Below the pieces are notes generated by a model, which did no database searches, had not been told where the DNA came from, and saw only the letters and a program-made list of their open reading frames with translations. 64,000 nucleotides of DNA from Allacma fusca (Eukaryota > Arthropoda > Collembola > Symphypleona > Sminthuridae): contig OX359248.1 in assembly GCA_947179485.1 (NCBI GenBank), forward strand, positions 32,621,378 through 32,685,377, given 5' to 3'. A program made the position numbers and the translations under genes. Positions 1-64,000 of the stretch are shown one piece after another. Each line of letters starts with the position of its first letter. Within the stretch, counting starts at the first letter, position 1.

Positions 1-1483
1 GCTTCAATTGATCCAACTCAATGGGAATAAATTTAATAAAAAACAGTAATGAAATACAGTGGTCACCATGAATACTATATCTGCGGGTTACTAAAAAGTA
101 TTAGTATTATCAGTGTCAATGTCGATTTTGTATAAATACCCTTTTAAGATATCTGCATTATATGTTTATGCGTGTACTGGGTACATGTGTCTGAAAATAT
201 GACCCATTATATCTGCAAATATTATAGCTCCTGGGTTTGATGTAAAGCAAGCATTAAATTTTTTCTGAAGTGGAGGATTTCTAAGAAATGTGATATCAAA
301 TAGATCGTAAGCACAAGTTAATATGCCGTCGGTGTGCATCATTCATGACTGAACCGGCATCTGAAATAAAAGGAGTGCTAATCATTTAATGGATGGAAAT
401 AAGGTATTCAGGGCACGAAATCCTCAAAGCAAAGGTGACGCTAATCGGGGAATACTGAGATCCTAACACACTACAAAGTTCCAGTAAGCTGTTTTTCCTG
501 TTCGGCGTCTTATACGTATGTACATGTTCTAATTAAATAGCCATTACTGTACACTCACTACATAAATCAAAACTTGAGACATATGCTAGATAAAGTAACT
601 AAAGATTATTGGGTTTGGGTTCTCTGGGTTAAATATGTAAAACTGCGTTACGTGCTTGCAATGGCCCAGACAATTCATTTGAGTAAAATATAGTTTCCAT
701 ACCTTTCATTTTTTACAAGCAATAATAAATGTTTAGGATTCCTTCTGATGATAATTCATTCATTGGAATTATAAATTATTGTCGGGCAGAGAAATGGTCT
801 GGTGAAATCAGTGGATAAATAGTTAATGCATGGTATGTATAATTATGTACGATCATGTAAAAGCCCCAAAGTGAAAAGAACTCCTACTGTGCACAGTTTT
901 TGTGTCTGGAGGATAAATAAGATTAAAGAGGTACAATTAACACTGGACGATTTGGCAGGACAACTAATGTGACTGTTGAACTTCCATGGAATTAAGTGAT
1001 TGCCCATGGGTCTAACCTTGGCATAGCAGTGTCGTTTGCGTGAAACAATTAAGGAATCTACATTTTAGGAAAAAATCCAAGTGCATTGATTTGACACCAA
1101 CTTTTGATTCCATATTATCTTGTTACTTACGCAACTCACAATCAGCCACTCTGTCAATGTCAACGTACATACATATGTATATGTATAAGCGGGACATATG
1201 TTAAAAGCTGTTTACTTTATGGGAGGTATAATTTCTGCATGTATCAAGGACTCTGGAACTACTAAAATTTTGTGGATTTTTTCTCGGGTGTTTTCACAGT
1301 CAGAGAATCACATTTCGCAAGTTATCACCTTCAAAGAATGAGATGTAATGGGCTTTGGCAAACATTTACTTAAATGTTTTTACGTCTCTTGTACTAGTAC
1401 TTGTTTCGTGTTTGACAGCTTACAATTCAGCTTAAGTGGTAGGAATTTGGAAGGATTGTTCAAAAAACTAGTAAAAATTGTAG
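1..1483. other. Unique intergenic DNA, no gene seen
   Basis: AT-rich sequence with scattered stops in all frames. The longest ATG-initiated stretch is 66 codons with no recognisable motif. Short CATATGTATATG-type microsatellite runs occur near 1170-1190. The stretch lies just outside the left breakpoint of the duplicated block that starts at 1484. Confidence 0.6.
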
Positions 1484-3118
1484 GCTGTAATCCAACAGGG
1501 AGATCTTTTTCCAATCGAGATCATCAGCAAAATATACAAGAGTCATAATAGTCGGTCTGTGTATGATTATACGAAGCCCCACACCGTTCAACTGTTGCAA
1601 AAGCAGGTAAAACAAATTAAATTACATGGAAAGACGAGTAACTATATATGCATTGTAATGACGGTAGCAGGTGATCTGTGAATAAACCCACTGTCAATTA
1701 ATTGGGGATCCTTCTATTAGAAATTATAGGGTACGGGCTCCTACATTTGCTCTTTTAGAGTACACGCCGAGAAAAATAGAACTGGTTCGATGTCTTTGTT
1801 ATTCAGACTCCTTACTTACAGATGATACATGATTTTGTATGTAATTGCAGACAGCAAGACAACTCTATATACGCAGGGCATTGATACAATTGGATGAAAG
1901 TGATTCAATTCAGAAGTAATATTAGAACAGAACTGGAATTTTTAATCCATGATTAGCTCATTTGAAGCCTGTTATGCAGATTAGGGTGTGTCATTAATTA
2001 CAAATGTCATCCAAATCTGGTTTTTTTGTTCGCTAATAAAATGCTTCCATTTATATGAATATTCTAAAGTCATTTCTCAACGGTTTTTTTATCACATTCT
2101 TTGGCTCACCGTAGTATGTATACCTACATGTTTGCTACCACTTTTACACACACACATACTCTTTGTACGGATTGGACTATACTGTGATAATACTACTATG
2201 GATTGCCGGAAGGTCCGCATCCGTGTTGCGAATCTACAGATGGGTTCAGGGATGGCAGGACTCATCAGAAACTGCGACAACTACCTCTCAACACTCTGAT
2301 AAACTTGTCCCATCAAAAAATGTTGATTTCATAGCGGCTGTCATATTAGAAAGAAATAAGATGATGTCTGTACTCCAGGGAACAAATCATCCCGACAATG
2401 AGTGGATGGATATTGCATGTAATAAGATTTTGCTCTAGTTTTTTTTTTATCATTGATTGTTTTAAATGTGTAAACAATAATTTATTGAATAATTTAACTT
2501 TTCTTATGATAAGGATTTGTTCAAAGGAAAATACTTACGCTCACCAAAATTTCTCAGCGCATCTAATGCCAAAATCGACTAATATGGTGTCAACACTACT
2601 CTCATTGTTTCATACGCGACGGTGGAATACAGAATAAATTAGTGCCTGATGGTTCCGGTCTAGAACCAAAGATGAGAGGCGTTTCCTTCATGGAGTTATA
2701 GAGTAGAAGCAGTGAGAAGGATGGGCATCCCAATGCGAAAATTATTATAATTAATATTTTATTGGAAAAAGTGTACAAACATAATGGCTATACTCACATG
2801 AGGTATACATTAGAGATACAATTTTATGTGATGGATTTTATACGTTACACAAGTGTGTCCAGGAATTTCTCACAGGGAGTTACCCTCTTTGTTCGTATGG
2901 GCAAATCTGCTTAAGAAACGATTAATGCTTTCCTTACATGACCGACTTGCGAGAATGGAATGACTATTTGGGGAAATGGAGTTCCAAATCGGTTGCTTAG
3001 GTACCCGTGCATAATTTTTACATGTTTAACTACCCGCAGATTGTGTAACTGGCAACTCTTGTCCATGTTTGATTGTTTCTACGAAAGAGTACACTAAGGA
3101 TTGGTCCACATGGAGGAG

Positions 3119-3151
3119 TATATAAGGACAGGTGAGCAGATTGAGAATTTA
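3119..3151 (+). promoter_or_regulatory. TATA box and start site of cuticle-like gene A
   Basis: TATATAAG at 3119-3126 is followed 32 nt later by an A (3151) in the context ATTTAGTTC, a good arthropod-type TATA to initiator spacing. The start codon follows at 3228, giving a 5' UTR of about 77 nt. The same arrangement is conserved in copy B at 30213-30245. Confidence 0.75.
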
Positions 3152-3227
3152 GTTCCAGCTTTGATCTTGATTTCTTATCATACTTTACTTTGAGTCTCCA
3201 CTGAAAGACAAACTTCCAATCTTCAAA

Positions 3228-3884
3228 ATGAAGGCTGTAAGTTCAATAGTAATACGATAAGCCCTAATATTTTTTGACAATAATAAAATTGTCTTTCAAA
3301 GGACTAATTAAAAGATTGTTCAACTTACTTTTTGTTTGTCTTAAAAAATTTATAAAGATTTAATTTAAAATCGAAAACCTTAATTCATAAATATTTCAGG
3401 TTCTTGCTCTCTTGGCCCTTGTCGCTGTTGCCAGCGCTCATGTCCTCACTCCAGTTGTTCCAGCAACCGGACTCACCACTGTTGGTGCCGTTTACCCAGG
3501 GGTAAGTTGAACTTATAATTATGAGATAATATTTCATAAAATTTTTTTTACCGTTTGATGGGTAAATTCTCAAAATTTGACTTTATCTCCAGGTCTCTTA
3601 CACCAGCAAGGTTCCACTTGTTCAATACCCAGCTTACAAGTACCCACAATACCAATACGTTTACCAACCAGTCCAAAACAAAGTTGTCTACCCTGTAAGT
3701 ATAAAAAATAGCTCTGAAGCATTTGCTTCGAGTTGTTATTTTGATAAAGAAAATCAAGCAAAATGAAAACGTGCATTTTTGTAAGTGCTTATTTTGATAT
3801 ATTAATAACAAAATTTGTCGTTTACAGGGCTACACTTACGGATCCGTTCCATTGTATGGAAACACCGCTTACTACCATGGTTAA
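3228..3884 (+). CDS. Small secreted Tyr/Pro/Val-rich cuticle-like protein, copy A (4 exons)
   Basis: Spliced gene of 89 residues. Exons are 3228-3236, 3400-3501, 3593-3694 and 3828-3884, each junction in phase 0. Donors are GTAAGT and acceptors are CAG; the stop is TAA at 3882-3884. The protein begins MKAVLALLALVAVASAH, a clear signal peptide whose first three residues form a tiny exon 1. This split is common in arthropod cuticular-protein genes. The mature chain is about 72 residues, without cysteine, rich in Tyr, Pro and Val, with Y-x-Y and K-Y-P-Q-Y motifs. I see no Rebers-Riddiford chitin-binding consensus, so the family is not certain; a structural or cuticle/silk-like secreted role is inferred from composition. 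Supported by a TATA box upstream and a poly(A) signal at 4008. A near-identical paralogue lies at 30322-30962. Confidence 0.88.
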
Positions 3885-4007
3885 GCAAATCCGTTCCTTG
3901 AACACCTACTCTGATTTTGATACGCGACGTGCCTCCCAACTTGTGATTTGTAATTTCTCTAGAAGTTTATTTCTTTAAGCTGTAAGTGGATCTAATTAGG
4001 TTCATTG

Positions 4008-4013
4008 AATAAA
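4008..4013 (+). terminator. Poly(A) signal of gene A
   Basis: AATAAA 124 nt after the stop codon of the spliced gene. It is conserved at the equivalent position of copy B (31086-31091). Confidence 0.7.
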
Positions 4014-4060
4014 TTTCTATCATGTAAAACCTGCAATTTCTTGATTTTTTCATGGTTTCA

Positions 4061-5604
4061 TTTTATTTCACCTGGTCTTTGATGATATCATTATATCAAT
4101 TCCATATGTGCGTAAGTAAGTACTTGAATTCATAAAAATATAGATCAGCATCATACATGCTTTCTCTTGGCTATCTATAAATATTCCAGGGAATCCCGTC
4201 ACACAATTTGGTTTTTAAAAACTCCCAGGTTAATTCCTTGTTAGAAGCATGTTCGGTTAAACAGACACATTTTCCTATATCTACAGTACTCACATTTGAA
4301 CATTCCATATTTGTGCTCCGAATTAGTAACTATATTTGCGTTAGCGTGTGCAAACTGTGTATATTGCGGGTCGGCATGAATTTATATTACATGGCAAGAA
4401 CCTTTATGAGTTTGTTACATTAACAGGAAATTGGTCAACATTAACTAACAATGAGTAAATATCAAACAATTTAGCACTAATCCGGACGTTCTTGGCCTCA
4501 TATGAATATGCAATATGAACGGATTATCACTCACCGACCTGAAATCCTAATCAAATTGTTTATTACCCTTTGAATTACGATCTGCGACCATGACATAAAA
4601 ATGAGTACCCAGGAATTGCAATTTCGTATAATCGAGGTATAGACGATCAGCAAATAAATTAATTTAAAATCATACTGTAGTGCTGATAATTTAAAATAAT
4701 AAACACTGCTTTGCAAAGAATATATCATTAGTGAGTACTAGTACGTATACATACGTATCTATGCATAGAATACAGAAAATATTTCAATAAGGGTACATAA
4801 ACGGGTAATCTTTCAGATGTGGCTACATCTTGAAAAGTATATTTCGTTCATTCTTTACATGAAAGGCGGAAGCTGTTTAATCGTACCTTAATGCTAGTAC
4901 AATAATGTTTAAGTTACATTTTATTTCACCTGGTCTTTGATGATACCACTGCACTATATCAATTCCACATGTGCGTACTTTTCATCAAAAATACATATCA
5001 GCATCAAACATGCTTTCTCTTGGCTATCTATAAAAATTCCAGGGAATCCCTTCATCACACAATTTGGCTTTTAAAAAATCCGAGTTTAATTTCTTGTTAT
5101 AAACATGGACGTCTCCACAGAAACAGTTTCCTATTACTATATCTACAGTACTCACACTTGAACTTTGCATATTTGTGCTCCGAATTAGTTAATATATTTG
5201 CGGTAGTGTGAGCAAACTATAGAATGCGGGTCGGCATGAATTTATATTACATGGGAAGAATCTTTATATAATCTACGACCATGACATCAAAATGAGCACC
5301 CAGGAATTGCAATTTCGTATAATCGAGGCATAATCGATCAGCAAATTAATTAATTTAAAATAATACTGATAATTTAAAAGCATTAGAAACATTACTTGGC
5401 ATAGAATATAATATCAGAATAAGTACTAGTACTTATATATATGTAGCTATGCATAGAATACAGATAATCTTTCAACGAAGGTACATAAACGGGTAATCTT
5501 TTAGATGTGGCTACATCTTGAAAAGTTTATTTCGTTCATTCTTTACATGAAAGGCGGAGGCTGTTTAATCGTACCTTAATGCTAGTATAATAATGTTTAA
5601 GTTA
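4061..5604 (+). repeat. Tandem duplication private to copy A
   Basis: Unit 1 (4061-4918) and unit 2 (4919-5604) both start with TTTTATTTCACCTGGTCTTT and end near AATGTTTAAGTTAC. Unit 2 lacks roughly 170-190 bp present in unit 1. Copy B of the segmental duplication has a single unit, so the tandem duplication arose in A after the segmental duplication, or one unit was lost from B. Confidence 0.8.
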
Positions 5605-6044
5605 CGCGAAAACCGATACAAAACATGATTTCTTCAAAACCGTGAAAAATTCGCAGATGTGTTGTGCCAAATATATTAAGCACAAGTGTATTATGTACAT
5701 ATGTACAAATGTACATATGTACCAATCACAGAGATGGGGTACTCTGAGACTTAACCCTGCTACAATTATGAGCTCCATGACTCGTTACATAACATCATGA
5801 ACAAGATGAGGTATACAATTAAGGTGGGCCGGGCCATAAATCGTAGGCGCTCGTTCTGTACAGTTAATTATTACCTTAGGTGTATCATCCGACATGTTAA
5901 CTAGAGAATTTAACATTTACATATGTACCTATTTAATTAATACAGCTCATACAAACGCTAGCTTCCTGGATTAAAAAGTGCATAATACACGTTTTCAGTG
6001 CATACAGATAGAACTCCATGAATTTATTTCTGAAGATTAAATAT

Positions 6045-7984
6045 TTGGCTTCTTTCGATTAAATATATTTTTACGCAATTATCTTATTTCCACCAGAGGT
6101 CATCGTGTCACAGTGAATTATTTGTTTCCAGTTGAGTCCGGAAAAATGACTGTACCTGGGACGCTGGGACAGTCCTTTCTGAGTTTTCAACCCTCTATCA
6201 ATAACTAGCACAACTGACAATGAGTAGGACTACCACACAGTCGTTACTTTGTCTCAGTCACAAAACTAATTTATTTTCTCCCTAGAGCGTCACTTTCACT
6301 CTTGAAGAAACCATGTCCCTTTGAATGGTTCAGTTGGAGTAAGTACAGCTCGCCCGCACTACAGTAGCCACCGGAGGCAGAAGGGAACAACACAGTGTCC
6401 CGCTCATTACCATAATGCTTATCAAAACAAATCAGTCCCTGCGGGTGTCCTTAATCCCAACAGCGGGTCTAGCTCATCAGTGACAGCAAATCGTCGAACA
6501 CTAATCACAGTCCCAGTGTGTGCCGTGGATAATCCCGTCGCTCTGGCCATCCACGAACGTAGTCTTCCCGGAAACTTTCGACAGTCTCATTATAATCAAC
6601 GCACCCTTACATTTAGACTGTTCGGAAGTGATAATCTCCATATAGAACTAAGATAGTTTTAAATTGAAACACAATAACAATGACAATTTATTTCCAAAAC
6701 ACTTTCTTTAGTGAGTAATTACATGTAATTATTATTAAAAACTAAACCTTGTTTATTGTAACTTTTTTGTCCTCTGCCCAGTGTATTAATAATTTAGTAA
6801 CAATTAACGAGTTCAGATAGATAAAATTGTGTACTAATGCTTCACCTATTTTTAATTCTATACATAGTGTGTAATTAGTGGAGATAATTATCACGAATGA
6901 ACCTTTCTGTGTACTAGAACATAATGCAATGCTAATTTTCATTTCAATAGTTCAATTTAAGCAGTAGCTATTTTTCCGTACGTTTTGTGCTATTATATGC
7001 AAGTAACTCTATGTTTCAGATAATTATTATAATAGCAATAAATACAAATAGTCCTCAGACGGCCATACATATGTTTTGAAGGAACTATGTAAAGGTGTTT
7101 GCTTTTTTTCTATAATTAATTGTAGTAATGGTACTTATTGTAAAGATAAGACGCTCAGTCGTTGTAAAGTTGGTAAAGAAGCAAACCTAGAGTTGAGGAA
7201 TTTAACTTGAATTTTTCAGCTCCATATATTCGATCTGGTATCAAAACATTTCAGTCTCTGCTATGTTTCGGAGCACCAATACGTGGTGCTGGACTGACAT
7301 ACGGTGGATGAATACTAATATCCTTTCCCCATATTTTTTCGCTTTCGACGTACCATTGAAATTTTCTTTTTGAGGCAACTGAAATGAAAACAAAAACACG
7401 TTACATGCAATAATTATCTTATGACTGGCTGAAAAGATTTTGGTTGGAATTTCATTACACCAATTTATACAAAAATTGCATACACATATGTGGTTTTTAC
7501 ATAAATCCTTCTCAATTGATGCGATTTCTGTATTTACGATAAAAAAATCGAAAGTCGATTTTTAATGGTTTTGAATTTTCAAACAATTTTTAAAGTGCAA
7601 CTTAACATAGTTATTTATGTATATATGTATGTTTATTGTAATTTTAATAGGCTCATACGCGTGTTGTATGCAATAGGTATCTATTTATACAAATTGCAGA
7701 TTAGTTATATTATATTTCCCCCCTCATGAATTACACTTTATAGACACTTGTACTCAGTGTAATCTAGATCATTTTGTCTTCTGGTAAAAAGTCGTGTAGA
7801 ACATTTTGATACTAATTGAAATTGCATAGCTACATTAATTTGTCTCTTCACCGACGATACTACTTGTAAACATATGGCAGTTTTTTAATGTGCCAATGAC
7901 AATGAGGCTACATACATAGGTCCAGACATTATCAGTGTAAATTTCCCGAAATATGTCTCTGGGAATGCCCTTATCGGTATTTAC
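6045..7984. other. Non-duplicated spacer, mostly without genes
   Basis: No well-supported gene. A 111-codon open stretch on the plus strand (6321-6656) has no recognisable domain, signal peptide or neighbouring promoter and I do not call it. One possible minus-strand exon is listed separately at 7251-7378. The rest is AT-rich. Confidence 0.5.
7251..7378 (-). CDS. Possible 3'-terminal exon of an unknown minus-strand gene
   Basis: On the minus strand a pyrimidine-rich acceptor (TTTTCATTTCAG) ends at 7379 and is followed by about 41 open codons to a TGA at 7253-7251. The encoded tail contains ESEKIWGKDISIHPPYVSP, which has a protein-like rather than random composition. I found no convincing upstream exon. 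If real, its upstream exons would lie toward higher coordinates, where the hAT/BEL nest at 7985-15597 is inserted. The product is not recognised. The evidence is one acceptor and one short open frame, so chance is possible. Confidence 0.25.
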
Positions 7985-9044
7985 TAGGCATGAGCGGAGC
8001 GATATAACGATACGATATATCGGTCCATATCGTACATTTTTAAGCAACGATATGTCACGATATTTATCGCAATTTTAAAGCGATATATCGGTTAATTTTA
8101 ATATCGTACATAGGAGGTTCAATTTTCGAAAAAGCCACAATGTACCCCTCTTACTACTTGTTTTGTAAGTAAAGCGATCAAGGAATGTGAAACGTTAAAA
8201 ATGTCACTGAAATGTCTGTGCATAACGGATAAAATTCGAGCATGTTTAAAATACTTTTCCGAATTCGGAGCTAGGAATGTAGTAATACCTATTAGCAAGC
8301 ATTTTCAAACTTAGTTTGCTTAAACTAGCTGACAGTGTTCGGACAAATTCAATTCTTAGTCAGAAATTGTCGATTCAATTCAAGATGAGACTGAACGGAT
8401 TGGTGCAGTTCATAAGTGTGAATTGACGCAATCATTTTTCTTAAATTTAAGTTCAAACGGTTTAACTTCATTCTGGAGTGCGCTTGGAAAATACTACCGT
8501 CTTTTCTAGCAAGTGTATTGTTAGGTGCAGAAACCGCTGGTTTTTGATTCAGTTCAATTCAAAAGTTTGAACTGAACTGAATTGAATTGTTTTTACTGAA
8601 TTGAATCGAAAATCTCATTTCAACTCAGTTCAGCTTGTGAATTAAACTGAACTGAATTGAACCGTTCCGACTACTAGTGGCAAGTTAGTATCGTTTCTTG
8701 CAACTCACTATTTTTAATTCGGCCCTTACAGTGTAAAACTTTACTACCCCATTGCAGTTACTACTAAGTACGTGAACTACTTTTTAGAATCTTGTAATCC
8801 GTTTAGTTTGTAATTGTACGTTTAATTATATTTGAAATACCTAGGATGTTCCCATTAAAAAATCCGGGGCAAGTCATAATTGAATTATTACAGATCTTAT
8901 AGTTCAATCTTTCGAGGAATTAGATTTTAGAGGCTGTTTTGTCAAAGAATAAATTACAAATATTGAATATTCTGCGAAACCACGTTCAATTTGATAGGAT
9001 TTCATCAAAATTAGTATGTTATTTTAAATTTAACCAAATACCGA

Positions 9045-9468
9045 TGTTATTGCCCGCCATGTCAGGCTCGTATTCAACCTCCTGGTTGTGATAGTAGTAG
9101 TTGAAGGACCAGCGTTACAACGCAATAATTCGAATTTTAAATAAAGAGAAAATATTCTCAGCCTCAAGGTCTTGCCTCAAAATACGCCAGCTTATGGCCT
9201 AACCTTGAGAATGTCAGTACTTAAGAAAAGACAAACTCCGGAGCTAACCTCACTCACGTCTTTCCTTTGACAAGTTCAAAGCTGACTGCCTTTAATGACA
9301 ATTTTCTCTATCAAACTTAACAAACATACCATTGAAAACATGTAAACCAATGAATCTCTCTTATGAACATCATTTTGATATAATATGATATTAAAATAAC
9401 AACAAGAACAAAATAACATTATTTCTGATGGTAGCCATGTGAGACGCTACGTTGATTAGGCCGCAACA
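9045..9468 (-). repeat. BEL/Pao 3' LTR
   Basis: 424 bp, the left copy on the plus strand and therefore 3' in element orientation. The last codons of pol (to 9456) run 13 nt into it, a compact arrangement. It differs from the other LTR at a single visible base. Confidence 0.95.
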
Positions 9469-12209
9469 TTCTTCCCCGCCATAAGGAGACCTTCCTCCTT
9501 ATCACCTTTCCGTACATCCAGAACAGCTAATTTCGTTGCCGGTCTGCGGTAAACACCATCCTTGGTCCTCACATCTGCGAAACGAACAGCGCCATTTTTG
9601 TCTGGAAATACGCGAGTAACCACTGCCAATGGCCAAGTACCACGAGCTGAATTAGGATCGACAATCACCACCACGTCTCCCACTTTGATTGGCTCAACTC
9701 TGTCGAACCATTTGGTCCTCCTGGTCAAGGTAGGGAGAAATTCTTTGACCCAACGACTCCAAAAGTAGTCAGCCAGTCGCTGAGAAAATCGCCATTGGTT
9801 CCGGAGTCTAGTGTCATCATCTGAGAAAGTACCTGGGGAAGAAACATAATTATTTTTTCCCAGGAGAAAGTGATTAGGGGTAAGAGTCTCGGGATCATCC
9901 GGATCCACCGAAACAAATGTGAGAGGTCGGGAATTTATCAGGGCCTCCGCTTCCACCAGCAACGTCCGTAACACTTCTTCCTTCGGTACTCGCTCAAATA
10001 AGCTTGCTTCCAGCGCCACCTTTACTGACCGAATTAAACGTTCCCAACAGCCACCCATATGTGGGCTTGCTGGAGGGATAAAATGCCAATTTATTCCTTT
10101 TACTGTAGCCGCCTCTGCAATTTTCTGCTTATCCATTCCATCCAAAGCGCTTCTTAATTCTCGACTGGCACCCTTGAAGTTTGTGCCATTGTCAGAATAT
10201 ATATCTTCTGGGAGTCCACGCCTTCCAATGAATCTCCTCAAAGCGTTGATAGTAGATGAAGTTGACAAGTCCTCTGCCAGTTCCAGATGTACGGCTCTTG
10301 TGGTAAGGCAGGTGAAAAGTACACCATACCGTTTTTCTCTCCGACGACCTATGGCAACCAACATTGGGCCAAAGAAATCGACCCCTGCTTGTATAAATGC
10401 TCGAACTTGAACATTTACCCTAGGAGAAGGTAAAACTCCCATTTCAGGTGGTGACGGTGTCACCTTTTTCACCTTGCAGTGCTGACATGATGAAAATACT
10501 CTCTTGACCAAAGCTCGCAGATTAATTATGCAGAATTTCTGTACAACTTCGTTGACCACTGACTCACGACCAATATGTAGCAACTTCCTGTGGTAGTCCA
10601 TTACCAGAAGATACGTAAAGGGATGTTTAGAGTCCAGGACAATGGGATTAATTACATATGTGTCGATTCCAACTGCACCACATGTTCTTCCTTTAACTCT
10701 TATCAGCCCTGACTCATCCAAATATACTGAAAGTTTGTATAGTCGACTATTGCCGTCCAATACTTTGCCAACCTTGAGAATTTTAAGCTCACTTCCAAAC
10801 GAATCTCTCTGAACCTTCTGGAACCAAATATGTTCTGCATCAGTTACCTCATCCGCAGTCAAGACCTTTGAACTGCTTTTACCAGCCCATAGCATGCCAA
10901 GTAATTTAACCCACGCAGTGGTTCGTATCAACCTCTTGTACTTTGAGAATCTGTACACGTCTGGGAGGAGCTGCAGTTTGTCAATATGTACAACATTTTG
11001 TAAGAGAAGGAATTCTTTTTTCTTCTCTTCCTGTAAATCTGGTATATCTACATTAGGTTCCACTGGCCATTTTTCCTTGGACAACTTCAGGAAACTAGGT
11101 CCATGGAGCCATCTACTATTGGGACTTAGCTTGCATTCCGGACCCGATCGAATTGCTTCGTCAGCAACATTTTCTGCAGTGGGGACCCATCTCCATTGCT
11201 CTATCTCGGACTCTTCTAAAATTTCCCCTATACGATTGGCCACAAACTGTTTATAGTTTCTGGCATCGGATCTAATCCAACATAGTACGATACGTGAATC
11301 TGACCAGTAGTGGGTTGAAGAAATCCGTTGTTGTAGTTCACTTTTAACGGTCTTCGCTAACCTTGTACCCATGACAGCTGCCTGAAGTTCCAATCTAGGA
11401 ACTGAAAGAGGCTTCAGTGGCGCGACTTTAGTTTTAGCTAATAAAATGGACGTACTGATCTCCATTCCGACTGCTATTCGTAAATAAGCCACTGAACTAA
11501 AAGCTTCTTCGCTGGCATCTGAAAATATATGCAACTCAACCGAATCTGCAGTTAGCAGGTCATAATTATAACAGCGGGGAATTGAGTAGTTGGTTATTTG
11601 TGCCAGTGACGTCAGCCAGGATTTCCAAATTACATTTAATTCGTCCGGAATGACTTCGTCCCAGCCGATACCACGTCTCCAGACCTTCTGGAAGAGTATC
11701 TTCGCCTTTACGACAAAATGAGCTAAAAATCCCAAAGGATCATACAAAGACATAACTAGTTTCAGAATATCTCGCTTCGTAGGAGTCTTCAATCCGTGAA
11801 CCACATCTGGATCTACTTTGTCGAATGCCAGCTTGAATGAGAAGGTATCGGAATTTGGATTCCAATACAATCCGAGAACTCTCTCCACGGGTCGCTCCTC
11901 GTTTTCTCCTAAACCTACACAGCCACTAGATCTCATCTCAATCGGGATGGAATTGAGTACTTCAGCTGAGTTGCAACTCCAGTTACAAATATGGAACCCT
12001 CCCCTTTTATACACCTCAATAACATTCTTTAAATGAGATGAGAAAGTTTTTGAATTTTCTCCACCATCTAAATGATCATCCATGTATGTATTATTTATTA
12101 TAGCATGGTAAACCTGAGGAAATTCATCTTTATGTTGAGAAGCATTCAAATTTTTGACATAATTTGCCGAAGTTGGGGATGATGCTGCCCCAAAAATCAT
12201 TCGTACCAT
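9456..12209 (-). CDS. pol: BEL/Pao Pol C-terminal part: RT, RNase H, integrase
   Basis: 917 residues. In order: the reverse transcriptase palm with Y-M-D-D at about residue 42; an RNase H-like segment starting F-S-D-A-S at about 228; the integrase zinc-binding H-x-H...C-x2-C around 540-575; a DDE core with Asp in GVDFFGP (about 608), SDNGTNF (about 670) and Glu in GGCWERL (about 717); and the C-terminal domain typical of BEL/Pao integrases (about 835-885). The Met at 12209 is internal to RT, not a natural start. The frame is continuous upstream to an in-frame stop at 12270-12272, beyond which the same frame continues as gag-pol. It therefore represents the downstream half of one polyprotein. 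Confidence 0.93.
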   Translation of the reverse strand: MVRMIFGAASSPTSANYVKNLNASQHKDEFPQVYHAIINNTYMDDHLDGGENSKTFSSHLKNVIEVYKRGGFHICNWSCNSAEVLNSIPIEMRSSGCVGLGENEERPVERVLGLYWNPNSDTFSFKLAFDKVDPDVVHGLKTPTKRDILKLVMSLYDPLGFLAHFVVKAKILFQKVWRRGIGWDEVIPDELNVIWKSWLTSLAQITNYSIPRCYNYDLLTADSVELHIFSDASEEAFSSVAYLRIAVGMEISTSILLAKTKVAPLKPLSVPRLELQAAVMGTRLAKTVKSELQQRISSTHYWSDSRIVLCWIRSDARNYKQFVANRIGEILEESEIEQWRWVPTAENVADEAIRSGPECKLSPNSRWLHGPSFLKLSKEKWPVEPNVDIPDLQEEKKKEFLLLQNVVHIDKLQLLPDVYRFSKYKRLIRTTAWVKLLGMLWAGKSSSKVLTADEVTDAEHIWFQKVQRDSFGSELKILKVGKVLDGNSRLYKLSVYLDESGLIRVKGRTCGAVGIDTYVINPIVLDSKHPFTYLLVMDYHRKLLHIGRESVVNEVVQKFCIINLRALVKRVFSSCQHCKVKKVTPSPPEMGVLPSPRVNVQVRAFIQAGVDFFGPMLVAIGRRREKRYGVLFTCLTTRAVHLELAEDLSTSSTINALRRFIGRRGLPEDIYSDNGTNFKGASRELRSALDGMDKQKIAEAATVKGINWHFIPPASPHMGGCWERLIRSVKVALEASLFERVPKEEVLRTLLVEAEALINSRPLTFVSVDPDDPETLTPNHFLLGKNNYVSSPGTFSDDDTRLRNQWRFSQRLADYFWSRWVKEFLPTLTRRTKWFDRVEPIKVGDVVVIVDPNSARGTWPLAVVTRVFPDKNGAVRFADVRTKDGVYRRPATKLAVLDVRKGDKEEGLLMAGKNVAA

Positions 12210-12269
12210 CCTGTATACTGACGGAGGTTTATCCCTACACCTTCCCCGCCATAAGAATCGTTGTGATTC

Positions 12270-14939
12270 TTAATCTTTTACCGAAATGCCAATTTGAGGA
12301 AACATATCTCTAATATCTCCAACTGCAGCGATGGGATTCTCTCGAAACCTTAACAGAACTGCTGGAAGCGAATTTAGCAAGTCAGGGCCAGTAATCAAAC
12401 ATGAATTGAGACTTACACCGTCACATTTTGAGGCAGCGTCAAAAACCAATCGAATTTTTCCAGGTTTCTTTAAATTAATGTGAGGAAAGTGCGGAATGTA
12501 CCACGTCCTTGGCCCTGATACTGCTTCCTCCTGTTTTGTCAACAGCACGGCGTAGCCTTTCTGAATAAAATCCTCCATTTTCTCCACATATTTGATCGCG
12601 AATTCAGTATTCCTGTCCATTTTTCGTTCCAGGCAATGTAAGCGCCGAAGTGCAGAGGAACGACTTTCAGGTAATGTGATGTTATCTTCCTTCCACAACA
12701 ACCCTGTCTGGAACCTTCCATCAACTTTGACTGTTGTTTTCTCTAGAAGAAACAAAGCTCTCTTCTCTTCTTGTGACTTCAGTGGTTTGGTAGCTACCTT
12801 TACTCCAAAAGATTCTGTACAAAATGACTCCTTCACCATTTTATTGAGCTCGTCATCAGCAACACATTGATGAAACAGGACGTGCTTGTTGACACGGTCT
12901 TTGGATATTGGTATATCTCCGTGAATTATCCAACCCAGTAACGTTTTTGAAGCTACGGGATCCGACCAGCTTCCAACTCGATATTTTCGCGGAAGTGCAA
13001 GTTGAATGTGGTCATGACCAATCAAAACTAGGGGACGCTGATTACACAACGGGTTGAAGGGAATGTCCGACAGATGCCGATACCTTCTGCGTAATTCCTC
13101 GACGTCAAGGTCAAACATTGGGAAATTTGAATTCGCTGTCGTCCTAACCTCACTCATGTTATATAGTTTTGCCCCACTATGAGTGCCACGAATAGTAAAG
13201 CTTATCACCTCGGAATTATCTTCATGAGCTAATTGTCCGTTAGTCCACTGCATACAAAGGGGGACATTTCGGCCACGAATCCCAAGTTTCTGTGCTAGCT
13301 CAGTATCGACAAGAGATATGGTTGAACCATCATCCATAATAGCATTGACAGTCGTCTCACCACCTGGACCACCAATAATTACTGGAAGAACCTTCAAGTG
13401 TACATCGGATCTAGCAGTAGACATTTCACTATAATTAGTGTGCATCATTAAAACCTCGTCAGGGTCCTTTACTTTCTTATGGAGAAGTTGGTGGTGAAAC
13501 TTTTCACAGCCTTGTTCACCACACAACTTCTTATTCGAACATGAGTCAACCCTATGCCCCCAACAAAAACAACCAATACATAATCTGTTTTGGATAGTGT
13601 GTTGCCATCTGGCTTTTACATCGTCCGCTAGGAACTTTTTACAGGTCTCAAGCTTGCGAATTGCTTCCTTACAACAAGAGCACTTTTTGTCACTACTTTT
13701 TACAATATTCAATACTGGCCTTTTATTTTTATTGTCAATATTTTTATTACCAGTATCATTATCCTCAACTTTACTAGGAAGCATACTTGCTGCTAATGCC
13801 ATCGTCGTCATCCAGTTTGATAGATCTTCGAGGTTAGGCTCATCAGAATGTCCGAGTAATTTACTGCACCACTGGAATTGAAGTTGATACGGAAGTTTTG
13901 CCAAGACATCTTCCATAAGTTGAGGGTTTACCATGTGAGCCGTCTTCTTCAGCGACTTCATGGTCGATACTAAATTGGCAACATGGTTAGAGTACTGCAT
14001 TAAAGTTTCCGGCCTACCTTCCTTTGGTGCTGCAGTTGATTTTACTTGGGCAATCATAGATTTGATAATTTGTTCAGTGCGCCCGAACATGAATTCCAAG
14101 GTCGCCATGATTCGAGGGACATTTTCAGGCAGATGCAGAATGCCAATGACAGCGTCTCGGGCTTTCTCCTTCAGACATTTCTGAAGCCGAACCAGATTTT
14201 CGTCATCTGAAAGTCCCAGTAGATCAGTAGTCCTGTAATATTGGGATGCAAACATTGGCCAATCTTTATGTTTCCCCGTGAAATCTGGTAGAAACTTTGG
14301 AATGGACTGCCTTGCCAAGAATTTGTCCATTTGAAGAGTTCTTCGGTTATTTTCCTCATACCCAACTGGATTTTGTTGTAACCAAATTGGTCTTGTTGTA
14401 ACTTCTGGAGCAGTGTTGTTAGGAAGAACAACTTGTGCGAAAGTAAGCGCGTTGTCTTTCCCCACTTCTTCCATCTCAGGGAAAGCCAGTTTTCCTCCCG
14501 CCAGCCATTGTTGTACTTTGGTTTTTGGTTTTAGACTCTTGCTTAATTTTGAAGCGCCGTCATCTTCCAAATCTTGAGAAAGTTTCTCATCGTCGCTCTC
14601 CTCCTCGTCGATGGTTGCTTTCTTCACCTCTAGCCGCTTATTAACTAGGGCCATGTTCATCTCAATTCTCATTTTTTCAATTTCCATTTTAGCCAACTCC
14701 GCTTGTTGACGAGAAATTTCTTCCATGGCAACCAACTCAGCTTCCAACTTTTTCCGAGCAATCAAACTCTTTGTTGACCTAGCCGTTGAGTAATTAGTTG
14801 CCTTGGATTTATGTGATTGCTTAGATATAACTGACCCGTTGCCATGGTTGCTGATACAATCATTCTCATCCTCGACATCGTCATCCGCGGCTTCTTTATT
14901 CCTTCTCACCTCTGCTTTCCGTCTCAGCGGAATTTCCAT
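12270..14939 (-). CDS. gag-pol: BEL/Pao Gag, protease and start of RT, truncated by a stop codon
   Basis: 889 residues. An N-terminal acidic/basic region is followed by a predicted coiled coil (about 55-110, Glu/Lys/Met-rich), the BEL-type capsid region (DUF1759-like, about 205-380), a CCHC knuckle CIGCFCWGHRVDSC (about 454-467) with a second Cys/His cluster after it, an aspartic protease with DDGST (about 534), and the first RT motifs (about 825-889). Translation ends at a TAA at 12272-12270 inside RT, and the same frame then continues in the downstream ORF. This single nonsense codon appears to be the only break in the polyprotein. The true Gag start is uncertain: a 91-codon open frame at 15199-14924, overlapping by 16 nt in another frame, contains WSFFEPDRLVLWTKLHSKGM and may hold the Gag N-terminus, implying an additional frameshift. 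Confidence 0.9.
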   Translation of the reverse strand: MEIPLRRKAEVRRNKEAADDDVEDENDCISNHGNGSVISKQSHKSKATNYSTARSTKSLIARKKLEAELVAMEEISRQQAELAKMEIEKMRIEMNMALVNKRLEVKKATIDEEESDDEKLSQDLEDDGASKLSKSLKPKTKVQQWLAGGKLAFPEMEEVGKDNALTFAQVVLPNNTAPEVTTRPIWLQQNPVGYEENNRRTLQMDKFLARQSIPKFLPDFTGKHKDWPMFASQYYRTTDLLGLSDDENLVRLQKCLKEKARDAVIGILHLPENVPRIMATLEFMFGRTEQIIKSMIAQVKSTAAPKEGRPETLMQYSNHVANLVSTMKSLKKTAHMVNPQLMEDVLAKLPYQLQFQWCSKLLGHSDEPNLEDLSNWMTTMALAASMLPSKVEDNDTGNKNIDNKNKRPVLNIVKSSDKKCSCCKEAIRKLETCKKFLADDVKARWQHTIQNRLCIGCFCWGHRVDSCSNKKLCGEQGCEKFHHQLLHKKVKDPDEVLMMHTNYSEMSTARSDVHLKVLPVIIGGPGGETTVNAIMDDGSTISLVDTELAQKLGIRGRNVPLCMQWTNGQLAHEDNSEVISFTIRGTHSGAKLYNMSEVRTTANSNFPMFDLDVEELRRRYRHLSDIPFNPLCNQRPLVLIGHDHIQLALPRKYRVGSWSDPVASKTLLGWIIHGDIPISKDRVNKHVLFHQCVADDELNKMVKESFCTESFGVKVATKPLKSQEEKRALFLLEKTTVKVDGRFQTGLLWKEDNITLPESRSSALRRLHCLERKMDRNTEFAIKYVEKMEDFIQKGYAVLLTKQEEAVSGPRTWYIPHFPHINLKKPGKIRLVFDAASKCDGVSLNSCLITGPDLLNSLPAVLLRFRENPIAAVGDIRDMFPQIGISVKD

Positions 14940-15076
14940 ACCGGTAAATTCTGGATAAAGGCCTTGGTTTCGTCTACTCTGCCTTGGGACTGTATTCGCA
15001 ACTGCTTCGGAGTCAGCATTCCCTTCGAATGGAGTTTTGTCCAGAGAACCAATCTATCCGGTTCGAAAAAGGACCA

Positions 15077-15500
15077 TGTTATTGCCCGCCATGTCAGGCT
15101 CGTATTCAACCTCCTGGTTGTGATAGTAGTAGTTGAAGGACCAGCGTTACAACGCAATAATTCGAATTTTAAATAAAGAGAAAATATTCTCAGCCTCAAG
15201 GTCTTGCATCAAAATACGCCAGCTTATGGCCTAACCTTGAGAATGTCAGTACTTAAGAAAAGACAAACTCCGGAGCTAACCTCACTCACGTCTTTCCTTT
15301 GACAAGTTCAAAGCTGACTGCCTTTAATGACAATTTTCTCTATCAAACTTAACAAACATACCATTGAAAACATGTAAACCAATGAATCTCTCTTATGAAC
15401 ATCATTTTGATATAATATGATATTAAAATAACAACAAGAACAAAATAACATTATTTCTGATGGTAGCCATGTGAGACGCTACGTTGATTAGGCCGCAACA
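15077..15500 (-). repeat. BEL/Pao 5' LTR
   Basis: 424 bp, the right copy on the plus strand and 5' in element orientation. It begins TGTTGCGGCC on the coding strand. The primer-binding-site region follows at 15076 and below. Confidence 0.95.
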
Positions 15501-15605
15501 ACCGATATATCGTTCATGGATATCGGTATCGTGAATTTTCTTGTTAACGATACCGATATTAACGATATTTTAAAATTGAACGATACGCTCATGCCTAGTA
15601 TTTAC

Positions 15606-16423
15606 TAACCGGCTAGATCACATTCTCCCTGAATTTGAACCCTCTTTTTCCAAAGAACGAAATTGTGGTACTTTGATTTAATCAGTTGGATTTTGTTTTG
15701 CAGCACCTTGGGAGTGACTTCTAATTGAAGTTCCTGAATTAATTTTTGGTAATAGCTTGGTGGCTTCGGCTAAACCAAAATTAGAATGAAATGCATATTT
15801 TACAAGGAAATGTGTACACGAATACTCTTTAGGCCAAGTATAGATATAATAAAGGCCAAAAGATTCCAACCCCAAAATATCCACGTCCTTGAATAAATTC
15901 GATCGTATAATTCAGCAAAGCACCAATTTCCAGAACCGTCCACCGCTTATAACTTCTGTTTGACATATTAACAGTCCTAGTCCTAGGCAGTATTTTGAAA
16001 TATACTATTTGAAAATTTTAATAATTTAAAACTGGTTACGTGATAAAATGATAGAAACAAACTGTTTCCACAAAAGGTTTATATATATCTCAAAATCCAT
16101 GGTGCTCAACGGAGCAGCTATTTACAAAACTTTTGATTTGAATTTGATTTGAAAGTACCAGTGAGTATATTATGTTTTGCAGTTTGTTAGTATTCTAAAA
16201 ATATTTATTTTACTCCACAAAAGTAATTTTACTTGTTATTTTCAAGACTAGAAAGTACTACGCCAATTTATATTTTTACTTGGAATGTCACACATTTTTA
16301 AAATAAAACGTTTTGCTCAAAATAATATTTTTCAACTAAATGATTTTCGTGCTATTTCAATTGATTGAAAAATGAGATAGTCGATATAACTCCGAAATAA
16401 ATAAATATATAAATAAATATAAA
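15606..16423. other. Gene-poor spacer
   Basis: AT-rich sequence between the right target duplication of the hAT element and the pogo-like MITE. I see no exon, repeat array or RNA gene that I can support. Confidence 0.5.
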
Positions 16424-17355
16424 CAGTCGACTCTCCTTATAGCGTCTCTCCCTATAGAGTCACTCTCTCTATAAAGTCAATAATATATTAAATAATAAAA
16501 TATAATAAAAAGCGAATAAAATATAAGCCTTGTGTTAAAAAGTGAACCTCTACCCTTATTTAATATATTATATATATTTCACTTCGCGTCTTTAACTAAT
16601 TATCTCTATAAAGTCATCCTGGGTTCCTCCCAAGCTACCTTATATGCTAATTTCAACCGTTATAACGTCACTCGTTATAACGTCAGTTCCCTTATAAAGT
16701 CGCTTTTTTGTAGCAGTTGGGTGAAAGCGCACCCTTATAACGTCATGTTGACGTTACAAAGCGTCAAACCTAGCTAAATAACACACTGGTGAGGTCATTT
16801 TAAAGCTTTTTACTCTTCAGTTTCACTATACTTGCATTGGCTTATTATGCAGCGACGTTATAAAAGACTGGAAGGAACGTATTATTGTAAATATATGTGC
16901 AAGCGTGGTTAACGACATTGATAAAGTCCCATCCAGGAAAATCCACATTTCCAAGCTTTTATATTTATTTTCGCATCCAGTAAAGAACTCATTTTCATAG
17001 TTTTAACGGAATTACATTTTTTATTGTTTGAAAACTTTTGTAAATGATTTGATAAGTGTCTTATTGAGATTCAGAAAATACTTTATTCAATCCTGCCTGA
17101 CCTTTGTTGTTTGTGGCGTGAGAAACTTTGAAAAATATTATTATTTATTAATTAATATTAACTATTTTTGTTCTCCTTTTGCATAGACATAATATAGTAT
17201 GTGCTACTTAAATGAAACGAGACATGAGTCCAATTTAACTAAAAACGAAAAATTTGAAATAAACCATTATTTATTTATGTGTCTCTATAACGTCGTTCCC
17301 TTATAACGTCACTTTTTGGGAGATTTATTGGTGTTGTTATAGAGAGACTCGACTG
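16424..17355. mobile_element. Pogo/Tigger-like non-autonomous element
   Basis: Ends are CAGTCGACTCTCCTTATAGC at the left and the complement of CAGTCGAGTCTCTCTATAAC at the right, an imperfect terminal inverted repeat of about 20 bp resembling pogo/Tigger termini. The interior has at least five copies of TATAACGTC and several of TATAAAGTC close to both ends, a subterminal repeat pattern. No transposase frame is visible in 932 bp. A clean TA target duplication is not evident, so the exact ends may be off by a few bases. Confidence 0.65.
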
Positions 17356-17874
17356 AATATAGAATCTAATCATCGCGATAACCCCAAATGACCAAATATA
17401 ACTGCAAAAAAATGACTGAGAAGTTTCAGGAAAACGGAACATCTTGGTCTTTGGTTTTCCATGGCAGCTGTTTATCTCTAAAATATTCTCTAACTGATGA
17501 GTTACAAGTCAGTATTGTTTTTACAAACGCGTATTTCTCAGGACAGGAAGCAAGAAAAGTTAATGGCGTATTGATGGTCATAGTAGTGATGTTTTTCCTT
17601 ATTCCAGTGACAAACGTAACGACAAGATATTTCAAGAAGACTTTGCTCACCAAAGGAGTCCTACTTGACTAAATCTGGTAGTGTGTATGTGAGTCTCAAT
17701 GTGAGTTTTTGATTTATGAACGAGAGTTGCGTTCGGTTCAATCAATTCGAACTTGAAATTGCAAATTAAAATCTAACTTTGATTAGTTTTTTTGGTGTAC
17801 TTTTATTTTTAGGAGGCTCTTGAAATCCAAGGCTGATTCACAGTCATCACATCTTGTCAGTTTATACATACAGC
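17356..17874. other. Spacer with an ambiguous two-strand open region
   Basis: About 230-280 bp (17388-17672) is open on both strands (94 codons plus, 75 codons minus). On the plus strand, acceptor-like TTTCAG and TTATTCCAG occur, but no codon-level or domain evidence chooses a strand. I do not call a gene. Confidence 0.4.
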
Positions 17875-18959
17875 CAGGCGCGTAGCCAGGAATTGGCCAA
17901 GGGGGGGGCAACATTAATTAGAACGTACATATGTAAACTGACACATTCTACGGGAAATCCAATTCACGAACGTAAAACGCATCAAATTTTGCAAACTGAA
18001 TTTCAGACTTTAAAATTCTCCACGTTTTACGATTCCATCAAATTTGAATAATTTTGGACCAGATTTTTAATTGGGCTTGATCCGATTTCGGAGAATTTCG
18101 GGACCTGGGTTCGCTTCTATCGTTTCAGCTGGTGCTTAACCTACTGTTCCTGTGACACACGTCTTTGATTCGAAAAGAAACTGCGAATATCAGGCGTGCT
18201 TGACCTTTTCATAATGAAGAATTAAATACAATTCACTAATTTAATAATTCTATCCAGGTTAAAAATTCCCTCGAAGCGATGCGTGTAAGTTACAGAAGCT
18301 AAAACCTTTTAATATGAAAATATTTAAAGCCGCTGTTACCATACTTTTGTTGCCGTTGAAGGTTGAAGTCAAATCGACGAGGCAAAGGTCAAAGTGAAAT
18401 CGGGATTTCGCAATGCATTCAAATCACCCGCTAAGCAAGGATGAACACAATAAAAATATACTCTAGAATCACCCAAAACGTCTCTTTATTGAATGGTTTA
18501 TTACCCACGGCTTCTTCCCGTCAAAAGTTGACCCATCCATACTCGCGAAAATCGTATCGAAATGCTTTTCCATTTCGATAGAAATTTATTGATCTAGAAA
18601 TCCTTTGCTCTCGCAATGGACAAACATTGCGATACGATTTTCGCGCTTATGGATGGGTCAATTAATGACGGGAGGAGCGGTGGGTAATAAATCATTCACA
18701 CGAAACATGCAAATTTCATGGGTGATTCTAGAGTTATGCTGTTTATACACAGATATTTACATGGAATACTGCATATGTTGAGTTTCGAAGTGATTCTTTT
18801 TTACAAATAAAAAAAATTGTACTGTCAAATCACTAAAAATGTTTGCATGTCTCCGTATGGACTGATTTATTTTTAACTTTTTGAGTGATTTGAGAGTATT
18901 TTATTTTGAATGGGGGGGGGGCAATTGCCCCCCTTGCCCCCCCCTTGGCTACGCGCCTG
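17875..18959. mobile_element. hAT-type MITE with G-rich ends (CAGGCGCGTAGCCA)
   Basis: 1085 bp. Termini CAGGCGCGTAGCCA at the left and its complement at the right are each followed internally by runs of 8-9 G (or C). They are flanked by an exact 8-bp target duplication CATACAGC (17867-17874 and 18960-18967), which fits hAT (P elements also make 8 bp). No transposase frame. It contains a long palindrome at 18461-18733 that may be a second, nested MITE. Confidence 0.85.
18461..18733. repeat. Long palindrome nested in the hAT MITE
   Basis: Outer inverted repeat CTCTAGAATCACCC at 18461-18474 pairs with 18720-18733. Inner arms of about 69 bp (18491-18559 and 18630-18697) pair with only a few mismatches, around a loop of about 70 nt. 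A transcript would form a very stable hairpin. It may be a snap-back MITE; no unequivocal target duplication is visible. Confidence 0.75.
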
Positions 18960-18967
18960 CATACAGC

Positions 18968-19740
18968 AATTTAATTGCTATAAAATGAACCAATAAAGAC
19001 GAGAGATTTTTTCCAACATGTTTGAAAATTTGACGGATTCAAATACCCTGTCAAAATCTAGACTTTCTACTTGGATTTCAAAACTTCGGTTTACATAATT
19101 TTAGCTCGTACAACAATTCAATTAGTTTTGTCCGAGCCGATAAAAACTGAGATAGTCAAAAGCTTTTTGAAATTTAAGATGGTTACCAAATTCAGTATTT
19201 TCAACATTTTGGACATCAGTCAACAAGAATTTTAAATTTTACTGTTTATTCAAAAACATCATCAAAAGACAGCCTAACCTGATGGTTGGGCCAAGCATCA
19301 GATAATTCGTTCGTGACGACAAAAAATTTTGAAACAATTAGTAAATTTGAATACCCCACAAAAATTTGGTTAGGATGATTTTATCATGAAGACAACATAA
19401 GCAGGGGTCGGGTACAAGGGTACAGGTACTACATATTAGTTTCAAGTATGGGTACAGGTACTGACAAATTTACTCGTTACTCGGGCACGGGAATAGGCAG
19501 ACACAGCATTTCGTCATACCCGGTAATCGGGTACGGGTACACGGTTTCTGTACCCAGTCTGGTCATAATCATCCTCCACACAAATGCACTCCAGTTCGTA
19601 ATTCCAAAGCGCAATTCATCAATGCCCACAATTTAATTTATAACCAAGTTTGAACCCTCTCGAACCATCACGACACTTGGTTACTCCCTACAATAATTTA
19701 ATATAAAATCCATTGTAATTATTTTACAGTATCTACTTAT
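18968..19740. other. Spacer with GGGTAC-rich remnant
   Basis: No gene. At 19405-19560 GGGTACAGGTAC, CGGGTACGGGTAC and related motifs are iterated on both strands, probably a decayed transposon end. The rest is AT-rich. Confidence 0.4.
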
Positions 19741-20084
19741 TACACAACTGCCATTCCATTTAAACGAATGTGGATAACTCTAAAAATTATACCTTCTAGA
19801 ATTGTCACTTGAAATGGTACTCTTTTAGAATGATTGTTATTTCGGGACGGGATCGGGACGCATAATTTTGTCCAGAGAATTTCAGGACGGGATGGAATCT
19901 TCTGTGAAACACAATAATTGTTCCCCGCAGAATCTATAACCGTTATGCAAAATGAACTACGTGGAAGTGGCATTGAAGGCAACATGGTCTGGAACAATCT
20001 TTTACTAATAATTTACGAAGACACGTAGTAGAAAAACATCATGGGTATGTAATAATTAAGGGAACTGGTCTACTGTGCCTTTAG

Positions 20085-21225
20085 TGAAACTATGAAGGCT
20101 TTTTGGCTTTTAGTGGAGAATGCATCGAGGTCTTTTTATTTATTCTTGGATGTTACTCTTGTCTTGTTGCATTTTATTACGGTCCCAATCAGAGATGCGC
20201 AAAGGAAATATCCTTCGAAGACGAAAATTCAGTAATAATTTCCCCTTCAACATGACCTACATTGAAACCCTCTAAAAAATCTGCCTTCCTTCTAAAATGC
20301 ATACACTCATTTTTGCCTTCTTCTAATTTTCCTTCCTTCCTTTAATTTTACAGATACAACCCGCTTAAAAACATTTTCGCCACCAGGATTCAGTGCAGTG
20401 AAGAGAGCGGGCACACATTGTCAGTTGTGAGTTCACGAATTGGCTGGGTTATTGCGCTAGCAGCAAAACGTCGTTGCTTATGCTATGCTTTCACGTTATA
20501 GATATTTCGTGTACCTGGAAGCTTTCACGGCGTTAGAGGGCTAATATTTAGGAACCCTTCCTTCACAAACCTTCATTGTTGTTTGTCATCATAGTTTTTG
20601 TGAAGGTTTCCTTCAGAAAAAAGTATCCCCATCCTTCTATTCCTTCTGCAGCTGTAAGAAAGTTACCTTTCCGCCTTGAAGGAAACCTTCTTGGAAGGCC
20701 AGCCTTCGAAGGCTGCGCATCTCTGGTCCTAACACCTTGCTACTTCAATCAAGTATTATTTTGTATTCAAAAAAAGTACTCTCCGAGATCGCATTGTATT
20801 GGAATCTTAACGTCGTGCCAGCCCTCAATCCTTCCGAATTTTAAAATGAATTCGCTCATTCTCCAGCCTTCCTCCAAGGAAGAGTTCCGTGATTCCGAGC
20901 CTTCATTTGTAGCAACTATTTGGCCACTTTACCTTTTATAAAACTACATGAAGGCCTTTTGGCTTTTAGTGTAGATTGCAACTAGCCATTTCGCTTATTC
21001 TGCGAGGATATTGTTGTCGCTAATATTTTATGACGGTCCCAATCTCCCAATAGCTTACTACTTTAATCGTATCTTATTGTGTAGTCAAAAAAAGTTTCTC
21101 ATAAAACGGATTACATATATTTAAATCCTATCATCCTGCCAGCGAATTTAAAGAATCGGAAATTTAAATGAGATTCTCGTAACCCTTGCGGATTTAGAAT
21201 GTATTAGAAATGTTCTCCGTCGCTT
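20085..21225 (+). repeat. Degenerate tandem pair with an empty-site paralogue
   Basis: Unit 1 (from about 20085, interrupted by the hAT element at 20190-20725) and unit 2 (20940-21225) share CTTTTGGCTTTTAGTG, ACGGTCCCAAT and a TTGTGTAGTC/TTGTATTC AAAAAAAGT stretch. Unit 2 lacks the insertion and shows the uninterrupted site, independently supporting the insertion boundaries in unit 1. Confidence 0.65.
20190..20725. mobile_element. hAT-type MITE with CAGAGATGCGCA termini
   Basis: 536 bp. Left end CAGAGATGCGCA and right end TGCGCATCTCTG are perfect inverted repeats. Flanks GTCCCAAT and GTCCTAAC match at 6 of 8 positions, an aged 8-bp target duplication. The interior is rich in CCTTC and CTTCGAAGG motifs near the ends. 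No transposase frame. It is related in layout and internal motifs to the element at 25413-26118. Confidence 0.75.
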
Positions 21226-21862
21226 AATATGCAGTATCTGGTACATGTTTGTACGCCCATATTTAGTGGTTTTGTTCTGTACAATAATATTCCTGTTAAC
21301 ATATTGAGCTGTGTGTGCAGCGCCGAAAGTGTATCATTAAACGAGTTATACGAGTTTTTCTACGGTTTGTGTAGAACAGCCAAACATATATCTAAGTATA
21401 TTGGATTTGACAAATAATTATAATATTTCATTAAGAGGCGTTTTGTAAAAATGTGGATCTGCTAATATGTTAATTCGAAAAATAAGTTTTCTCTGTAAAC
21501 CTTGTGTATGAGCATTCTCAAAAACACAATAAATATACATACATACATACATATTGAGCTGTGAAATTTATGTGATTGACTGAAGGTATGCCCGAAAGGA
21601 TATGAATCTACTAGATCTGAATAAACATATTTCCCATGTTACCTAAAAAGTACACCAAAGAGGGTGTCCATGTTAAGCTACCATATAACATTAGTGAAGA
21701 TTGCGATATATGTAACAGTGAAATGACCTCACGGAAGCCCAAAGGATCCGTAAAAATTCTAATATACATTCTAATATAGTTTTTAGGAAGAAACTCATAA
21801 TTATACCGGAAATTTTCGCAAATATGTATGTAATGTAGCCAAAAAATTAAGAATGAGTCGCA

Positions 21863-22278
21863 ATGGTTAGCTCACGAATACTGCCGTTTTTGTTGACCAA
21901 TTTGGACCGGACAAAATGGAAATCCAGTTATGGCTTCTAGCCAGTTGCTCTACTGCTAACACAAATACCCGGCGGGTATGGAAACCGGGTAATACAATAC
22001 CCGGTATTCATAAATATTCAGAAATTCGCTAGTTTCGCTGCAGAAATATGTTTAAATGGTTGTTGGGGGTTAGACTATTTTCGTGCCAATGACATTCGGG
22101 CATTACACCCGGGTTTTATAACACCCGGCACATGTAAAAGGTATTGTATTACCCGATTTCCATACCCGCCGGGTATTTGTGTTAGCAGTAGAGCAACTGG
22201 CTAGAAGCCATAACTGGATTTCCATTTTGTCCGGTCCAAATTGGTCAACACAAACGGCAGTATTCGTGATCTAACCAT
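21863..22278. repeat. Near-perfect foldback, 139-bp arms
   Basis: Left arm 21863-22001 and right arm 22140-22278 are reverse complements with only a few mismatches, separated by a 138-bp loop. The arms contain GACCAATTTGGACCGGAC and TACCCGGCGGGTATGG. High arm identity implies recent origin or inverted-repeat gene conversion. No target duplication is clear. Confidence 0.85.
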
Positions 22279-22329
22279 GCTAACCTAACCCGGGTATCCC
22301 GTTACCCGAATGGCCCAAAAAATTTATTT

Positions 22330-23025
22330 AAGGTCCTGGTATGGTTTTGAACACATTTGCGTAGTCAGTTTGGCCTTAAACAAAGTATTTCAGAAATAGC
22401 CCGAGAGGACACTTTTGTCCTCATCACGGGACGTCGCTTATGGGAAACCTACACGATGTTACACATGCCTGTTTGTAAACCATTTTGAATTTAACCAAAT
22501 GCATCATAATCATTTTACATCTTCATCGACGATATTCTGATGGGAACTTGGTTACAATACAAGAACCAGCAGGCGCGTAATGGAGATCCACTTATGTAAG
22601 GAACTGACTATATTTCGCTCTTCTCACACTTTTCTTTCAGGAATAAGGCTGGTTGCCAGTCTAGTTTGTTTTAGAATGGCACGAGATCTTGAAAAAAAAT
22701 AGCTGATTTTAGTATACTTGTATTATTATACTTCCCTCTTAAATGCAGCTTCTTAGATTCTAGCTCATGAATTTTGATAAGAAATGTTTGCGAGTCACTG
22801 TTTGATTGCGTAGTAGATAAAGCATCTGAAAAAATTATTTTAGCATAATGTTTTCGAGATAAGAGGTGTCAACGATCATGTCCACCATTAGGGCCAGTCA
22901 TGTTTAACATCGTGTTGTATTCCCATAAGTGACGTCCTGTGATGGGGTCAAAAGTGTCCCCTCAGGCTATTTCCAAAATACTGTGTTTAAGGCAAAACCA
23001 GACGGCTTCAGCGTTATTCTTTGGC
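22330..23025. repeat. Second foldback (about 150-bp arms)
   Basis: Arm about 22340-22480 pairs with about 22885-23020. Matching blocks include GGCCTTAAACAAAGTATTT with AAATACTGTGTTTAAGGC, and GGGACGTCGCTTATGGGA with TCCCATAAGTGACGTCC. The arms are more diverged than those of the foldback at 21863. Confidence 0.65.
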
Positions 23026-24270
23026 GGATTCCTTGAAATGGCGCTTTTTTTTAATTTGCTACTAAGAGTTCCTGAGTGCGAGTTTGAGTGCAAGATTTCA
23101 TCATGGTCACTCATGAGTGCGAGTTCGAGCTCTTGTTTGATTCAGAAATTGAGTTACTGAGTGAGTTCTGAGTACCATTTAGAGACTCCTAGCACTCTTG
23201 AGTGCGAGAACGAGTTCAAAAATTTTGCCGATCAGTGAGCGCCGCAAAACAAACCTTCAAACTTCTGGTCGGTTGAAGTTCTATGTGTGGCCAGCCCTGG
23301 CTTTTCAGAGGGTCGATTTTACTTGCAGAAGCGAAGAAGAACTCGCTTCTACTTACTTTCCTTTGCAAGCAGAAGTTCATGCTTGCATTTCCTATTGAGC
23401 TCCTTGTAACGTCTTGAGTCAACTCCTATACCGCGCAATGTTAAATTTTTGACGATTCCTATTCTGCACCGTGTTAAATTTCTGACGATTCCTATTCTGC
23501 ACCGTGTTAAATTTACGACGATTCCTATTCTGCACCGTGTTAAATTTACGACGATTCCTATTCTGCACCGTGTTAAATTTACGACGATACCTATTCTGCA
23601 CCGTGTTAAATTTACGACGAATAGCAAAAGTGGCTAACCGTACGTTGCCAAGAGGCAAATTGCTTGCGCTTGCAGCTGAAAAGCAATGTTAACAAAACTT
23701 CCATACGGGCAAGTAAATTAACTTACAGACCGTTCGCTCAGCAAGTTAGCTTGCTGACGAAAAAATTTAGCTTGCAGAAGCGCAATGTGAACGGGGCATT
23801 AAAGTATAAGTGTGAGTTGAACTTCTGGGATTTTTTAGCACGGCACATTGGGGGCGGTAAATTTTCCCGGAGTTTTGGATCGGGTAATACTTGAATACCG
23901 TTCCCCATTATGGAACGGAACGAAAGTTTGTAGTGATGAGATGTGTCGTAACGGTGGATTTGACCGATGATCTCTTATTTCTGAAAAAGTTGTTAAACTC
24001 ATTTTTTCAGATGCTCAATCTACTTCGCAATCAAACAGTGTCTCTTAAAAATATTTTATCCAAATCATCGAGTGAGAATCTAAGAAAATGCATTTAAGAC
24101 GGAACAAGTCAAGTTTACTGAATATCAGCTATTGTTTTCGAGATCACGTACAAGAAAAGGTAAACAGCGAAATATAGTCATTTGCATAAGTCGATCTCCT
24201 TTACACACCTGCTGGTTCCTGTATTGTAAACATGTGTAAATTATCATCAGAATATCTTCGTTGGTTGGTT
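22530..24270. repeat. Interlocked third inverted repeat
   Basis: About 22530-22860 pairs in inverse orientation with about 24000-24270. Shared blocks include GAACCAGCAGG / CCTGCTGGTTC, GACTATATTTCGCT / AGCGAAATATAGTC and CACTGTTTGATTGCG / CGCAATCAAACAGTG. The inner left arm falls inside the loop of the foldback at 22330-23025, so the two structures interlock. Confidence 0.6.
23437..23620 (+). repeat. 33-bp minisatellite
   Basis: Five to six copies of a 33-bp unit containing GATTCCTATTCTGCACCGTG then TTAAATTTACGAC. Because 33 is a multiple of three and the unit lacks stops in most frames, it produces several open frames on both strands that are artefacts of the repeat. Confidence 0.9.
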
Positions 24271-25412
24271 GAATGGTTTACATACATATCTTTTTGCTTC
24301 TCGGTCTAATCAACTGGCTGCAAGCCACCTTCAAGTTAAAATGGTCTACTTGCGGTTTTTACTAAAATAAAAATAAATTATATACTTGCACATGATAAGC
24401 CTTATCTACAAGTAGATACTTTTGATTTATTAGAAACTGCATGTAGACCGTTTTCCTGTCAATTTTCAAAAGCAAGCAGTCGACTTTGCCACTGGTAAAA
24501 TTGCACGTACGCAATTTTTGCTGCGATTGCTTCTAGATTTCTTCTAGACCATTTTGCCGGAACCTGACGGTTACCCAACCTGCAATTTCAGGTTGGGTAA
24601 TTTCAGTTCAGGCAACCAAACCCGAAACGACGGGTATTTTTCAGGTACTATATACCCATGCTGTTTTTCCCCATACATGTCTTTATAAATTAGTTTGCAA
24701 AGATCCTTCTAGACCATTTTGTTTTCAAGGTCACTTGCTCATCGTAGTTCATTTTGCATAACGGTTATAGCTTCTGCGCGGAACAAGTATTGTGTTCCGT
24801 AGAAGATTCCGTCCCGTCCGGAAACTCTCCGGACAAAATTATGCGTCCCGATCCCGTCCCAAAATAACAATCATTCTGAAAGAGAACCATTTAAAGTGAC
24901 AACTCTACAAGGTATAATATTAGAGTTATTCACATTCGTTTAAATGAAATGGTCCCACTGTGCAAATAATTTTGTACTGTCCAGTCCGAATTGACTGTAA
25001 TCCAATGTAAGTAAAAGTGTATTTTACTTCAAAAAATCGACTTGGTTAATTAATATTAAGATATCATTTCTAACATTTTTCAATAAATGGAGGCTCAAAA
25101 TCACAACTCGTTCTCGGAGGAAGACTGAAATCATTTGCAAAATTCAGGAGGACTGATGGCTGGCACGACGATAAAATTCAACGACAGTCCGATTTCGGAG
25201 GGAATTGTTGTGACTACACAAGTGACAACAGTAACATCACAGAATAATCAAAATGGTCTAGACGCATTCTTGATCTGAGCGAAAATTTCGAACGTACATA
25301 ACGTACATTCTTACTAGTGACAAAGTGGGTCGTGACGATAAAATCCAACTACAATCCCCGGCATACTGTACTGTCCCGTCCGATTCGACTGGAATCCAAT
25401 TGTAGTAGAAGC

Positions 25413-26118
25413 CAGAGGTGTCCATTTGAAATCACCTTCGTTCATCCTTTAGAAGGGGAACCGTTTCCAATTACCCGTTCCTTCATCGTTCAGTAAAATG
25501 AAGCGTTCTGAATATTTACCCTTCCTTCGCCCTTGATTCATTCAAATCATACTATAATCCTTCCTTCAGCCTTCAAAAATATTTAAATACCCTTTATGCG
25601 TTACCTTCCTTCCATGTTCATTCAACACAAGTCACAAAATCAGAGCTTTAAAATTCAAACTGCTTACCGCTGAAAAACTAATAATTAGTTTACAATTAAT
25701 TGCAATTATTGCAGAGTATCATTATTGCTTAATGTACAGTGAAGGGAATAGAATGCTTACATGCTCCGGGTATCACGCTGCCATTGTGAGATACATTTTT
25801 CTAGAATAACCTTAAGCAGGTCCGCCAGAAAAATGTTTTTCAGTTGAGTAACGGTGTACGTATACGTACATTTTAGTTACGGAAGGATTTTGGCTAAAAT
25901 ATAGTAGATGGGATTACAAGTTCCAACGGCGTTCGAAGTATGTAAAATTAACATGTTCCTTCACATTCCATTATTTCTGCAAAGAGCAGAGGCTTTCGTT
26001 CAGCCTTCGTTTCCTTTCCAGCCTTCCTTCCGCTCCCTTCATAATTGCCAAAGCTAACGCTTAATTCGTTCAAAGAAGCCTTCTTTGAAGGAAATCCTTC
26101 GAAGGATGGACACCTCTG
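25413..26118. mobile_element. hAT-type MITE with CAGAGGTGTCCAT termini
   Basis: 706 bp. Inverted termini CAGAGGTGTCCAT and its complement are flanked by a perfect 8-bp target duplication GTAGAAGC (25405-25412 and 26119-26126). CTTCGAAGG and CCTTCC subterminal motifs are shared with the element at 20190-20725. No transposase frame. Confidence 0.88.
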
Positions 26119-26296
26119 GTAGAAGCGGATTTGACTACAAAAAAAACGACTACGTTAAACTAATATAAAGACCCCACTTCTTACATATTTCAATAAATGA
26201 GGGCTCGAAATCATGGCACTCTTTCTTGGAGAAAGGGAGGAGGCACATGGTGAATGCATCGCTTCTGCGGGGATCAATTTTTGTGTTCCGCAGAAG

Positions 26297-26656
26297 TAGT
26301 GATGCCAATGGTCTGGTCTGATCAGATTTTATGAAACTGGTCTGGTCCGAAGCTCAGACCAGACCAAAGACCGTGCTCCGGACCATGGTCCAGAAAACCA
26401 TAGAGTGCAATTAGACAATCACATTTTATTCAGTGAAATTCTTGTTTTATCACCAGAAATGACATTTTTAATTTGTTCCATGGGATTTCTTTGACTCATA
26501 ATTTTTTATTTTTCATACTTTCTGGACCATGATCCCTGTAGTCTGGTCCTGAAGCTGGACCAATTGTATCTGGTCTGGTCCAAGTGTTGGATCAGACCGG
26601 ACCAGACCAATAACGGACCATTATAAATGGTCCTGACCAGACCATTGGCATCCCTA
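26297..26656. mobile_element. hAT-type MITE with TAGTGATGCCAATGGTCTGG termini
   Basis: 360 bp. The terminal inverted repeat of about 22 bp has one mismatch (TAGTG versus TAGGG) and is flanked by a perfect 8-bp target duplication CGCAGAAG (26289-26296 and 26657-26664). GGTCTGGTC and its complement recur through the subterminal regions. No coding capacity. Confidence 0.9.
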
Positions 26657-27929
26657 CGCAGAAGATTACGTCCCGTCCCGAAGTTCTCGGAACAAAATTA
26701 TGCGTCGCGAAATAATACTGGGTAACAATAATACTGAATAACACATTTTAATAAATGGAGGCACGAAATCACTTAACTCTTTCTTGGAAGAATATTGAAT
26801 TCGTACGTAAAATTCAGGAACATTGAGGGCATGCATGTCGTACACATGAAATCACGCAAAAATATTTGCTGAATCGAGAATCGTCGCTCATCTTTCCTAT
26901 AGTTTCACTTTATTTTAGATTATTCGTTCTTAAATAAAGCGTATTCCTGCGCCACTACGCACACTTTAAGAAGACGAATTTTTAAAAAAAAATGGGAAGA
27001 ACCAAAGCAGTAAATCGTGATTGATTTACAGATCGCAACCAAATTGGGAAAATGGTTGGGGCGACGAGAACAATCCGTAATGTGTCGGTTGATTGACGAC
27101 GAGGGAGAGTGCGAGTAGACTATATTGTATCCCTCGCACAAAGAGGCAGAGGGGCACAAAAAGGCCCATCTTTGCTGTAATCCAGCAGGGAGATCTTTTT
27201 CCAATCGAGATCATGAGCAAAATATACAAGTCATAATAGTCGGTCTGTGTATGATTATACGAAGCCACACACCGTTCAACTGTTGCAAAAGCAGGTAAAA
27301 CAAATTAAATTACATGGAAAGACGAGTAACTATATATGCATTGTAATGACGGTAGCAGGTGATCTGTGAATAAACCCACTGTCAATTAATTGGGGATCCT
27401 TCTATTAGAAATTATAGGGTACTGGCTCCTACATTTGCTCTTTCAGAGTACACCCCGAGAAAAATAGAACTGGTTCGATGTCTTTGTTATTCAGACTCCT
27501 TACTTACAGATGATACATGATTTTGTATGTAATTGCAGACAGCAAGACAACTCTATATACGCAGGGCATTGATACAATTGGATGAAAGTGATTCAATTCA
27601 GAAGTAATATTAGAACTGGAATTTTTAATCCATGATTAGCTCATTTGAAGCCTGTTATGCAGATTAGGGTGTGTCATTAATTACAAATGTCATCCAAATC
27701 TGGTTTTTTTTGTTCGTTAATAAATGCTTCCATTTATATGAATATTCTAAAGTCATTTCTCAACGGCTTTTTTATCATATTCTTTGGCTCACAGTAATAT
27801 GTATACCTACATGTTTGCTACCAATTTTACACACACACTCTTTGTAAGGATTGGACTATACTGTGATAATACTACTATGAATTGCCGGAAGGTCCGCATC
27901 CGTGTTGCGAATCTACAGATGGGTTCAGG

Positions 27930-29340
27930 TAGTGCTGTAATATTGTTCGCGTTTTGTTTGTTCTTTTGTTCAGTTCTTGTTTTTTGAACAAAACAAAACA
28001 AACAAAATCAGTTTTCGAAAAAACAAAACTAGAACAAAACAAAACCACGATAAGATAAAACAAAACTATAACAAACAAACCACCACGACAGTGGGTATTA
28101 ACCTTTTCAAACTTTGAGATTGAAAAAGTGCCCCAAAGTAACATGACCTCAAATTTACCTGAGTGAGTCACAAATAGCAACATGACCTCAAATTGACCTG
28201 AGTGAGTCACAAATAGCAACATGACCTCAAATTGACCTGAGTGAGTCACAAATAGCAACATGACCTCAAATTGACCTGAGTGAGTCAAAAATAGCAACAT
28301 GATCTCAAATTGACCTGAGTGAGTCACAAATAGCAACATGACCTCAAATTGACCTGAGTGAGTCAAAAATAGCAACATGACCTCAAATTGACCTGAGTGA
28401 GTCAAAAATAGCAACATGATCTCAAATTGAACTTAGTGAGTTACAAGAAGTTCCGTGACCTCCAATTGACCTCAGTGGGTCACAAGAAATTCCATCACCT
28501 TAATTTGACCTCAGTGGGCTGCAAGAAATTTCATGACCTCAATTTGACCTCAGTGGGCTACAAGGAGTTTTTTTCGATGGGTCACAAGAATTCCCATGAC
28601 TTCAATTTGACCTTTGTGGGTTATTAGTAGACCCATGGCCTTACATACACTTTATATTGAATCTCGAAAACATCATAATAACCGATAAAATTCGATTTTG
28701 TTTTTAATAAAATGCAGAAGGATGACTTGGATGCTAAATTATAAACTTGATTTGATCCTAAAATATTGAAACTAGTCTGATTGTGAGTTGACAGGAAGAC
28801 ACAGAAATAAAAGAGGCCTAAGCAATCCAAAAAAAGAATACAGGTAATTAATTCAATCAAGTCATCGGGTTAACCCAAAACGATGCGTATCGGTAGCACT
28901 AGGTAAACCCCACCACAATCGTTTGTTCATATATTATGTCTATACATGCAGTCATTTCAGGTCTTGTGGATGCATGAAATGAAATTACGCCTTACACTCC
29001 TAGAAACTATCAACAAAAGGTTTAATGAGTGTATTAAATAAGAGTTGTAAAGCATATCCGCCTAAAATTAGTTAAAGTCCGTTTTTTGGTTTTAACCAAA
29101 GCTACACAAATCAACTTCTATATGCTCTAGTACATAGTCCATAGTATACAACAATCACAAATTTCTAACATCTTCTACATCCGTAGAACAAAACAATATG
29201 GATTGTTTTATGAACAATACGGATTGTTCAAAAAACAAAACTAAACTAAACTCGGTGAACAAAACAAAACTCAAATTGTTCTACTTTTGTTCATTTCCGA
29301 AGAGAACAAAACCAAACAAAACGAACAAATTACAGCACTA
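27930..29340. mobile_element. hAT element carrying a minisatellite
   Basis: 1411 bp. Termini TAGTGCTGTAAT and the complementary ATTACAGCACTA are flanked by a perfect 8-bp target duplication GGTTCAGG (27922-27929 and 29341-29348). Copy A has the empty site. Subterminal regions are runs of AACAAAACAAAAC / GTTTTGTTTGTTC. The interior contains the 39-bp tandem array (28139-28622) and no transposase frame. Confidence 0.95.
28139..28622 (+). repeat. 39-bp minisatellite inside the hAT element
   Basis: About 12 units. The first seven or eight are nearly identical, with ACATGACCTCAAATTGACC then TGAGTGAGTCACAAATAGC. The last four or five are diverged (TGACCTCAGTGGGTCACAAG). Homogeneous on the left and degenerate on the right suggests expansion from one side. 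The 180-codon minus-strand frame across it with a 13-residue repeat is an artefact of a unit length divisible by three. Confidence 0.9.
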
Positions 29341-30212
29341 GGTTCAGGGATGGCAGGACTCATCAGAAACTGCGACGACTACCTCTCAACACTCTGATAA
29401 ACTTGTTCCATCAAAAAATGTTGATTCCATAGCGGCTGTCATATTAAAAAGAAATAAGATGATGTCTGTACTCCAGGGAACAAATCATCCCGACAATGAG
29501 TGGATGGATATTGCATGTCATAAGATTTTGCTCGAGTTTTTTTTATCAATGATTGTTTTGAATGCGTAAACAATAATTTATTGAATAATTTAACTTTTCT
29601 TATGATAAGGATTTGTTCAAAGGAAAATACTTACGCTCACCAAAATTTCTCAGCGCATCTAATGCCAAAATCGACTAGTATGGTGTCAACTCTCTCATTG
29701 TTTCATACGCGACGGTGGAATACAGAATAAATTAGTGCCTGATGGTTCCGGTCTAGAACCAAAGATGAGAGGCGTTTCCTTCATGGAGTTATAGAGTAGA
29801 AGCAGTGAGAAGGATGGGCATCCCAATGCGAAAATTATTATAATTAATAATTTATTGGAAAAAGGGTACAAACATATTGGCTATACTCACATGAGGTATA
29901 CATTAGAGATACAATTTTATGTGATGGGTTTTATACGTTACACAAGTGTGTCCAGGAATTTCTTACAGGGAGTTACCCTCTTTGTTCGTATGGGCAAATC
30001 TGCTTAAAAAACGATTAATGCTTTCCTTACATGACCGACTTGTGAGAATGGAATGACTATTTGGGGAAATGGAGTTCCAAATCAGGTTGCTTAGGTACCC
30101 GTGCATAATTTTTACATGTTTAACTACCCGCAGATTGTGTAACTGGCAACTCTTGTCCATGTTTGATTGTTTCTACGAAAGAGTACACTAAGGATTGGTC
30201 CACATGGAGGAG

Positions 30213-30245
30213 TATATAAGGACAGGTGAGCAGATTGAGAATTTA
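30213..30245 (+). promoter_or_regulatory. TATA box and start site of cuticle-like gene B
   Basis: TATATAAG at 30213-30220 with an A at 30245 in ATTTAGTTC, exactly the 32-nt spacing seen in copy A. Confidence 0.75.
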
Positions 30246-30321
30246 GTTCCAGCTTTGATCTTGATTTCTTATCATACTTTACTTTGAGTCTCCACTGAAA
30301 GACAAACTTCCAATCTTTAAA

Positions 30322-30962
30322 ATGAAGGCTGTAAGTTCAATAGTAAGTGTCGACCCTACTATTTTTATAATAATTGTCGTTCAAAGGAATACTGGTTGCT
30401 TTACTTACTTTTTGGTCGCTTTAAAAATTTATAAAAATTTAATTCAAAATCAAAAACTTTAATTCATAAATATTTCAGGTTCTTGCTCTCTTGGCCCTTG
30501 TCGCTGTTGCCAGCGCTCATGTCCTCACTCCAGTTGTTCCAGCAACCGGACTCACCACTATTGGTGCCGTTTACCCAGGGGTAAGTTGACCTTATAATTA
30601 TGAGATAATATTTCATACAATTTTTTTACCGGTTGATGGGTAAATTCTCAAAATTTGACTTTATCTCCAGGTCTCTTACACCAGCAAGGTTCCACTTGTT
30701 CAATACCCAGCTTACAAGTACCCACAATACCAATACGTTTACCAACCAGTCCAAAACAAAGTTGTCTACCCTGTAAGTATAAAAAATAGCTCTGAAGCAT
30801 TTGCTTCGAGTTGTTATTTTGATAAAGAAAATCAAGCAAAATGAAAACGTGCATTTTTGTAAGTGCTTATTTTGATATATTAATAACAAAATTTGTCGTT
30901 TACAGGGCTACACTTACGGATCCGTTCCATTGTATGGAAACACCGCTTACTACCATGGTTAA
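30322..30962 (+). CDS. Small secreted Tyr/Pro/Val-rich cuticle-like protein, copy B (4 exons)
   Basis: Paralogue of the gene at 3228-3884 with the same phase-0 structure: exons 30322-30330, 30479-30580, 30671-30772 and 30906-30962 (TAA at 30960-30962). It encodes 89 residues with the same signal peptide, MKAVLALLALVAVASAH. The only protein difference I see is Val to Ile in the TT[V/I]GAVYPG stretch at the end of exon 2. Intron 1 has diverged markedly between the copies, whereas exon 3, intron 3, exon 4 and the 3' UTR are essentially identical, which suggests recent gene conversion. Promoter and poly(A) signal are both retained, so both copies are probably expressed. Function is inferred to be structural or cuticular from composition only. 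Confidence 0.88.
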
Positions 30963-31085
30963 GCAAATCCGTTCCTTGAACACCTACTCTGATTTTGATA
31001 CGCGACGTGCCTCCCAACTTGTGATTTGTAATTTCTCTAGAAGTTTATTTCTTTAAGCTGTAAGTGGATCTAATTAGGTTCATTG

Positions 31086-31091
31086 AATAAA
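31086..31091 (+). terminator. Poly(A) signal of gene B
   Basis: AATAAA 124 nt after the stop codon, the same distance as in copy A. Confidence 0.7.
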
Positions 31092-32404
31092 TTTCGATCA
31101 TGTAAAACCTGCAATTTCTTGATTTTTTCATGCTTTTATTTTATTTCACCTGGTCTTTGATGATATCATTATATCAATTCCATATGTGCGTAAGTAAGTA
31201 TGTACTTGAATTCATAAAAATATAGATCAGTATTATACATGCTTTCTCTTGGCTATCTATAAATATTCCAGGGAATCTCGTCACACAATTTGGTTTTAAA
31301 AAAGTCCGAGGTTAATTCCTTGTTAGAAACATGGACACATTTTCCAACTACTATCTACAGTACTCACATTTGAACATTCCATATTTGTGCTCCGAATTAG
31401 TAACTATATTTGCGTTAGCGTGTGCAAACTGTGTATACTGCGGGTCGGCATGAATTTATATTACATGGTAAGAACCTTTATGAGTTTGTTACATTAACAG
31501 GAAATTGGTCAACATTAACTAACAATGAGTAAATATTAAACAATTTAGGACTAATCCGGACGTTCTTGGCCTCATATGAATATGCGATATGAACGGATTA
31601 TCACTCACCGACCTGAAATCCTAATCAAATTGTTTATTACCCTTTGAATTACGATCTGCGACCATGACATCAAAATGAGTACCCAGGAATTGCAATTTCG
31701 AATAATCGAGGTATAGACGATCAGCAAATAAATTAATTTAAAATCATACTGTAGTGCTGATAATTTAAAATCATAAACATTACTTTGCAAAGAATATGTC
31801 ATTAGTGAGTACTAGTTACGTATACATATTAACTATGCATAGAATACAGAAAATCTTTCAATAAGGGTACATAAACAGATAATCTTTCAGATGTGGCTAC
31901 ATCTTGAAAAGTATATTTCGTTCATTCTTTACATGAAAGGCGGAAGCGGTTTAATCTTACCTTATTGCTAGTACAATAATGTTTAAGTTACACAAAAACC
32001 GATAAAAGATATGATTTCTACAAAATCGTGAAAAATTCGCGGTTGTGTTGTGCCAAATATATTAAGCCGTGTATTATGTACCTATGTATTAATCGCAGAG
32101 ATGGGGTACTCTGAGACTTAACCCTTCTACAATTATGAGCTCCATGACACGTTACACAACATCATGAACAAGATGAGGTATACAATTAAGGTGGGCCGGG
32201 CCATAAATCTTAGGCGCTCGTTCTGTACAGTTAATTATTACCTTAGGTGAATCATTCGACATGCTAACTAGAGAATTTAACATGTACATGTACACATTTA
32301 ATTAATACAGCTCATACAAACGCTAGCTTCCGTGCTTAAAAAGTGCATAATACATGTTTTCAGTGCATAGAACTCCGTGAATTTATTTCTGTAGATTAAA
32401 TATA

Positions 32405-35400
32405 ATGTTTAGATATTTGAAAATAATGCTAGACATTGGCACGAGGATAACTGGAACAATTTCACGCAAAAATGGGGCGTAGAGGATGTTTCGACGGAAG
32501 GCCACATCCAGGCAAGTGCAACATTTTACATACAGTATCACTTAAGCCTGCTACAATGCATCTATTGTTAACCTTAATCAACTCAAGTAGACTGGATTAT
32601 ATGAGATTAGCAGACACATACAGATATGGTGGGATGGTGAATTAGTATAAATCTGTGGAAATAGTACAGATAGTAAATACTATAATATATATTTCGTATA
32701 TATACTATACTACGAAATATATCTAAAATACTATAGATATATTTTAAAAACATAAGAAAATTTTACACAACCAGCGGGTTTCAACAGTAAAAAAAATCTA
32801 ATATTTTGGATTATCTTTTTGTTTACTAATTGCCTTGAATAAGTCATTCATTACCGCATATGTGTGTATCTATCGGGCGTTTGTATGGCTGTGGAATCAA
32901 TAAATGACTCATTTTATTTTTTACGTGAACGCCAGTAATTAATTAGGTCCATGTTGGCACATCCTACTGTCTTCCCACAATGTAAAATTCCGATCAGAAC
33001 CACGGCATGCGTAAAAAAAGTACATATTTCATTTGCATGAAATGTAGATACTGATAACTATTTATAAATTACAGATAATTATACAGAACTTTTATTTTGT
33101 GGATGCACAGTGGAAGCGGATTTTGCGACAACAATGTAATAATTGAGGCAATTATCTATTGTCATAGTCTCTTCTCTGGAATGCCACAAAATTCGAGCAC
33201 AAACAAATTTTTGACTTATCATTTCCAGCACGTGCTGAGGTTAAGAATTTAATCAACGGAGAGAATTATGGGATTAATTAATCGAAATTCCTTTTTCCCA
33301 ATAATTACACACATACATAATTATGTACATATATGTGCATATATCATGTGTAATTGCAACTTCTTGGCCACTGACTTATTCAATGCAATAAATCGTTCCC
33401 ATTCAATTCAGCTTAACTTGTTGAATTTAATCTTTGGATTTTGGTGGACGTGCCTTTTATTAATTAAAATCATAAATAGTTTACTGATATTTTTGTTAAA
33501 CTTGCTTTGTAAGTGTTCACGAGAACCTGCTATGTAAAGTCCTGTAAAAGCAGACTGACGTCATGCCACATGCTTAACGTTGTATAAGTTCAGATTACGA
33601 TAAAGAATTTTAGTGTGTGATCTGAGCTTACGAATGAGGCAATTAAAGCACTAATCACTGTGAGCAGTCGAAAAATAAAGGCTCTTTTATGTATGAACCA
33701 TGTAAGTATGCTACATATGAACACACATTATATACATACATACATATAGTTGCAAAAACAAAAAGAGTGGAATTTGCGAAAAGCCAGGAAATATATAAAA
33801 TTAAAATGAAGTTTATCAGGGGGGTCAATCCTACCCAGCATAATGGTACTTTTATCATTACTGAATATTGACTGTATTTTTCTCTAATGTTAATAAGCTC
33901 CATTAGATTTGCCTTTAAGAATGATAATGGAATCTCCTGTAACTGTTATAAATGCTCTAGTATTAGTTTGTTTTTTGAATCAATGAATCGCAGGCTGGAA
34001 GATACAGCCTTAGGAATCTTGTGCAAACCATGTAAAAGTCTGTGTCACCACTTATTGTTAGTAATTGGCGGCTGGGAAGGAAATACCAATGGGAGATGAG
34101 TTAACTTAATAAGACTTAGAACTTGATACCTTGTCCAAGAGATAATAAGGGGCCGTTTATTTAAGCCGTTTTTTATCCGAAAATAATAAAATTATATTTT
34201 GGCCGACTGACGCCAAGCACTTACAAAAGTGATGATTGCGGCATGAGTATAGTACAGGAAAGCAGAATTACTATCCTTTTGTAAATCACTGTTGTCAGTC
34301 ATAATAATAATTACATACTAAATGTGTGTGATGTGCTATGCAGCACTTGAGTACTGAAGTAGTTGTACGTGATTACGATGACTCAGTTTACTTAAACATA
34401 ATATTCAGACCACATTTACAAATGTAATGTACGTCAGCTTCCCAGTTCCTGGGTAGTGTGCTGAATATTGACAACTGACAACCCATTCAACGTTGTGGCT
34501 GTAAAGTTGTCTGTTGCCTGAATACTTACGGATTATATTTTGGAAGGATGATAAGTCTGTAAGGTAGTCAGTTGAATATTTATACATATTTCTCTCCTGA
34601 GGTAGCCCAACACAGGTAGGGGTTACTACCCAGAGGTTGGTAAATAAATTTACATTAATAGCAAAGGTAGCTGACAAACCAGCATCACAAAAAAAATCAC
34701 AAAATGCATAACATGAAAACAAAAACTCACTATGGGTAGTTGTATCATGTAAATATTAACATTGATTAAAATAGCTAAATATACCCTCTTTAAAACCCGA
34801 AAACATTCACTGGCTGTTTCTCAAAAGCAAACGACAAAATATTCTACAACAGGTCAAGAAATGTGTACAAAGCATACAAGCTGAAGTGAGAATCTTGCTA
34901 TCTTAACACAAAGTAACAAATTATCTGTACGTGTACAAGCTCCGTAAACCTTACAATAAGCATTTGTATATGTCATATTGAGTAAAATCTATAACACTTC
35001 TGAACGAAGCTATTGTTTTTGAGATAAGGCCAGACAATTCAATTTGTTATCGCAATAAGTGTTGGGTTCTGATGTCAAGAGCATAAAATACATCGACATG
35101 TCAAAGCAGCCAATAGAGCTTTGACAGTCAGGGTAAGTTATAGAACCCACAGTCCGCCTGATAAATCAAACACCAGTACTACTGTGGAGGATTTAAATAA
35201 ATTCAAGGTAAAATCTCATTTGAATTAATCTACAATAATTTATCTTATTGTCAATTTTTACAACTAACTACATATGTACGCACGTACGTACATACATACA
35301 TATGTATGTTACTTAAATGGCAAAAAAGAGTAGGGCTTTTTACACCAGTTTTGTTTTTAAATCCTTTCAAACTTCAAGAAAATCTATTACTAGATACATT

Positions 35401-35527
35401 AAGGAAATTTTAATTAGTTAGCTTCAGAAAGTCCCAGACATTCCCTGATTTGAGAACGTTGCCTTTCAATACATTCCCTTGAGTGCATTCAGGTACAATA
35501 TAATGCAAATATTCTAATAATAATAAA
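32405..35527. other. Gene-poor spacer
   Basis: No supported gene. Open stretches up to 105 codons lack recognisable motifs. Contains an AT-rich palindromic patch near 32680-32735 and ACATACATATGTATGT microsatellite near 35270-35310. Confidence 0.5.
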
Positions 35528-35853
35528 ATGGAATGCAACTTTCAGAAGAAGATGAAACTTCCTACGGTACTTATTTTTTTCTTGCTTGTGATTCAAGCAT
35601 CTCAGTCTTTATCAATGGCAGAAGATACAAATTCTGAGCCAGAACCATATCTGGAAGATTCCAATTCACGTCATATCTCGAATACCCTGCGACTGGAACG
35701 AAACCTGAAGACCCAAGTACGACCGATAGCAATAGCCCAGACAAAAAACTGATTGGTGACGATTGTGAGACCGATGGAGAATGTCAAGAGAATGTATGTA
35801 TACCTGTAGAGAGCCTAAGAGAGCCTATAGGCTCTTCATCCTCTTGTAAATGA
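35528..35853 (+). pseudogene. Small secreted Cys-containing protein, apparently frameshifted
   Basis: A 74-codon frame (35528-35752) begins with a short leader and then a strong signal peptide, MKLPTVLIFFLLVIQASQS, followed by an acidic Ser/Glu/Pro-rich stretch. In the adjacent frame a second coherent stretch runs to TGA at 35851-35853. It contains PEDPSTTDSNSPDKK and then a Cys-rich end with DDCETDGECQENVC. The two parts read as one small secreted protein joined by a frame change somewhere around 35660-35700. A one-base indel (real or a sequencing error) or an unrecognised short intron could explain it. A GTATGT donor-like site at 35793 could also truncate or extend the product. AATAAA follows at 35934. 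Family not recognised; an EB-domain-like or venom-like cysteine pattern is only a suggestion. Confidence 0.5.
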
Positions 35854-35933
35854 TAACACAAAATGTTCTGGAACTAGTGTATCCGTAACTGTGACCTGAT
35901 TAGGAATTGTCTCTGCCATTATATTTGTCAATC

Positions 35934-35939
35934 AATAAA
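35934..35939 (+). terminator. Poly(A) signal after the small secreted gene
   Basis: AATAAA 81 nt downstream of the TGA at 35851-35853. It supports a real transcription unit here. Confidence 0.5.
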
Positions 35940-37012
35940 ATTGCAGGTTATTTTGTTATAGAATACCTTCAGAATAAGTTCATATTTTAATTTACTCTGA
36001 TATCGTTTTTACTTGTTGATTTAATTGGGATACAATAATAATTCCAGTTCTTGCGCTAGTTTCAATATGTGAGGTAATAAATCAAGGGAAGATTCTCTGA
36101 CCATTGGTAATTTTAGATCCTGCCTTTCACAAATTATACATAAAATATTTCCTACTGAATAAGTATTCCCATAGTAAGTAATTACCTAAAATAAAAGTCT
36201 AATTTTGATATTCAATTAAAAATCCAACAGCACATAAAAATCTCCAGTCAAAGCTGCAAACACAGCTTGTTAAATGTTTTGTCAATAGAAAAACTTGCAT
36301 GAAAACATTGCAACAACAGAATGCGTATTCCTCCATACCGAGGAATTTCTCTACATTGCTTCCTATTTATGCTGACTGCTGACCATACCCAAAATTTAAA
36401 ACGCAATGACCTGATTGATGGCTTTCTGAACAGCCAACAAAATTTTTCACAAAGAAGCGCCAAAATTAATTTTTTAAAACATTTTGTACGGTTATAAAAA
36501 ATTGTAAGTTGTAAAATCCTTAAAATATATCTATCTGGCTCCATGTAACTGACCCCAAATGTTGATCTAGGCAAATAGCACACATTTTAGCAAATCTCGA
36601 AAACAACTTACTATAAAATCACGGAACTGGATGTTTATATCATAATATCGGCCCTAAAATGGTCAAATTTGCTGAAAAATTATTTTGTGCCGCCCTGTAC
36701 ATATTCTACTATCCGTAAGTTTTTTAATTCATGGAAATTCTCATGAAATTATTCACGGAAGAATCCGAGAGGACTGGGGTTTTTAATAGTTGCAAAAGAT
36801 ATTCGCCATAAAGGTGGAAACAATGAATTTCTTCTGCTGTCATGATCTTGTTAAAGATGTGAACTTTTTCGCTCCAACATTGCATATTATCTATCCACTT
36901 AAAACAAGTACTGAGAAATGATAATACATACACACTATACACTGCATGACGCAAGAGTAGGACAAATAATATTTCACCTTACAATGTGCATCCAATTTAG
37001 ATAAGTGTATAT
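35940..37012. other. Spacer before the giant retroelement
   Basis: No supported gene. A 111-codon minus-strand frame (36248-36583) has no recognised domain. TTGTGCCGCCCTGTACAT near 36684 resembles the terminus of some DNA transposons, but I found no partner end. Confidence 0.4.
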
Positions 37013-37026
37013 TGTTACGGATATAT

Positions 37027-37060
37027 TATAAATAGAGTAGAATAAGCATAATCTAAGTCA
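37027..37060 (+). promoter_or_regulatory. TATA box and initiator in the putative LTR
   Basis: TATAAATAG at 37027-37035 and TCAGCA with its A at 37060, 33 nt downstream, match the arthropod TATA/TCAGT-type core promoter. U3 would be only about 47 bp. This is the likely start of the genomic RNA. Confidence 0.65.
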
Positions 37061-37308
37061 GCAAATAGTTTGGAAGGTCGTAAGCAGAGGCTACGTGACG
37101 CCAAACGCTAACATAACATAATTATAAGGAAATGATTCAGATTATTTAATAAACAATAAACTAAGAATAGGATAAGATTAGATTTAGATTAAGACACGTA
37201 GATTAAGTACAAGTTCTAATCTCGACTTCAAGCAAGCAACATCAAGAGGAGCCGCACCTAGAGTCCATTCCCTCCGGGATGGATCTCCACAGGTAGCAGA
37301 CGGGGCGA

Positions 37309-37330
37309 CATGAAATCGGGAGATTTCATG
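37309..37330 (+). other. RNA hairpin with GNRA-type loop
   Basis: CATGAAATC, loop GGGA, GATTTCATG: a perfect 9-bp stem closed by a GNRA-class tetraloop, within the transcribed part of the putative LTR. Confidence 0.6.
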
Positions 37331-37630
37331 AAGAAGAGATTCAGACTTCCAATTCTATTTGTGTTAAATGTTAATTGTTCAGTGTAAATTGTATCAGTTT
37401 AGGAACAATAAATTGGCCAAAAGTTAACAAAACGAACTACACACAGAACTCAATAAGTTCCATTTATTCATGCGTTTCCAACAACATCGGATTCCAGGAA
37501 TTCAGGGGATGGAACACCCGAACCTAGGCTACGTTGTCTATTACCCACACAACATCAATACCCGGGTAATACCGTACATAACATGATGTTTCTGCCAGGC
37601 CTTCGGGTTTATTTGGTAAGGACCCGGAGG

Positions 37631-37655
37631 ATCCGTAGGTCGGGGACCTGCGGAT
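37631..37655 (+). other. 11-bp leader hairpin
   Basis: ATCCGTAGGTC, loop GGG, GACCTGCGGAT form an 11-bp stem with one G-U wobble, about 150 nt after the putative LTR. It lies upstream of a donor-like AAG|GTAATA at 37995. The location is where retroviral RNAs carry dimerisation or packaging structures; the function here is inference. Confidence 0.5.
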
Positions 37656-38259
37656 GACCCTGTGACATAAGACCGAACTTTGTAGCAAGTAAGGTCGTTA
37701 GTCAAACAAAATTCATGGGATGGAAGTATGGGGCTCGACAAGGAGAAAATGCTTCATTTCTCTCCAGGGCCACCCGAAACTTCTCGTGAAAGGCAGTCAT
37801 AACATGCAACAATGTTACCTCAAGGAAGAAAATTTGGCCATTATCATCACGCGCGGATTCAAATAACAGTTCAGAAGTCCTAGTGCGGCACTATAAAAAG
37901 AACTATTTTTACGGCCGGAAATATTATTTTAAGTGACCAGTGAAATTGGGACTCTTTCCAACCGGAAAATTAGGGGAAGAGGACGTCCAATAAGGTAATA
38001 CTATTTTCTTTAAGGTTCATGAATTTCATGTTTAGGAGCATATTAATTTTGTCATGTAGTTACGAAGCGTAGCTAATATTCAGGAGTAATTAACCAGAAG
38101 TTAGGTACAAATCATATGTTTAAATTAGAAAATTGCGCATATATGTATATGTATTTTGTGGTTTTCAGAGTACATAGTAGGTGTGTGTGCATAAAAATTT
38201 TCACCAAAATTAGCTTCTTCCAGTAACATAAGTCTTCTTCTATCTTTTTAAACGCCTTA

Positions 38260-40010
38260 AGTGCCGTTGTGAGCGGAGGCATAAACAGTGTTCGTATTGT
38301 AAAGAGAACTATTCCGGCTGAAGGGCCGACGTTAATTGAGCGCAGTATAATAGTAATCTTTCTCTTCGTAAGTTTAAGGTTAATTTCAAAAAGGCCGTTT
38401 TTTTTGAGCGTTGAAATTCTTTTAACTCTTCAAATTACTTTTCAAAGTTTTGGGAAACCCCAGGCTAGGGGATAGGAACCCACAACACAATTAAAATCTT
38501 ACATTAAATTAGGACATTTTTTTATTAACTACAAGACTCTCAAAATTCACTTTCCAAGCTTAGTTTAAAGCAAAAATATGATCTACCTTTCAAGTAAATA
38601 ACTCAAAAATAATTTTCACTCTCTTCTTTCTCTACATCTTTTCTCCTTCTAGTATAAGTACATTTGAAGGGCCGAGTTATGAGCACAAATGTCTTTAACA
38701 TCTATAATCTCCAAATTACGTAATTAAGAGCCCCATGGCTAGGTGGCAAAACCCAATCAAAACTCTTTCGCTGAAAATTACTTTCTTTACCTGATGTGTA
38801 GGTTTACACGGGTAACAATAGGATCTATCATAAACTTTTCACAAACATCTTTTCTTCTTCCATCTTTCCATTTCTACCAGAAATGCCGTTTTGTGCGCTG
38901 GGTAATTAGGAAATAATTTGTCATGATTTTGGCAAATATTAAGATTTCAAAATCAATCCGGAAGGCCGAATGTGAGCACGGAGCATATCAGATTTCAGTT
39001 AGTCATTTTGCAAATCAAAACCTATATAACTCAGTTAGAGAGCATAGGTAGATCAGACCATCTAGAGATTATAGTACGTAAGGTGAACAAAATTTTCTCG
39101 GAAGGGCCGAATGTGAGCACCGAGGTGATTAGGACAGTTTTAATTAAGGTTTGAACAAAATTTAGTCCAAAGGGCCGAGGTACATTGAGCGTGGACACAT
39201 TGGCATAGTACGTAAGCATACATATAAGAAAATTCTCATCTACGTAGTTTTTAGGGATTCAAGGGCCGAAATGTGAGCGGAATCATTGTTGTGTATAAGT
39301 TTAGTATACGTAGAATCCGAGAGGCTAGGAAGATTAGGAGGGACCTTATGGTTTAGTAGGGTTCGAGTCATTCCAAGCACGGAGGTGATCGGATGGAGTG
39401 CCGACAAAAGTACCGATAAGCCTGTGACCTACTAGAGGTAATCGGAGAGGCTATGATTGACGCACCGATATAGGTATATGTTTGTAATGTGCCCGAGCTA
39501 GCGGATAGGTAACAGCAATGACTATTACTAGTAAGGAGGTCCATGGTTTAGTGGATAGGATAACAGGGGACATTCCAAAGCACGGATGTTCACTTTAAAA
39601 TCTATGTATGCGGTTTCCAGCTATGGCCATACATAGGGACTTTCATATTTATTACTTCTTCCATAGATGACTCATGGTTTTGAGTGCATCATAAGTTAGC
39701 CATTCTCGAAGGATTTTGCTAGAGTAGAGAGAATTGGCATAAGAAACCACAGGCTCATGGTTTTTGAGAGTTGGTTATAGGGATAGGAATTCAGTAAATT
39801 CTGGTGCTTTCAGTTTTTGCTGTCTACAACAGATACAAGCCTTGCTGATGGTAGGATCGGTTCAAGGAAGTTCTTAGGTACGAATTAGGACGCGAAACAT
39901 ATCCTTTGGGAGAGAAGGGTAATTAGTAGCGAGGAATACAGTCCTTATTAATTCTGGGAATCATTACAGGAGTATTTAGGGAATTTAGGCAACACCGGCC
40001 CGAATGTGAG
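38260..40010 (+). repeat. Interspersed leader repeats, two families
   Basis: Family 1, consensus about AAGGGCCGAATGTGAGCAC, occurs at roughly 38261, 38321, 38391, 38667, 38883, 38961, 39101, 39171, 39261 and 39996. The spacers between GGCCG and GTGAGC vary. Family 2, consensus about CCATGGCTAGTGGATAGGAA, occurs at roughly 38460, 38733, 39310, 39495, 39541 and 39757. They are dispersed rather than strictly tandem and diverged. The leader has no ORF of note. Interspersed short repeats in a genomic-RNA leader could be protein-binding or packaging elements. Confidence 0.65.
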
Positions 40011-40079
40011 GAGTGTTGATTGACAAAAAGACTGATAATTTAAGGAGTTAGACGCAACTAGCCACTGCAAATAAGTTAT

Positions 40080-40350
40080 TGTAAGAAGGTTAAGTTTTAA
40101 GGTGAGTAAGTTTAACAGCTTTAAGTTTTAAGGAAGATAGGATTAAGGAGACTAAGTTTAGAGAAGGTTAAGTTTTAAGGGAATTAAGTTTATGACAGTT
40201 TAGATTTTAAGGAAGGTTAAGATTACGAAAGGATTAAGTTTTAAGGGAAATTAAGAGTAGAAAGTTTAGGTTTTAAGGAAATTCAGGTGGTAACACCAGG
40301 AGGTACTCATTGGAAACGTTAGGATTACAGAGATTAAGTTTTAAGACGAT
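40080..40350 (+). repeat. AAGTTTTAAGG leader array
   Basis: About eight copies of (GGTT)AAGTTTTAAGG or close variants in 270 bp, at irregular spacing of 20-50 nt, immediately upstream of the gag region. Strongly A/T/G-biased and C-poor on the plus strand. No ORF. Confidence 0.65.
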
Positions 40351-40661
40351 TCACAGCTAAGGTTAGGGACGTTCAGGGATTGAACATTTAGATTATAAGT
40401 ACAGAAAATTTCTTTTCCAAGTCATCATCACCTATTGGCACAATTAAGTTTAACAACTAGGGTTACATAAGTATAGGCATACAAGGCAAAATTTTAGGAA
40501 ACGGGTTAAGTTGACATTTGGCATAAGTTTTAAGAAGGTTTTCAGGATTAAATTTGACAGAAGAACTCTCACAACCGTCAAAACAAATTCATAAAACCAA
40601 ACTCTACGAAACGCCTTAGCATTTTTCAGCCCATCCAGAAAAAGTTAGGACGTTTACAGGT

Positions 40662-43600
40662 ATGGAACCCGAAAAGAACCAACATCCATCAAGAAGGGAA
40701 CCACAACCTGCACCTTCAATACCATCTCGAAGGACTACGCGATCGGCAGGACCAGTGCCACAGAATGAAACAGGCTTGGAGGAGATCCTCGCCCGCAGGA
40801 AAGAGGAGAGGAAAGCAGCAAAAGCCAAAGCTAATACAGCAACGGCAGGTGTAGACCTCTCTTCAACATCTTCAGCTTCGACATCTACAGTCATGGAAGA
40901 ATCCGGCAGTACAACCCTGGCATTATCTGCACAAAGTCCATCGGGCTCGCAGGCCACGGGGCACGGAGATAATCCTGACAATAATGATGAGAGCATGGAT
41001 GTGTTCTTGGACACGGTGTCAACACCTGTAACAGGTACGGCAACCAGTCCTAAACGAACACCAACAGTATCGACAGCACAAACACCAAAGTTCTCAAAAA
41101 CAAAGGTGGTGCAAGGACAGAATCTCCATAGACTAGCGATGCAACGAGAATTACGCGACCTCGAGGTAACCAACCTGGAGGGCCAACAGGTCCAACAAGA
41201 CCGGGAGGTTGAAACCACAGGCGAATTCATGCTGAATGCTAGAGGAGACATGGTTTTTGTCAGTCACGATGCTGACCCCACGATCAAGGAAATCCTGTCG
41301 CAATTCAATCAACCTGAGGAAAGACCAACTAGTAGCGCTGCCATGTCATCATTTGAAATTCTCACGGATCCCGGAAGCAACCATACAAGCGTAGGGGAAG
41401 GCGAGCAAGGATTCGCAACTCCAGAAAGTGAGATGGAAGATGTGACCAATGAATCACCCAACAATGTGGTTGTCAGCAACCTGACAAACCCAGTTGACAA
41501 CGGAGACATTCCTAAAGACACGAGCACACAATCCCAACAGGATGTACAAAGTCAAGGAATGTGCAGCAAAGCTACTGGACAAACAGAACCACAGGTTAAT
41601 CAGCAAAGCTCAACGGAATTGGATGATTTGGAGGATTCCAACAGACCAATAGCTATAGCAACAAGTACACCAGAGATTATCCAGCAAGGGAATCTCAGTA
41701 CACACTCATCATTTAGGGACAATTTAGCAATAACTCAATCGGACGAGTCAACCGAACAGAGCGAACAAGGTGACTCACCAACAGGAGTGCCACGTACCAA
41801 TAACAGTATAGGGAGTGATCGTGACCAGGTCACTACTCAATTAAATCAGCAGTTATCAAACTTAAGCATCAGCGACCACTGTAAGGCTTCACAGTCGAAT
41901 ACTACAGTTTTTCAACAACTAGACATACAACAACTTGTACGAGATAGGTTTCTATCAAGACCATCTCCAGGATTTTCCAATAGAGGAGATATAGGCTTTC
42001 AAAGGACACTCAGCCGGGTGTCTGAGTCTACAGAACAGGAAGGCCCAGTCGAGGATCAGTCACCACCGATCAGAGAAGGGCAAGATAACATCCAAAGAGT
42101 GGAAGAAAATTTCGTACAATTAGTGACAGGTACAGGTGTGATAGTACCAGCGGGCTCGTTTCAACAATTAGTGACCACCGCAGGCTTCCAACGGAACTCA
42201 GTGGAAAATTTTCTGGTAGTTCGAGGATTGGAAGGACAGCTGATAGAGGTGTATCACAGGTTAGCTCAAAATCTTTATACAGGTACAGTCCAGTGGACAC
42301 ATTTTTTCCTTAGATTAGCTGAAGTCACCCACAGACGGGACAATAACAGAGATCCGAATAGGGAAGAAAGGGAAGTGCTACGTACACGTGCCTTCGAGTA
42401 CGGTCGGAACGTCAGGGACAACATTTTCATCCCCACAGACGTCATCCGAAACCTTTTAGAACACCGGGTATTATCGTTGAGAAGTCATCAGGCACACCAG
42501 GATAGCCAGATTTTCTTCAACGATACACCTAGGTATACGACCGTGATACAATCCGGAAGACTTAGCGAAAATCTAGAATTTGGTCAACAACAACAAGAAA
42601 GGCGAGTCAGCGACGAGAGTAGGTCAGGTCCAGAACAAGAACCAAATAACAACGGGACCACCCAACAAAGCGTAATCGACTCCAGTGCTGACGACATTAT
42701 TAGCAGGTACCTTAGGTACGACCAAAGAAACCCACCAGTAACACGGAATCCGGTTACGGGTTTATTAGAACCAGCATCTAGATCTACGCTAAGGACCATC
42801 TCAGGCGAACCTACAATACAACCCGTTACGTCACGAAGGATTTCACCAGAAAGCTTGAACACCAGCTCAAGCTCAATCAACAAGGCTATAGCCCAAGCAA
42901 TAGCCTCAACGACACTTCAAGCAGGTTTAACAACCCCTCGAAATCGGAAGTCGAGTAACTCCGATCGTGACCATCTCAGACCAAGTAACCAGGTGACGGA
43001 TAGTAACCAGGTAGATTACTCATCACCTAGGTCACAACTTTTCCAGAAATCGGTGAGAGGACATTATAGGGTAAAGAGTGCTGAGGAGAACAGCAACTTA
43101 AATCCCAGGACCAGTCCACAAGGGATTACGACACGTGAGAGACCAAGCAACAGCCGTTGCGAGACAGCCATACAGAAGGGTAGCCCAAGAGCACCCACTA
43201 CATCACCCACAGTCCAGACAGGTAATCAGACGCCAGCAGGGAACTCTACGGCACAACCGAGAGGAACCCCGAGGTCCAGTAATTCCTGTCGCTCAACACC
43301 CGCAACCGGTGATAGGGGGCAATCAAGCCAACACAGCAACTCTCACGAAACAACACAGCAGATTAATCCAGTACACATCTCACCAGCCAGTCAGAATAGA
43401 CAGGTGTCAACGGAAAATACGCCGAGAAATCGACCAACTCAACCTAACCTGCAATTTAGACCTCAACCCACCCAAGACGATTTGGAGACACCAACTGAGG
43501 AGGTCGAGACCACCCAAATTGGTAGTACATCACAGGCTACCGTTAAGAGGGATTTAACAACAACAAAGTTGTACGTCAACACAGATTCCACCCAGGCAAA

Positions 43601-46600
43601 CGGTAACGAACAACTGGTACACCGAGTTTATCAGTCACCAGGAGGTCGAATCTACGTACATCCACCCGTGCACGCGTTGCGAGCACCGCCACTTGACGTT
43701 AGTGAAACAGCCTTAAGAACATTGGTGCAAGTAGGGAGACAACTACGGGAACAGAATCCGTCATTGACTATTGCAAATACCATCAGAAATTCTGACACAG
43801 GTACTTACTATCAGGCATTTAGACCCCAAGACAGGTTTACCGTCTATCAATCACCGAGAGGCTCGTTATACAACAGCCTACCGATAGGACGCACAGGTAT
43901 ACACCGCCACAGTTTACGAGGTCGAGACATCCTGCAACGAGCAACCAACAACGACAGGACCATCATAGAAGGTGGAGAGCTTGTAACAGCACCCCAACCA
44001 CCACCTTCAGAACAAACATCTAGAAGCAACGAGTCGTACGTCCAAGGCGACACCTTAAGGTCACGGACAGCAACACCTGCATCTACGACACGTGCAGCAA
44101 CGACTTTTGCAGTACCAGCTAGGCCAACCGGAAGGTTCATAACCAGATCGGTAAACCGACCAACGACACCGACAGCTCCAGCTGTCCCCATCAGACCAAA
44201 TTCAGCGGTAGCAGGACCATCTCGAGTAACAACAACTCCAACCACAAGTCAAGGTAAAGTCAATTGGCTTGACGACTTGCAATACGGAGTTAACATTTGG
44301 ACAGGACCAAGTGGCAGAGTATACACCAGCGAGAACGAAGCAACCGAAGACGAGTTAGTACCAAGCAGGATAACAGTAAGACAATACTCTAAGATCGCGC
44401 GACAACAAGACAGATTCAGAAACCAGGGGGTAGAAAACGAAGCAACTTGGACAGGTCAAGTGAGACGCCTGATCTACTATAACAGAAGGGACGGAATCAT
44501 ACAACGAAGGTTTAGACCAGCTAGAGACTCAAACTTTGAAGCGTTTGCAGCTACAAGAGCTGAACACGAAGAGATTGTTCTGAGTGAACACCCGATATTT
44601 ACCTTCTGGAACATAATCACCCGAAGATCTTTAGATCCAGGGCAGATCTCCAGCTACATCGCACCCAACTTCAGACTTTACCATCGACACATCAGTCTAC
44701 CGAACGGCGTTCGCAGACAAAGGGTACCACCAGGCTTCTTGGAAGAAATCGAGAACGAACACGACCACCAAGAGGCACTGAATAGATTAATTCACGACCC
44801 TAACGTGGAAATCTTGAGTGACACGTCCAGCGAGGAAGAAGAAGAGCAGGTAGTACAGAGAGACACTCCAAGACGTGAGAGTGGTCAGCATAACAGTGCA
44901 CAGTCTAGTGAGGAGACAGACCACATTTTTATTGGAGTTGACGAAGAGGACTTCATCATCCCAGAAGTACCAGGTCAATTCACGATAAGAATCTCTATAG
45001 ACGACGCCTACGACGCAGCGTTCAGAGCAATTGAAAGAGACGAAGAAATACAAGAGGAAGTCCGATTTGTGGATAATACCGGAGAAACTCACTTCTTCCC
45101 AAGAATCCGACTTCGAGACCTTAGTCCGGAAACTCAAGTTGTACTTACTCAAGTCAGAAGGAGACGTAAACCCTTACGAGCACGCCGTCAAATTGGAAAT
45201 AACCAACCCAGACCACCAGGCCCAGGACCAAGTGGATCAGGGAGAGGAAACCAACCGAGAGGAGCTAATAACAACAACTCCCACAACCAGCGACCATCAC
45301 AATCAAGGTCAAATCCAGGTCGAGGAGGCTCAAGAGGAGGTAGACACATTGGAGGAAGACAGAGAGCAAGGAGTGACCCCGGAAGTTCCGGAGGAAGTAG
45401 CTCATCATCCAGCTCCAGTAGCAGTAACTCAAGTAACCCTCATGACTTTGAAGCCTTCGACAACTGGAGGAATAGACAGATTGTGAACAGAAATAACATC
45501 TTCAACCAGGTCAACGTTAACATCATCAACCCATACGTACCAATCAACCCAAATCAGGGGATACGTATTGAGGAAGTTGCAGACCAAGAACAAGTACGAA
45601 TAATTCCAAGGAGACATCTGGACGACGACATGACCGCCCTCATGTTTCCCAAAGTAGAATTCAAACCGGGTGTAGATGACCCAGAGACAGCCTTCGCAAC
45701 AGCCGAACTTCAGACCAACAGGTTCGGAGGAGATACCATCATAACCAGGATGCAATACGTACAGATCATCTTTGACCCACCCGTCAGGGATTGGATCAGA
45801 AATTGGATTGCCGAACGAAGATTACATGAGGAACTACCCTACGACACCATTAACTGGGACGAATTCAGGGAGGAATTTTTAATAAGGTACAGTATCACCG
45901 ACCAAATGATACGTACACTAATGGAAAAGCGAAAGATGAATACGGATGAAGATCCATGCGCATACATAGATGCGAAATTAGCACTAATCAATAGAGTCGA
46001 CAGATTTATGCCCGAACTGGAGAAAATCAGACTCTTACGCGCAGGTTTAACATCCGAATACATAGTTTTCTGCCGAGGATGGACAGCAGGGACTGTAGCA
46101 GATTTCATAGAGGGAATCAAGCAGTATGATGAAGACCGAAAGACGGACGGCGCGGAATCTATTGAGACAAGATTTGCCAAAGTCCAAGAAATGTTGGAGA
46201 AATTAACCTCCGGAATGAAACCCGTTCCAGCAGAAACAACTGTAGTGAAAATAGCTGCAGTGAGAGAACAACAGGACTATCGGAGACCTGAGAATAGACC
46301 TAATGACCAACGAGGACGAAGCCCAGGTCAGGGAAACTTCAACAACTCACGGAATGTCAGCCCAGGTTACAGTAACAATAACAACTACCCGGACAGGGGA
46401 CGTAACAACCAAGGGTATGATGACCGAAGAAATTATGGGAACCGAGGTAGATCTCCAACACCTGAGAGATTCTACAATAATCAAGACAGGAGTAGGCCTC
46501 AGTACAGAAATGATGGCAACAGCTCCAACAACCAAGGTTACCCTCAGCGGAACCAAAACTTCGGATCTAGACAAAGTCCGAACCGACAATACTACAACAA

Positions 46601-47228
46601 CAACCCTAACAATCAGGGAAATCGTCAGTGGAATGACCAACAGATGAACCAAGGGTACAACCAATCCTACAACGGCTATACCAGCCAAGGATTTAATCAA
46701 ACTCAAGGCTTTATGCCACCTCAAGGGTTTAATCCGAATCAAGGATACCCACCACAACAGGGTTATGCACCATTTCAAGGTTATGCACCCACTCAAGGGT
46801 ATGGACCATCTCAAGGATACGTACCGCAACAAGGATACGGTCCAGGACAAAATGCAGGGTACGCCAACCCTGGCATGCAGCAAATTCAGGCCAACCCACA
46901 AGGTTACCAGAACCAGGGTTATCAGCCCAACAATAACCAAGGAGATCAACGACCCCAACAGTACAACAACAATAACAACAGGAGTAGAACTAACTCCAGG
47001 GACCGGAACAGCCAAAGCAATGACAGAAACAACTCCTGGAGGAATCAATCAGACCGCCAGGAGCAGTCACAACCGATACCGGGACAGTTGGCGCTAGAAT
47101 CCACTCAAACCGACCTAAAGTGTTTCGGATGTGGAGAGATGGGCCACCTGAGGAGAAATTGCCCACACAAAAGACAGTCTAGCCCATATCCGTCGGGAAA
47201 CTCACAGAGGGGGACGCACCCCCAGTAA
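40662..47228 (+). CDS. gag: Giant Gag of the Ty3-like element
   Basis: 2188 residues, several times the usual Ty3 Gag length. Residues 1 to about 1500 are mostly Gln/Ser/Thr/Asn/Pro-rich and predicted disordered. They are interrupted by more ordered stretches near 485-630, 985-1090 and 1205-1385. About 1515-1600 is an RGG/Ser-rich tract with a serine run. About 1655-1855 is the capsid-like region (RDWIRNWIAE, WDEFREEFLIRY), the usual retrotransposon Gag fold. About 1870-2110 is an Asn/Gln/Gly/Tyr prion-like tail with repeated QGYxPxQGY units. A single CCHC knuckle CFGCGEMGHLRRNC lies at 2154-2167. The ATG follows a CAG acceptor-like site (40658-40659) by two bases. The stop at 47226-47228 lies just after a -1 frameshift cassette leading into pol. 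The role as the structural protein is secure for the C-terminal part; the function of the first 1500 residues is unknown. Confidence 0.9.
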   Translation: MEPEKNQHPSRREPQPAPSIPSRRTTRSAGPVPQNETGLEEILARRKEERKAAKAKANTATAGVDLSSTSSASTSTVMEESGSTTLALSAQSPSGSQATGHGDNPDNNDESMDVFLDTVSTPVTGTATSPKRTPTVSTAQTPKFSKTKVVQGQNLHRLAMQRELRDLEVTNLEGQQVQQDREVETTGEFMLNARGDMVFVSHDADPTIKEILSQFNQPEERPTSSAAMSSFEILTDPGSNHTSVGEGEQGFATPESEMEDVTNESPNNVVVSNLTNPVDNGDIPKDTSTQSQQDVQSQGMCSKATGQTEPQVNQQSSTELDDLEDSNRPIAIATSTPEIIQQGNLSTHSSFRDNLAITQSDESTEQSEQGDSPTGVPRTNNSIGSDRDQVTTQLNQQLSNLSISDHCKASQSNTTVFQQLDIQQLVRDRFLSRPSPGFSNRGDIGFQRTLSRVSESTEQEGPVEDQSPPIREGQDNIQRVEENFVQLVTGTGVIVPAGSFQQLVTTAGFQRNSVENFLVVRGLEGQLIEVYHRLAQNLYTGTVQWTHFFLRLAEVTHRRDNNRDPNREEREVLRTRAFEYGRNVRDNIFIPTDVIRNLLEHRVLSLRSHQAHQDSQIFFNDTPRYTTVIQSGRLSENLEFGQQQQERRVSDESRSGPEQEPNNNGTTQQSVIDSSADDIISRYLRYDQRNPPVTRNPVTGLLEPASRSTLRTISGEPTIQPVTSRRISPESLNTSSSSINKAIAQAIASTTLQAGLTTPRNRKSSNSDRDHLRPSNQVTDSNQVDYSSPRSQLFQKSVRGHYRVKSAEENSNLNPRTSPQGITTRERPSNSRCETAIQKGSPRAPTTSPTVQTGNQTPAGNSTAQPRGTPRSSNSCRSTPATGDRGQSSQHSNSHETTQQINPVHISPASQNRQVSTENTPRNRPTQPNLQFRPQPTQDDLETPTEEVETTQIGSTSQATVKRDLTTTKLYVNTDSTQANGNEQLVHRVYQSPGGRIYVHPPVHALRAPPLDVSETALRTLVQVGRQLREQNPSLTIANTIRNSDTGTYYQAFRPQDRFTVYQSPRGSLYNSLPIGRTGIHRHSLRGRDILQRATNNDRTIIEGGELVTAPQPPPSEQTSRSNESYVQGDTLRSRTATPASTTRAATTFAVPARPTGRFITRSVNRPTTPTAPAVPIRPNSAVAGPSRVTTTPTTSQGKVNWLDDLQYGVNIWTGPSGRVYTSENEATEDELVPSRITVRQYSKIARQQDRFRNQGVENEATWTGQVRRLIYYNRRDGIIQRRFRPARDSNFEAFAATRAEHEEIVLSEHPIFTFWNIITRRSLDPGQISSYIAPNFRLYHRHISLPNGVRRQRVPPGFLEEIENEHDHQEALNRLIHDPNVEILSDTSSEEEEEQVVQRDTPRRESGQHNSAQSSEETDHIFIGVDEEDFIIPEVPGQFTIRISIDDAYDAAFRAIERDEEIQEEVRFVDNTGETHFFPRIRLRDLSPETQVVLTQVRRRRKPLRARRQIGNNQPRPPGPGPSGSGRGNQPRGANNNNSHNQRPSQSRSNPGRGGSRGGRHIGGRQRARSDPGSSGGSSSSSSSSSSNSSNPHDFEAFDNWRNRQIVNRNNIFNQVNVNIINPYVPINPNQGIRIEEVADQEQVRIIPRRHLDDDMTALMFPKVEFKPGVDDPETAFATAELQTNRFGGDTIITRMQYVQIIFDPPVRDWIRNWIAERRLHEELPYDTINWDEFREEFLIRYSITDQMIRTLMEKRKMNTDEDPCAYIDAKLALINRVDRFMPELEKIRLLRAGLTSEYIVFCRGWTAGTVADFIEGIKQYDEDRKTDGAESIETRFAKVQEMLEKLTSGMKPVPAETTVVKIAAVREQQDYRRPENRPNDQRGRSPGQGNFNNSRNVSPGYSNNNNYPDRGRNNQGYDDRRNYGNRGRSPTPERFYNNQDRSRPQYRNDGNSSNNQGYPQRNQNFGSRQSPNRQYYNNNPNNQGNRQWNDQQMNQGYNQSYNGYTSQGFNQTQGFMPPQGFNPNQGYPPQQGYAPFQGYAPTQGYGPSQGYVPQQGYGPGQNAGYANPGMQQIQANPQGYQNQGYQPNNNQGDQRPQQYNNNNNRSRTNSRDRNSQSNDRNNSWRNQSDRQEQSQPIPGQLALESTQTDLKCFGCGEMGHLRRNCPHKRQSSPYPSGNSQRGTHPQ
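47195..47223 (+). promoter_or_regulatory. Programmed -1 ribosomal frameshift signal between gag and pol
   Basis: In the gag frame the codons read TCG GGA AAC, giving the slippery heptamer G GGA AAC (47195-47201). After a 7-nt spacer comes GGGGG (47209-47213), a 5-nt loop, and CCCCC (47219-47223), a GC hairpin. The -1 frame is open from 47183 and runs without a stop into pol (first ATG 47249). The gag stop is at 47226-47228. G GGA AAC is the heptamer used by FIV and visna virus, and 5-9 nt is the normal spacing. Confidence 0.85.
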
Positions 47229-47248
47229 TTGAAGATATCCAAGAAAGA

Positions 47249-50200
47249 ATGAATGCAATTATAGCAACTAGAGTAGAAAGTCAGTCAAAAGACGACGAAG
47301 AATTAGAAATTATTGATCTCAACCCATGTCGTTTATCAAACGGCAACAAGTCCACTTTACAAGTACAAATATGCAGTATGATGATACCAGCTTTACTAGA
47401 TTCAGGAGCAACAAGATCCTGTATCCAAAGAAACTTAGTACCCAGATGTGCGGAAATAAAAGAAGTTCCAAGCGCCCTGCGAGTAGCAGTAGCAAATGCA
47501 GAATTGGTAAAACCAATTTGTCTCACCAAATTCACAATGATGATTGAAGGTGAAAAACTTTTGTTCAAAGGTCTAGTGATGGAAACACTAGAACCACGAA
47601 TGATTATAGGTGAAGATCTTTTATCACGTTATGGAATAACGTTGGATTACAAGAATAATGAAATACGGAGTGACCGATTTCAAACAGTTCCAATGACTAG
47701 AGATACTCATCTCTATGTCGGGGAGAAAAAAGCCGACATAGAATTTGTCAGGTCAATATTTTCATTTCATGAAGCCGGGGGACCGAAGAACATGATGTGC
47801 AGGACTCGAAAAGCAGTCACAATACCGGCCTATGGACACATGAAGGTGCCCATACAAATTCCAAAACGTATCAAAAAGGATTTTTATTTGCAACCATCAG
47901 AAAAGCTTTACACCAGCAAGCGACTTTTAGTAGCCGCAGGTGTAGTACCAAATGAAGAACCTTTTGCATATGTATTTAATCCAGCTCCATGCCCACAAAC
48001 AATGTACGGACGGACAGCTATAGGTCATGCTGAGGAAAATTTTGATCTCATCAAAATTAAACGCAATCAATTACGTGATGCTTATAAAAGGCTCACACAA
48101 GAACAGCTCGATTGTTTCGACGTCAATGAAGAGCTCGATGAAGAGGGAAGAGCTAAGTACCGAGCATTGTTGACAAGATACCCAGAATGTTTCGCATTTA
48201 ACAAGGGAGATTTGAAAGAACCAGCGTGGATTGATCCCATTCGGATCCATACGGGAAATAATCCACCCGTTCAGGCAAAACCTTTCCCTTGCTCACCTAT
48301 GGAGCGACAAAAAGTACGTGAGGAAGTACAAAAGATGTTAGATGCGGACATAATAAAGGAAGTAAACGGACCTTACAGCAGTCCACTATTTCTCATCAAA
48401 AAGAAAGACGGAACATTTAGATCAGTTGTTGATTATCGAGCATTAAATAAGACCATCACAGATCAAGTTTACCCTTTAGCAAGAATAGATGACATACTTA
48501 TGCAATTTGGGAAATCTGCAATGTTCGACACTCTTGACATGGAGTCAGGCTTCTTTCAACTATTAATACACGAGGATGATCAAATTATAACCTCTTTCAT
48601 TACACAGGACGGATTATATGCATTCAAACGACTACCTATGGGAGTCAAGATTGCACCGTCAGCTTTTCAGCGAGCAGCAGATCAAATGCTGGGCTCACTC
48701 AAATTTAGGGGAGCCATGGTATATTTAGATGATGTAATCTCTTATGGAATTCATCTTTTGGACAAATTAGCATCTCTCGAAGAATTGATGTTAAGAGCCA
48801 GCAACAAGAACTTTAAGTTCAAGCCAAAGAAATGCAAATTCGGATATTTTGAAGTAATTGTTTTAGGATTCAAAGTATCCAGGGAAGGCACCAGTCCAGA
48901 TCCTGCAAAGGTGGACGCTATTAGACATGTACCAATACCAAAATCCGAAACAGAAGCTAGAAGATTTTTCGGAATATGCAGTTTCTATAGAAAATACATC
49001 AAGGACTTCGCAAAGATTGCTAGTCCCATCTCACAATCATGGATTGGCAGTAAGGGGAAATCTGAAGGACAAAAACGCATAAGATGCTTCCAATGGAGTG
49101 CAGATGCAACAATTGCCTTCAACATTCTCAAAACCAAATTAATGACACAGCCAGTCTTAGCTCATTTCAACCCAGAGTTGGATTGCATACTGCATACAGA
49201 TGCATCAATTTCAGGACTAGGATGCTGTATACTTCAAGATGATGGAGGAGAACATCCAATAGCTTATGCTTCAAGGACACTAATTCAGTCAGAGAAGAAT
49301 TATTCAGTCACAGAATTAGAACTAGCAGCAGTCGTATATGCAGTTCGCAAATTCAGACAATATCTTTATTTGAGAAAATTTTTAATCAGATCAGATCATT
49401 TAGCATTATGCTACCTACGATTACAAAAAGATCCAAACCACCGGATAAGTAAGTTTGTAAATAAACTACAGGAATTTGACTTTCAAGTCACATACAAGAA
49501 AGGAGCATTACACTTGGATGCAGACTTTCTATCAAGAGCTCCATTACCCTATACAAAGGAAGATTTGGAAGATACAGAGGACCGAGTGATCGAATTTGAC
49601 CCAGATCCGGTCAAAGAGCACAAAATCGCTTTGGAAGAGCAAAAACAAATCCCTCAGGGGAACATAACAATGCCACCACCAGCGTGTGCAGCCAGCCTTA
49701 CGACCAGGGAAAGCTATAAGGGAGAATATTGGACGGATGACGAAAGTCAATCCTCAGATGAAGAGGAAGCCATAATCCCACAGCGACAAAATCCATGGTC
49801 AGGAAGATTGAAAGGTCAACCCAGGCGTAAAGTCAAATCACAAGTGGAAATTTTAGTACCTCAACCGAATTTGGAGGAAACGGATTGGGAGAACCATACA
49901 ATGAGCGTAAAGAGCTGTGTTAATGAAGTGACACACAGCTACTCAGCGCTCAAAGAATGGAAATTATCCGTAGATGACATCATTACAATCCACAAATTTC
50001 GGGAGGATGACCCACAAGAGGATGAAAGTACCTGGAAATATACCAATGAGTATATCTACGAGAAAAATCGCAAACTAATACAAGATATAGAGCTTCACAA
50101 TGCAACAATAAATGAGTTAGATATGAAGGAATTTTTATCGCCAAAGAAAGCTCAAGTTCAAAATGAAGATGAAGATTTTGACAGAAATACTATCACTGAC

Positions 50201-53200
50201 ATTGGAATGGGGACTGATTGGTCTCCTACTCCAAAGTCAACGACAGCAACAACGTCACAAAGTTCAGCCAACGGGAAGGTCGACAGTGACTCACCAAAAT
50301 CCCTAGGGCAGATGACACGGAGTACAATGGAATTCACAACAATGGATGGGGCAGGTGAGGCTGAAACTAAAGCTGTACATCTACCACCAGCCATAATTGT
50401 AGACTCCGATACGGAAGTCCATGATCAAACCTTGAAGAATCAGGAGACAGCGGATCTGGTGAGCCAGGCAGCTGAGACTACACAAGAGAAGTCCTCAACT
50501 AACCCGCCCACCCATCCCGCCAGTCCTAAAGAGGCCAAGAAATTGGTACTCACGGATGAGGATAGGAACGTCCAAAAGGAATGCGACCGACCGACACTGA
50601 AACAAGAAAAGTTCAGTGTGGAAAATCACATTCCATCCGGACACGATCCCACAGATGAGGAGAAATGGTTTGCATTTGAAGAGACTTGGAGGAATCCAAC
50701 GTCAGCAAAAGGAGATGAATGGAAGCTCAAACAGGAAGTTATTTCGCAATTGAAGACATACACTGCACAATCTGCCAGGAAGACGGATCAAGTTCCTGAT
50801 GCAGAAAGTCCAGGATATGTTAACAATCCGGATCTTGATACCCCACAGCGGATCAAGGCGATGAAGATTTCCAGAGATGTGGATGAATGGATGAAAAATA
50901 TCCAACGAAGATCTGCAGCATGCGAGTCGGAGGAAAACAAAAACCCTCCGCCGTCGCATACGTACATATCCACAGAGAATCCAGTAAATGAAGATAATTA
51001 CTCTCTACTGGCAACCACAGTAGAAGAACTGAGGAAAAATATCCAGGAAGGTGAAATCAAATTCACCGATGGAAGATCATGGAAGATTCAACCTTTGAAA
51101 GGGCAGGGTGTTGTGACAAGTAAAAAGACGTCACACTCACTATGTCTTTCACAGGATGAAGGCCAAAGGAATAAAGACGCTCAGAAAACTGAGGACATGT
51201 CATTAAATAGAGCAATAAAATTTGTTCCAGGAGCTCACGCACTACAGGGGTGCGAAGGGAGCAAAGATACTTTTTCCACACACAAGCCTGTGTGTAGGAT
51301 ACTTGAAGATGAAGAGCAAGTTACTATGTTAGAGGAACATAACATGCAGGAGATGCAAAGGGACGATCCAGATTGTTTATTCATCATGGACAAAATAAAA
51401 ATGCGGCATACGTTAAATTGGAAGGACAAAGAAAAGTATAGCCGATATGAAATTGATGAAGAAGGGATTCTTACTATAGTACATAAAGATGGACGTAAGT
51501 TATACGTACCCCGAGTACTTAGAAATTTCCTACTATCAAAAGCTCATGATGGGATCCTATGCGGAGGACATTTAGGATTCCAGAAAACTCTTCATAGACT
51601 CAACAAAAATTATTTTTGGAGAAAAATGAACGTCTCAGTAGCAAAATATGTCATGTCATGTGAAAGTTGCCAAGCAGCTAAATCCATGAGAATGAAGCCA
51701 GCAGGATTGCTTCATCCAATCAGGATAGAAAATGTAGGAGATGCACTATGTATTGATCTCATTGGACCCATGCAAATTAGCATAAAAGGGAATAAGTACA
51801 TTATAATCGCACAGGATTATGTTTCAAAGTTCGTGATCGCAGAAGCAATTCCAGATAAAACTGCTGACAGGATAGCAGAGTTTTTGCTTCACAAAGTAGT
51901 TTTAAAATACGGACTGTTTAAAAACTTGCTGAGTGACGGAGGATCCGAATTCAGAGCGGAAATCACTCAAGCATTACTTCGCAGATTAGGCATGAACCAT
52001 TCTACATCTACAGCACTAAGACATAATAGTGTTGGACAAATAGAAAGAATGGTCCAGACTATAAGCACTATGCTGAGTCATTATACTCAGAAAGAGCAAG
52101 CATTATGGTGCAGTTGTTTACCGTTTTTAATAAATGCTTACAATTGCAGTCACCATGACGTGACTAAAGAAACTCCTTATTTTATGATGTTTAGGCGACA
52201 ACCCATATATGATTTTAACTTACAACTGTGCTTAAGCAGCGTCGACACAAATTTTATGAGTGCTGAGGAAGCCACTACTAGAATAGAAAAAGCTATTGCT
52301 AAGATAAGGGAACGTCAGGACTACAGTAAGGATTGGTATGATAGGAAAAGAAGGTTCGTTAAGTTCAACATCGGAGACACAGTGCGAGTCTTTACACCGA
52401 CCAGGATAGTTGGAAAGAGCGAACGCTTTCTTCACCCTTACAAAGGACCCTTTGTAGTCATAGAAGTTTTAGCCAAAGACAATTATATCATTCAAGACCT
52501 TAGGAATTCTAAAAAGAGACAGAAAGTCCATGTGGAAAGGCTTAAGAAGTGCCTGCAGCGAGAACACATTGAGGACGAGTATAGTTATGATTTAGATTCC
52601 GATATAGTGGAATTGGTGACAAAACGAAATTGGAACAAGTGTGGAAAAGTTATAGTGAGTCAGCCACGGTCAATTCTTAAGAGTTCGACCACTTCAGATA
52701 ATAGTTCAACTACGAGCAAGAAGGTGACTTTTAAAGTTCAACCTGCTCAAACCGAAGAAATAACTAGAGAATTTTCATCCGAAAGTTACTCAGACAGTGC
52801 AAGTGACCAAGCTCAGCCAGTACAACAGAGAGGAGAATTTTGTGACAAAAATTACTCACACTCTCAAATCACCCCAAGTGAAGGAGGGAAAACAAACCAG
52901 GGACTACATCAACACAAAGATAACATTCAAGGAGAAAAAGGTACAACTAAGCAGTCAAGTACACAAGTAAGAAAACTTCCGTCAGAAAATTATTCAGATA
53001 ATAGGGAATTTTTAGATAAAAATTACCCATATTTCACTCACTCGAAAGTAAATGAACACCCTAGAGGAAATCAGGGACGAGATAAGGGGATTGAAACAAC
53101 AGAGGAATTTAGTCCAAATAAAAATTTGGAAGTACGCAGCTCAGGAAGAGTACATCAAACAGAGAATCGCAGCTTTAGAACTGCTAATTCAAGAGACGAA

Positions 53201-54445
53201 ACCTCAAACGTCAAGTTTCTGCCCACAAGTGGAGAAATCACAAGACGAGGTTCAACCAGAGTAACTGATGACACATACGAAGCAAGAATTAATCCAAATC
53301 ATCAAGGGATTACAAGCCCAATTAATCAAGGCAAAGGAGAACGAAATTCGTCTCCAACAAAGAATTTTACATCAGATTTCAGAACAGCAGGAAGTGCTGA
53401 GCAAGCTGAAACAACTGGAGAAAGATCACAAAGCAACCCTCCAGGAAACTCAGAAAGCCAAAGAAGATATTTCGGATTTAATAAACCAGCTGAAAACAGC
53501 TCAGGTGTAACATCCGAAGGTGAGGAAGAGACTCAACCACTTATTGATGAAAGTGACTTTAAAACACTTAAGGAATTAAGTAGTTCAGGGACAAGTCCAA
53601 CAGAACTTGATGTGGACGACAGCAGTGAGCGTAGAGAGACAAATTCTTACAATTCGGGATCAGAACCGAGAATTAATCAACCGCCTACGACAAAGAGAGG
53701 GAGACCTGGACAAATTGAAACAGGAAATCAAGGACCTTCAGAAGCGACTTCACGAGTTGAGGTGCCTTGGCCCTCAGTAAAGGCGGATAGTTCAACACAA
53801 TTGCTTCACACAGATGAGCAAAAGGCCTTGGAAGAGCCCCCCTTTGTGGAACTCAACACCAAGCCCACCCAGCGAAGCTCAGAGACAAACACTGCAAAGC
53901 CTACAAGCGCAAGGCAGTCGGATCAGAGAGGCAATAGCACGAGTAGAGAGAGAAATAGAACAAACCGAGAGAGCCAAGAATATTCTGAAAAATCAGATAC
54001 GAGCAGCAAACAGTCTAGCCAACAATTCAAACAACCCTCGGAACGAGAAGTCCTTGTAGAAAATTCTACAGAAGAGGACGAAGAATTCCAGGAAGTTCCA
54101 GCGGGAGAAAACGGACAAGACTCTGTAGATAACCATACAGAAGTCATTAATATACCTGTAGAATTTTCTACAGAAGAGGACAGGTCATTGGATGTCATCA
54201 CGAAAGACAATCCCAGAAGGCCTGAGAGAATTAGAACAAATACGCCAGACCACCGAGAGACATTCAGCGACCCTCAGAACCCGACGAGTACAAATCCAAC
54301 AGGAGCTTCAACAAGTTCAGGAGGAAATCCGGGAGCTGAAGAAGCAGTCAAAACATCTCAAAAAGGAAGCGCTGAAGAAACCGGAGAAAGTAGACGATAC
54401 CCAACTCGTACCCGAAAAAGGACGAGAAGATTTGGATCAGTCTGA
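47249..54445 (+). CDS. pol: Pol: protease, RT, RNase H, integrase plus two large disordered insertions
   Basis: 2398 codons from the first ATG. The frame is open from 47183 and is most likely entered by -1 frameshifting from gag, so the ATG is probably not used. Aspartic protease D-S-G at 51-53; RT about 340-540 with LDMESGF (Asp430) and YLDD at 492-495; RNase H with first Asp at 651 (LHTDASISG). About 800-1410 is an insertion of roughly 600 residues, acidic and disordered. Integrase zinc finger His1433 to Cys1471/Cys1474; catalytic Asp1503, Asp1563, Glu1599 (DD35E); GPF motif YKGPFVVIEV near 1730. About 1775-2398 is a disordered Ser/Glu/Thr-rich extension ending in RKRTRRF. Typical Ty3 Pol ends after the GPF region, so both insertions are unusual. 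Five coiled-coil ORFs overlap the extension in the +1 frame. No chromodomain is recognised. Confidence 0.93.
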   Translation: MNAIIATRVESQSKDDEELEIIDLNPCRLSNGNKSTLQVQICSMMIPALLDSGATRSCIQRNLVPRCAEIKEVPSALRVAVANAELVKPICLTKFTMMIEGEKLLFKGLVMETLEPRMIIGEDLLSRYGITLDYKNNEIRSDRFQTVPMTRDTHLYVGEKKADIEFVRSIFSFHEAGGPKNMMCRTRKAVTIPAYGHMKVPIQIPKRIKKDFYLQPSEKLYTSKRLLVAAGVVPNEEPFAYVFNPAPCPQTMYGRTAIGHAEENFDLIKIKRNQLRDAYKRLTQEQLDCFDVNEELDEEGRAKYRALLTRYPECFAFNKGDLKEPAWIDPIRIHTGNNPPVQAKPFPCSPMERQKVREEVQKMLDADIIKEVNGPYSSPLFLIKKKDGTFRSVVDYRALNKTITDQVYPLARIDDILMQFGKSAMFDTLDMESGFFQLLIHEDDQIITSFITQDGLYAFKRLPMGVKIAPSAFQRAADQMLGSLKFRGAMVYLDDVISYGIHLLDKLASLEELMLRASNKNFKFKPKKCKFGYFEVIVLGFKVSREGTSPDPAKVDAIRHVPIPKSETEARRFFGICSFYRKYIKDFAKIASPISQSWIGSKGKSEGQKRIRCFQWSADATIAFNILKTKLMTQPVLAHFNPELDCILHTDASISGLGCCILQDDGGEHPIAYASRTLIQSEKNYSVTELELAAVVYAVRKFRQYLYLRKFLIRSDHLALCYLRLQKDPNHRISKFVNKLQEFDFQVTYKKGALHLDADFLSRAPLPYTKEDLEDTEDRVIEFDPDPVKEHKIALEEQKQIPQGNITMPPPACAASLTTRESYKGEYWTDDESQSSDEEEAIIPQRQNPWSGRLKGQPRRKVKSQVEILVPQPNLEETDWENHTMSVKSCVNEVTHSYSALKEWKLSVDDIITIHKFREDDPQEDESTWKYTNEYIYEKNRKLIQDIELHNATINELDMKEFLSPKKAQVQNEDEDFDRNTITDIGMGTDWSPTPKSTTATTSQSSANGKVDSDSPKSLGQMTRSTMEFTTMDGAGEAETKAVHLPPAIIVDSDTEVHDQTLKNQETADLVSQAAETTQEKSSTNPPTHPASPKEAKKLVLTDEDRNVQKECDRPTLKQEKFSVENHIPSGHDPTDEEKWFAFEETWRNPTSAKGDEWKLKQEVISQLKTYTAQSARKTDQVPDAESPGYVNNPDLDTPQRIKAMKISRDVDEWMKNIQRRSAACESEENKNPPPSHTYISTENPVNEDNYSLLATTVEELRKNIQEGEIKFTDGRSWKIQPLKGQGVVTSKKTSHSLCLSQDEGQRNKDAQKTEDMSLNRAIKFVPGAHALQGCEGSKDTFSTHKPVCRILEDEEQVTMLEEHNMQEMQRDDPDCLFIMDKIKMRHTLNWKDKEKYSRYEIDEEGILTIVHKDGRKLYVPRVLRNFLLSKAHDGILCGGHLGFQKTLHRLNKNYFWRKMNVSVAKYVMSCESCQAAKSMRMKPAGLLHPIRIENVGDALCIDLIGPMQISIKGNKYIIIAQDYVSKFVIAEAIPDKTADRIAEFLLHKVVLKYGLFKNLLSDGGSEFRAEITQALLRRLGMNHSTSTALRHNSVGQIERMVQTISTMLSHYTQKEQALWCSCLPFLINAYNCSHHDVTKETPYFMMFRRQPIYDFNLQLCLSSVDTNFMSAEEATTRIEKAIAKIRERQDYSKDWYDRKRRFVKFNIGDTVRVFTPTRIVGKSERFLHPYKGPFVVIEVLAKDNYIIQDLRNSKKRQKVHVERLKKCLQREHIEDEYSYDLDSDIVELVTKRNWNKCGKVIVSQPRSILKSSTTSDNSSTTSKKVTFKVQPAQTEEITREFSSESYSDSASDQAQPVQQRGEFCDKNYSHSQITPSEGGKTNQGLHQHKDNIQGEKGTTKQSSTQVRKLPSENYSDNREFLDKNYPYFTHSKVNEHPRGNQGRDKGIETTEEFSPNKNLEVRSSGRVHQTENRSFRTANSRDETSNVKFLPTSGEITRRGSTRVTDDTYEARINPNHQGITSPINQGKGERNSSPTKNFTSDFRTAGSAEQAETTGERSQSNPPGNSESQRRYFGFNKPAENSSGVTSEGEEETQPLIDESDFKTLKELSSSGTSPTELDVDDSSERRETNSYNSGSEPRINQPPTTKRGRPGQIETGNQGPSEATSRVEVPWPSVKADSSTQLLHTDEQKALEEPPFVELNTKPTQRSSETNTAKPTSARQSDQRGNSTSRERNRTNRESQEYSEKSDTSSKQSSQQFKQPSEREVLVENSTEEDEEFQEVPAGENGQDSVDNHTEVINIPVEFSTEEDRSLDVITKDNPRRPERIRTNTPDHRETFSDPQNPTSTNPTGASTSSGGNPGAEEAVKTSQKGSAEETGESRRYPTRTRKRTRRFGSV
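53052..53264 (+). CDS. Overprinted coiled-coil ORF 1
   Basis: 70 residues, in the +1 frame relative to pol and wholly inside it. Its ATG directly follows an in-frame TAA (53049-53051). Residues 1-50 alternate hydrophobic and charged positions in heptads (for example EEIRDEIRGLKQQ and KQRIAALELLIQE), a clear amphipathic coiled coil. The stop TAA (53262-53264) is followed by CTG and then the ATG of the next ORF, spacing compatible with re-initiation. Expression is unproven; the two alternatives are spliced mRNAs or +1 shifting out of pol. Confidence 0.5.
   Translation: MNTLEEIRDEIRGLKQQRNLVQIKIWKYAAQEEYIKQRIAALELLIQETKPQTSSFCPQVEKSQDEVQPE
53268..53510 (+). CDS. Overprinted coiled-coil ORF 2
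   Basis: 80 residues, same frame as the previous ORF, starting 3 nt after its stop. Nearly the whole chain is heptad-like with Leu/Ile at core positions (LIQIIKGLQAQLIKAKENE, then SEQQEVLSKLKQLEKDH). The strongest coiled-coil candidate of the group. The pol frame over the same DNA is Ser/Thr/Gln/Asn-rich and disordered, a typical pairing for overlapping genes, where one product is ordered and the other is not. Confidence 0.5.
   Translation: MTHTKQELIQIIKGLQAQLIKAKENEIRLQQRILHQISEQQEVLSKLKQLEKDHKATLQETQKAKEDISDLINQLKTAQV
53610..53780 (+). CDS. Overprinted coiled-coil ORF 3
   Basis: 56 residues, ATG at 53610 and TAA at 53778-53780, same +1 frame. Residues 8-51 form a continuous charged coiled coil (RDQNRELINRLRQREGD followed by LDKLKQEIKDLQKRLHEL). 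The open frame extends upstream of the ATG without a stop to about 53580, so the start is uncertain. Confidence 0.45.
   Translation: MWTTAVSVERQILTIRDQNRELINRLRQREGDLDKLKQEIKDLQKRLHELRCLGPQ
53814..54059 (+). CDS. Overprinted coiled-coil ORF 4
   Basis: 81 residues, same frame. A Pro/Ser-rich N-terminal 20 residues precedes a coiled coil at about 22-62 (LQSLQAQGSRIREAIARV, EREIEQTERAKNILKN). The start follows a stop in the same frame by 33 nt. Ends with TAG at 54057-54059. Confidence 0.45.
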   Translation: MSKRPWKSPPLWNSTPSPPSEAQRQTLQSLQAQGSRIREAIARVEREIEQTERAKNILKNQIRAANSLANNSNNPRNEKSL

Positions 54446-54455
54446 AAACGAATGA
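54192..54455 (+). CDS. Overprinted coiled-coil ORF 5
   Basis: 87 residues, same frame. Residues 10-62 are a strong coiled coil (LRELEQIRQTTERHSATLR, then IQQELQQVQEEIRELKKQ), followed by an acidic tail. It runs 10 nt past the pol stop. Its TGA (54453-54455) overlaps the ATG of the next ORF as ATGA, the classic termination-reinitiation overlap used by compact viral genomes. Confidence 0.5.
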   Translation: MSSRKTIPEGLRELEQIRQTTERHSATLRTRRVQIQQELQQVQEEIRELKKQSKHLKKEALKKPEKVDDTQLVPEKGREDLDQSENE

Positions 54456-54778
54456 GCACCACGAGATATTTAACAACAATACCGAACTGTGTTAGTTTTG
54501 GTCAAAGCGAGATTGATCTCAAAATTAGAGACCGTATAAATCTCATTAGTTACCTAATACGACAAGGTCGTAGGAGAATCCGATACGTAGGTACGCACAC
54601 AATCATTAAAGCAGATTACTGTAAAGTATTTTATCTCCAATCAGATGTCAGAGAACAGAGGGTCACGTGCATCCGGGTCTCGAACCAACGAGACTCCACG
54701 CCAAGACGCCCTACCCGCCGTCGACAGGGACGACGACGATCGACCACGTTACTGGACCCAATACGTGAGTCAAATTGA
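54452..54778 (+). CDS. Small arginine-rich ORF between pol and ORF3
   Basis: 108 residues. It starts in the ATGA overlap with coiled-coil ORF 5 and overlaps the first 134 nt of ORF3 in another frame. It has two arginine-rich patches, RQGRRRIRYVG and RRPTRRRQGRRRS, that could serve as nuclear-localisation or RNA-binding motifs of the type found in small regulatory proteins of complex retroviruses. It lies in the same frame as pol, two codons after the pol UGA, so it could alternatively be a read-through extension. No homologue recognised; the regulatory role is speculation. Confidence 0.5.
   Translation: MSTTRYLTTIPNCVSFGQSEIDLKIRDRINLISYLIRQGRRRIRYVGTHTIIKADYCKVFYLQSDVREQRVTCIRVSNQRDSTPRRPTRRRQGRRRSTTLLDPIRESN
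54643..54644 (+). promoter_or_regulatory. Splice-acceptor-like AG abutting the ORF3 start
   Basis: TTTTATCTCCAATCAG|ATG: a pyrimidine-rich stretch ends in CAG directly before the ORF3 ATG at 54645. Similar AGs sit two bases before the gag ATG (40658-40659) and one base before the ORF4 ATG (61781-61782). The donor-like AAG|GTAATA at 37995 is a candidate shared donor. Confidence 0.45.
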
Positions 54779-57700
54779 AGTGGAAATACCACAAGCAAAA
54801 ATTTTACCAAACTCAGATACGGGACGACTGGAAGTTGTTCTCAGAGTAGACGGGAAGTTACCCCACAGGATTATCATCCAAGGACGAGATGGACGAGAAA
54901 TCGTAACTCATTCAGTACTCATCGGAGCTCTCAGAAAGCCTAGAGAGTTAACACTAGATTATCGTATATTACGACGAGAACCGCATTTTTGCGGGTCAAT
55001 AAATTTTCCGGAGCAGCAGGTGGAAGTTGACAAAGGCGAGCGAGCGCCAGATGATCTTGTTTACCTTTTTAAAGGGCAAGAATTTAATCCCACTCCCATA
55101 CGACGACAGATCCCTATCTGTAGAACACGTAATAGACAGCCAGATGACCCATGGCTAGTCCAAAATTACAGGCAAGAAAAGGACGTGCCCGGACAAAAGA
55201 ATCCAAGGGGAGATTATGAACATGATCCATGGGCGTTTACTCCAGGGCTTCAATATGAACGAGGCAAGACCAGTCGAAGCTCATCCCGGAAAGTGATGGG
55301 AGCCGACCCTATTTGTGGAGTAACCCGGGTCAACATCCCCGAAATTAGTGAATGGTTACCGCAACATGAAGAACAGGTCGAGGACGTAGCCCATAGAATC
55401 AGTAGACGTATTGATGACAACTATGGACCCGATCTGAGACGAGGGAACTTGGAGGACCGACGAAGGGAACCTCCGAGATTCGCAGCCTACTCGGCGCACA
55501 TGGTACCAGCCGGGAGAGGCCGCGGGCGGGCCATCACTACTGGAGAAAGTTCGAGCAGACACCACAGAAGCTCAAGAGAAAGTTCAAGGGAAAGACACAG
55601 CTCTAAGGACAGCAGGACCAGGAAGCGGGAGACAGAGTCGTCATCGGAGAGGAAGAAGCGACGGGAAGACGACAGGTCAAGGAGCCGCTATGATAGTCCA
55701 GCGCGGTCAAGGAGCAGGAGAGAGTCAACCCCACCACCTTCACCATTTCTATCGCCATCGGCGAGAGATTATAGGGACCGAGTGGAGAGGGAGTCAATAC
55801 TGACGGCACCCATAGCAGCTCCAGCTTTAAGCTACACAGCGGTCACAAAGATGCCACCGCCAACAATACCGGTCAATAGCGAACCACCTAAACCACAGCG
55901 TGCAGTTTGCATCGCTCAAAGAGAAAGACCCGTGGAAGTACCCATAGAGACTCCACCATCAGTAGCAGTGATACCATGGAGTGAAGAAGTAGCCACGGAC
56001 ACAGCTACAACAGCGGACAGGGATACCGCCAATGAATCTTCTTCAGACTCAGAAGAGGAAGAGACAGTACCCATCCAAACCTGTAGTAGGAAAGGATGTA
56101 AAAGGGTACGACAAGTAATTGCAACCGACAGTGGACCAGTGGTACAACAGGAATGTGAACATCATGCAAAGAAACGTGCAAAGAAGGAGAAGAAGGTCAA
56201 GAAGGAGGCTCAGATGACCATCTTAGAGCTATTTGGACAGAACACAGCACCAGCCCAACCACCGGCGAAATGGCAGTCGAACATCGTAAAAATTGGAGAA
56301 GACTCCAGGAAGGCAGGGAAGCATGAGGAGATGGTAAACCGAATAAAAGATCTCGGGGAAATCATCCGCAACCTTGCCAGACAAAATGTCAATGCAGACA
56401 CTGCGAAAAAGCAGAAGGAAGGATTAATGAAAGAATTAGCACGCCACCGCCAGGAATGGATAAAGTGGAGAAATGATAACGACTTTCACTTGGTATGTGC
56501 TGAGTCAAAGATAGACCTTCAAACCAGAGAATTACCTCCAGCACACTTTGAACCAACGAACATTCCAACGTCAACAGCTACATCCGGAGAGCTAGAGCGT
56601 TTGCTCGCTCAGGAAAAACGAAATGGTCCAGAAACTGCAAGCACAACAGGAATGGCAACGGAAATGCCACCCTCACCAGGACAAAACGTCGAAGTTGCAA
56701 CATCTGAGCTATCTATAGCCGAACAACACAACGACCAGAGCAGTAGCTCAGAGGATTTTGAGGTGATCAGATCAAAGAGAAGACCTAAAGATCGAGAATC
56801 ATCAATAACTTCGGATACAACGGAAATTGTTAACCACCACCAGCTTTCATTGGCTGATTTTGCCAACTCACCCCAGGACGGAACCGTCATTCTTAGTGAC
56901 GACGAGGAACTACGACAGCCAACCTCATCAATCCAAACGCCACCTCACACGCCGGAAATGGGACGTGGAGGAGGAGGAAGACGAGGAGGACCCATACCTT
57001 ACCTCGGTAACAGTTGGCTATCATTCTTATTAATGTTCGGTTTAATTACATCTGCGGTAGGACAATCAACCTTGAGAAAGGAATTGACGGGACACTACGG
57101 ACCATATCCAACAACCCGGGCATCACATTACCAGTGGTGGACCCGATTGGAAACCGAGAATCTAACCAGTCCAAGAGGCTTTGACCATGTCAGCCTAGAC
57201 GTTGAAAATAAGGAAGACTCAGAGGAAATCGGACACTATGACCCTTACGGCCAACGGGAATGCCCACCGGTCGGAAATTCAGCCGTACGGTACCAAGGTT
57301 TCGGCGCAGCCACAGCGCATCGACTCTGGCAGAATGGAGTAGTACGAGGAGTAGCAGGAGCCGTAGGCATGTGTACCACGGGAATGGTCATAGTAGGAGT
57401 CTATACCAGCTCAATCCTAGACGCAGTCAGGAGATGGAATAAACCACTCAAAACAGTCAAAATACCACAGGACTGGGTACTCATTGAGTCCCAACTACCA
57501 GACCAACGACCCATCTGGATGATAATGCCCGTCAACGCCAGTGAGGAAAAAGAATTAGAAGATTTTCTTAAGGAAGATCCTACAGCAACAGAAATATCTC
57601 CGAACTTAATAGCATTACCAGGTGATATCCAAAGGAATGCTCATTACCTCAACGAAACTTCTGTAGCCAAAGTATGGAACCAAGCTTTAGGCAAAGAAGT

Positions 57701-60700
57701 GGACGCGGAAGAATCCGAAAACGGGAGAGAGCGACGACATGCTCCTGAACCCACTTCGGAGGAAGAGGAACGACGACAAAAGATTCGAGACCAACGGAAA
57801 TTACCGCAAGCTATTTGGTTAATGTCACAAGCAATACGTGACGGTTACCATCTAACAACAAGAACGTTACAATCAGTCGCAATGGACTTAATCACAAAGA
57901 CAATCCCGTTACCACTTCATACCGAATACGAAATTTGGAAGGAGTACGAGTTACAGTACGGAATGTTCATCAGCAAAATCATCAAAATTTTGGGACTTAA
58001 GAACACACATACACGTACCAGGCGAAGTATCTTGGCAAAAGACCAGATAAATAATCTACAACGCCAGATCCAAAACAACCCTCACAGTATAACAAAAGGG
58101 GAAGACTATGTTCATCCCACTGAGGAAATTGCAATAGGTGAAGTTGTACACTTCGCACTAGCAACAACAATCACAGAAGCAAACTGGACGATAGTTTTGC
58201 TCATACCACACATATACAACGGAGTTGACCATCTCGAAGAAAAAGAACTCAAGGGATGGGAGACAAAGGCACATGCCAACGCCTCACAAACCCACCCACT
58301 CTTCCAGCGAACGTCGGAACGAGCAGCCAGAGAACGGCAGAGGCGAGATGCATTCGTAGGACCGACCAACGCATGGTCACCCGTCAGTTATAGCAAACAA
58401 TTCTTAAAACAACAGCTACAGCTTATGCTGGCACGAATCGAGGAAGAGGAGGCTCACTCATCGTCAGGAAGACCTACAGGGATTATTCAACAGCTTGTAA
58501 GATTTACCCTCAGAATGGTAATCTATATTGGCACGTCCGTCGGAATGGACTTCGGAGGAAACCAGGACCCTATACGGAAAGGTGACCCAGGAAGAAGCCA
58601 CCCACGAAGGACAGAGGGAGCAGAAGGACCGGTTTTGGCCTCAGAAGAGGAACCGGCTGTGCCAACGGAACAAGCTATGGAGGCTCAAGAAGAAGGAACC
58701 GGCACATCATTGAATGTAATCAAGGAAGAAGTCTTAGACGACGAGGAGAAGCCACCATTGGAACATCAGGTAGATAGTTCATCAGATAACGAGACAGACA
58801 GTAAATGGGTGCAGACCAGATGCGAATACTGCCCACTCAAACATGGCCATAAGCCACCCGTACGACCAAAGACCAAGTTAGCAGCACATGAAGCTTGGCA
58901 AAGACAAAAAGACATTCCTGTACAATACATCCGAAGGAGTAGACCCGAGTTGGACAGGTTGTATGGAAGAGACAACGCTCCAAACTGTACATTCCAGTAT
59001 AGAGGACGACGACGAGGTCCAGAGCCAGAAATTGAACGACCCAGGGTTAGAGTATACTCACCCATTAGGACTGTAATATTCAACGATACAAGGGACAGAC
59101 GAGGAGCAAGGTCACCGTCACCCGGACCATCCACGATAACAGGACAATCTACACCACCCATTGAAGACAAACTGAAGTCCAGACGAGCTAGACAACGTCA
59201 ACGAAAGGTGGAGTTCAAGGAAGAACGCCAGGAAAACCCCCCAGCTCCAACACCGGAAGATCCACTGGCACAATCCGACTCACCTGATGTAAGATTCGTT
59301 GATTTAGCTCACGTATCATTTTACATAGGAGTCCGTGGATGGATGGTAGCACCAAGTTGGGAAGATGAGGATGCAGAAATAGTCATCTTTACCAACCCGA
59401 ACGAGACACAGCTATACAGCCAACTGGATCCGGTACGACTTCAAGTAAGAAAGATGGTGGAAAGGGCCAATGACCCATTGGACCACTCACCACCGCCAAG
59501 ATTTCCGGACCAAGTAATGGAAGATATATCTGGAGACGAACGCCATGGCCGGATAGAAGAACAGTACTCCAGGAGAACCAACTACTTCAGCAACAACATG
59601 GACACCCGAGAAAGATCCACCATGTGTCCTCATTGTTACCAGAAATCTACCATCGACCCAGAGAGATTTCCAACATATAATATCTCACATCGTTCGACCA
59701 ACAGTCCAGAGCAAAATCTGGTGAGATGGCTCAACAGAATGTACAGGGAGACATTTATCGAGAGACTTGACATCCACCAACAACCTACCCAACCACCTCA
59801 ACTACGACTCGAGCAGTTACGAAGGGCGCTTAGCACCTTAAGCGAACCCAGAACAGATGCTCATGAATCAAATATAGAATACGCCGAACACCAGGCAGGA
59901 ATAGACTACAACAATCACGGAGAATTAATCCGGGAAAGAAGGGCATTGCTATATGATGCAATGGACCACCCCACCGATTATCGCCGACTAGACCCAAGGG
60001 AGCGAGACCTGCTCATCCTATACGGGCAAAGTCGAAGAAACGTACCAATGGAAAACACCCGTCTGGAAACGATGGCAGGAGACATGAACATCTCACCAGG
60101 GGAAATGATACCGAGACTTTGGACAACATTGTTCAATGGTCAGCGAGGTATTGATAACCATCAAGTACCAACATATCTAACATGTCGGGAACATCAGGGA
60201 GTAATGCAAGGACTCACGGGAACCGAGCTACGCCGATTAATTACTCAGATGTGGTTTGACATAGGAACTCAGCCAACCTGGCGAGAACAAGAAATATGGA
60301 TAAATAGTTTCCTACTGAGAGGAGACGCCATCACCGGACGTGGAGAGAAAGCTTTACAACAACTAGCAAGTATACCAATACACATGCTAAGTTTTCAAGA
60401 ATTCGCGAGTATGACCGAAAGGCTCATAACTCTTTATCATCAGGACGAGGCAATTCAGGAGTGGCGACAATTTGGAGCGATGAACCAAAGCGGCAGAAGT
60501 CAACCCAATCCAATAGACGACATAGAAGAAGAACTAGGACAATGGGAAGACTGGATATTCGCAATGAAACTAGCAGGGGAAGGCCAAAAGCCAACTACCC
60601 TATACGCTAGAAAACTAAAAGGAGGAGTAGCCACCCTAAGACAACCCCGGAGAACAGGTTCTTTCAGAGACCTAAACGAACTTGTCACGATACGAATATG

Positions 60701-61214
60701 GCAAAGAGAACATTTTCACAGGATTCGGGAGCAAATTAGCAACCGTGGAGACGGACCAAGTTACAAACCATATCATTTATCACCAAGAAATGAAAGACGA
60801 CCAGGAATAACACCAATACATATGGTACCAAGCGCTATAGATCGATTCCAAACACCCCAATGGCGATCAGTTGTCATTGATGGAAGACCAGATGAACCGG
60901 ACATAATAAATCTCATACGAACCCTCAGAGGTCGAACAGGAATCGAAATAGTTTTTCGTGACCTCGGACATGATTTTTTACAGGAAGAACTCAGGAGAGA
61001 CCCAGTGACACAACAAAGAACCAGCTATCTTTCCATAACAAACCCTGTGGAGCATAGAAGGCTAATGGATCAGTTATGGGAAAGATCGGAACGAGCAAGA
61101 TGGGACCCGGAGATTTTATCCGAGAACAGATTCGCAATCATATCATTCCGAACACTAGCGGAAGGAGAGGAGGAGACAGGCACCCTCAGAGGGCCGTCCG
61201 AGGAAGACGATTAG
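54645..61214 (+). CDS. ORF3: giant multi-domain protein with RS-like region, internal signal sequence and furin-type sites
   Basis: 2189 residues with no recognised homologue. About 1-230 is an ordered-looking N-terminal region. About 290-380 is an Arg/Ser-rich RS-like tract (SRHHRSSRESSRERHSS). At 480-507 is a Cys/His cluster (C-x4-C ... C-x-H-H) beside a Lys-rich patch; about 520-620 is helical. At about 788-806 is a hydrophobic segment, WLSFLLMFGLITSAVGQ, resembling an internal signal peptide. A second hydrophobic segment lies at about 898-928 (GMCTTGMVIVGVYTSSIL). N-glycosylation sequons occur nearby (NLTS, NASE, NETS, NWTI, NASQ). Furin-type sites are R-x-R-R at 1028-1031, 1124-1127 and 1231-1234. 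A third hydrophobic stretch lies near 1280-1300. Further CxxC motifs are at 1393 and near 1660. The middle third resembles an envelope polyprotein and the flanks look nuclear or cytosolic, so the chain may be a fusion or may be spliced. Confidence 0.75.
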   Translation: MSENRGSRASGSRTNETPRQDALPAVDRDDDDRPRYWTQYVSQIEVEIPQAKILPNSDTGRLEVVLRVDGKLPHRIIIQGRDGREIVTHSVLIGALRKPRELTLDYRILRREPHFCGSINFPEQQVEVDKGERAPDDLVYLFKGQEFNPTPIRRQIPICRTRNRQPDDPWLVQNYRQEKDVPGQKNPRGDYEHDPWAFTPGLQYERGKTSRSSSRKVMGADPICGVTRVNIPEISEWLPQHEEQVEDVAHRISRRIDDNYGPDLRRGNLEDRRREPPRFAAYSAHMVPAGRGRGRAITTGESSSRHHRSSRESSRERHSSKDSRTRKRETESSSERKKRREDDRSRSRYDSPARSRSRRESTPPPSPFLSPSARDYRDRVERESILTAPIAAPALSYTAVTKMPPPTIPVNSEPPKPQRAVCIAQRERPVEVPIETPPSVAVIPWSEEVATDTATTADRDTANESSSDSEEEETVPIQTCSRKGCKRVRQVIATDSGPVVQQECEHHAKKRAKKEKKVKKEAQMTILELFGQNTAPAQPPAKWQSNIVKIGEDSRKAGKHEEMVNRIKDLGEIIRNLARQNVNADTAKKQKEGLMKELARHRQEWIKWRNDNDFHLVCAESKIDLQTRELPPAHFEPTNIPTSTATSGELERLLAQEKRNGPETASTTGMATEMPPSPGQNVEVATSELSIAEQHNDQSSSSEDFEVIRSKRRPKDRESSITSDTTEIVNHHQLSLADFANSPQDGTVILSDDEELRQPTSSIQTPPHTPEMGRGGGGRRGGPIPYLGNSWLSFLLMFGLITSAVGQSTLRKELTGHYGPYPTTRASHYQWWTRLETENLTSPRGFDHVSLDVENKEDSEEIGHYDPYGQRECPPVGNSAVRYQGFGAATAHRLWQNGVVRGVAGAVGMCTTGMVIVGVYTSSILDAVRRWNKPLKTVKIPQDWVLIESQLPDQRPIWMIMPVNASEEKELEDFLKEDPTATEISPNLIALPGDIQRNAHYLNETSVAKVWNQALGKEVDAEESENGRERRHAPEPTSEEEERRQKIRDQRKLPQAIWLMSQAIRDGYHLTTRTLQSVAMDLITKTIPLPLHTEYEIWKEYELQYGMFISKIIKILGLKNTHTRTRRSILAKDQINNLQRQIQNNPHSITKGEDYVHPTEEIAIGEVVHFALATTITEANWTIVLLIPHIYNGVDHLEEKELKGWETKAHANASQTHPLFQRTSERAARERQRRDAFVGPTNAWSPVSYSKQFLKQQLQLMLARIEEEEAHSSSGRPTGIIQQLVRFTLRMVIYIGTSVGMDFGGNQDPIRKGDPGRSHPRRTEGAEGPVLASEEEPAVPTEQAMEAQEEGTGTSLNVIKEEVLDDEEKPPLEHQVDSSSDNETDSKWVQTRCEYCPLKHGHKPPVRPKTKLAAHEAWQRQKDIPVQYIRRSRPELDRLYGRDNAPNCTFQYRGRRRGPEPEIERPRVRVYSPIRTVIFNDTRDRRGARSPSPGPSTITGQSTPPIEDKLKSRRARQRQRKVEFKEERQENPPAPTPEDPLAQSDSPDVRFVDLAHVSFYIGVRGWMVAPSWEDEDAEIVIFTNPNETQLYSQLDPVRLQVRKMVERANDPLDHSPPPRFPDQVMEDISGDERHGRIEEQYSRRTNYFSNNMDTRERSTMCPHCYQKSTIDPERFPTYNISHRSTNSPEQNLVRWLNRMYRETFIERLDIHQQPTQPPQLRLEQLRRALSTLSEPRTDAHESNIEYAEHQAGIDYNNHGELIRERRALLYDAMDHPTDYRRLDPRERDLLILYGQSRRNVPMENTRLETMAGDMNISPGEMIPRLWTTLFNGQRGIDNHQVPTYLTCREHQGVMQGLTGTELRRLITQMWFDIGTQPTWREQEIWINSFLLRGDAITGRGEKALQQLASIPIHMLSFQEFASMTERLITLYHQDEAIQEWRQFGAMNQSGRSQPNPIDDIEEELGQWEDWIFAMKLAGEGQKPTTLYARKLKGGVATLRQPRRTGSFRDLNELVTIRIWQREHFHRIREQISNRGDGPSYKPYHLSPRNERRPGITPIHMVPSAIDRFQTPQWRSVVIDGRPDEPDIINLIRTLRGRTGIEIVFRDLGHDFLQEELRRDPVTQQRTSYLSITNPVEHRRLMDQLWERSERARWDPEILSENRFAIISFRTLAEGEEETGTLRGPSEEDD

Positions 61215-61783
61215 AAACGTCACAGAGGATAATAACCTGACCATTCCATCCAGGTCATGGTATAAAGAGAAAAGAGAACTAGCGGGGAAAAGCAGAAGCC
61301 AAATTACCTGATGACGGAAGAAATTCCCGAAGGGAATGTAAAGTGTAGATTATTTCGCAAGAGAGGATCTACGATAAAACATTTTTAAGATCTTATGCAG
61401 CATCAACCATCGGGATTACGGCGGATGTTACATAATGATCACCATAACAGAATAGTTAGAAAAGAAAAACAAATAAAAATAAAATACAAAATAGAAAACA
61501 AAACAAAAACAACTTACTTACTAACACATTTTATAGAGTTCATAGAATAGAAATACTAACAAAGGATTATGTCACCGGAAGTGGGACATACGGATTACAA
61601 CATCGGAATTAGGAAAAGAATTCTCTTTCGCAATCGGAAGATGAAAACACAAACAATATACTGATATAAATAAGAGACTCTTAAACCAGAGTACTCATTA
61701 TAAGCTCAGCACCCACGGAGAGCTCAAATACTTGAGACTACTCAGAAATACGAAACCAAAAACAGATACAAAATTTTCCAAGG
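61215..61783 (+). other. Intergenic region between ORF3 and ORF4
   Basis: No ORF. Contains an A-rich stretch with overlapping AATAAAAATAAAATAC near 61470, possibly a poly(A) region for the upstream transcript, and the ORF4 promoter listed separately. Confidence 0.5.
61665..61697 (+). promoter_or_regulatory. Possible internal promoter for ORF4
   Basis: TATAAATAAG at 61665-61674 is followed by TCATTA with its A at 61697, a 32-nt spacing identical to that of the two cuticle-like genes in this window and close to the 33 nt in the LTR. It would give an 87-nt 5' UTR for ORF4. Confidence 0.5.
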
Positions 61784-62515
61784 ATGGAATACAAGTGGTA
61801 TATTCTTTTGAGCCTTGCAATAACTCTAATTGCAATGGACGTTTCCGAAACCAGGCCGATAGCACAACCAAGTCCAGAACCATGGGGAGGACCATTGATG
61901 GCAGCCCTAGGAACTCAAGTCGGAAAATGGTTCGCAAATTACATGGTACCAGCCATAACCGTCGGAAGCGGAGCTATTACAGCATCAGTGTTATCACAAA
62001 AGGACCCAGTAGTACATATACTACACCACAAAGATGACGGGAAACTAGCCGTAGTGCAGTACGACCCGAACGACCCAAACGTAGAAGCCCAGAGAATCAT
62101 GGAGAGGAATCAACAAATGGCTCTACTACAACCTCAACAACAATTCATACAAAACCAACAGCCCACGATGCTGAGGGATAGCAGACCACCATGGATGGAC
62201 CAATTCACGGAAATAGATTGGAAACCCAATGAGGTTCCAACATCAGACACGGATTATACCGTAGTCATTATTAGTTCATTCGGTTGCATTACCACAATAG
62301 TGATATTCATATTCACAGTAATACTGTACCGAATCCGGACGCAGAAAAAGAAAGCAGATCAACAAACACCGAATGAGAGAGAATTAGACAATGTTGCAGA
62401 CACAGCAGCATTAGTCCAAAATTCGGTAGAGCAGTTAGTCGGATGCAGAATAGTGCGGCCAAACACACAACAACAGCCTAGACGACACACAACCAGAGCA
62501 ACCGTACAACTATAA
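61784..62515 (+). CDS. ORF4: small type I membrane glycoprotein-like protein
   Basis: 243 residues. An N-terminal signal peptide (about 1-20, KWYILLSLAITLIAMDV) is followed by a short Gly/Ala-rich hydrophobic segment at about 53-70 (VPAITVGSGAITASVL), a Gln-rich middle, a single transmembrane helix at about 160-182 (VVIISSFGCITTIVIFIFT) and a basic cytoplasmic tail starting YRIRTQKKK. Layout matches a small type I envelope-like protein. It has few cysteines and no recognised fold, so envelope function is inferred from topology and its 3' position, where env genes sit in retroviruses. It may act with ORF3 products. Possible own promoter at 61665 and poly(A) signal at 62819. Confidence 0.7.
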   Translation: MEYKWYILLSLAITLIAMDVSETRPIAQPSPEPWGGPLMAALGTQVGKWFANYMVPAITVGSGAITASVLSQKDPVVHILHHKDDGKLAVVQYDPNDPNVEAQRIMERNQQMALLQPQQQFIQNQQPTMLRDSRPPWMDQFTEIDWKPNEVPTSDTDYTVVIISSFGCITTIVIFIFTVILYRIRTQKKKADQQTPNERELDNVADTAALVQNSVEQLVGCRIVRPNTQQQPRRHTTRATVQL

Positions 62516-64000
62516 GTCCGACCCAACCGGGAAGGATCAACGCAAGAAAGAAAACAACGAAGAAAAATACGCAAAACCATAAAACTGTATGGAAAAATGT
62601 TTAAAAATATTTATTAGTTATAAGTTAGTATTAGAAAAATAATAGAGTCAGTAGTTATAAGTAGAATAAGGTTAGGAAAAGAAAATACAGAAAATGAAGT
62701 TCATATACAAATAAAAATATAAAAATACAAATGAAAATAATAACGTTCAAATAACGAACGAAAAGTTCCAGTTAGTTAAAGAGGCAGATTACCAATAGGA
62801 GATGTCATTCTGATTGCCAATAAAATATACCGAGACTTTATGTCCCTTTTAAAGATTATGTGATTCAAATCAATATATCTTTCGTGTCTCGATGGATTCA
62901 TTATCCATTTTCTTTCCAATTTCCTTTTCACCCCATTGATTCCAGTGATTAGGTTTTTATTAGACATCAACACTATCAAGTCAGGCTGTGTTTTCAAAAC
63001 AAACACTGATTTGTTAACGAGATGAAATTGTTTCAAGATAAGGTTCAGTTCTAACAAAAAATTTTAGGCAATATCATAATTCCTTGAGGCTTGTTCACTC
63101 AATGAGTGATGATTGTAATGCCTTGTGACTTTATTAGGTTATTCAACTCCATATGAGAAGGATAAATTTATATTTCTAACCTACTCATCGCTTGGGATGA
63201 ACGGGATAACAAATTTCCAGCAAAAGTCAGAACCCTGTATAAGCAAGTTCTCTACGATCAGGATCAGTTTACCTTTTAGCTTCAGTTTAACAAAATCTAT
63301 TTAGCTAGACGTGCTAATATTTTAGGTACCTAGAAAACAGATTAAGTAAAACGAAAGTCCAAAGGATAGATTCTTCCAAAAGAATTTCTGTAATACACTA
63401 TGTTCGTTTACAAAATTATTTACTTGCAAATTGTATCGCATTTCAAATGAAAGTTGACATGAATGTGCCCAGATCAGAAGGATCAGAGGAGCACTAGATA
63501 TCCTATAGGGATCAGAAAAATAAACAAAAATACATATCACGAACAGGTAGGAGGAACTTTAAATAAAAATATAAAAAGTAAGAAAATTACAGTAATGGAG
63601 ACATTATATGACATGATTAATATGTCATCGACGTATGCGAGTGCTGTTTCGTATTTTAAATCACGAGTTTAAAGACAAATAAGATCTACATTGCAAACAG
63701 TGTTAACATCTTTTTTACAATTTCGGTACACATCAGAGATGACAAGAGTTATCATTAGAAAAATTAGCTCTTACAGTTTCGGTGATGAATTCCAACGGTT
63801 TACGGAATCATTAAATTCACTTCGTTTATATACAATGATTAAATTCAACATCCAGTAAAAAGGATCAATTTTAAATCTTAAAAGATCAAATGTCTTATTA
63901 GCTTTGATAAATTCCATAGTTTCCCAAGACAAAAATTATATTAAGAAAACACAATTCTGAAAGAAAAATTTAAACAGAAAATTTAGCCTACAAATTTGAC
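62516..64000 (+). other. Region after ORF4; no 3' LTR found
   Basis: AT-rich, without supported genes. AATAAA at 62819-62824 could end the ORF4 transcript. I looked for a second copy of the 37013-37483 segment (TGTTACGGATATATTATAAA and its hairpins) and did not see one. The region may still be element 3' UTR, or flanking DNA. Confidence 0.5.

What the first reader, a model, noticed from the sequence alone, without database searches (positions are those of the whole stretch)
37013..62515. A giant, apparently intact retrovirus-like Ty3/Gypsy element of more than 25 kb
Four large frames (2188, 2398, 2189 and 243 codons) are open with no internal stops, against 5-12 kb for ordinary Ty3 elements. 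Canonical Gag and Pol domains are present, but each protein carries hundreds of extra residues. Two further genes lie downstream of pol where env would be. Giant Ty3 elements such as planarian Burro and plant Ogre are known; this gene layout is not one I recognise.
Basis: partly seen in the sequence, partly recalled or inferred. Interest (0 to 1): 0.92.

Follow-up and report, generated by a model that had tools for sequence, protein, structure and literature searches.

The report
Giant intact retrovirus-like springtail element
A chromosome that by its length belongs to a springtail carries a 28.7-kilobase retrovirus-like jumping element, one of scores of closely similar copies in that genome, with two genes that have no convincing match in the libraries searched and a row of repeated, predicted RNA hairpins at its front that likely mark its RNA for packing.

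Summary
The window lies on a chromosome whose length matches chromosome 4 of the springtail Allacma fusca. The element runs from 37013 past the window end to window-equivalent 65676: 28,664 bp, two identical 571-bp LTRs, ATAT target duplication, purine tract. ORF1 is Gag, ORF2 is PR-RT-RH-IN with a ~600-aa insert, ORF3 (2189 aa) and ORF4 (243 aa) are orphans. It is a family: of the 99 best ORF3 matches scored, 75 keep an uninterrupted full-length frame. A second subfamily (~50% protein identity) shows strong purifying selection on ORF3.

New here: (1) a likely -1 frameshift signal joining Gag to Pol (GGGAAAC, 7-nt spacer, G5/C5 hairpin); (2) nine leader hairpins with a near-invariant core and sequence-variable but pairing arms (40 of 45 Watson-Crick pairs; 0 of 100,000 permutations), kept with compensatory changes in the other subfamily, best read as a multi-copy packaging signal; (3) an ORF3 segment with a signal-like peptide, three shared furin-like sites, three shared glycosylation sequons and a weak TM-like stretch: a predicted envelope protein. 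Mechanistic steps are inferred; there are no RNA data. A new variant of a known kind.

The parts
37013..37583 (+). 5' LTR, 571 bp, TGTTACGG...ACATAACA; identical 3' LTR lies outside the window at window-equivalent 65106-65676
   Evidence: 571/571 identity and ATAT duplication on both outer sides
37009..37012 (+). target-site duplication ATAT (5' side)
   Evidence: ATAT also follows the 3' LTR; a second copy, C8:28.72-28.75 Mb, also has ATAT on both sides
37584..40661 (+). long leader between LTR and gag, 41 upstream ATGs
38254..39284 (+). array of nine leader hairpins (starts 38254, 38316, 38385, 38662, 38876, 38956, 39097, 39165, 39256): arm-AAGG-GCCG-n-TGAGCR-arm'
   Evidence: regex and arm test, pair counts, covariance model finds these nine and nothing else in the window at E<=5 (the nine were in the model)
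39990..40020 (+). tenth, deviant hairpin (CAACAC/GTGTTG arms); not found by the model
40662..47228 (+). ORF1, Gag, 2188 aa: ~1600-aa N-terminal extension, weak capsid match ~aa 1720-1797, CCHC knuckle aa 2153-2169
   Evidence: Pfam Retrotrans_gag E 0.01 below cut-off, zf-CCHC just above cut-off
47195..47223 (+). predicted -1 frameshift signal: GGGAAAC (47195-47201) in the right phase, 7-nt spacer, G5-ACGCA-C5 hairpin (47209-47223), inside the 46-nt ORF1/ORF2 overlap 47183-47228
47249..54445 (+). ORF2, Pol, 2398 aa (first ATG): PR 34-132, RT 383-543, RNase H 616-743, ~600-aa insert, zinc-binding H2C2 1420-1479, integrase core 1498-1589, C-terminal module 1733-1767, ~600-aa low-complexity tail
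   Evidence: Pfam; PDB best match Ty3 Gag-Pol; insert by comparison with relatives
54645..61214 (+). ORF3, 2189 aa, orphan protein
   Evidence: no convincing match; dN/dS of the window copy against four others 0.09-0.17
57012..58544 (+). envelope-like segment of ORF3 (aa ~790-1300): signal-peptide-like 790-806, hydrophobic 903-919, shared furin-like sites 1028, 1124, 1231, shared sequons 964, 1003, 1180, weak TM-like 1284-1300
   Evidence: comparison with subfamily B copy L052; the stricter TM scan flags only aa 899-917
61784..62515 (+). ORF4, 243 aa: hydrophobic N-terminus like a signal peptide (read by eye) and one TM segment (aa 162-180)
   Evidence: hydropathy, translations; dN/dS 0.15-0.175 within subfamilies; no convincing match in Pfam, PDB, PHROGs, NCBIfam

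Best explanation
This is a full-length 28.7-kb Ty3/gypsy-type LTR retroelement with identical LTRs that likely still copies itself as a packaged RNA, its Pol predicted to arise by -1 frameshifting, its leader hairpins likely serving as the packaging tag and its ORF3 predicted to carry an envelope-like glycoprotein. Shown: LTRs, target duplication, purine tract, domain order, open frames, many closely similar copies, selection on ORF3 and ORF4, covarying hairpin arms. Inferred: an LTR-driven 28-kb RNA is translated to Gag and, by slippage at GGGAAAC before a G5/C5 hairpin, to Gag-Pol; Gag binds the hairpin array and packs that RNA among spliced and cellular RNAs; PR processes the precursors, RT/RH copy the RNA and IN inserts it at ATAT. 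ORF3 and ORF4 would come from spliced RNAs and give membrane proteins that help particles leave or enter cells. The primer is not identified.
For: 571-bp LTRs identical, ATAT duplications, purine tract; 17 LTR pairs 26.9-28.3 kb apart among 40 scored LTR matches, 16 of the 17 with equal scores; one of the other pairs was fetched and is 570/570 identical with ATAT flanks. ORF3 C-terminal piece: the 99 best matches scored of 238 candidates are all at least 95% identical, 75 of 99 in an uninterrupted frame of 2201 codons or more. Pol: best PDB match Ty3 Gag-Pol, E 6.3e-103 (Ty3 RT-RNase H chain alone 1.7e-72), next 9.3e-44 and then 4.4e-30 or weaker (60 of 223 rows shown). Frameshift: phase and overlap; hairpin in 17 of 20 junction stretches. 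Leader hairpins: 40 of 45 Watson-Crick arm pairs, permutation 0 of 100,000, mean 17.8; 21-row alignment 95.9% paired against 18-48% for slid structures, 44 double changes. ORF3 dN/dS 0.076-0.168 in the 6 of 10 comparisons that could be computed.
Against: No RNA, protein or particle data. Subfamily B has GGAAAAC, not a textbook heptamer. The leader hairpins taken singly fold no better than shuffles (z -1.45 to +0.30), and the core pattern was defined after seeing the copies. The 81-nt frameshift region as a whole does not fold unusually well (z -1.27). The sequence after the 5' LTR (TGATGTTTCTGCC) is not a usual TGG primer site. 41 upstream ATGs precede gag. ORF3 has no homology to any Env, its signal-like and last TM-like stretches fall below the TM threshold, and the structure models failed (pLDDT 34-35). 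24 of 99 ORF3 copies are broken, and one of 8 A junctions has a broken pol frame; whether all four frames are open together was seen only for the window copy.
Confidence: 0.62

Rival explanations
1. The leader hairpin array works not in packaging but in expression: as an export element or internal ribosome entry region that lets the unspliced 28-kb RNA leave the nucleus and be translated despite 41 upstream ATGs.
For: 41 upstream ATGs before gag; several RNA forms are needed if ORF3 and ORF4 are made from spliced RNA, so intron retention must be managed (inference).
Against: Nothing here decides: repeated short hairpins with an invariant core and free arms look like repeated protein-binding sites, which suits export as well as packaging; the position between LTR and gag is the classical packaging place (established knowledge of retroviruses).
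Confidence: 0.27
2. ORF3 is not an envelope protein but a set of intracellular accessory domains; the hydrophobic stretches and basic sites in its middle are incidental.
For: No Env homology; two of five shared basic sites (356, 1763) lie outside the segment; Arg is 10.4% of the protein, so basic sites come easily, and the TM scan flags only aa 899-917; ~790 residues precede the signal-like stretch and ~890 follow the TM-like one.
Against: Three of four shared sequons and three of five shared basic sites fall in the quarter of the protein between the signal-like and TM-like stretches, in copies only ~50% identical.
Confidence: 0.35
3. The copies are no longer mobile; identical LTRs and open frames reflect recent gene conversion or a single past burst now silenced.
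For: Copies on one strand 28.2-28.3 kb apart look like tandem elements sharing an LTR (coordinates), so recombination seems to act on the family.
Against: Target duplications flank both copies tested; 16 of 17 full-spaced pairs score equally within the pair, while scores mostly differ between pairs, as expected of separate recent insertions.
Confidence: 0.2
4. Assembly artefact or fused fragments.
For: None found.
Against: Same layout and spacing at many loci on several chromosomes.
Confidence: 0.01

Closest known systems
Burro giant Ty3/gypsy elements of planarians (as described in PMC6431247, passages read)
   Same: Giant Ty3/gypsy LTR elements with oversized coding regions, extra domains, an env-like segment and many copies; Burro internal region given as up to 25 kb, here 27.5 kb.
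   Different: Burro-1 has a 4873-aa ORF1 with an env-like stretch in frame between gag and protease/pol, and dUTPase, BIR, ankyrin, BCL2 and MATH motifs are named for the group; here gag and pol are separate frames, the env-like segment is in ORF3 after pol, and none of those domains was reported by Pfam. Burro is longer overall (>30 kb with LTRs).
Ogre elements of plants (PMC6431247, passages read)
   Same: Giant Ty3/gypsy elements with extra ORFs.
   Different: The review puts Ogre size down mostly to 1.9-6.5 kb LTRs; here the LTRs are 571 bp and nearly all the length is internal.
Errantiviruses (gypsy group, insects; recalled, with the search listing)
   Same: Gag, Pol and a third gene after pol with envelope-like features; short AT-rich target duplication.
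   Different: ORF3 is 2189 aa with no detectable Env homology; a fourth gene follows.
Ty3 (yeast)
   Same: Best PDB match of Pol; PR-RT-RH-IN order.
   Different: Ty3 is about five times shorter (length of Ty3 recalled); here a ~600-aa insert between RNase H and integrase, two extra genes and a leader hairpin array.

Membership tests
Ty3/gypsy (Metaviridae) LTR retroelement | PR-RT-RNase H-integrase order in Pol | tested here: met
   Pfam hits in that order (rve 32.2 bits, just under its 32.6 cut-off)
Ty3/gypsy (Metaviridae) LTR retroelement | RT closest to Ty3 rather than retroviral RT | tested here: met
   Ty3 RT-RNase H chain E 1.7e-72; the other RT entries shown 9.3e-44 or weaker. The tree gives no supported clade for the window RT
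Ty3/gypsy (Metaviridae) LTR retroelement | Paired LTRs with target duplication and purine tract | tested here: met
Ty3/gypsy (Metaviridae) LTR retroelement | tRNA primer-binding site after 5' LTR | tested here: inconclusive
   TGATGTTTCTGCC follows the LTR, no TGG start; self-priming check gave only a 7-nt match; host tRNAs were not compared
Ty3/gypsy (Metaviridae) LTR retroelement | Capsid domain and CCHC knuckle in Gag | tested here: inconclusive
   CCHC 20.9 bits against a cut-off of 20.8; Retrotrans_gag E 0.01, below its cut-off
Burro | Env-like segment in one frame between gag and pol, with dUTPase, BIR, ankyrin, BCL2 or MATH domains | tested here: not met
   separate frames; none of these domains reported at E 0.1 for the whole proteins or E 10 in pieces (HMMER filters drop most weak matches)
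Errantivirus | Env gene homologous to gypsy/baculovirus F-type Env after pol | tested here: not met
   no Pfam, PDB or database homology for ORF3, no Env-type hit for ORF4; distant relation not excluded
Retroviral-type packaging signal | Structured RNA between LTR and gag | tested here: met
   covarying hairpin array
Retroviral-type packaging signal | Binding by Gag and need for packaging | not testable with these tools
   needs RNA-protein work
-1 programmed frameshift signal | XXXYYYZ heptamer in phase, 5-9 nt spacer, downstream structure | tested here: met
   window and subfamily A; subfamily B keeps the hairpin but has GGAAAAC, so the heptamer is not met there

The most novel reading that the evidence does not exclude
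A new lineage of giant, currently spreading retrovirus-like elements of springtails, with the longest internal region yet described for an LTR element, that selects its 28-kb genome by a multivalent array of about ten covarying, bulged-A hairpins, and builds particles with an unknown envelope class carried inside a 2189-aa protein plus a small second membrane protein.
Probability: 0.35. Interest if true: 0.88.

Novelty: new variant of a known kind. Interest (0 to 1): 0.75.

Why it matters
Retrotransposon size is thought to be limited near 10 kb by transcript length, RT processivity and packaging (PMC6431247, passages read). Here many young 28-kb copies say that this limit is being passed repeatedly in one animal, and the hairpin array gives a concrete, testable way in which so long an RNA could be chosen and packed. 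The two orphan genes under selection are candidates for an unknown envelope system. The host's genome elimination (PMC10427803, passage read; that it is paternal is recalled) makes the spread of such an element a further question.

Tried and rejected
Rejected: ORF3 as a duplicate of Gag despite nearly equal length (no blastp match); relatives of the four proteins in the left 40.6 kb of the window (none); a known Rfam family in the leader (nothing at gathering level in the window; in the leader at E<=2 only IS009, E 0.00085 at 27.8 bits against a cut-off of 117 and on the other strand, and FTX_2, E 1.9); relatives of Pol in viral contigs (15 pattern matches, none confirmed). Weak library matches taken as chance: ORF4 ECSCR E 0.0022, ComGE, Protocadherin (all below cut-off), PDB thioredoxin reductase E 0.33, NCBIfam E 0.034 and 0.065, PHROGs E 0.23 and 0.26, no phage match; ORF3 pieces Presenilin E 7.1, PHROGs E 0.14-0.39, L052 IFT121 zinc finger E 1; ORF2 insert NCD2 E 0.038. 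ORF4 and ORF1 were not put to the 5.8-billion-protein search (its three searches went to ORF3, ORF2 and the ORF3 profile). Led nowhere: single-sequence structure models of ORF3 aa 1690-2110 and 785-1310 (pLDDT 34.2 and 35.4; no fold search made on them); self-priming by the LTR (longest match 7 nt); splice sites (a few candidates read by eye, none tested; the L021 donor listing was misindexed and is not used); the RT tree (44 of 46 homologs passed the length filter) gives no supported clade that holds the window's RT. Not obtained: genome-wide count of the hairpin.
Full report
WHERE IT IS. The window is G000:C12:32621378-32685377 in a genome of 392,743,791 bp in 91 contigs. Contig lengths seen (81.89, 75.61, 66.08, 58.81, 55.59, 48.06 Mb) match the six chromosomes of the springtail Allacma fusca, assembly qeAllFusc8.1, to about 0.01 Mb (81.9, 75.61, 66.08, 58.81, 55.59, 48.07; 392.8 Mb in 95 scaffolds; PMC10427803, passages read); the window is chromosome 4. 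The host name is an inference from lengths, and a strong one.

THE ELEMENT. 37013-37583 recurs without a difference just right of the window (L009:1184-1754, window-equivalent 65106-65676). Both outer sides show ATAT, both LTRs run TG...CA, and GAAGAGGAA stands directly before the 3' LTR. Total 28,664 bp, internal region 27,522 bp. PMC6431247 (passages read) gives up to 25 kb for the internal region of Burro and >30 kb in total, so this internal region is longer and the whole shorter. The primer site is unclear: the LTR is followed by TGATGTTTCTGCC.

GENES. ORF1 (2188 aa): CCHC knuckle at aa 2153-2169 and a weak capsid match at about 1720-1797 (E 0.01, below cut-off), so about 1600 residues precede the usual Gag parts. 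ORF2 (2398 aa): protease, RT, RNase H, zinc-binding and core integrase domains in Ty3 order (rve is just under its cut-off, 32.2 against 32.6 bits); Ty3 is the best PDB match. In P0004 the RNase H and integrase matches are 16 residues apart, in ORF2 about 600. The top database Pols are 29-39% identical over 24-41% of the query (first five rows of 46), and the RT sits on a long branch without a supported sister (45 rows). ORF3 (2189 aa) and ORF4 (243 aa) have no convincing match: ORF3 none at E<=0.01 among 7982 scored candidates, the three-row ORF3 profile none at E<=1 among 7986, none in PDB at E<=10, only chance-level Pfam and PHROGs matches; ORF4 only library matches below cut-off or at E 0.03 and above. 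ORF4 was not put to the large protein search.

A FAMILY, YOUNG AND LARGELY OPEN. ORF4 gives 155 match rows from 150 scored candidates of 214, mainly in a group of 80-100% identity (A and a smaller 80% subfamily) and one near 51-54% (B); five of the rows listed have stops, and the listing is not complete. A 421-aa ORF3 piece gives 99 scored matches of 238 candidates; all 99 are at least 95% identical (the best were scored, so B was not reached) and 75 of 99 lie in an uninterrupted frame of at least 2201 codons, 22 in a shorter frame, 2 with a TGA (counted by eye). Leaders and first gag parts of eight A copies are 93.8-94.8% identical to the window in DNA, so copies are closely similar rather than identical. 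Of 40 scored LTR matches (300 candidates), 34 form 17 pairs 26.9-28.3 kb apart, 16 with equal scores within the pair; one more pair is 3.6 kb and one 22.5 kb apart, two matches are single. The one unequal 28-kb pair may be two 3' LTRs of tandem elements. One of the other pairs was fetched (C8:28.72/28.75 Mb): identical over 570 bp and again flanked by ATAT.

SELECTION. ORF3 of the window against L053 (80% subfamily, 392 aa) and B copies L051 and L052: dN/dS 0.086, 0.147, 0.168, the last two at dS 2.6-3.0, near saturation; against A copy L050 0.104; L050 against L053 0.076; L051 against L052 0.150; the other four of ten comparisons had saturated dS and gave no ratio. ORF4: 0.148 within A, 0.175 within B, saturated between. 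Gag N-terminus, window against B: 0.31-0.33 for L022, L027, L028; L021 gave 0.684 on a poor 19%-identity alignment because its longest frame there is another piece; against A copy L010 0.332. ORF3 is thus under strong constraint although an orphan.

FRAMESHIFT SIGNAL. The pol frame is open from 47183, overlapping gag by 46 nt, in the -1 frame. GGGAAAC at 47195 is in the phase a -1 shift needs, 7 nt before GGGGG-ACGCA-CCCCC (the whole 81-nt fold is not exceptional, z -1.27). Of 20 junction stretches, 17 keep the anchor and hairpin (8 of A with GGGAAAC, one of these with a changed loop base; 9 of B with GGAAAAC); L038, L039 and L047 lack the anchor. A 46-nt overlap with shift -1 was read in 7 of 8 A copies; L031 has a broken pol frame there. 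In B, L043, L044 and L045 show a 175-nt overlap with shift -1, and the frames listed for L040, L041, L042, L046, L048 and L049 overlap by 247 nt, also with shift -1 (whose own print stopped at 200 nt; a second L043 row there, with shift +1, lies within pol). Conservation is partly forced by two overlapping codes.

LEADER HAIRPINS. Between LTR and gag stand nine copies of GCCG-N(2-9)-TG[AT]GC[AG], each preceded by four nt (mostly AAGG) and framed by arms that pair: 40 of 45 positions are Watson-Crick, against a permutation mean of 17.8 and maximum of 36 in 100,000; 300 simulated leaders give 0.017 cores on average; the rest of the window has two cores on this strand, none on the other. Pattern and register were set after seeing the copies. 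Other 20 copies: 15 stretches (8 A, 7 B) carry 5 to 10 cores, L018 one (the stretch ends there), L020 one whose arms do not pair, L019, L023 and L029 none. In 21 aligned rows 95.9% of cells pair, 44 cells changed on both sides (0 of 500 shuffles), slid controls 18-48%; the number of pairs with a double change (5) and of pair types (15) do not exceed the shuffles (344 and 93 of 500 as high). The rows are related copies, so cells are not independent events, but equivalent hairpins of A and B differ by compensatory changes (GATTC/GAATC against GATTG/CAATC). RNAalifold adds pairing of GCCG with UG(A)GC, leaving one bulged A; those inner positions never vary there, so they neither support nor oppose it. 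A covariance model finds exactly these nine in the window and 145 in the 20 stretches, all on the element's sense strand (rows of the window, L010, L018 and L021 were in the model, and the rest are close copies). A tenth, deviant copy is at 39990. Each hairpin alone is not unusually stable. A near-invariant core on variable arms, repeated in the classical packaging place, is best read as a multivalent binding site for the element's own Gag; export or translation roles remain open.

ORF3 AS A PREDICTED ENVELOPE. Window and B copy L052 are about 50% identical. They share hydrophobic stretches at 790-806 (ending SAVG/SAIG, signal-like), 903-919 and about 1284-1300, furin-like sites at 1028, 1124, 1231 (also 356 and 1763 outside) and sequons at 964, 1003, 1180 (also 1947 outside). 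The stricter scan flags only 899-917, and no signal-peptide program was available. An Arg/Ser-rich stretch at about 300-360 and a Cys/His-rich stretch at 480-508 lie before it. The most conserved part is 1700-2000 (60-65% identity; 901-1000 also reaches 64%), of unknown fold. How a signal 790 residues in would be used is unsolved; foamy virus Env has a shorter cytosolic leader (recalled). ORF4 keeps a hydrophobic N-terminus and one TM segment in both subfamilies.

LITERATURE. The listings (12, 16, 47 and 57 show only part of their hits; one had none) showed no description of a giant LTR element in Allacma fusca or of such a leader array; titles and starts of abstracts were seen, and the library holds only open-licence PMC papers. 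From PMC6431247 and PMC10427803 passages were read; all other papers were seen in search listings only.

VERDICT. Mobility, packaging and envelope function are inferences.

Noticed in passing
1484-6044 and 27174-32403: Long direct repeats (95.6-96.5% and 86.7% identical pieces) 25.7-27.1 kb apart, as of an older giant LTR-type element or a segmental duplication, holding a nested insertion.
   Followed up: partly
9044-15500: Young Pao-type LTR element on the minus strand: repeats 9044-9468 and 15076-15500 99.8% identical, frames of 889 and 917 aa.
   Followed up: partly
21863-22278, 18460-18734 and 19783-24921: Inverted repeats: 139-nt arms 98% complementary with 138 nt between, a palindrome, and 179-nt arms 91% complementary 4.8 kb apart.
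   Followed up: no
28140-28564 and 23439-23620: Tandem repeats of 39 bp and 33 bp units.
   Followed up: no
G000:C8:12175694/12203994 and C1:24797093/24825285 (ORF4 positions): Copies on the same strand 28.2-28.3 kb apart, suggesting tandem elements that share an LTR (LTR matches for the first).
   Followed up: partly
G000:C1:79632100, 79881881, 80110907: Three ORF4 copies of an 80%-identity subfamily at about 230-250 kb steps on one chromosome, perhaps a segmental amplification; L018 shows its LTR about 3.5 kb closer to ORF4.
   Followed up: partly
L052, ORF3 insert near window aa 1337: Subfamily B ORF3 holds an extra Cys-rich stretch with several CxxC pairs, zinc-ribbon-like by eye (Pfam only IFT121 zinc finger, E 1).
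   Followed up: partly
40082-40283: Degenerate tandem TTAAG-rich repeats just before gag, variable in length between copies.
   Followed up: no
38465-39790: A second recurring leader motif around GGATAGG/GGCTAGG, tRNA D-arm-like by eye.
   Followed up: no
40650-40670: CAGGTATGGA at the gag start is kept in both subfamilies and could be a splice donor or acceptor overlapping the start codon.
   Followed up: no
40001-62000: Strong A over T excess on the coding strand (AT skew 0.19-0.35 in 2-kb steps) throughout the genes, against -0.09 to 0.14 in 1-40000.
   Followed up: no
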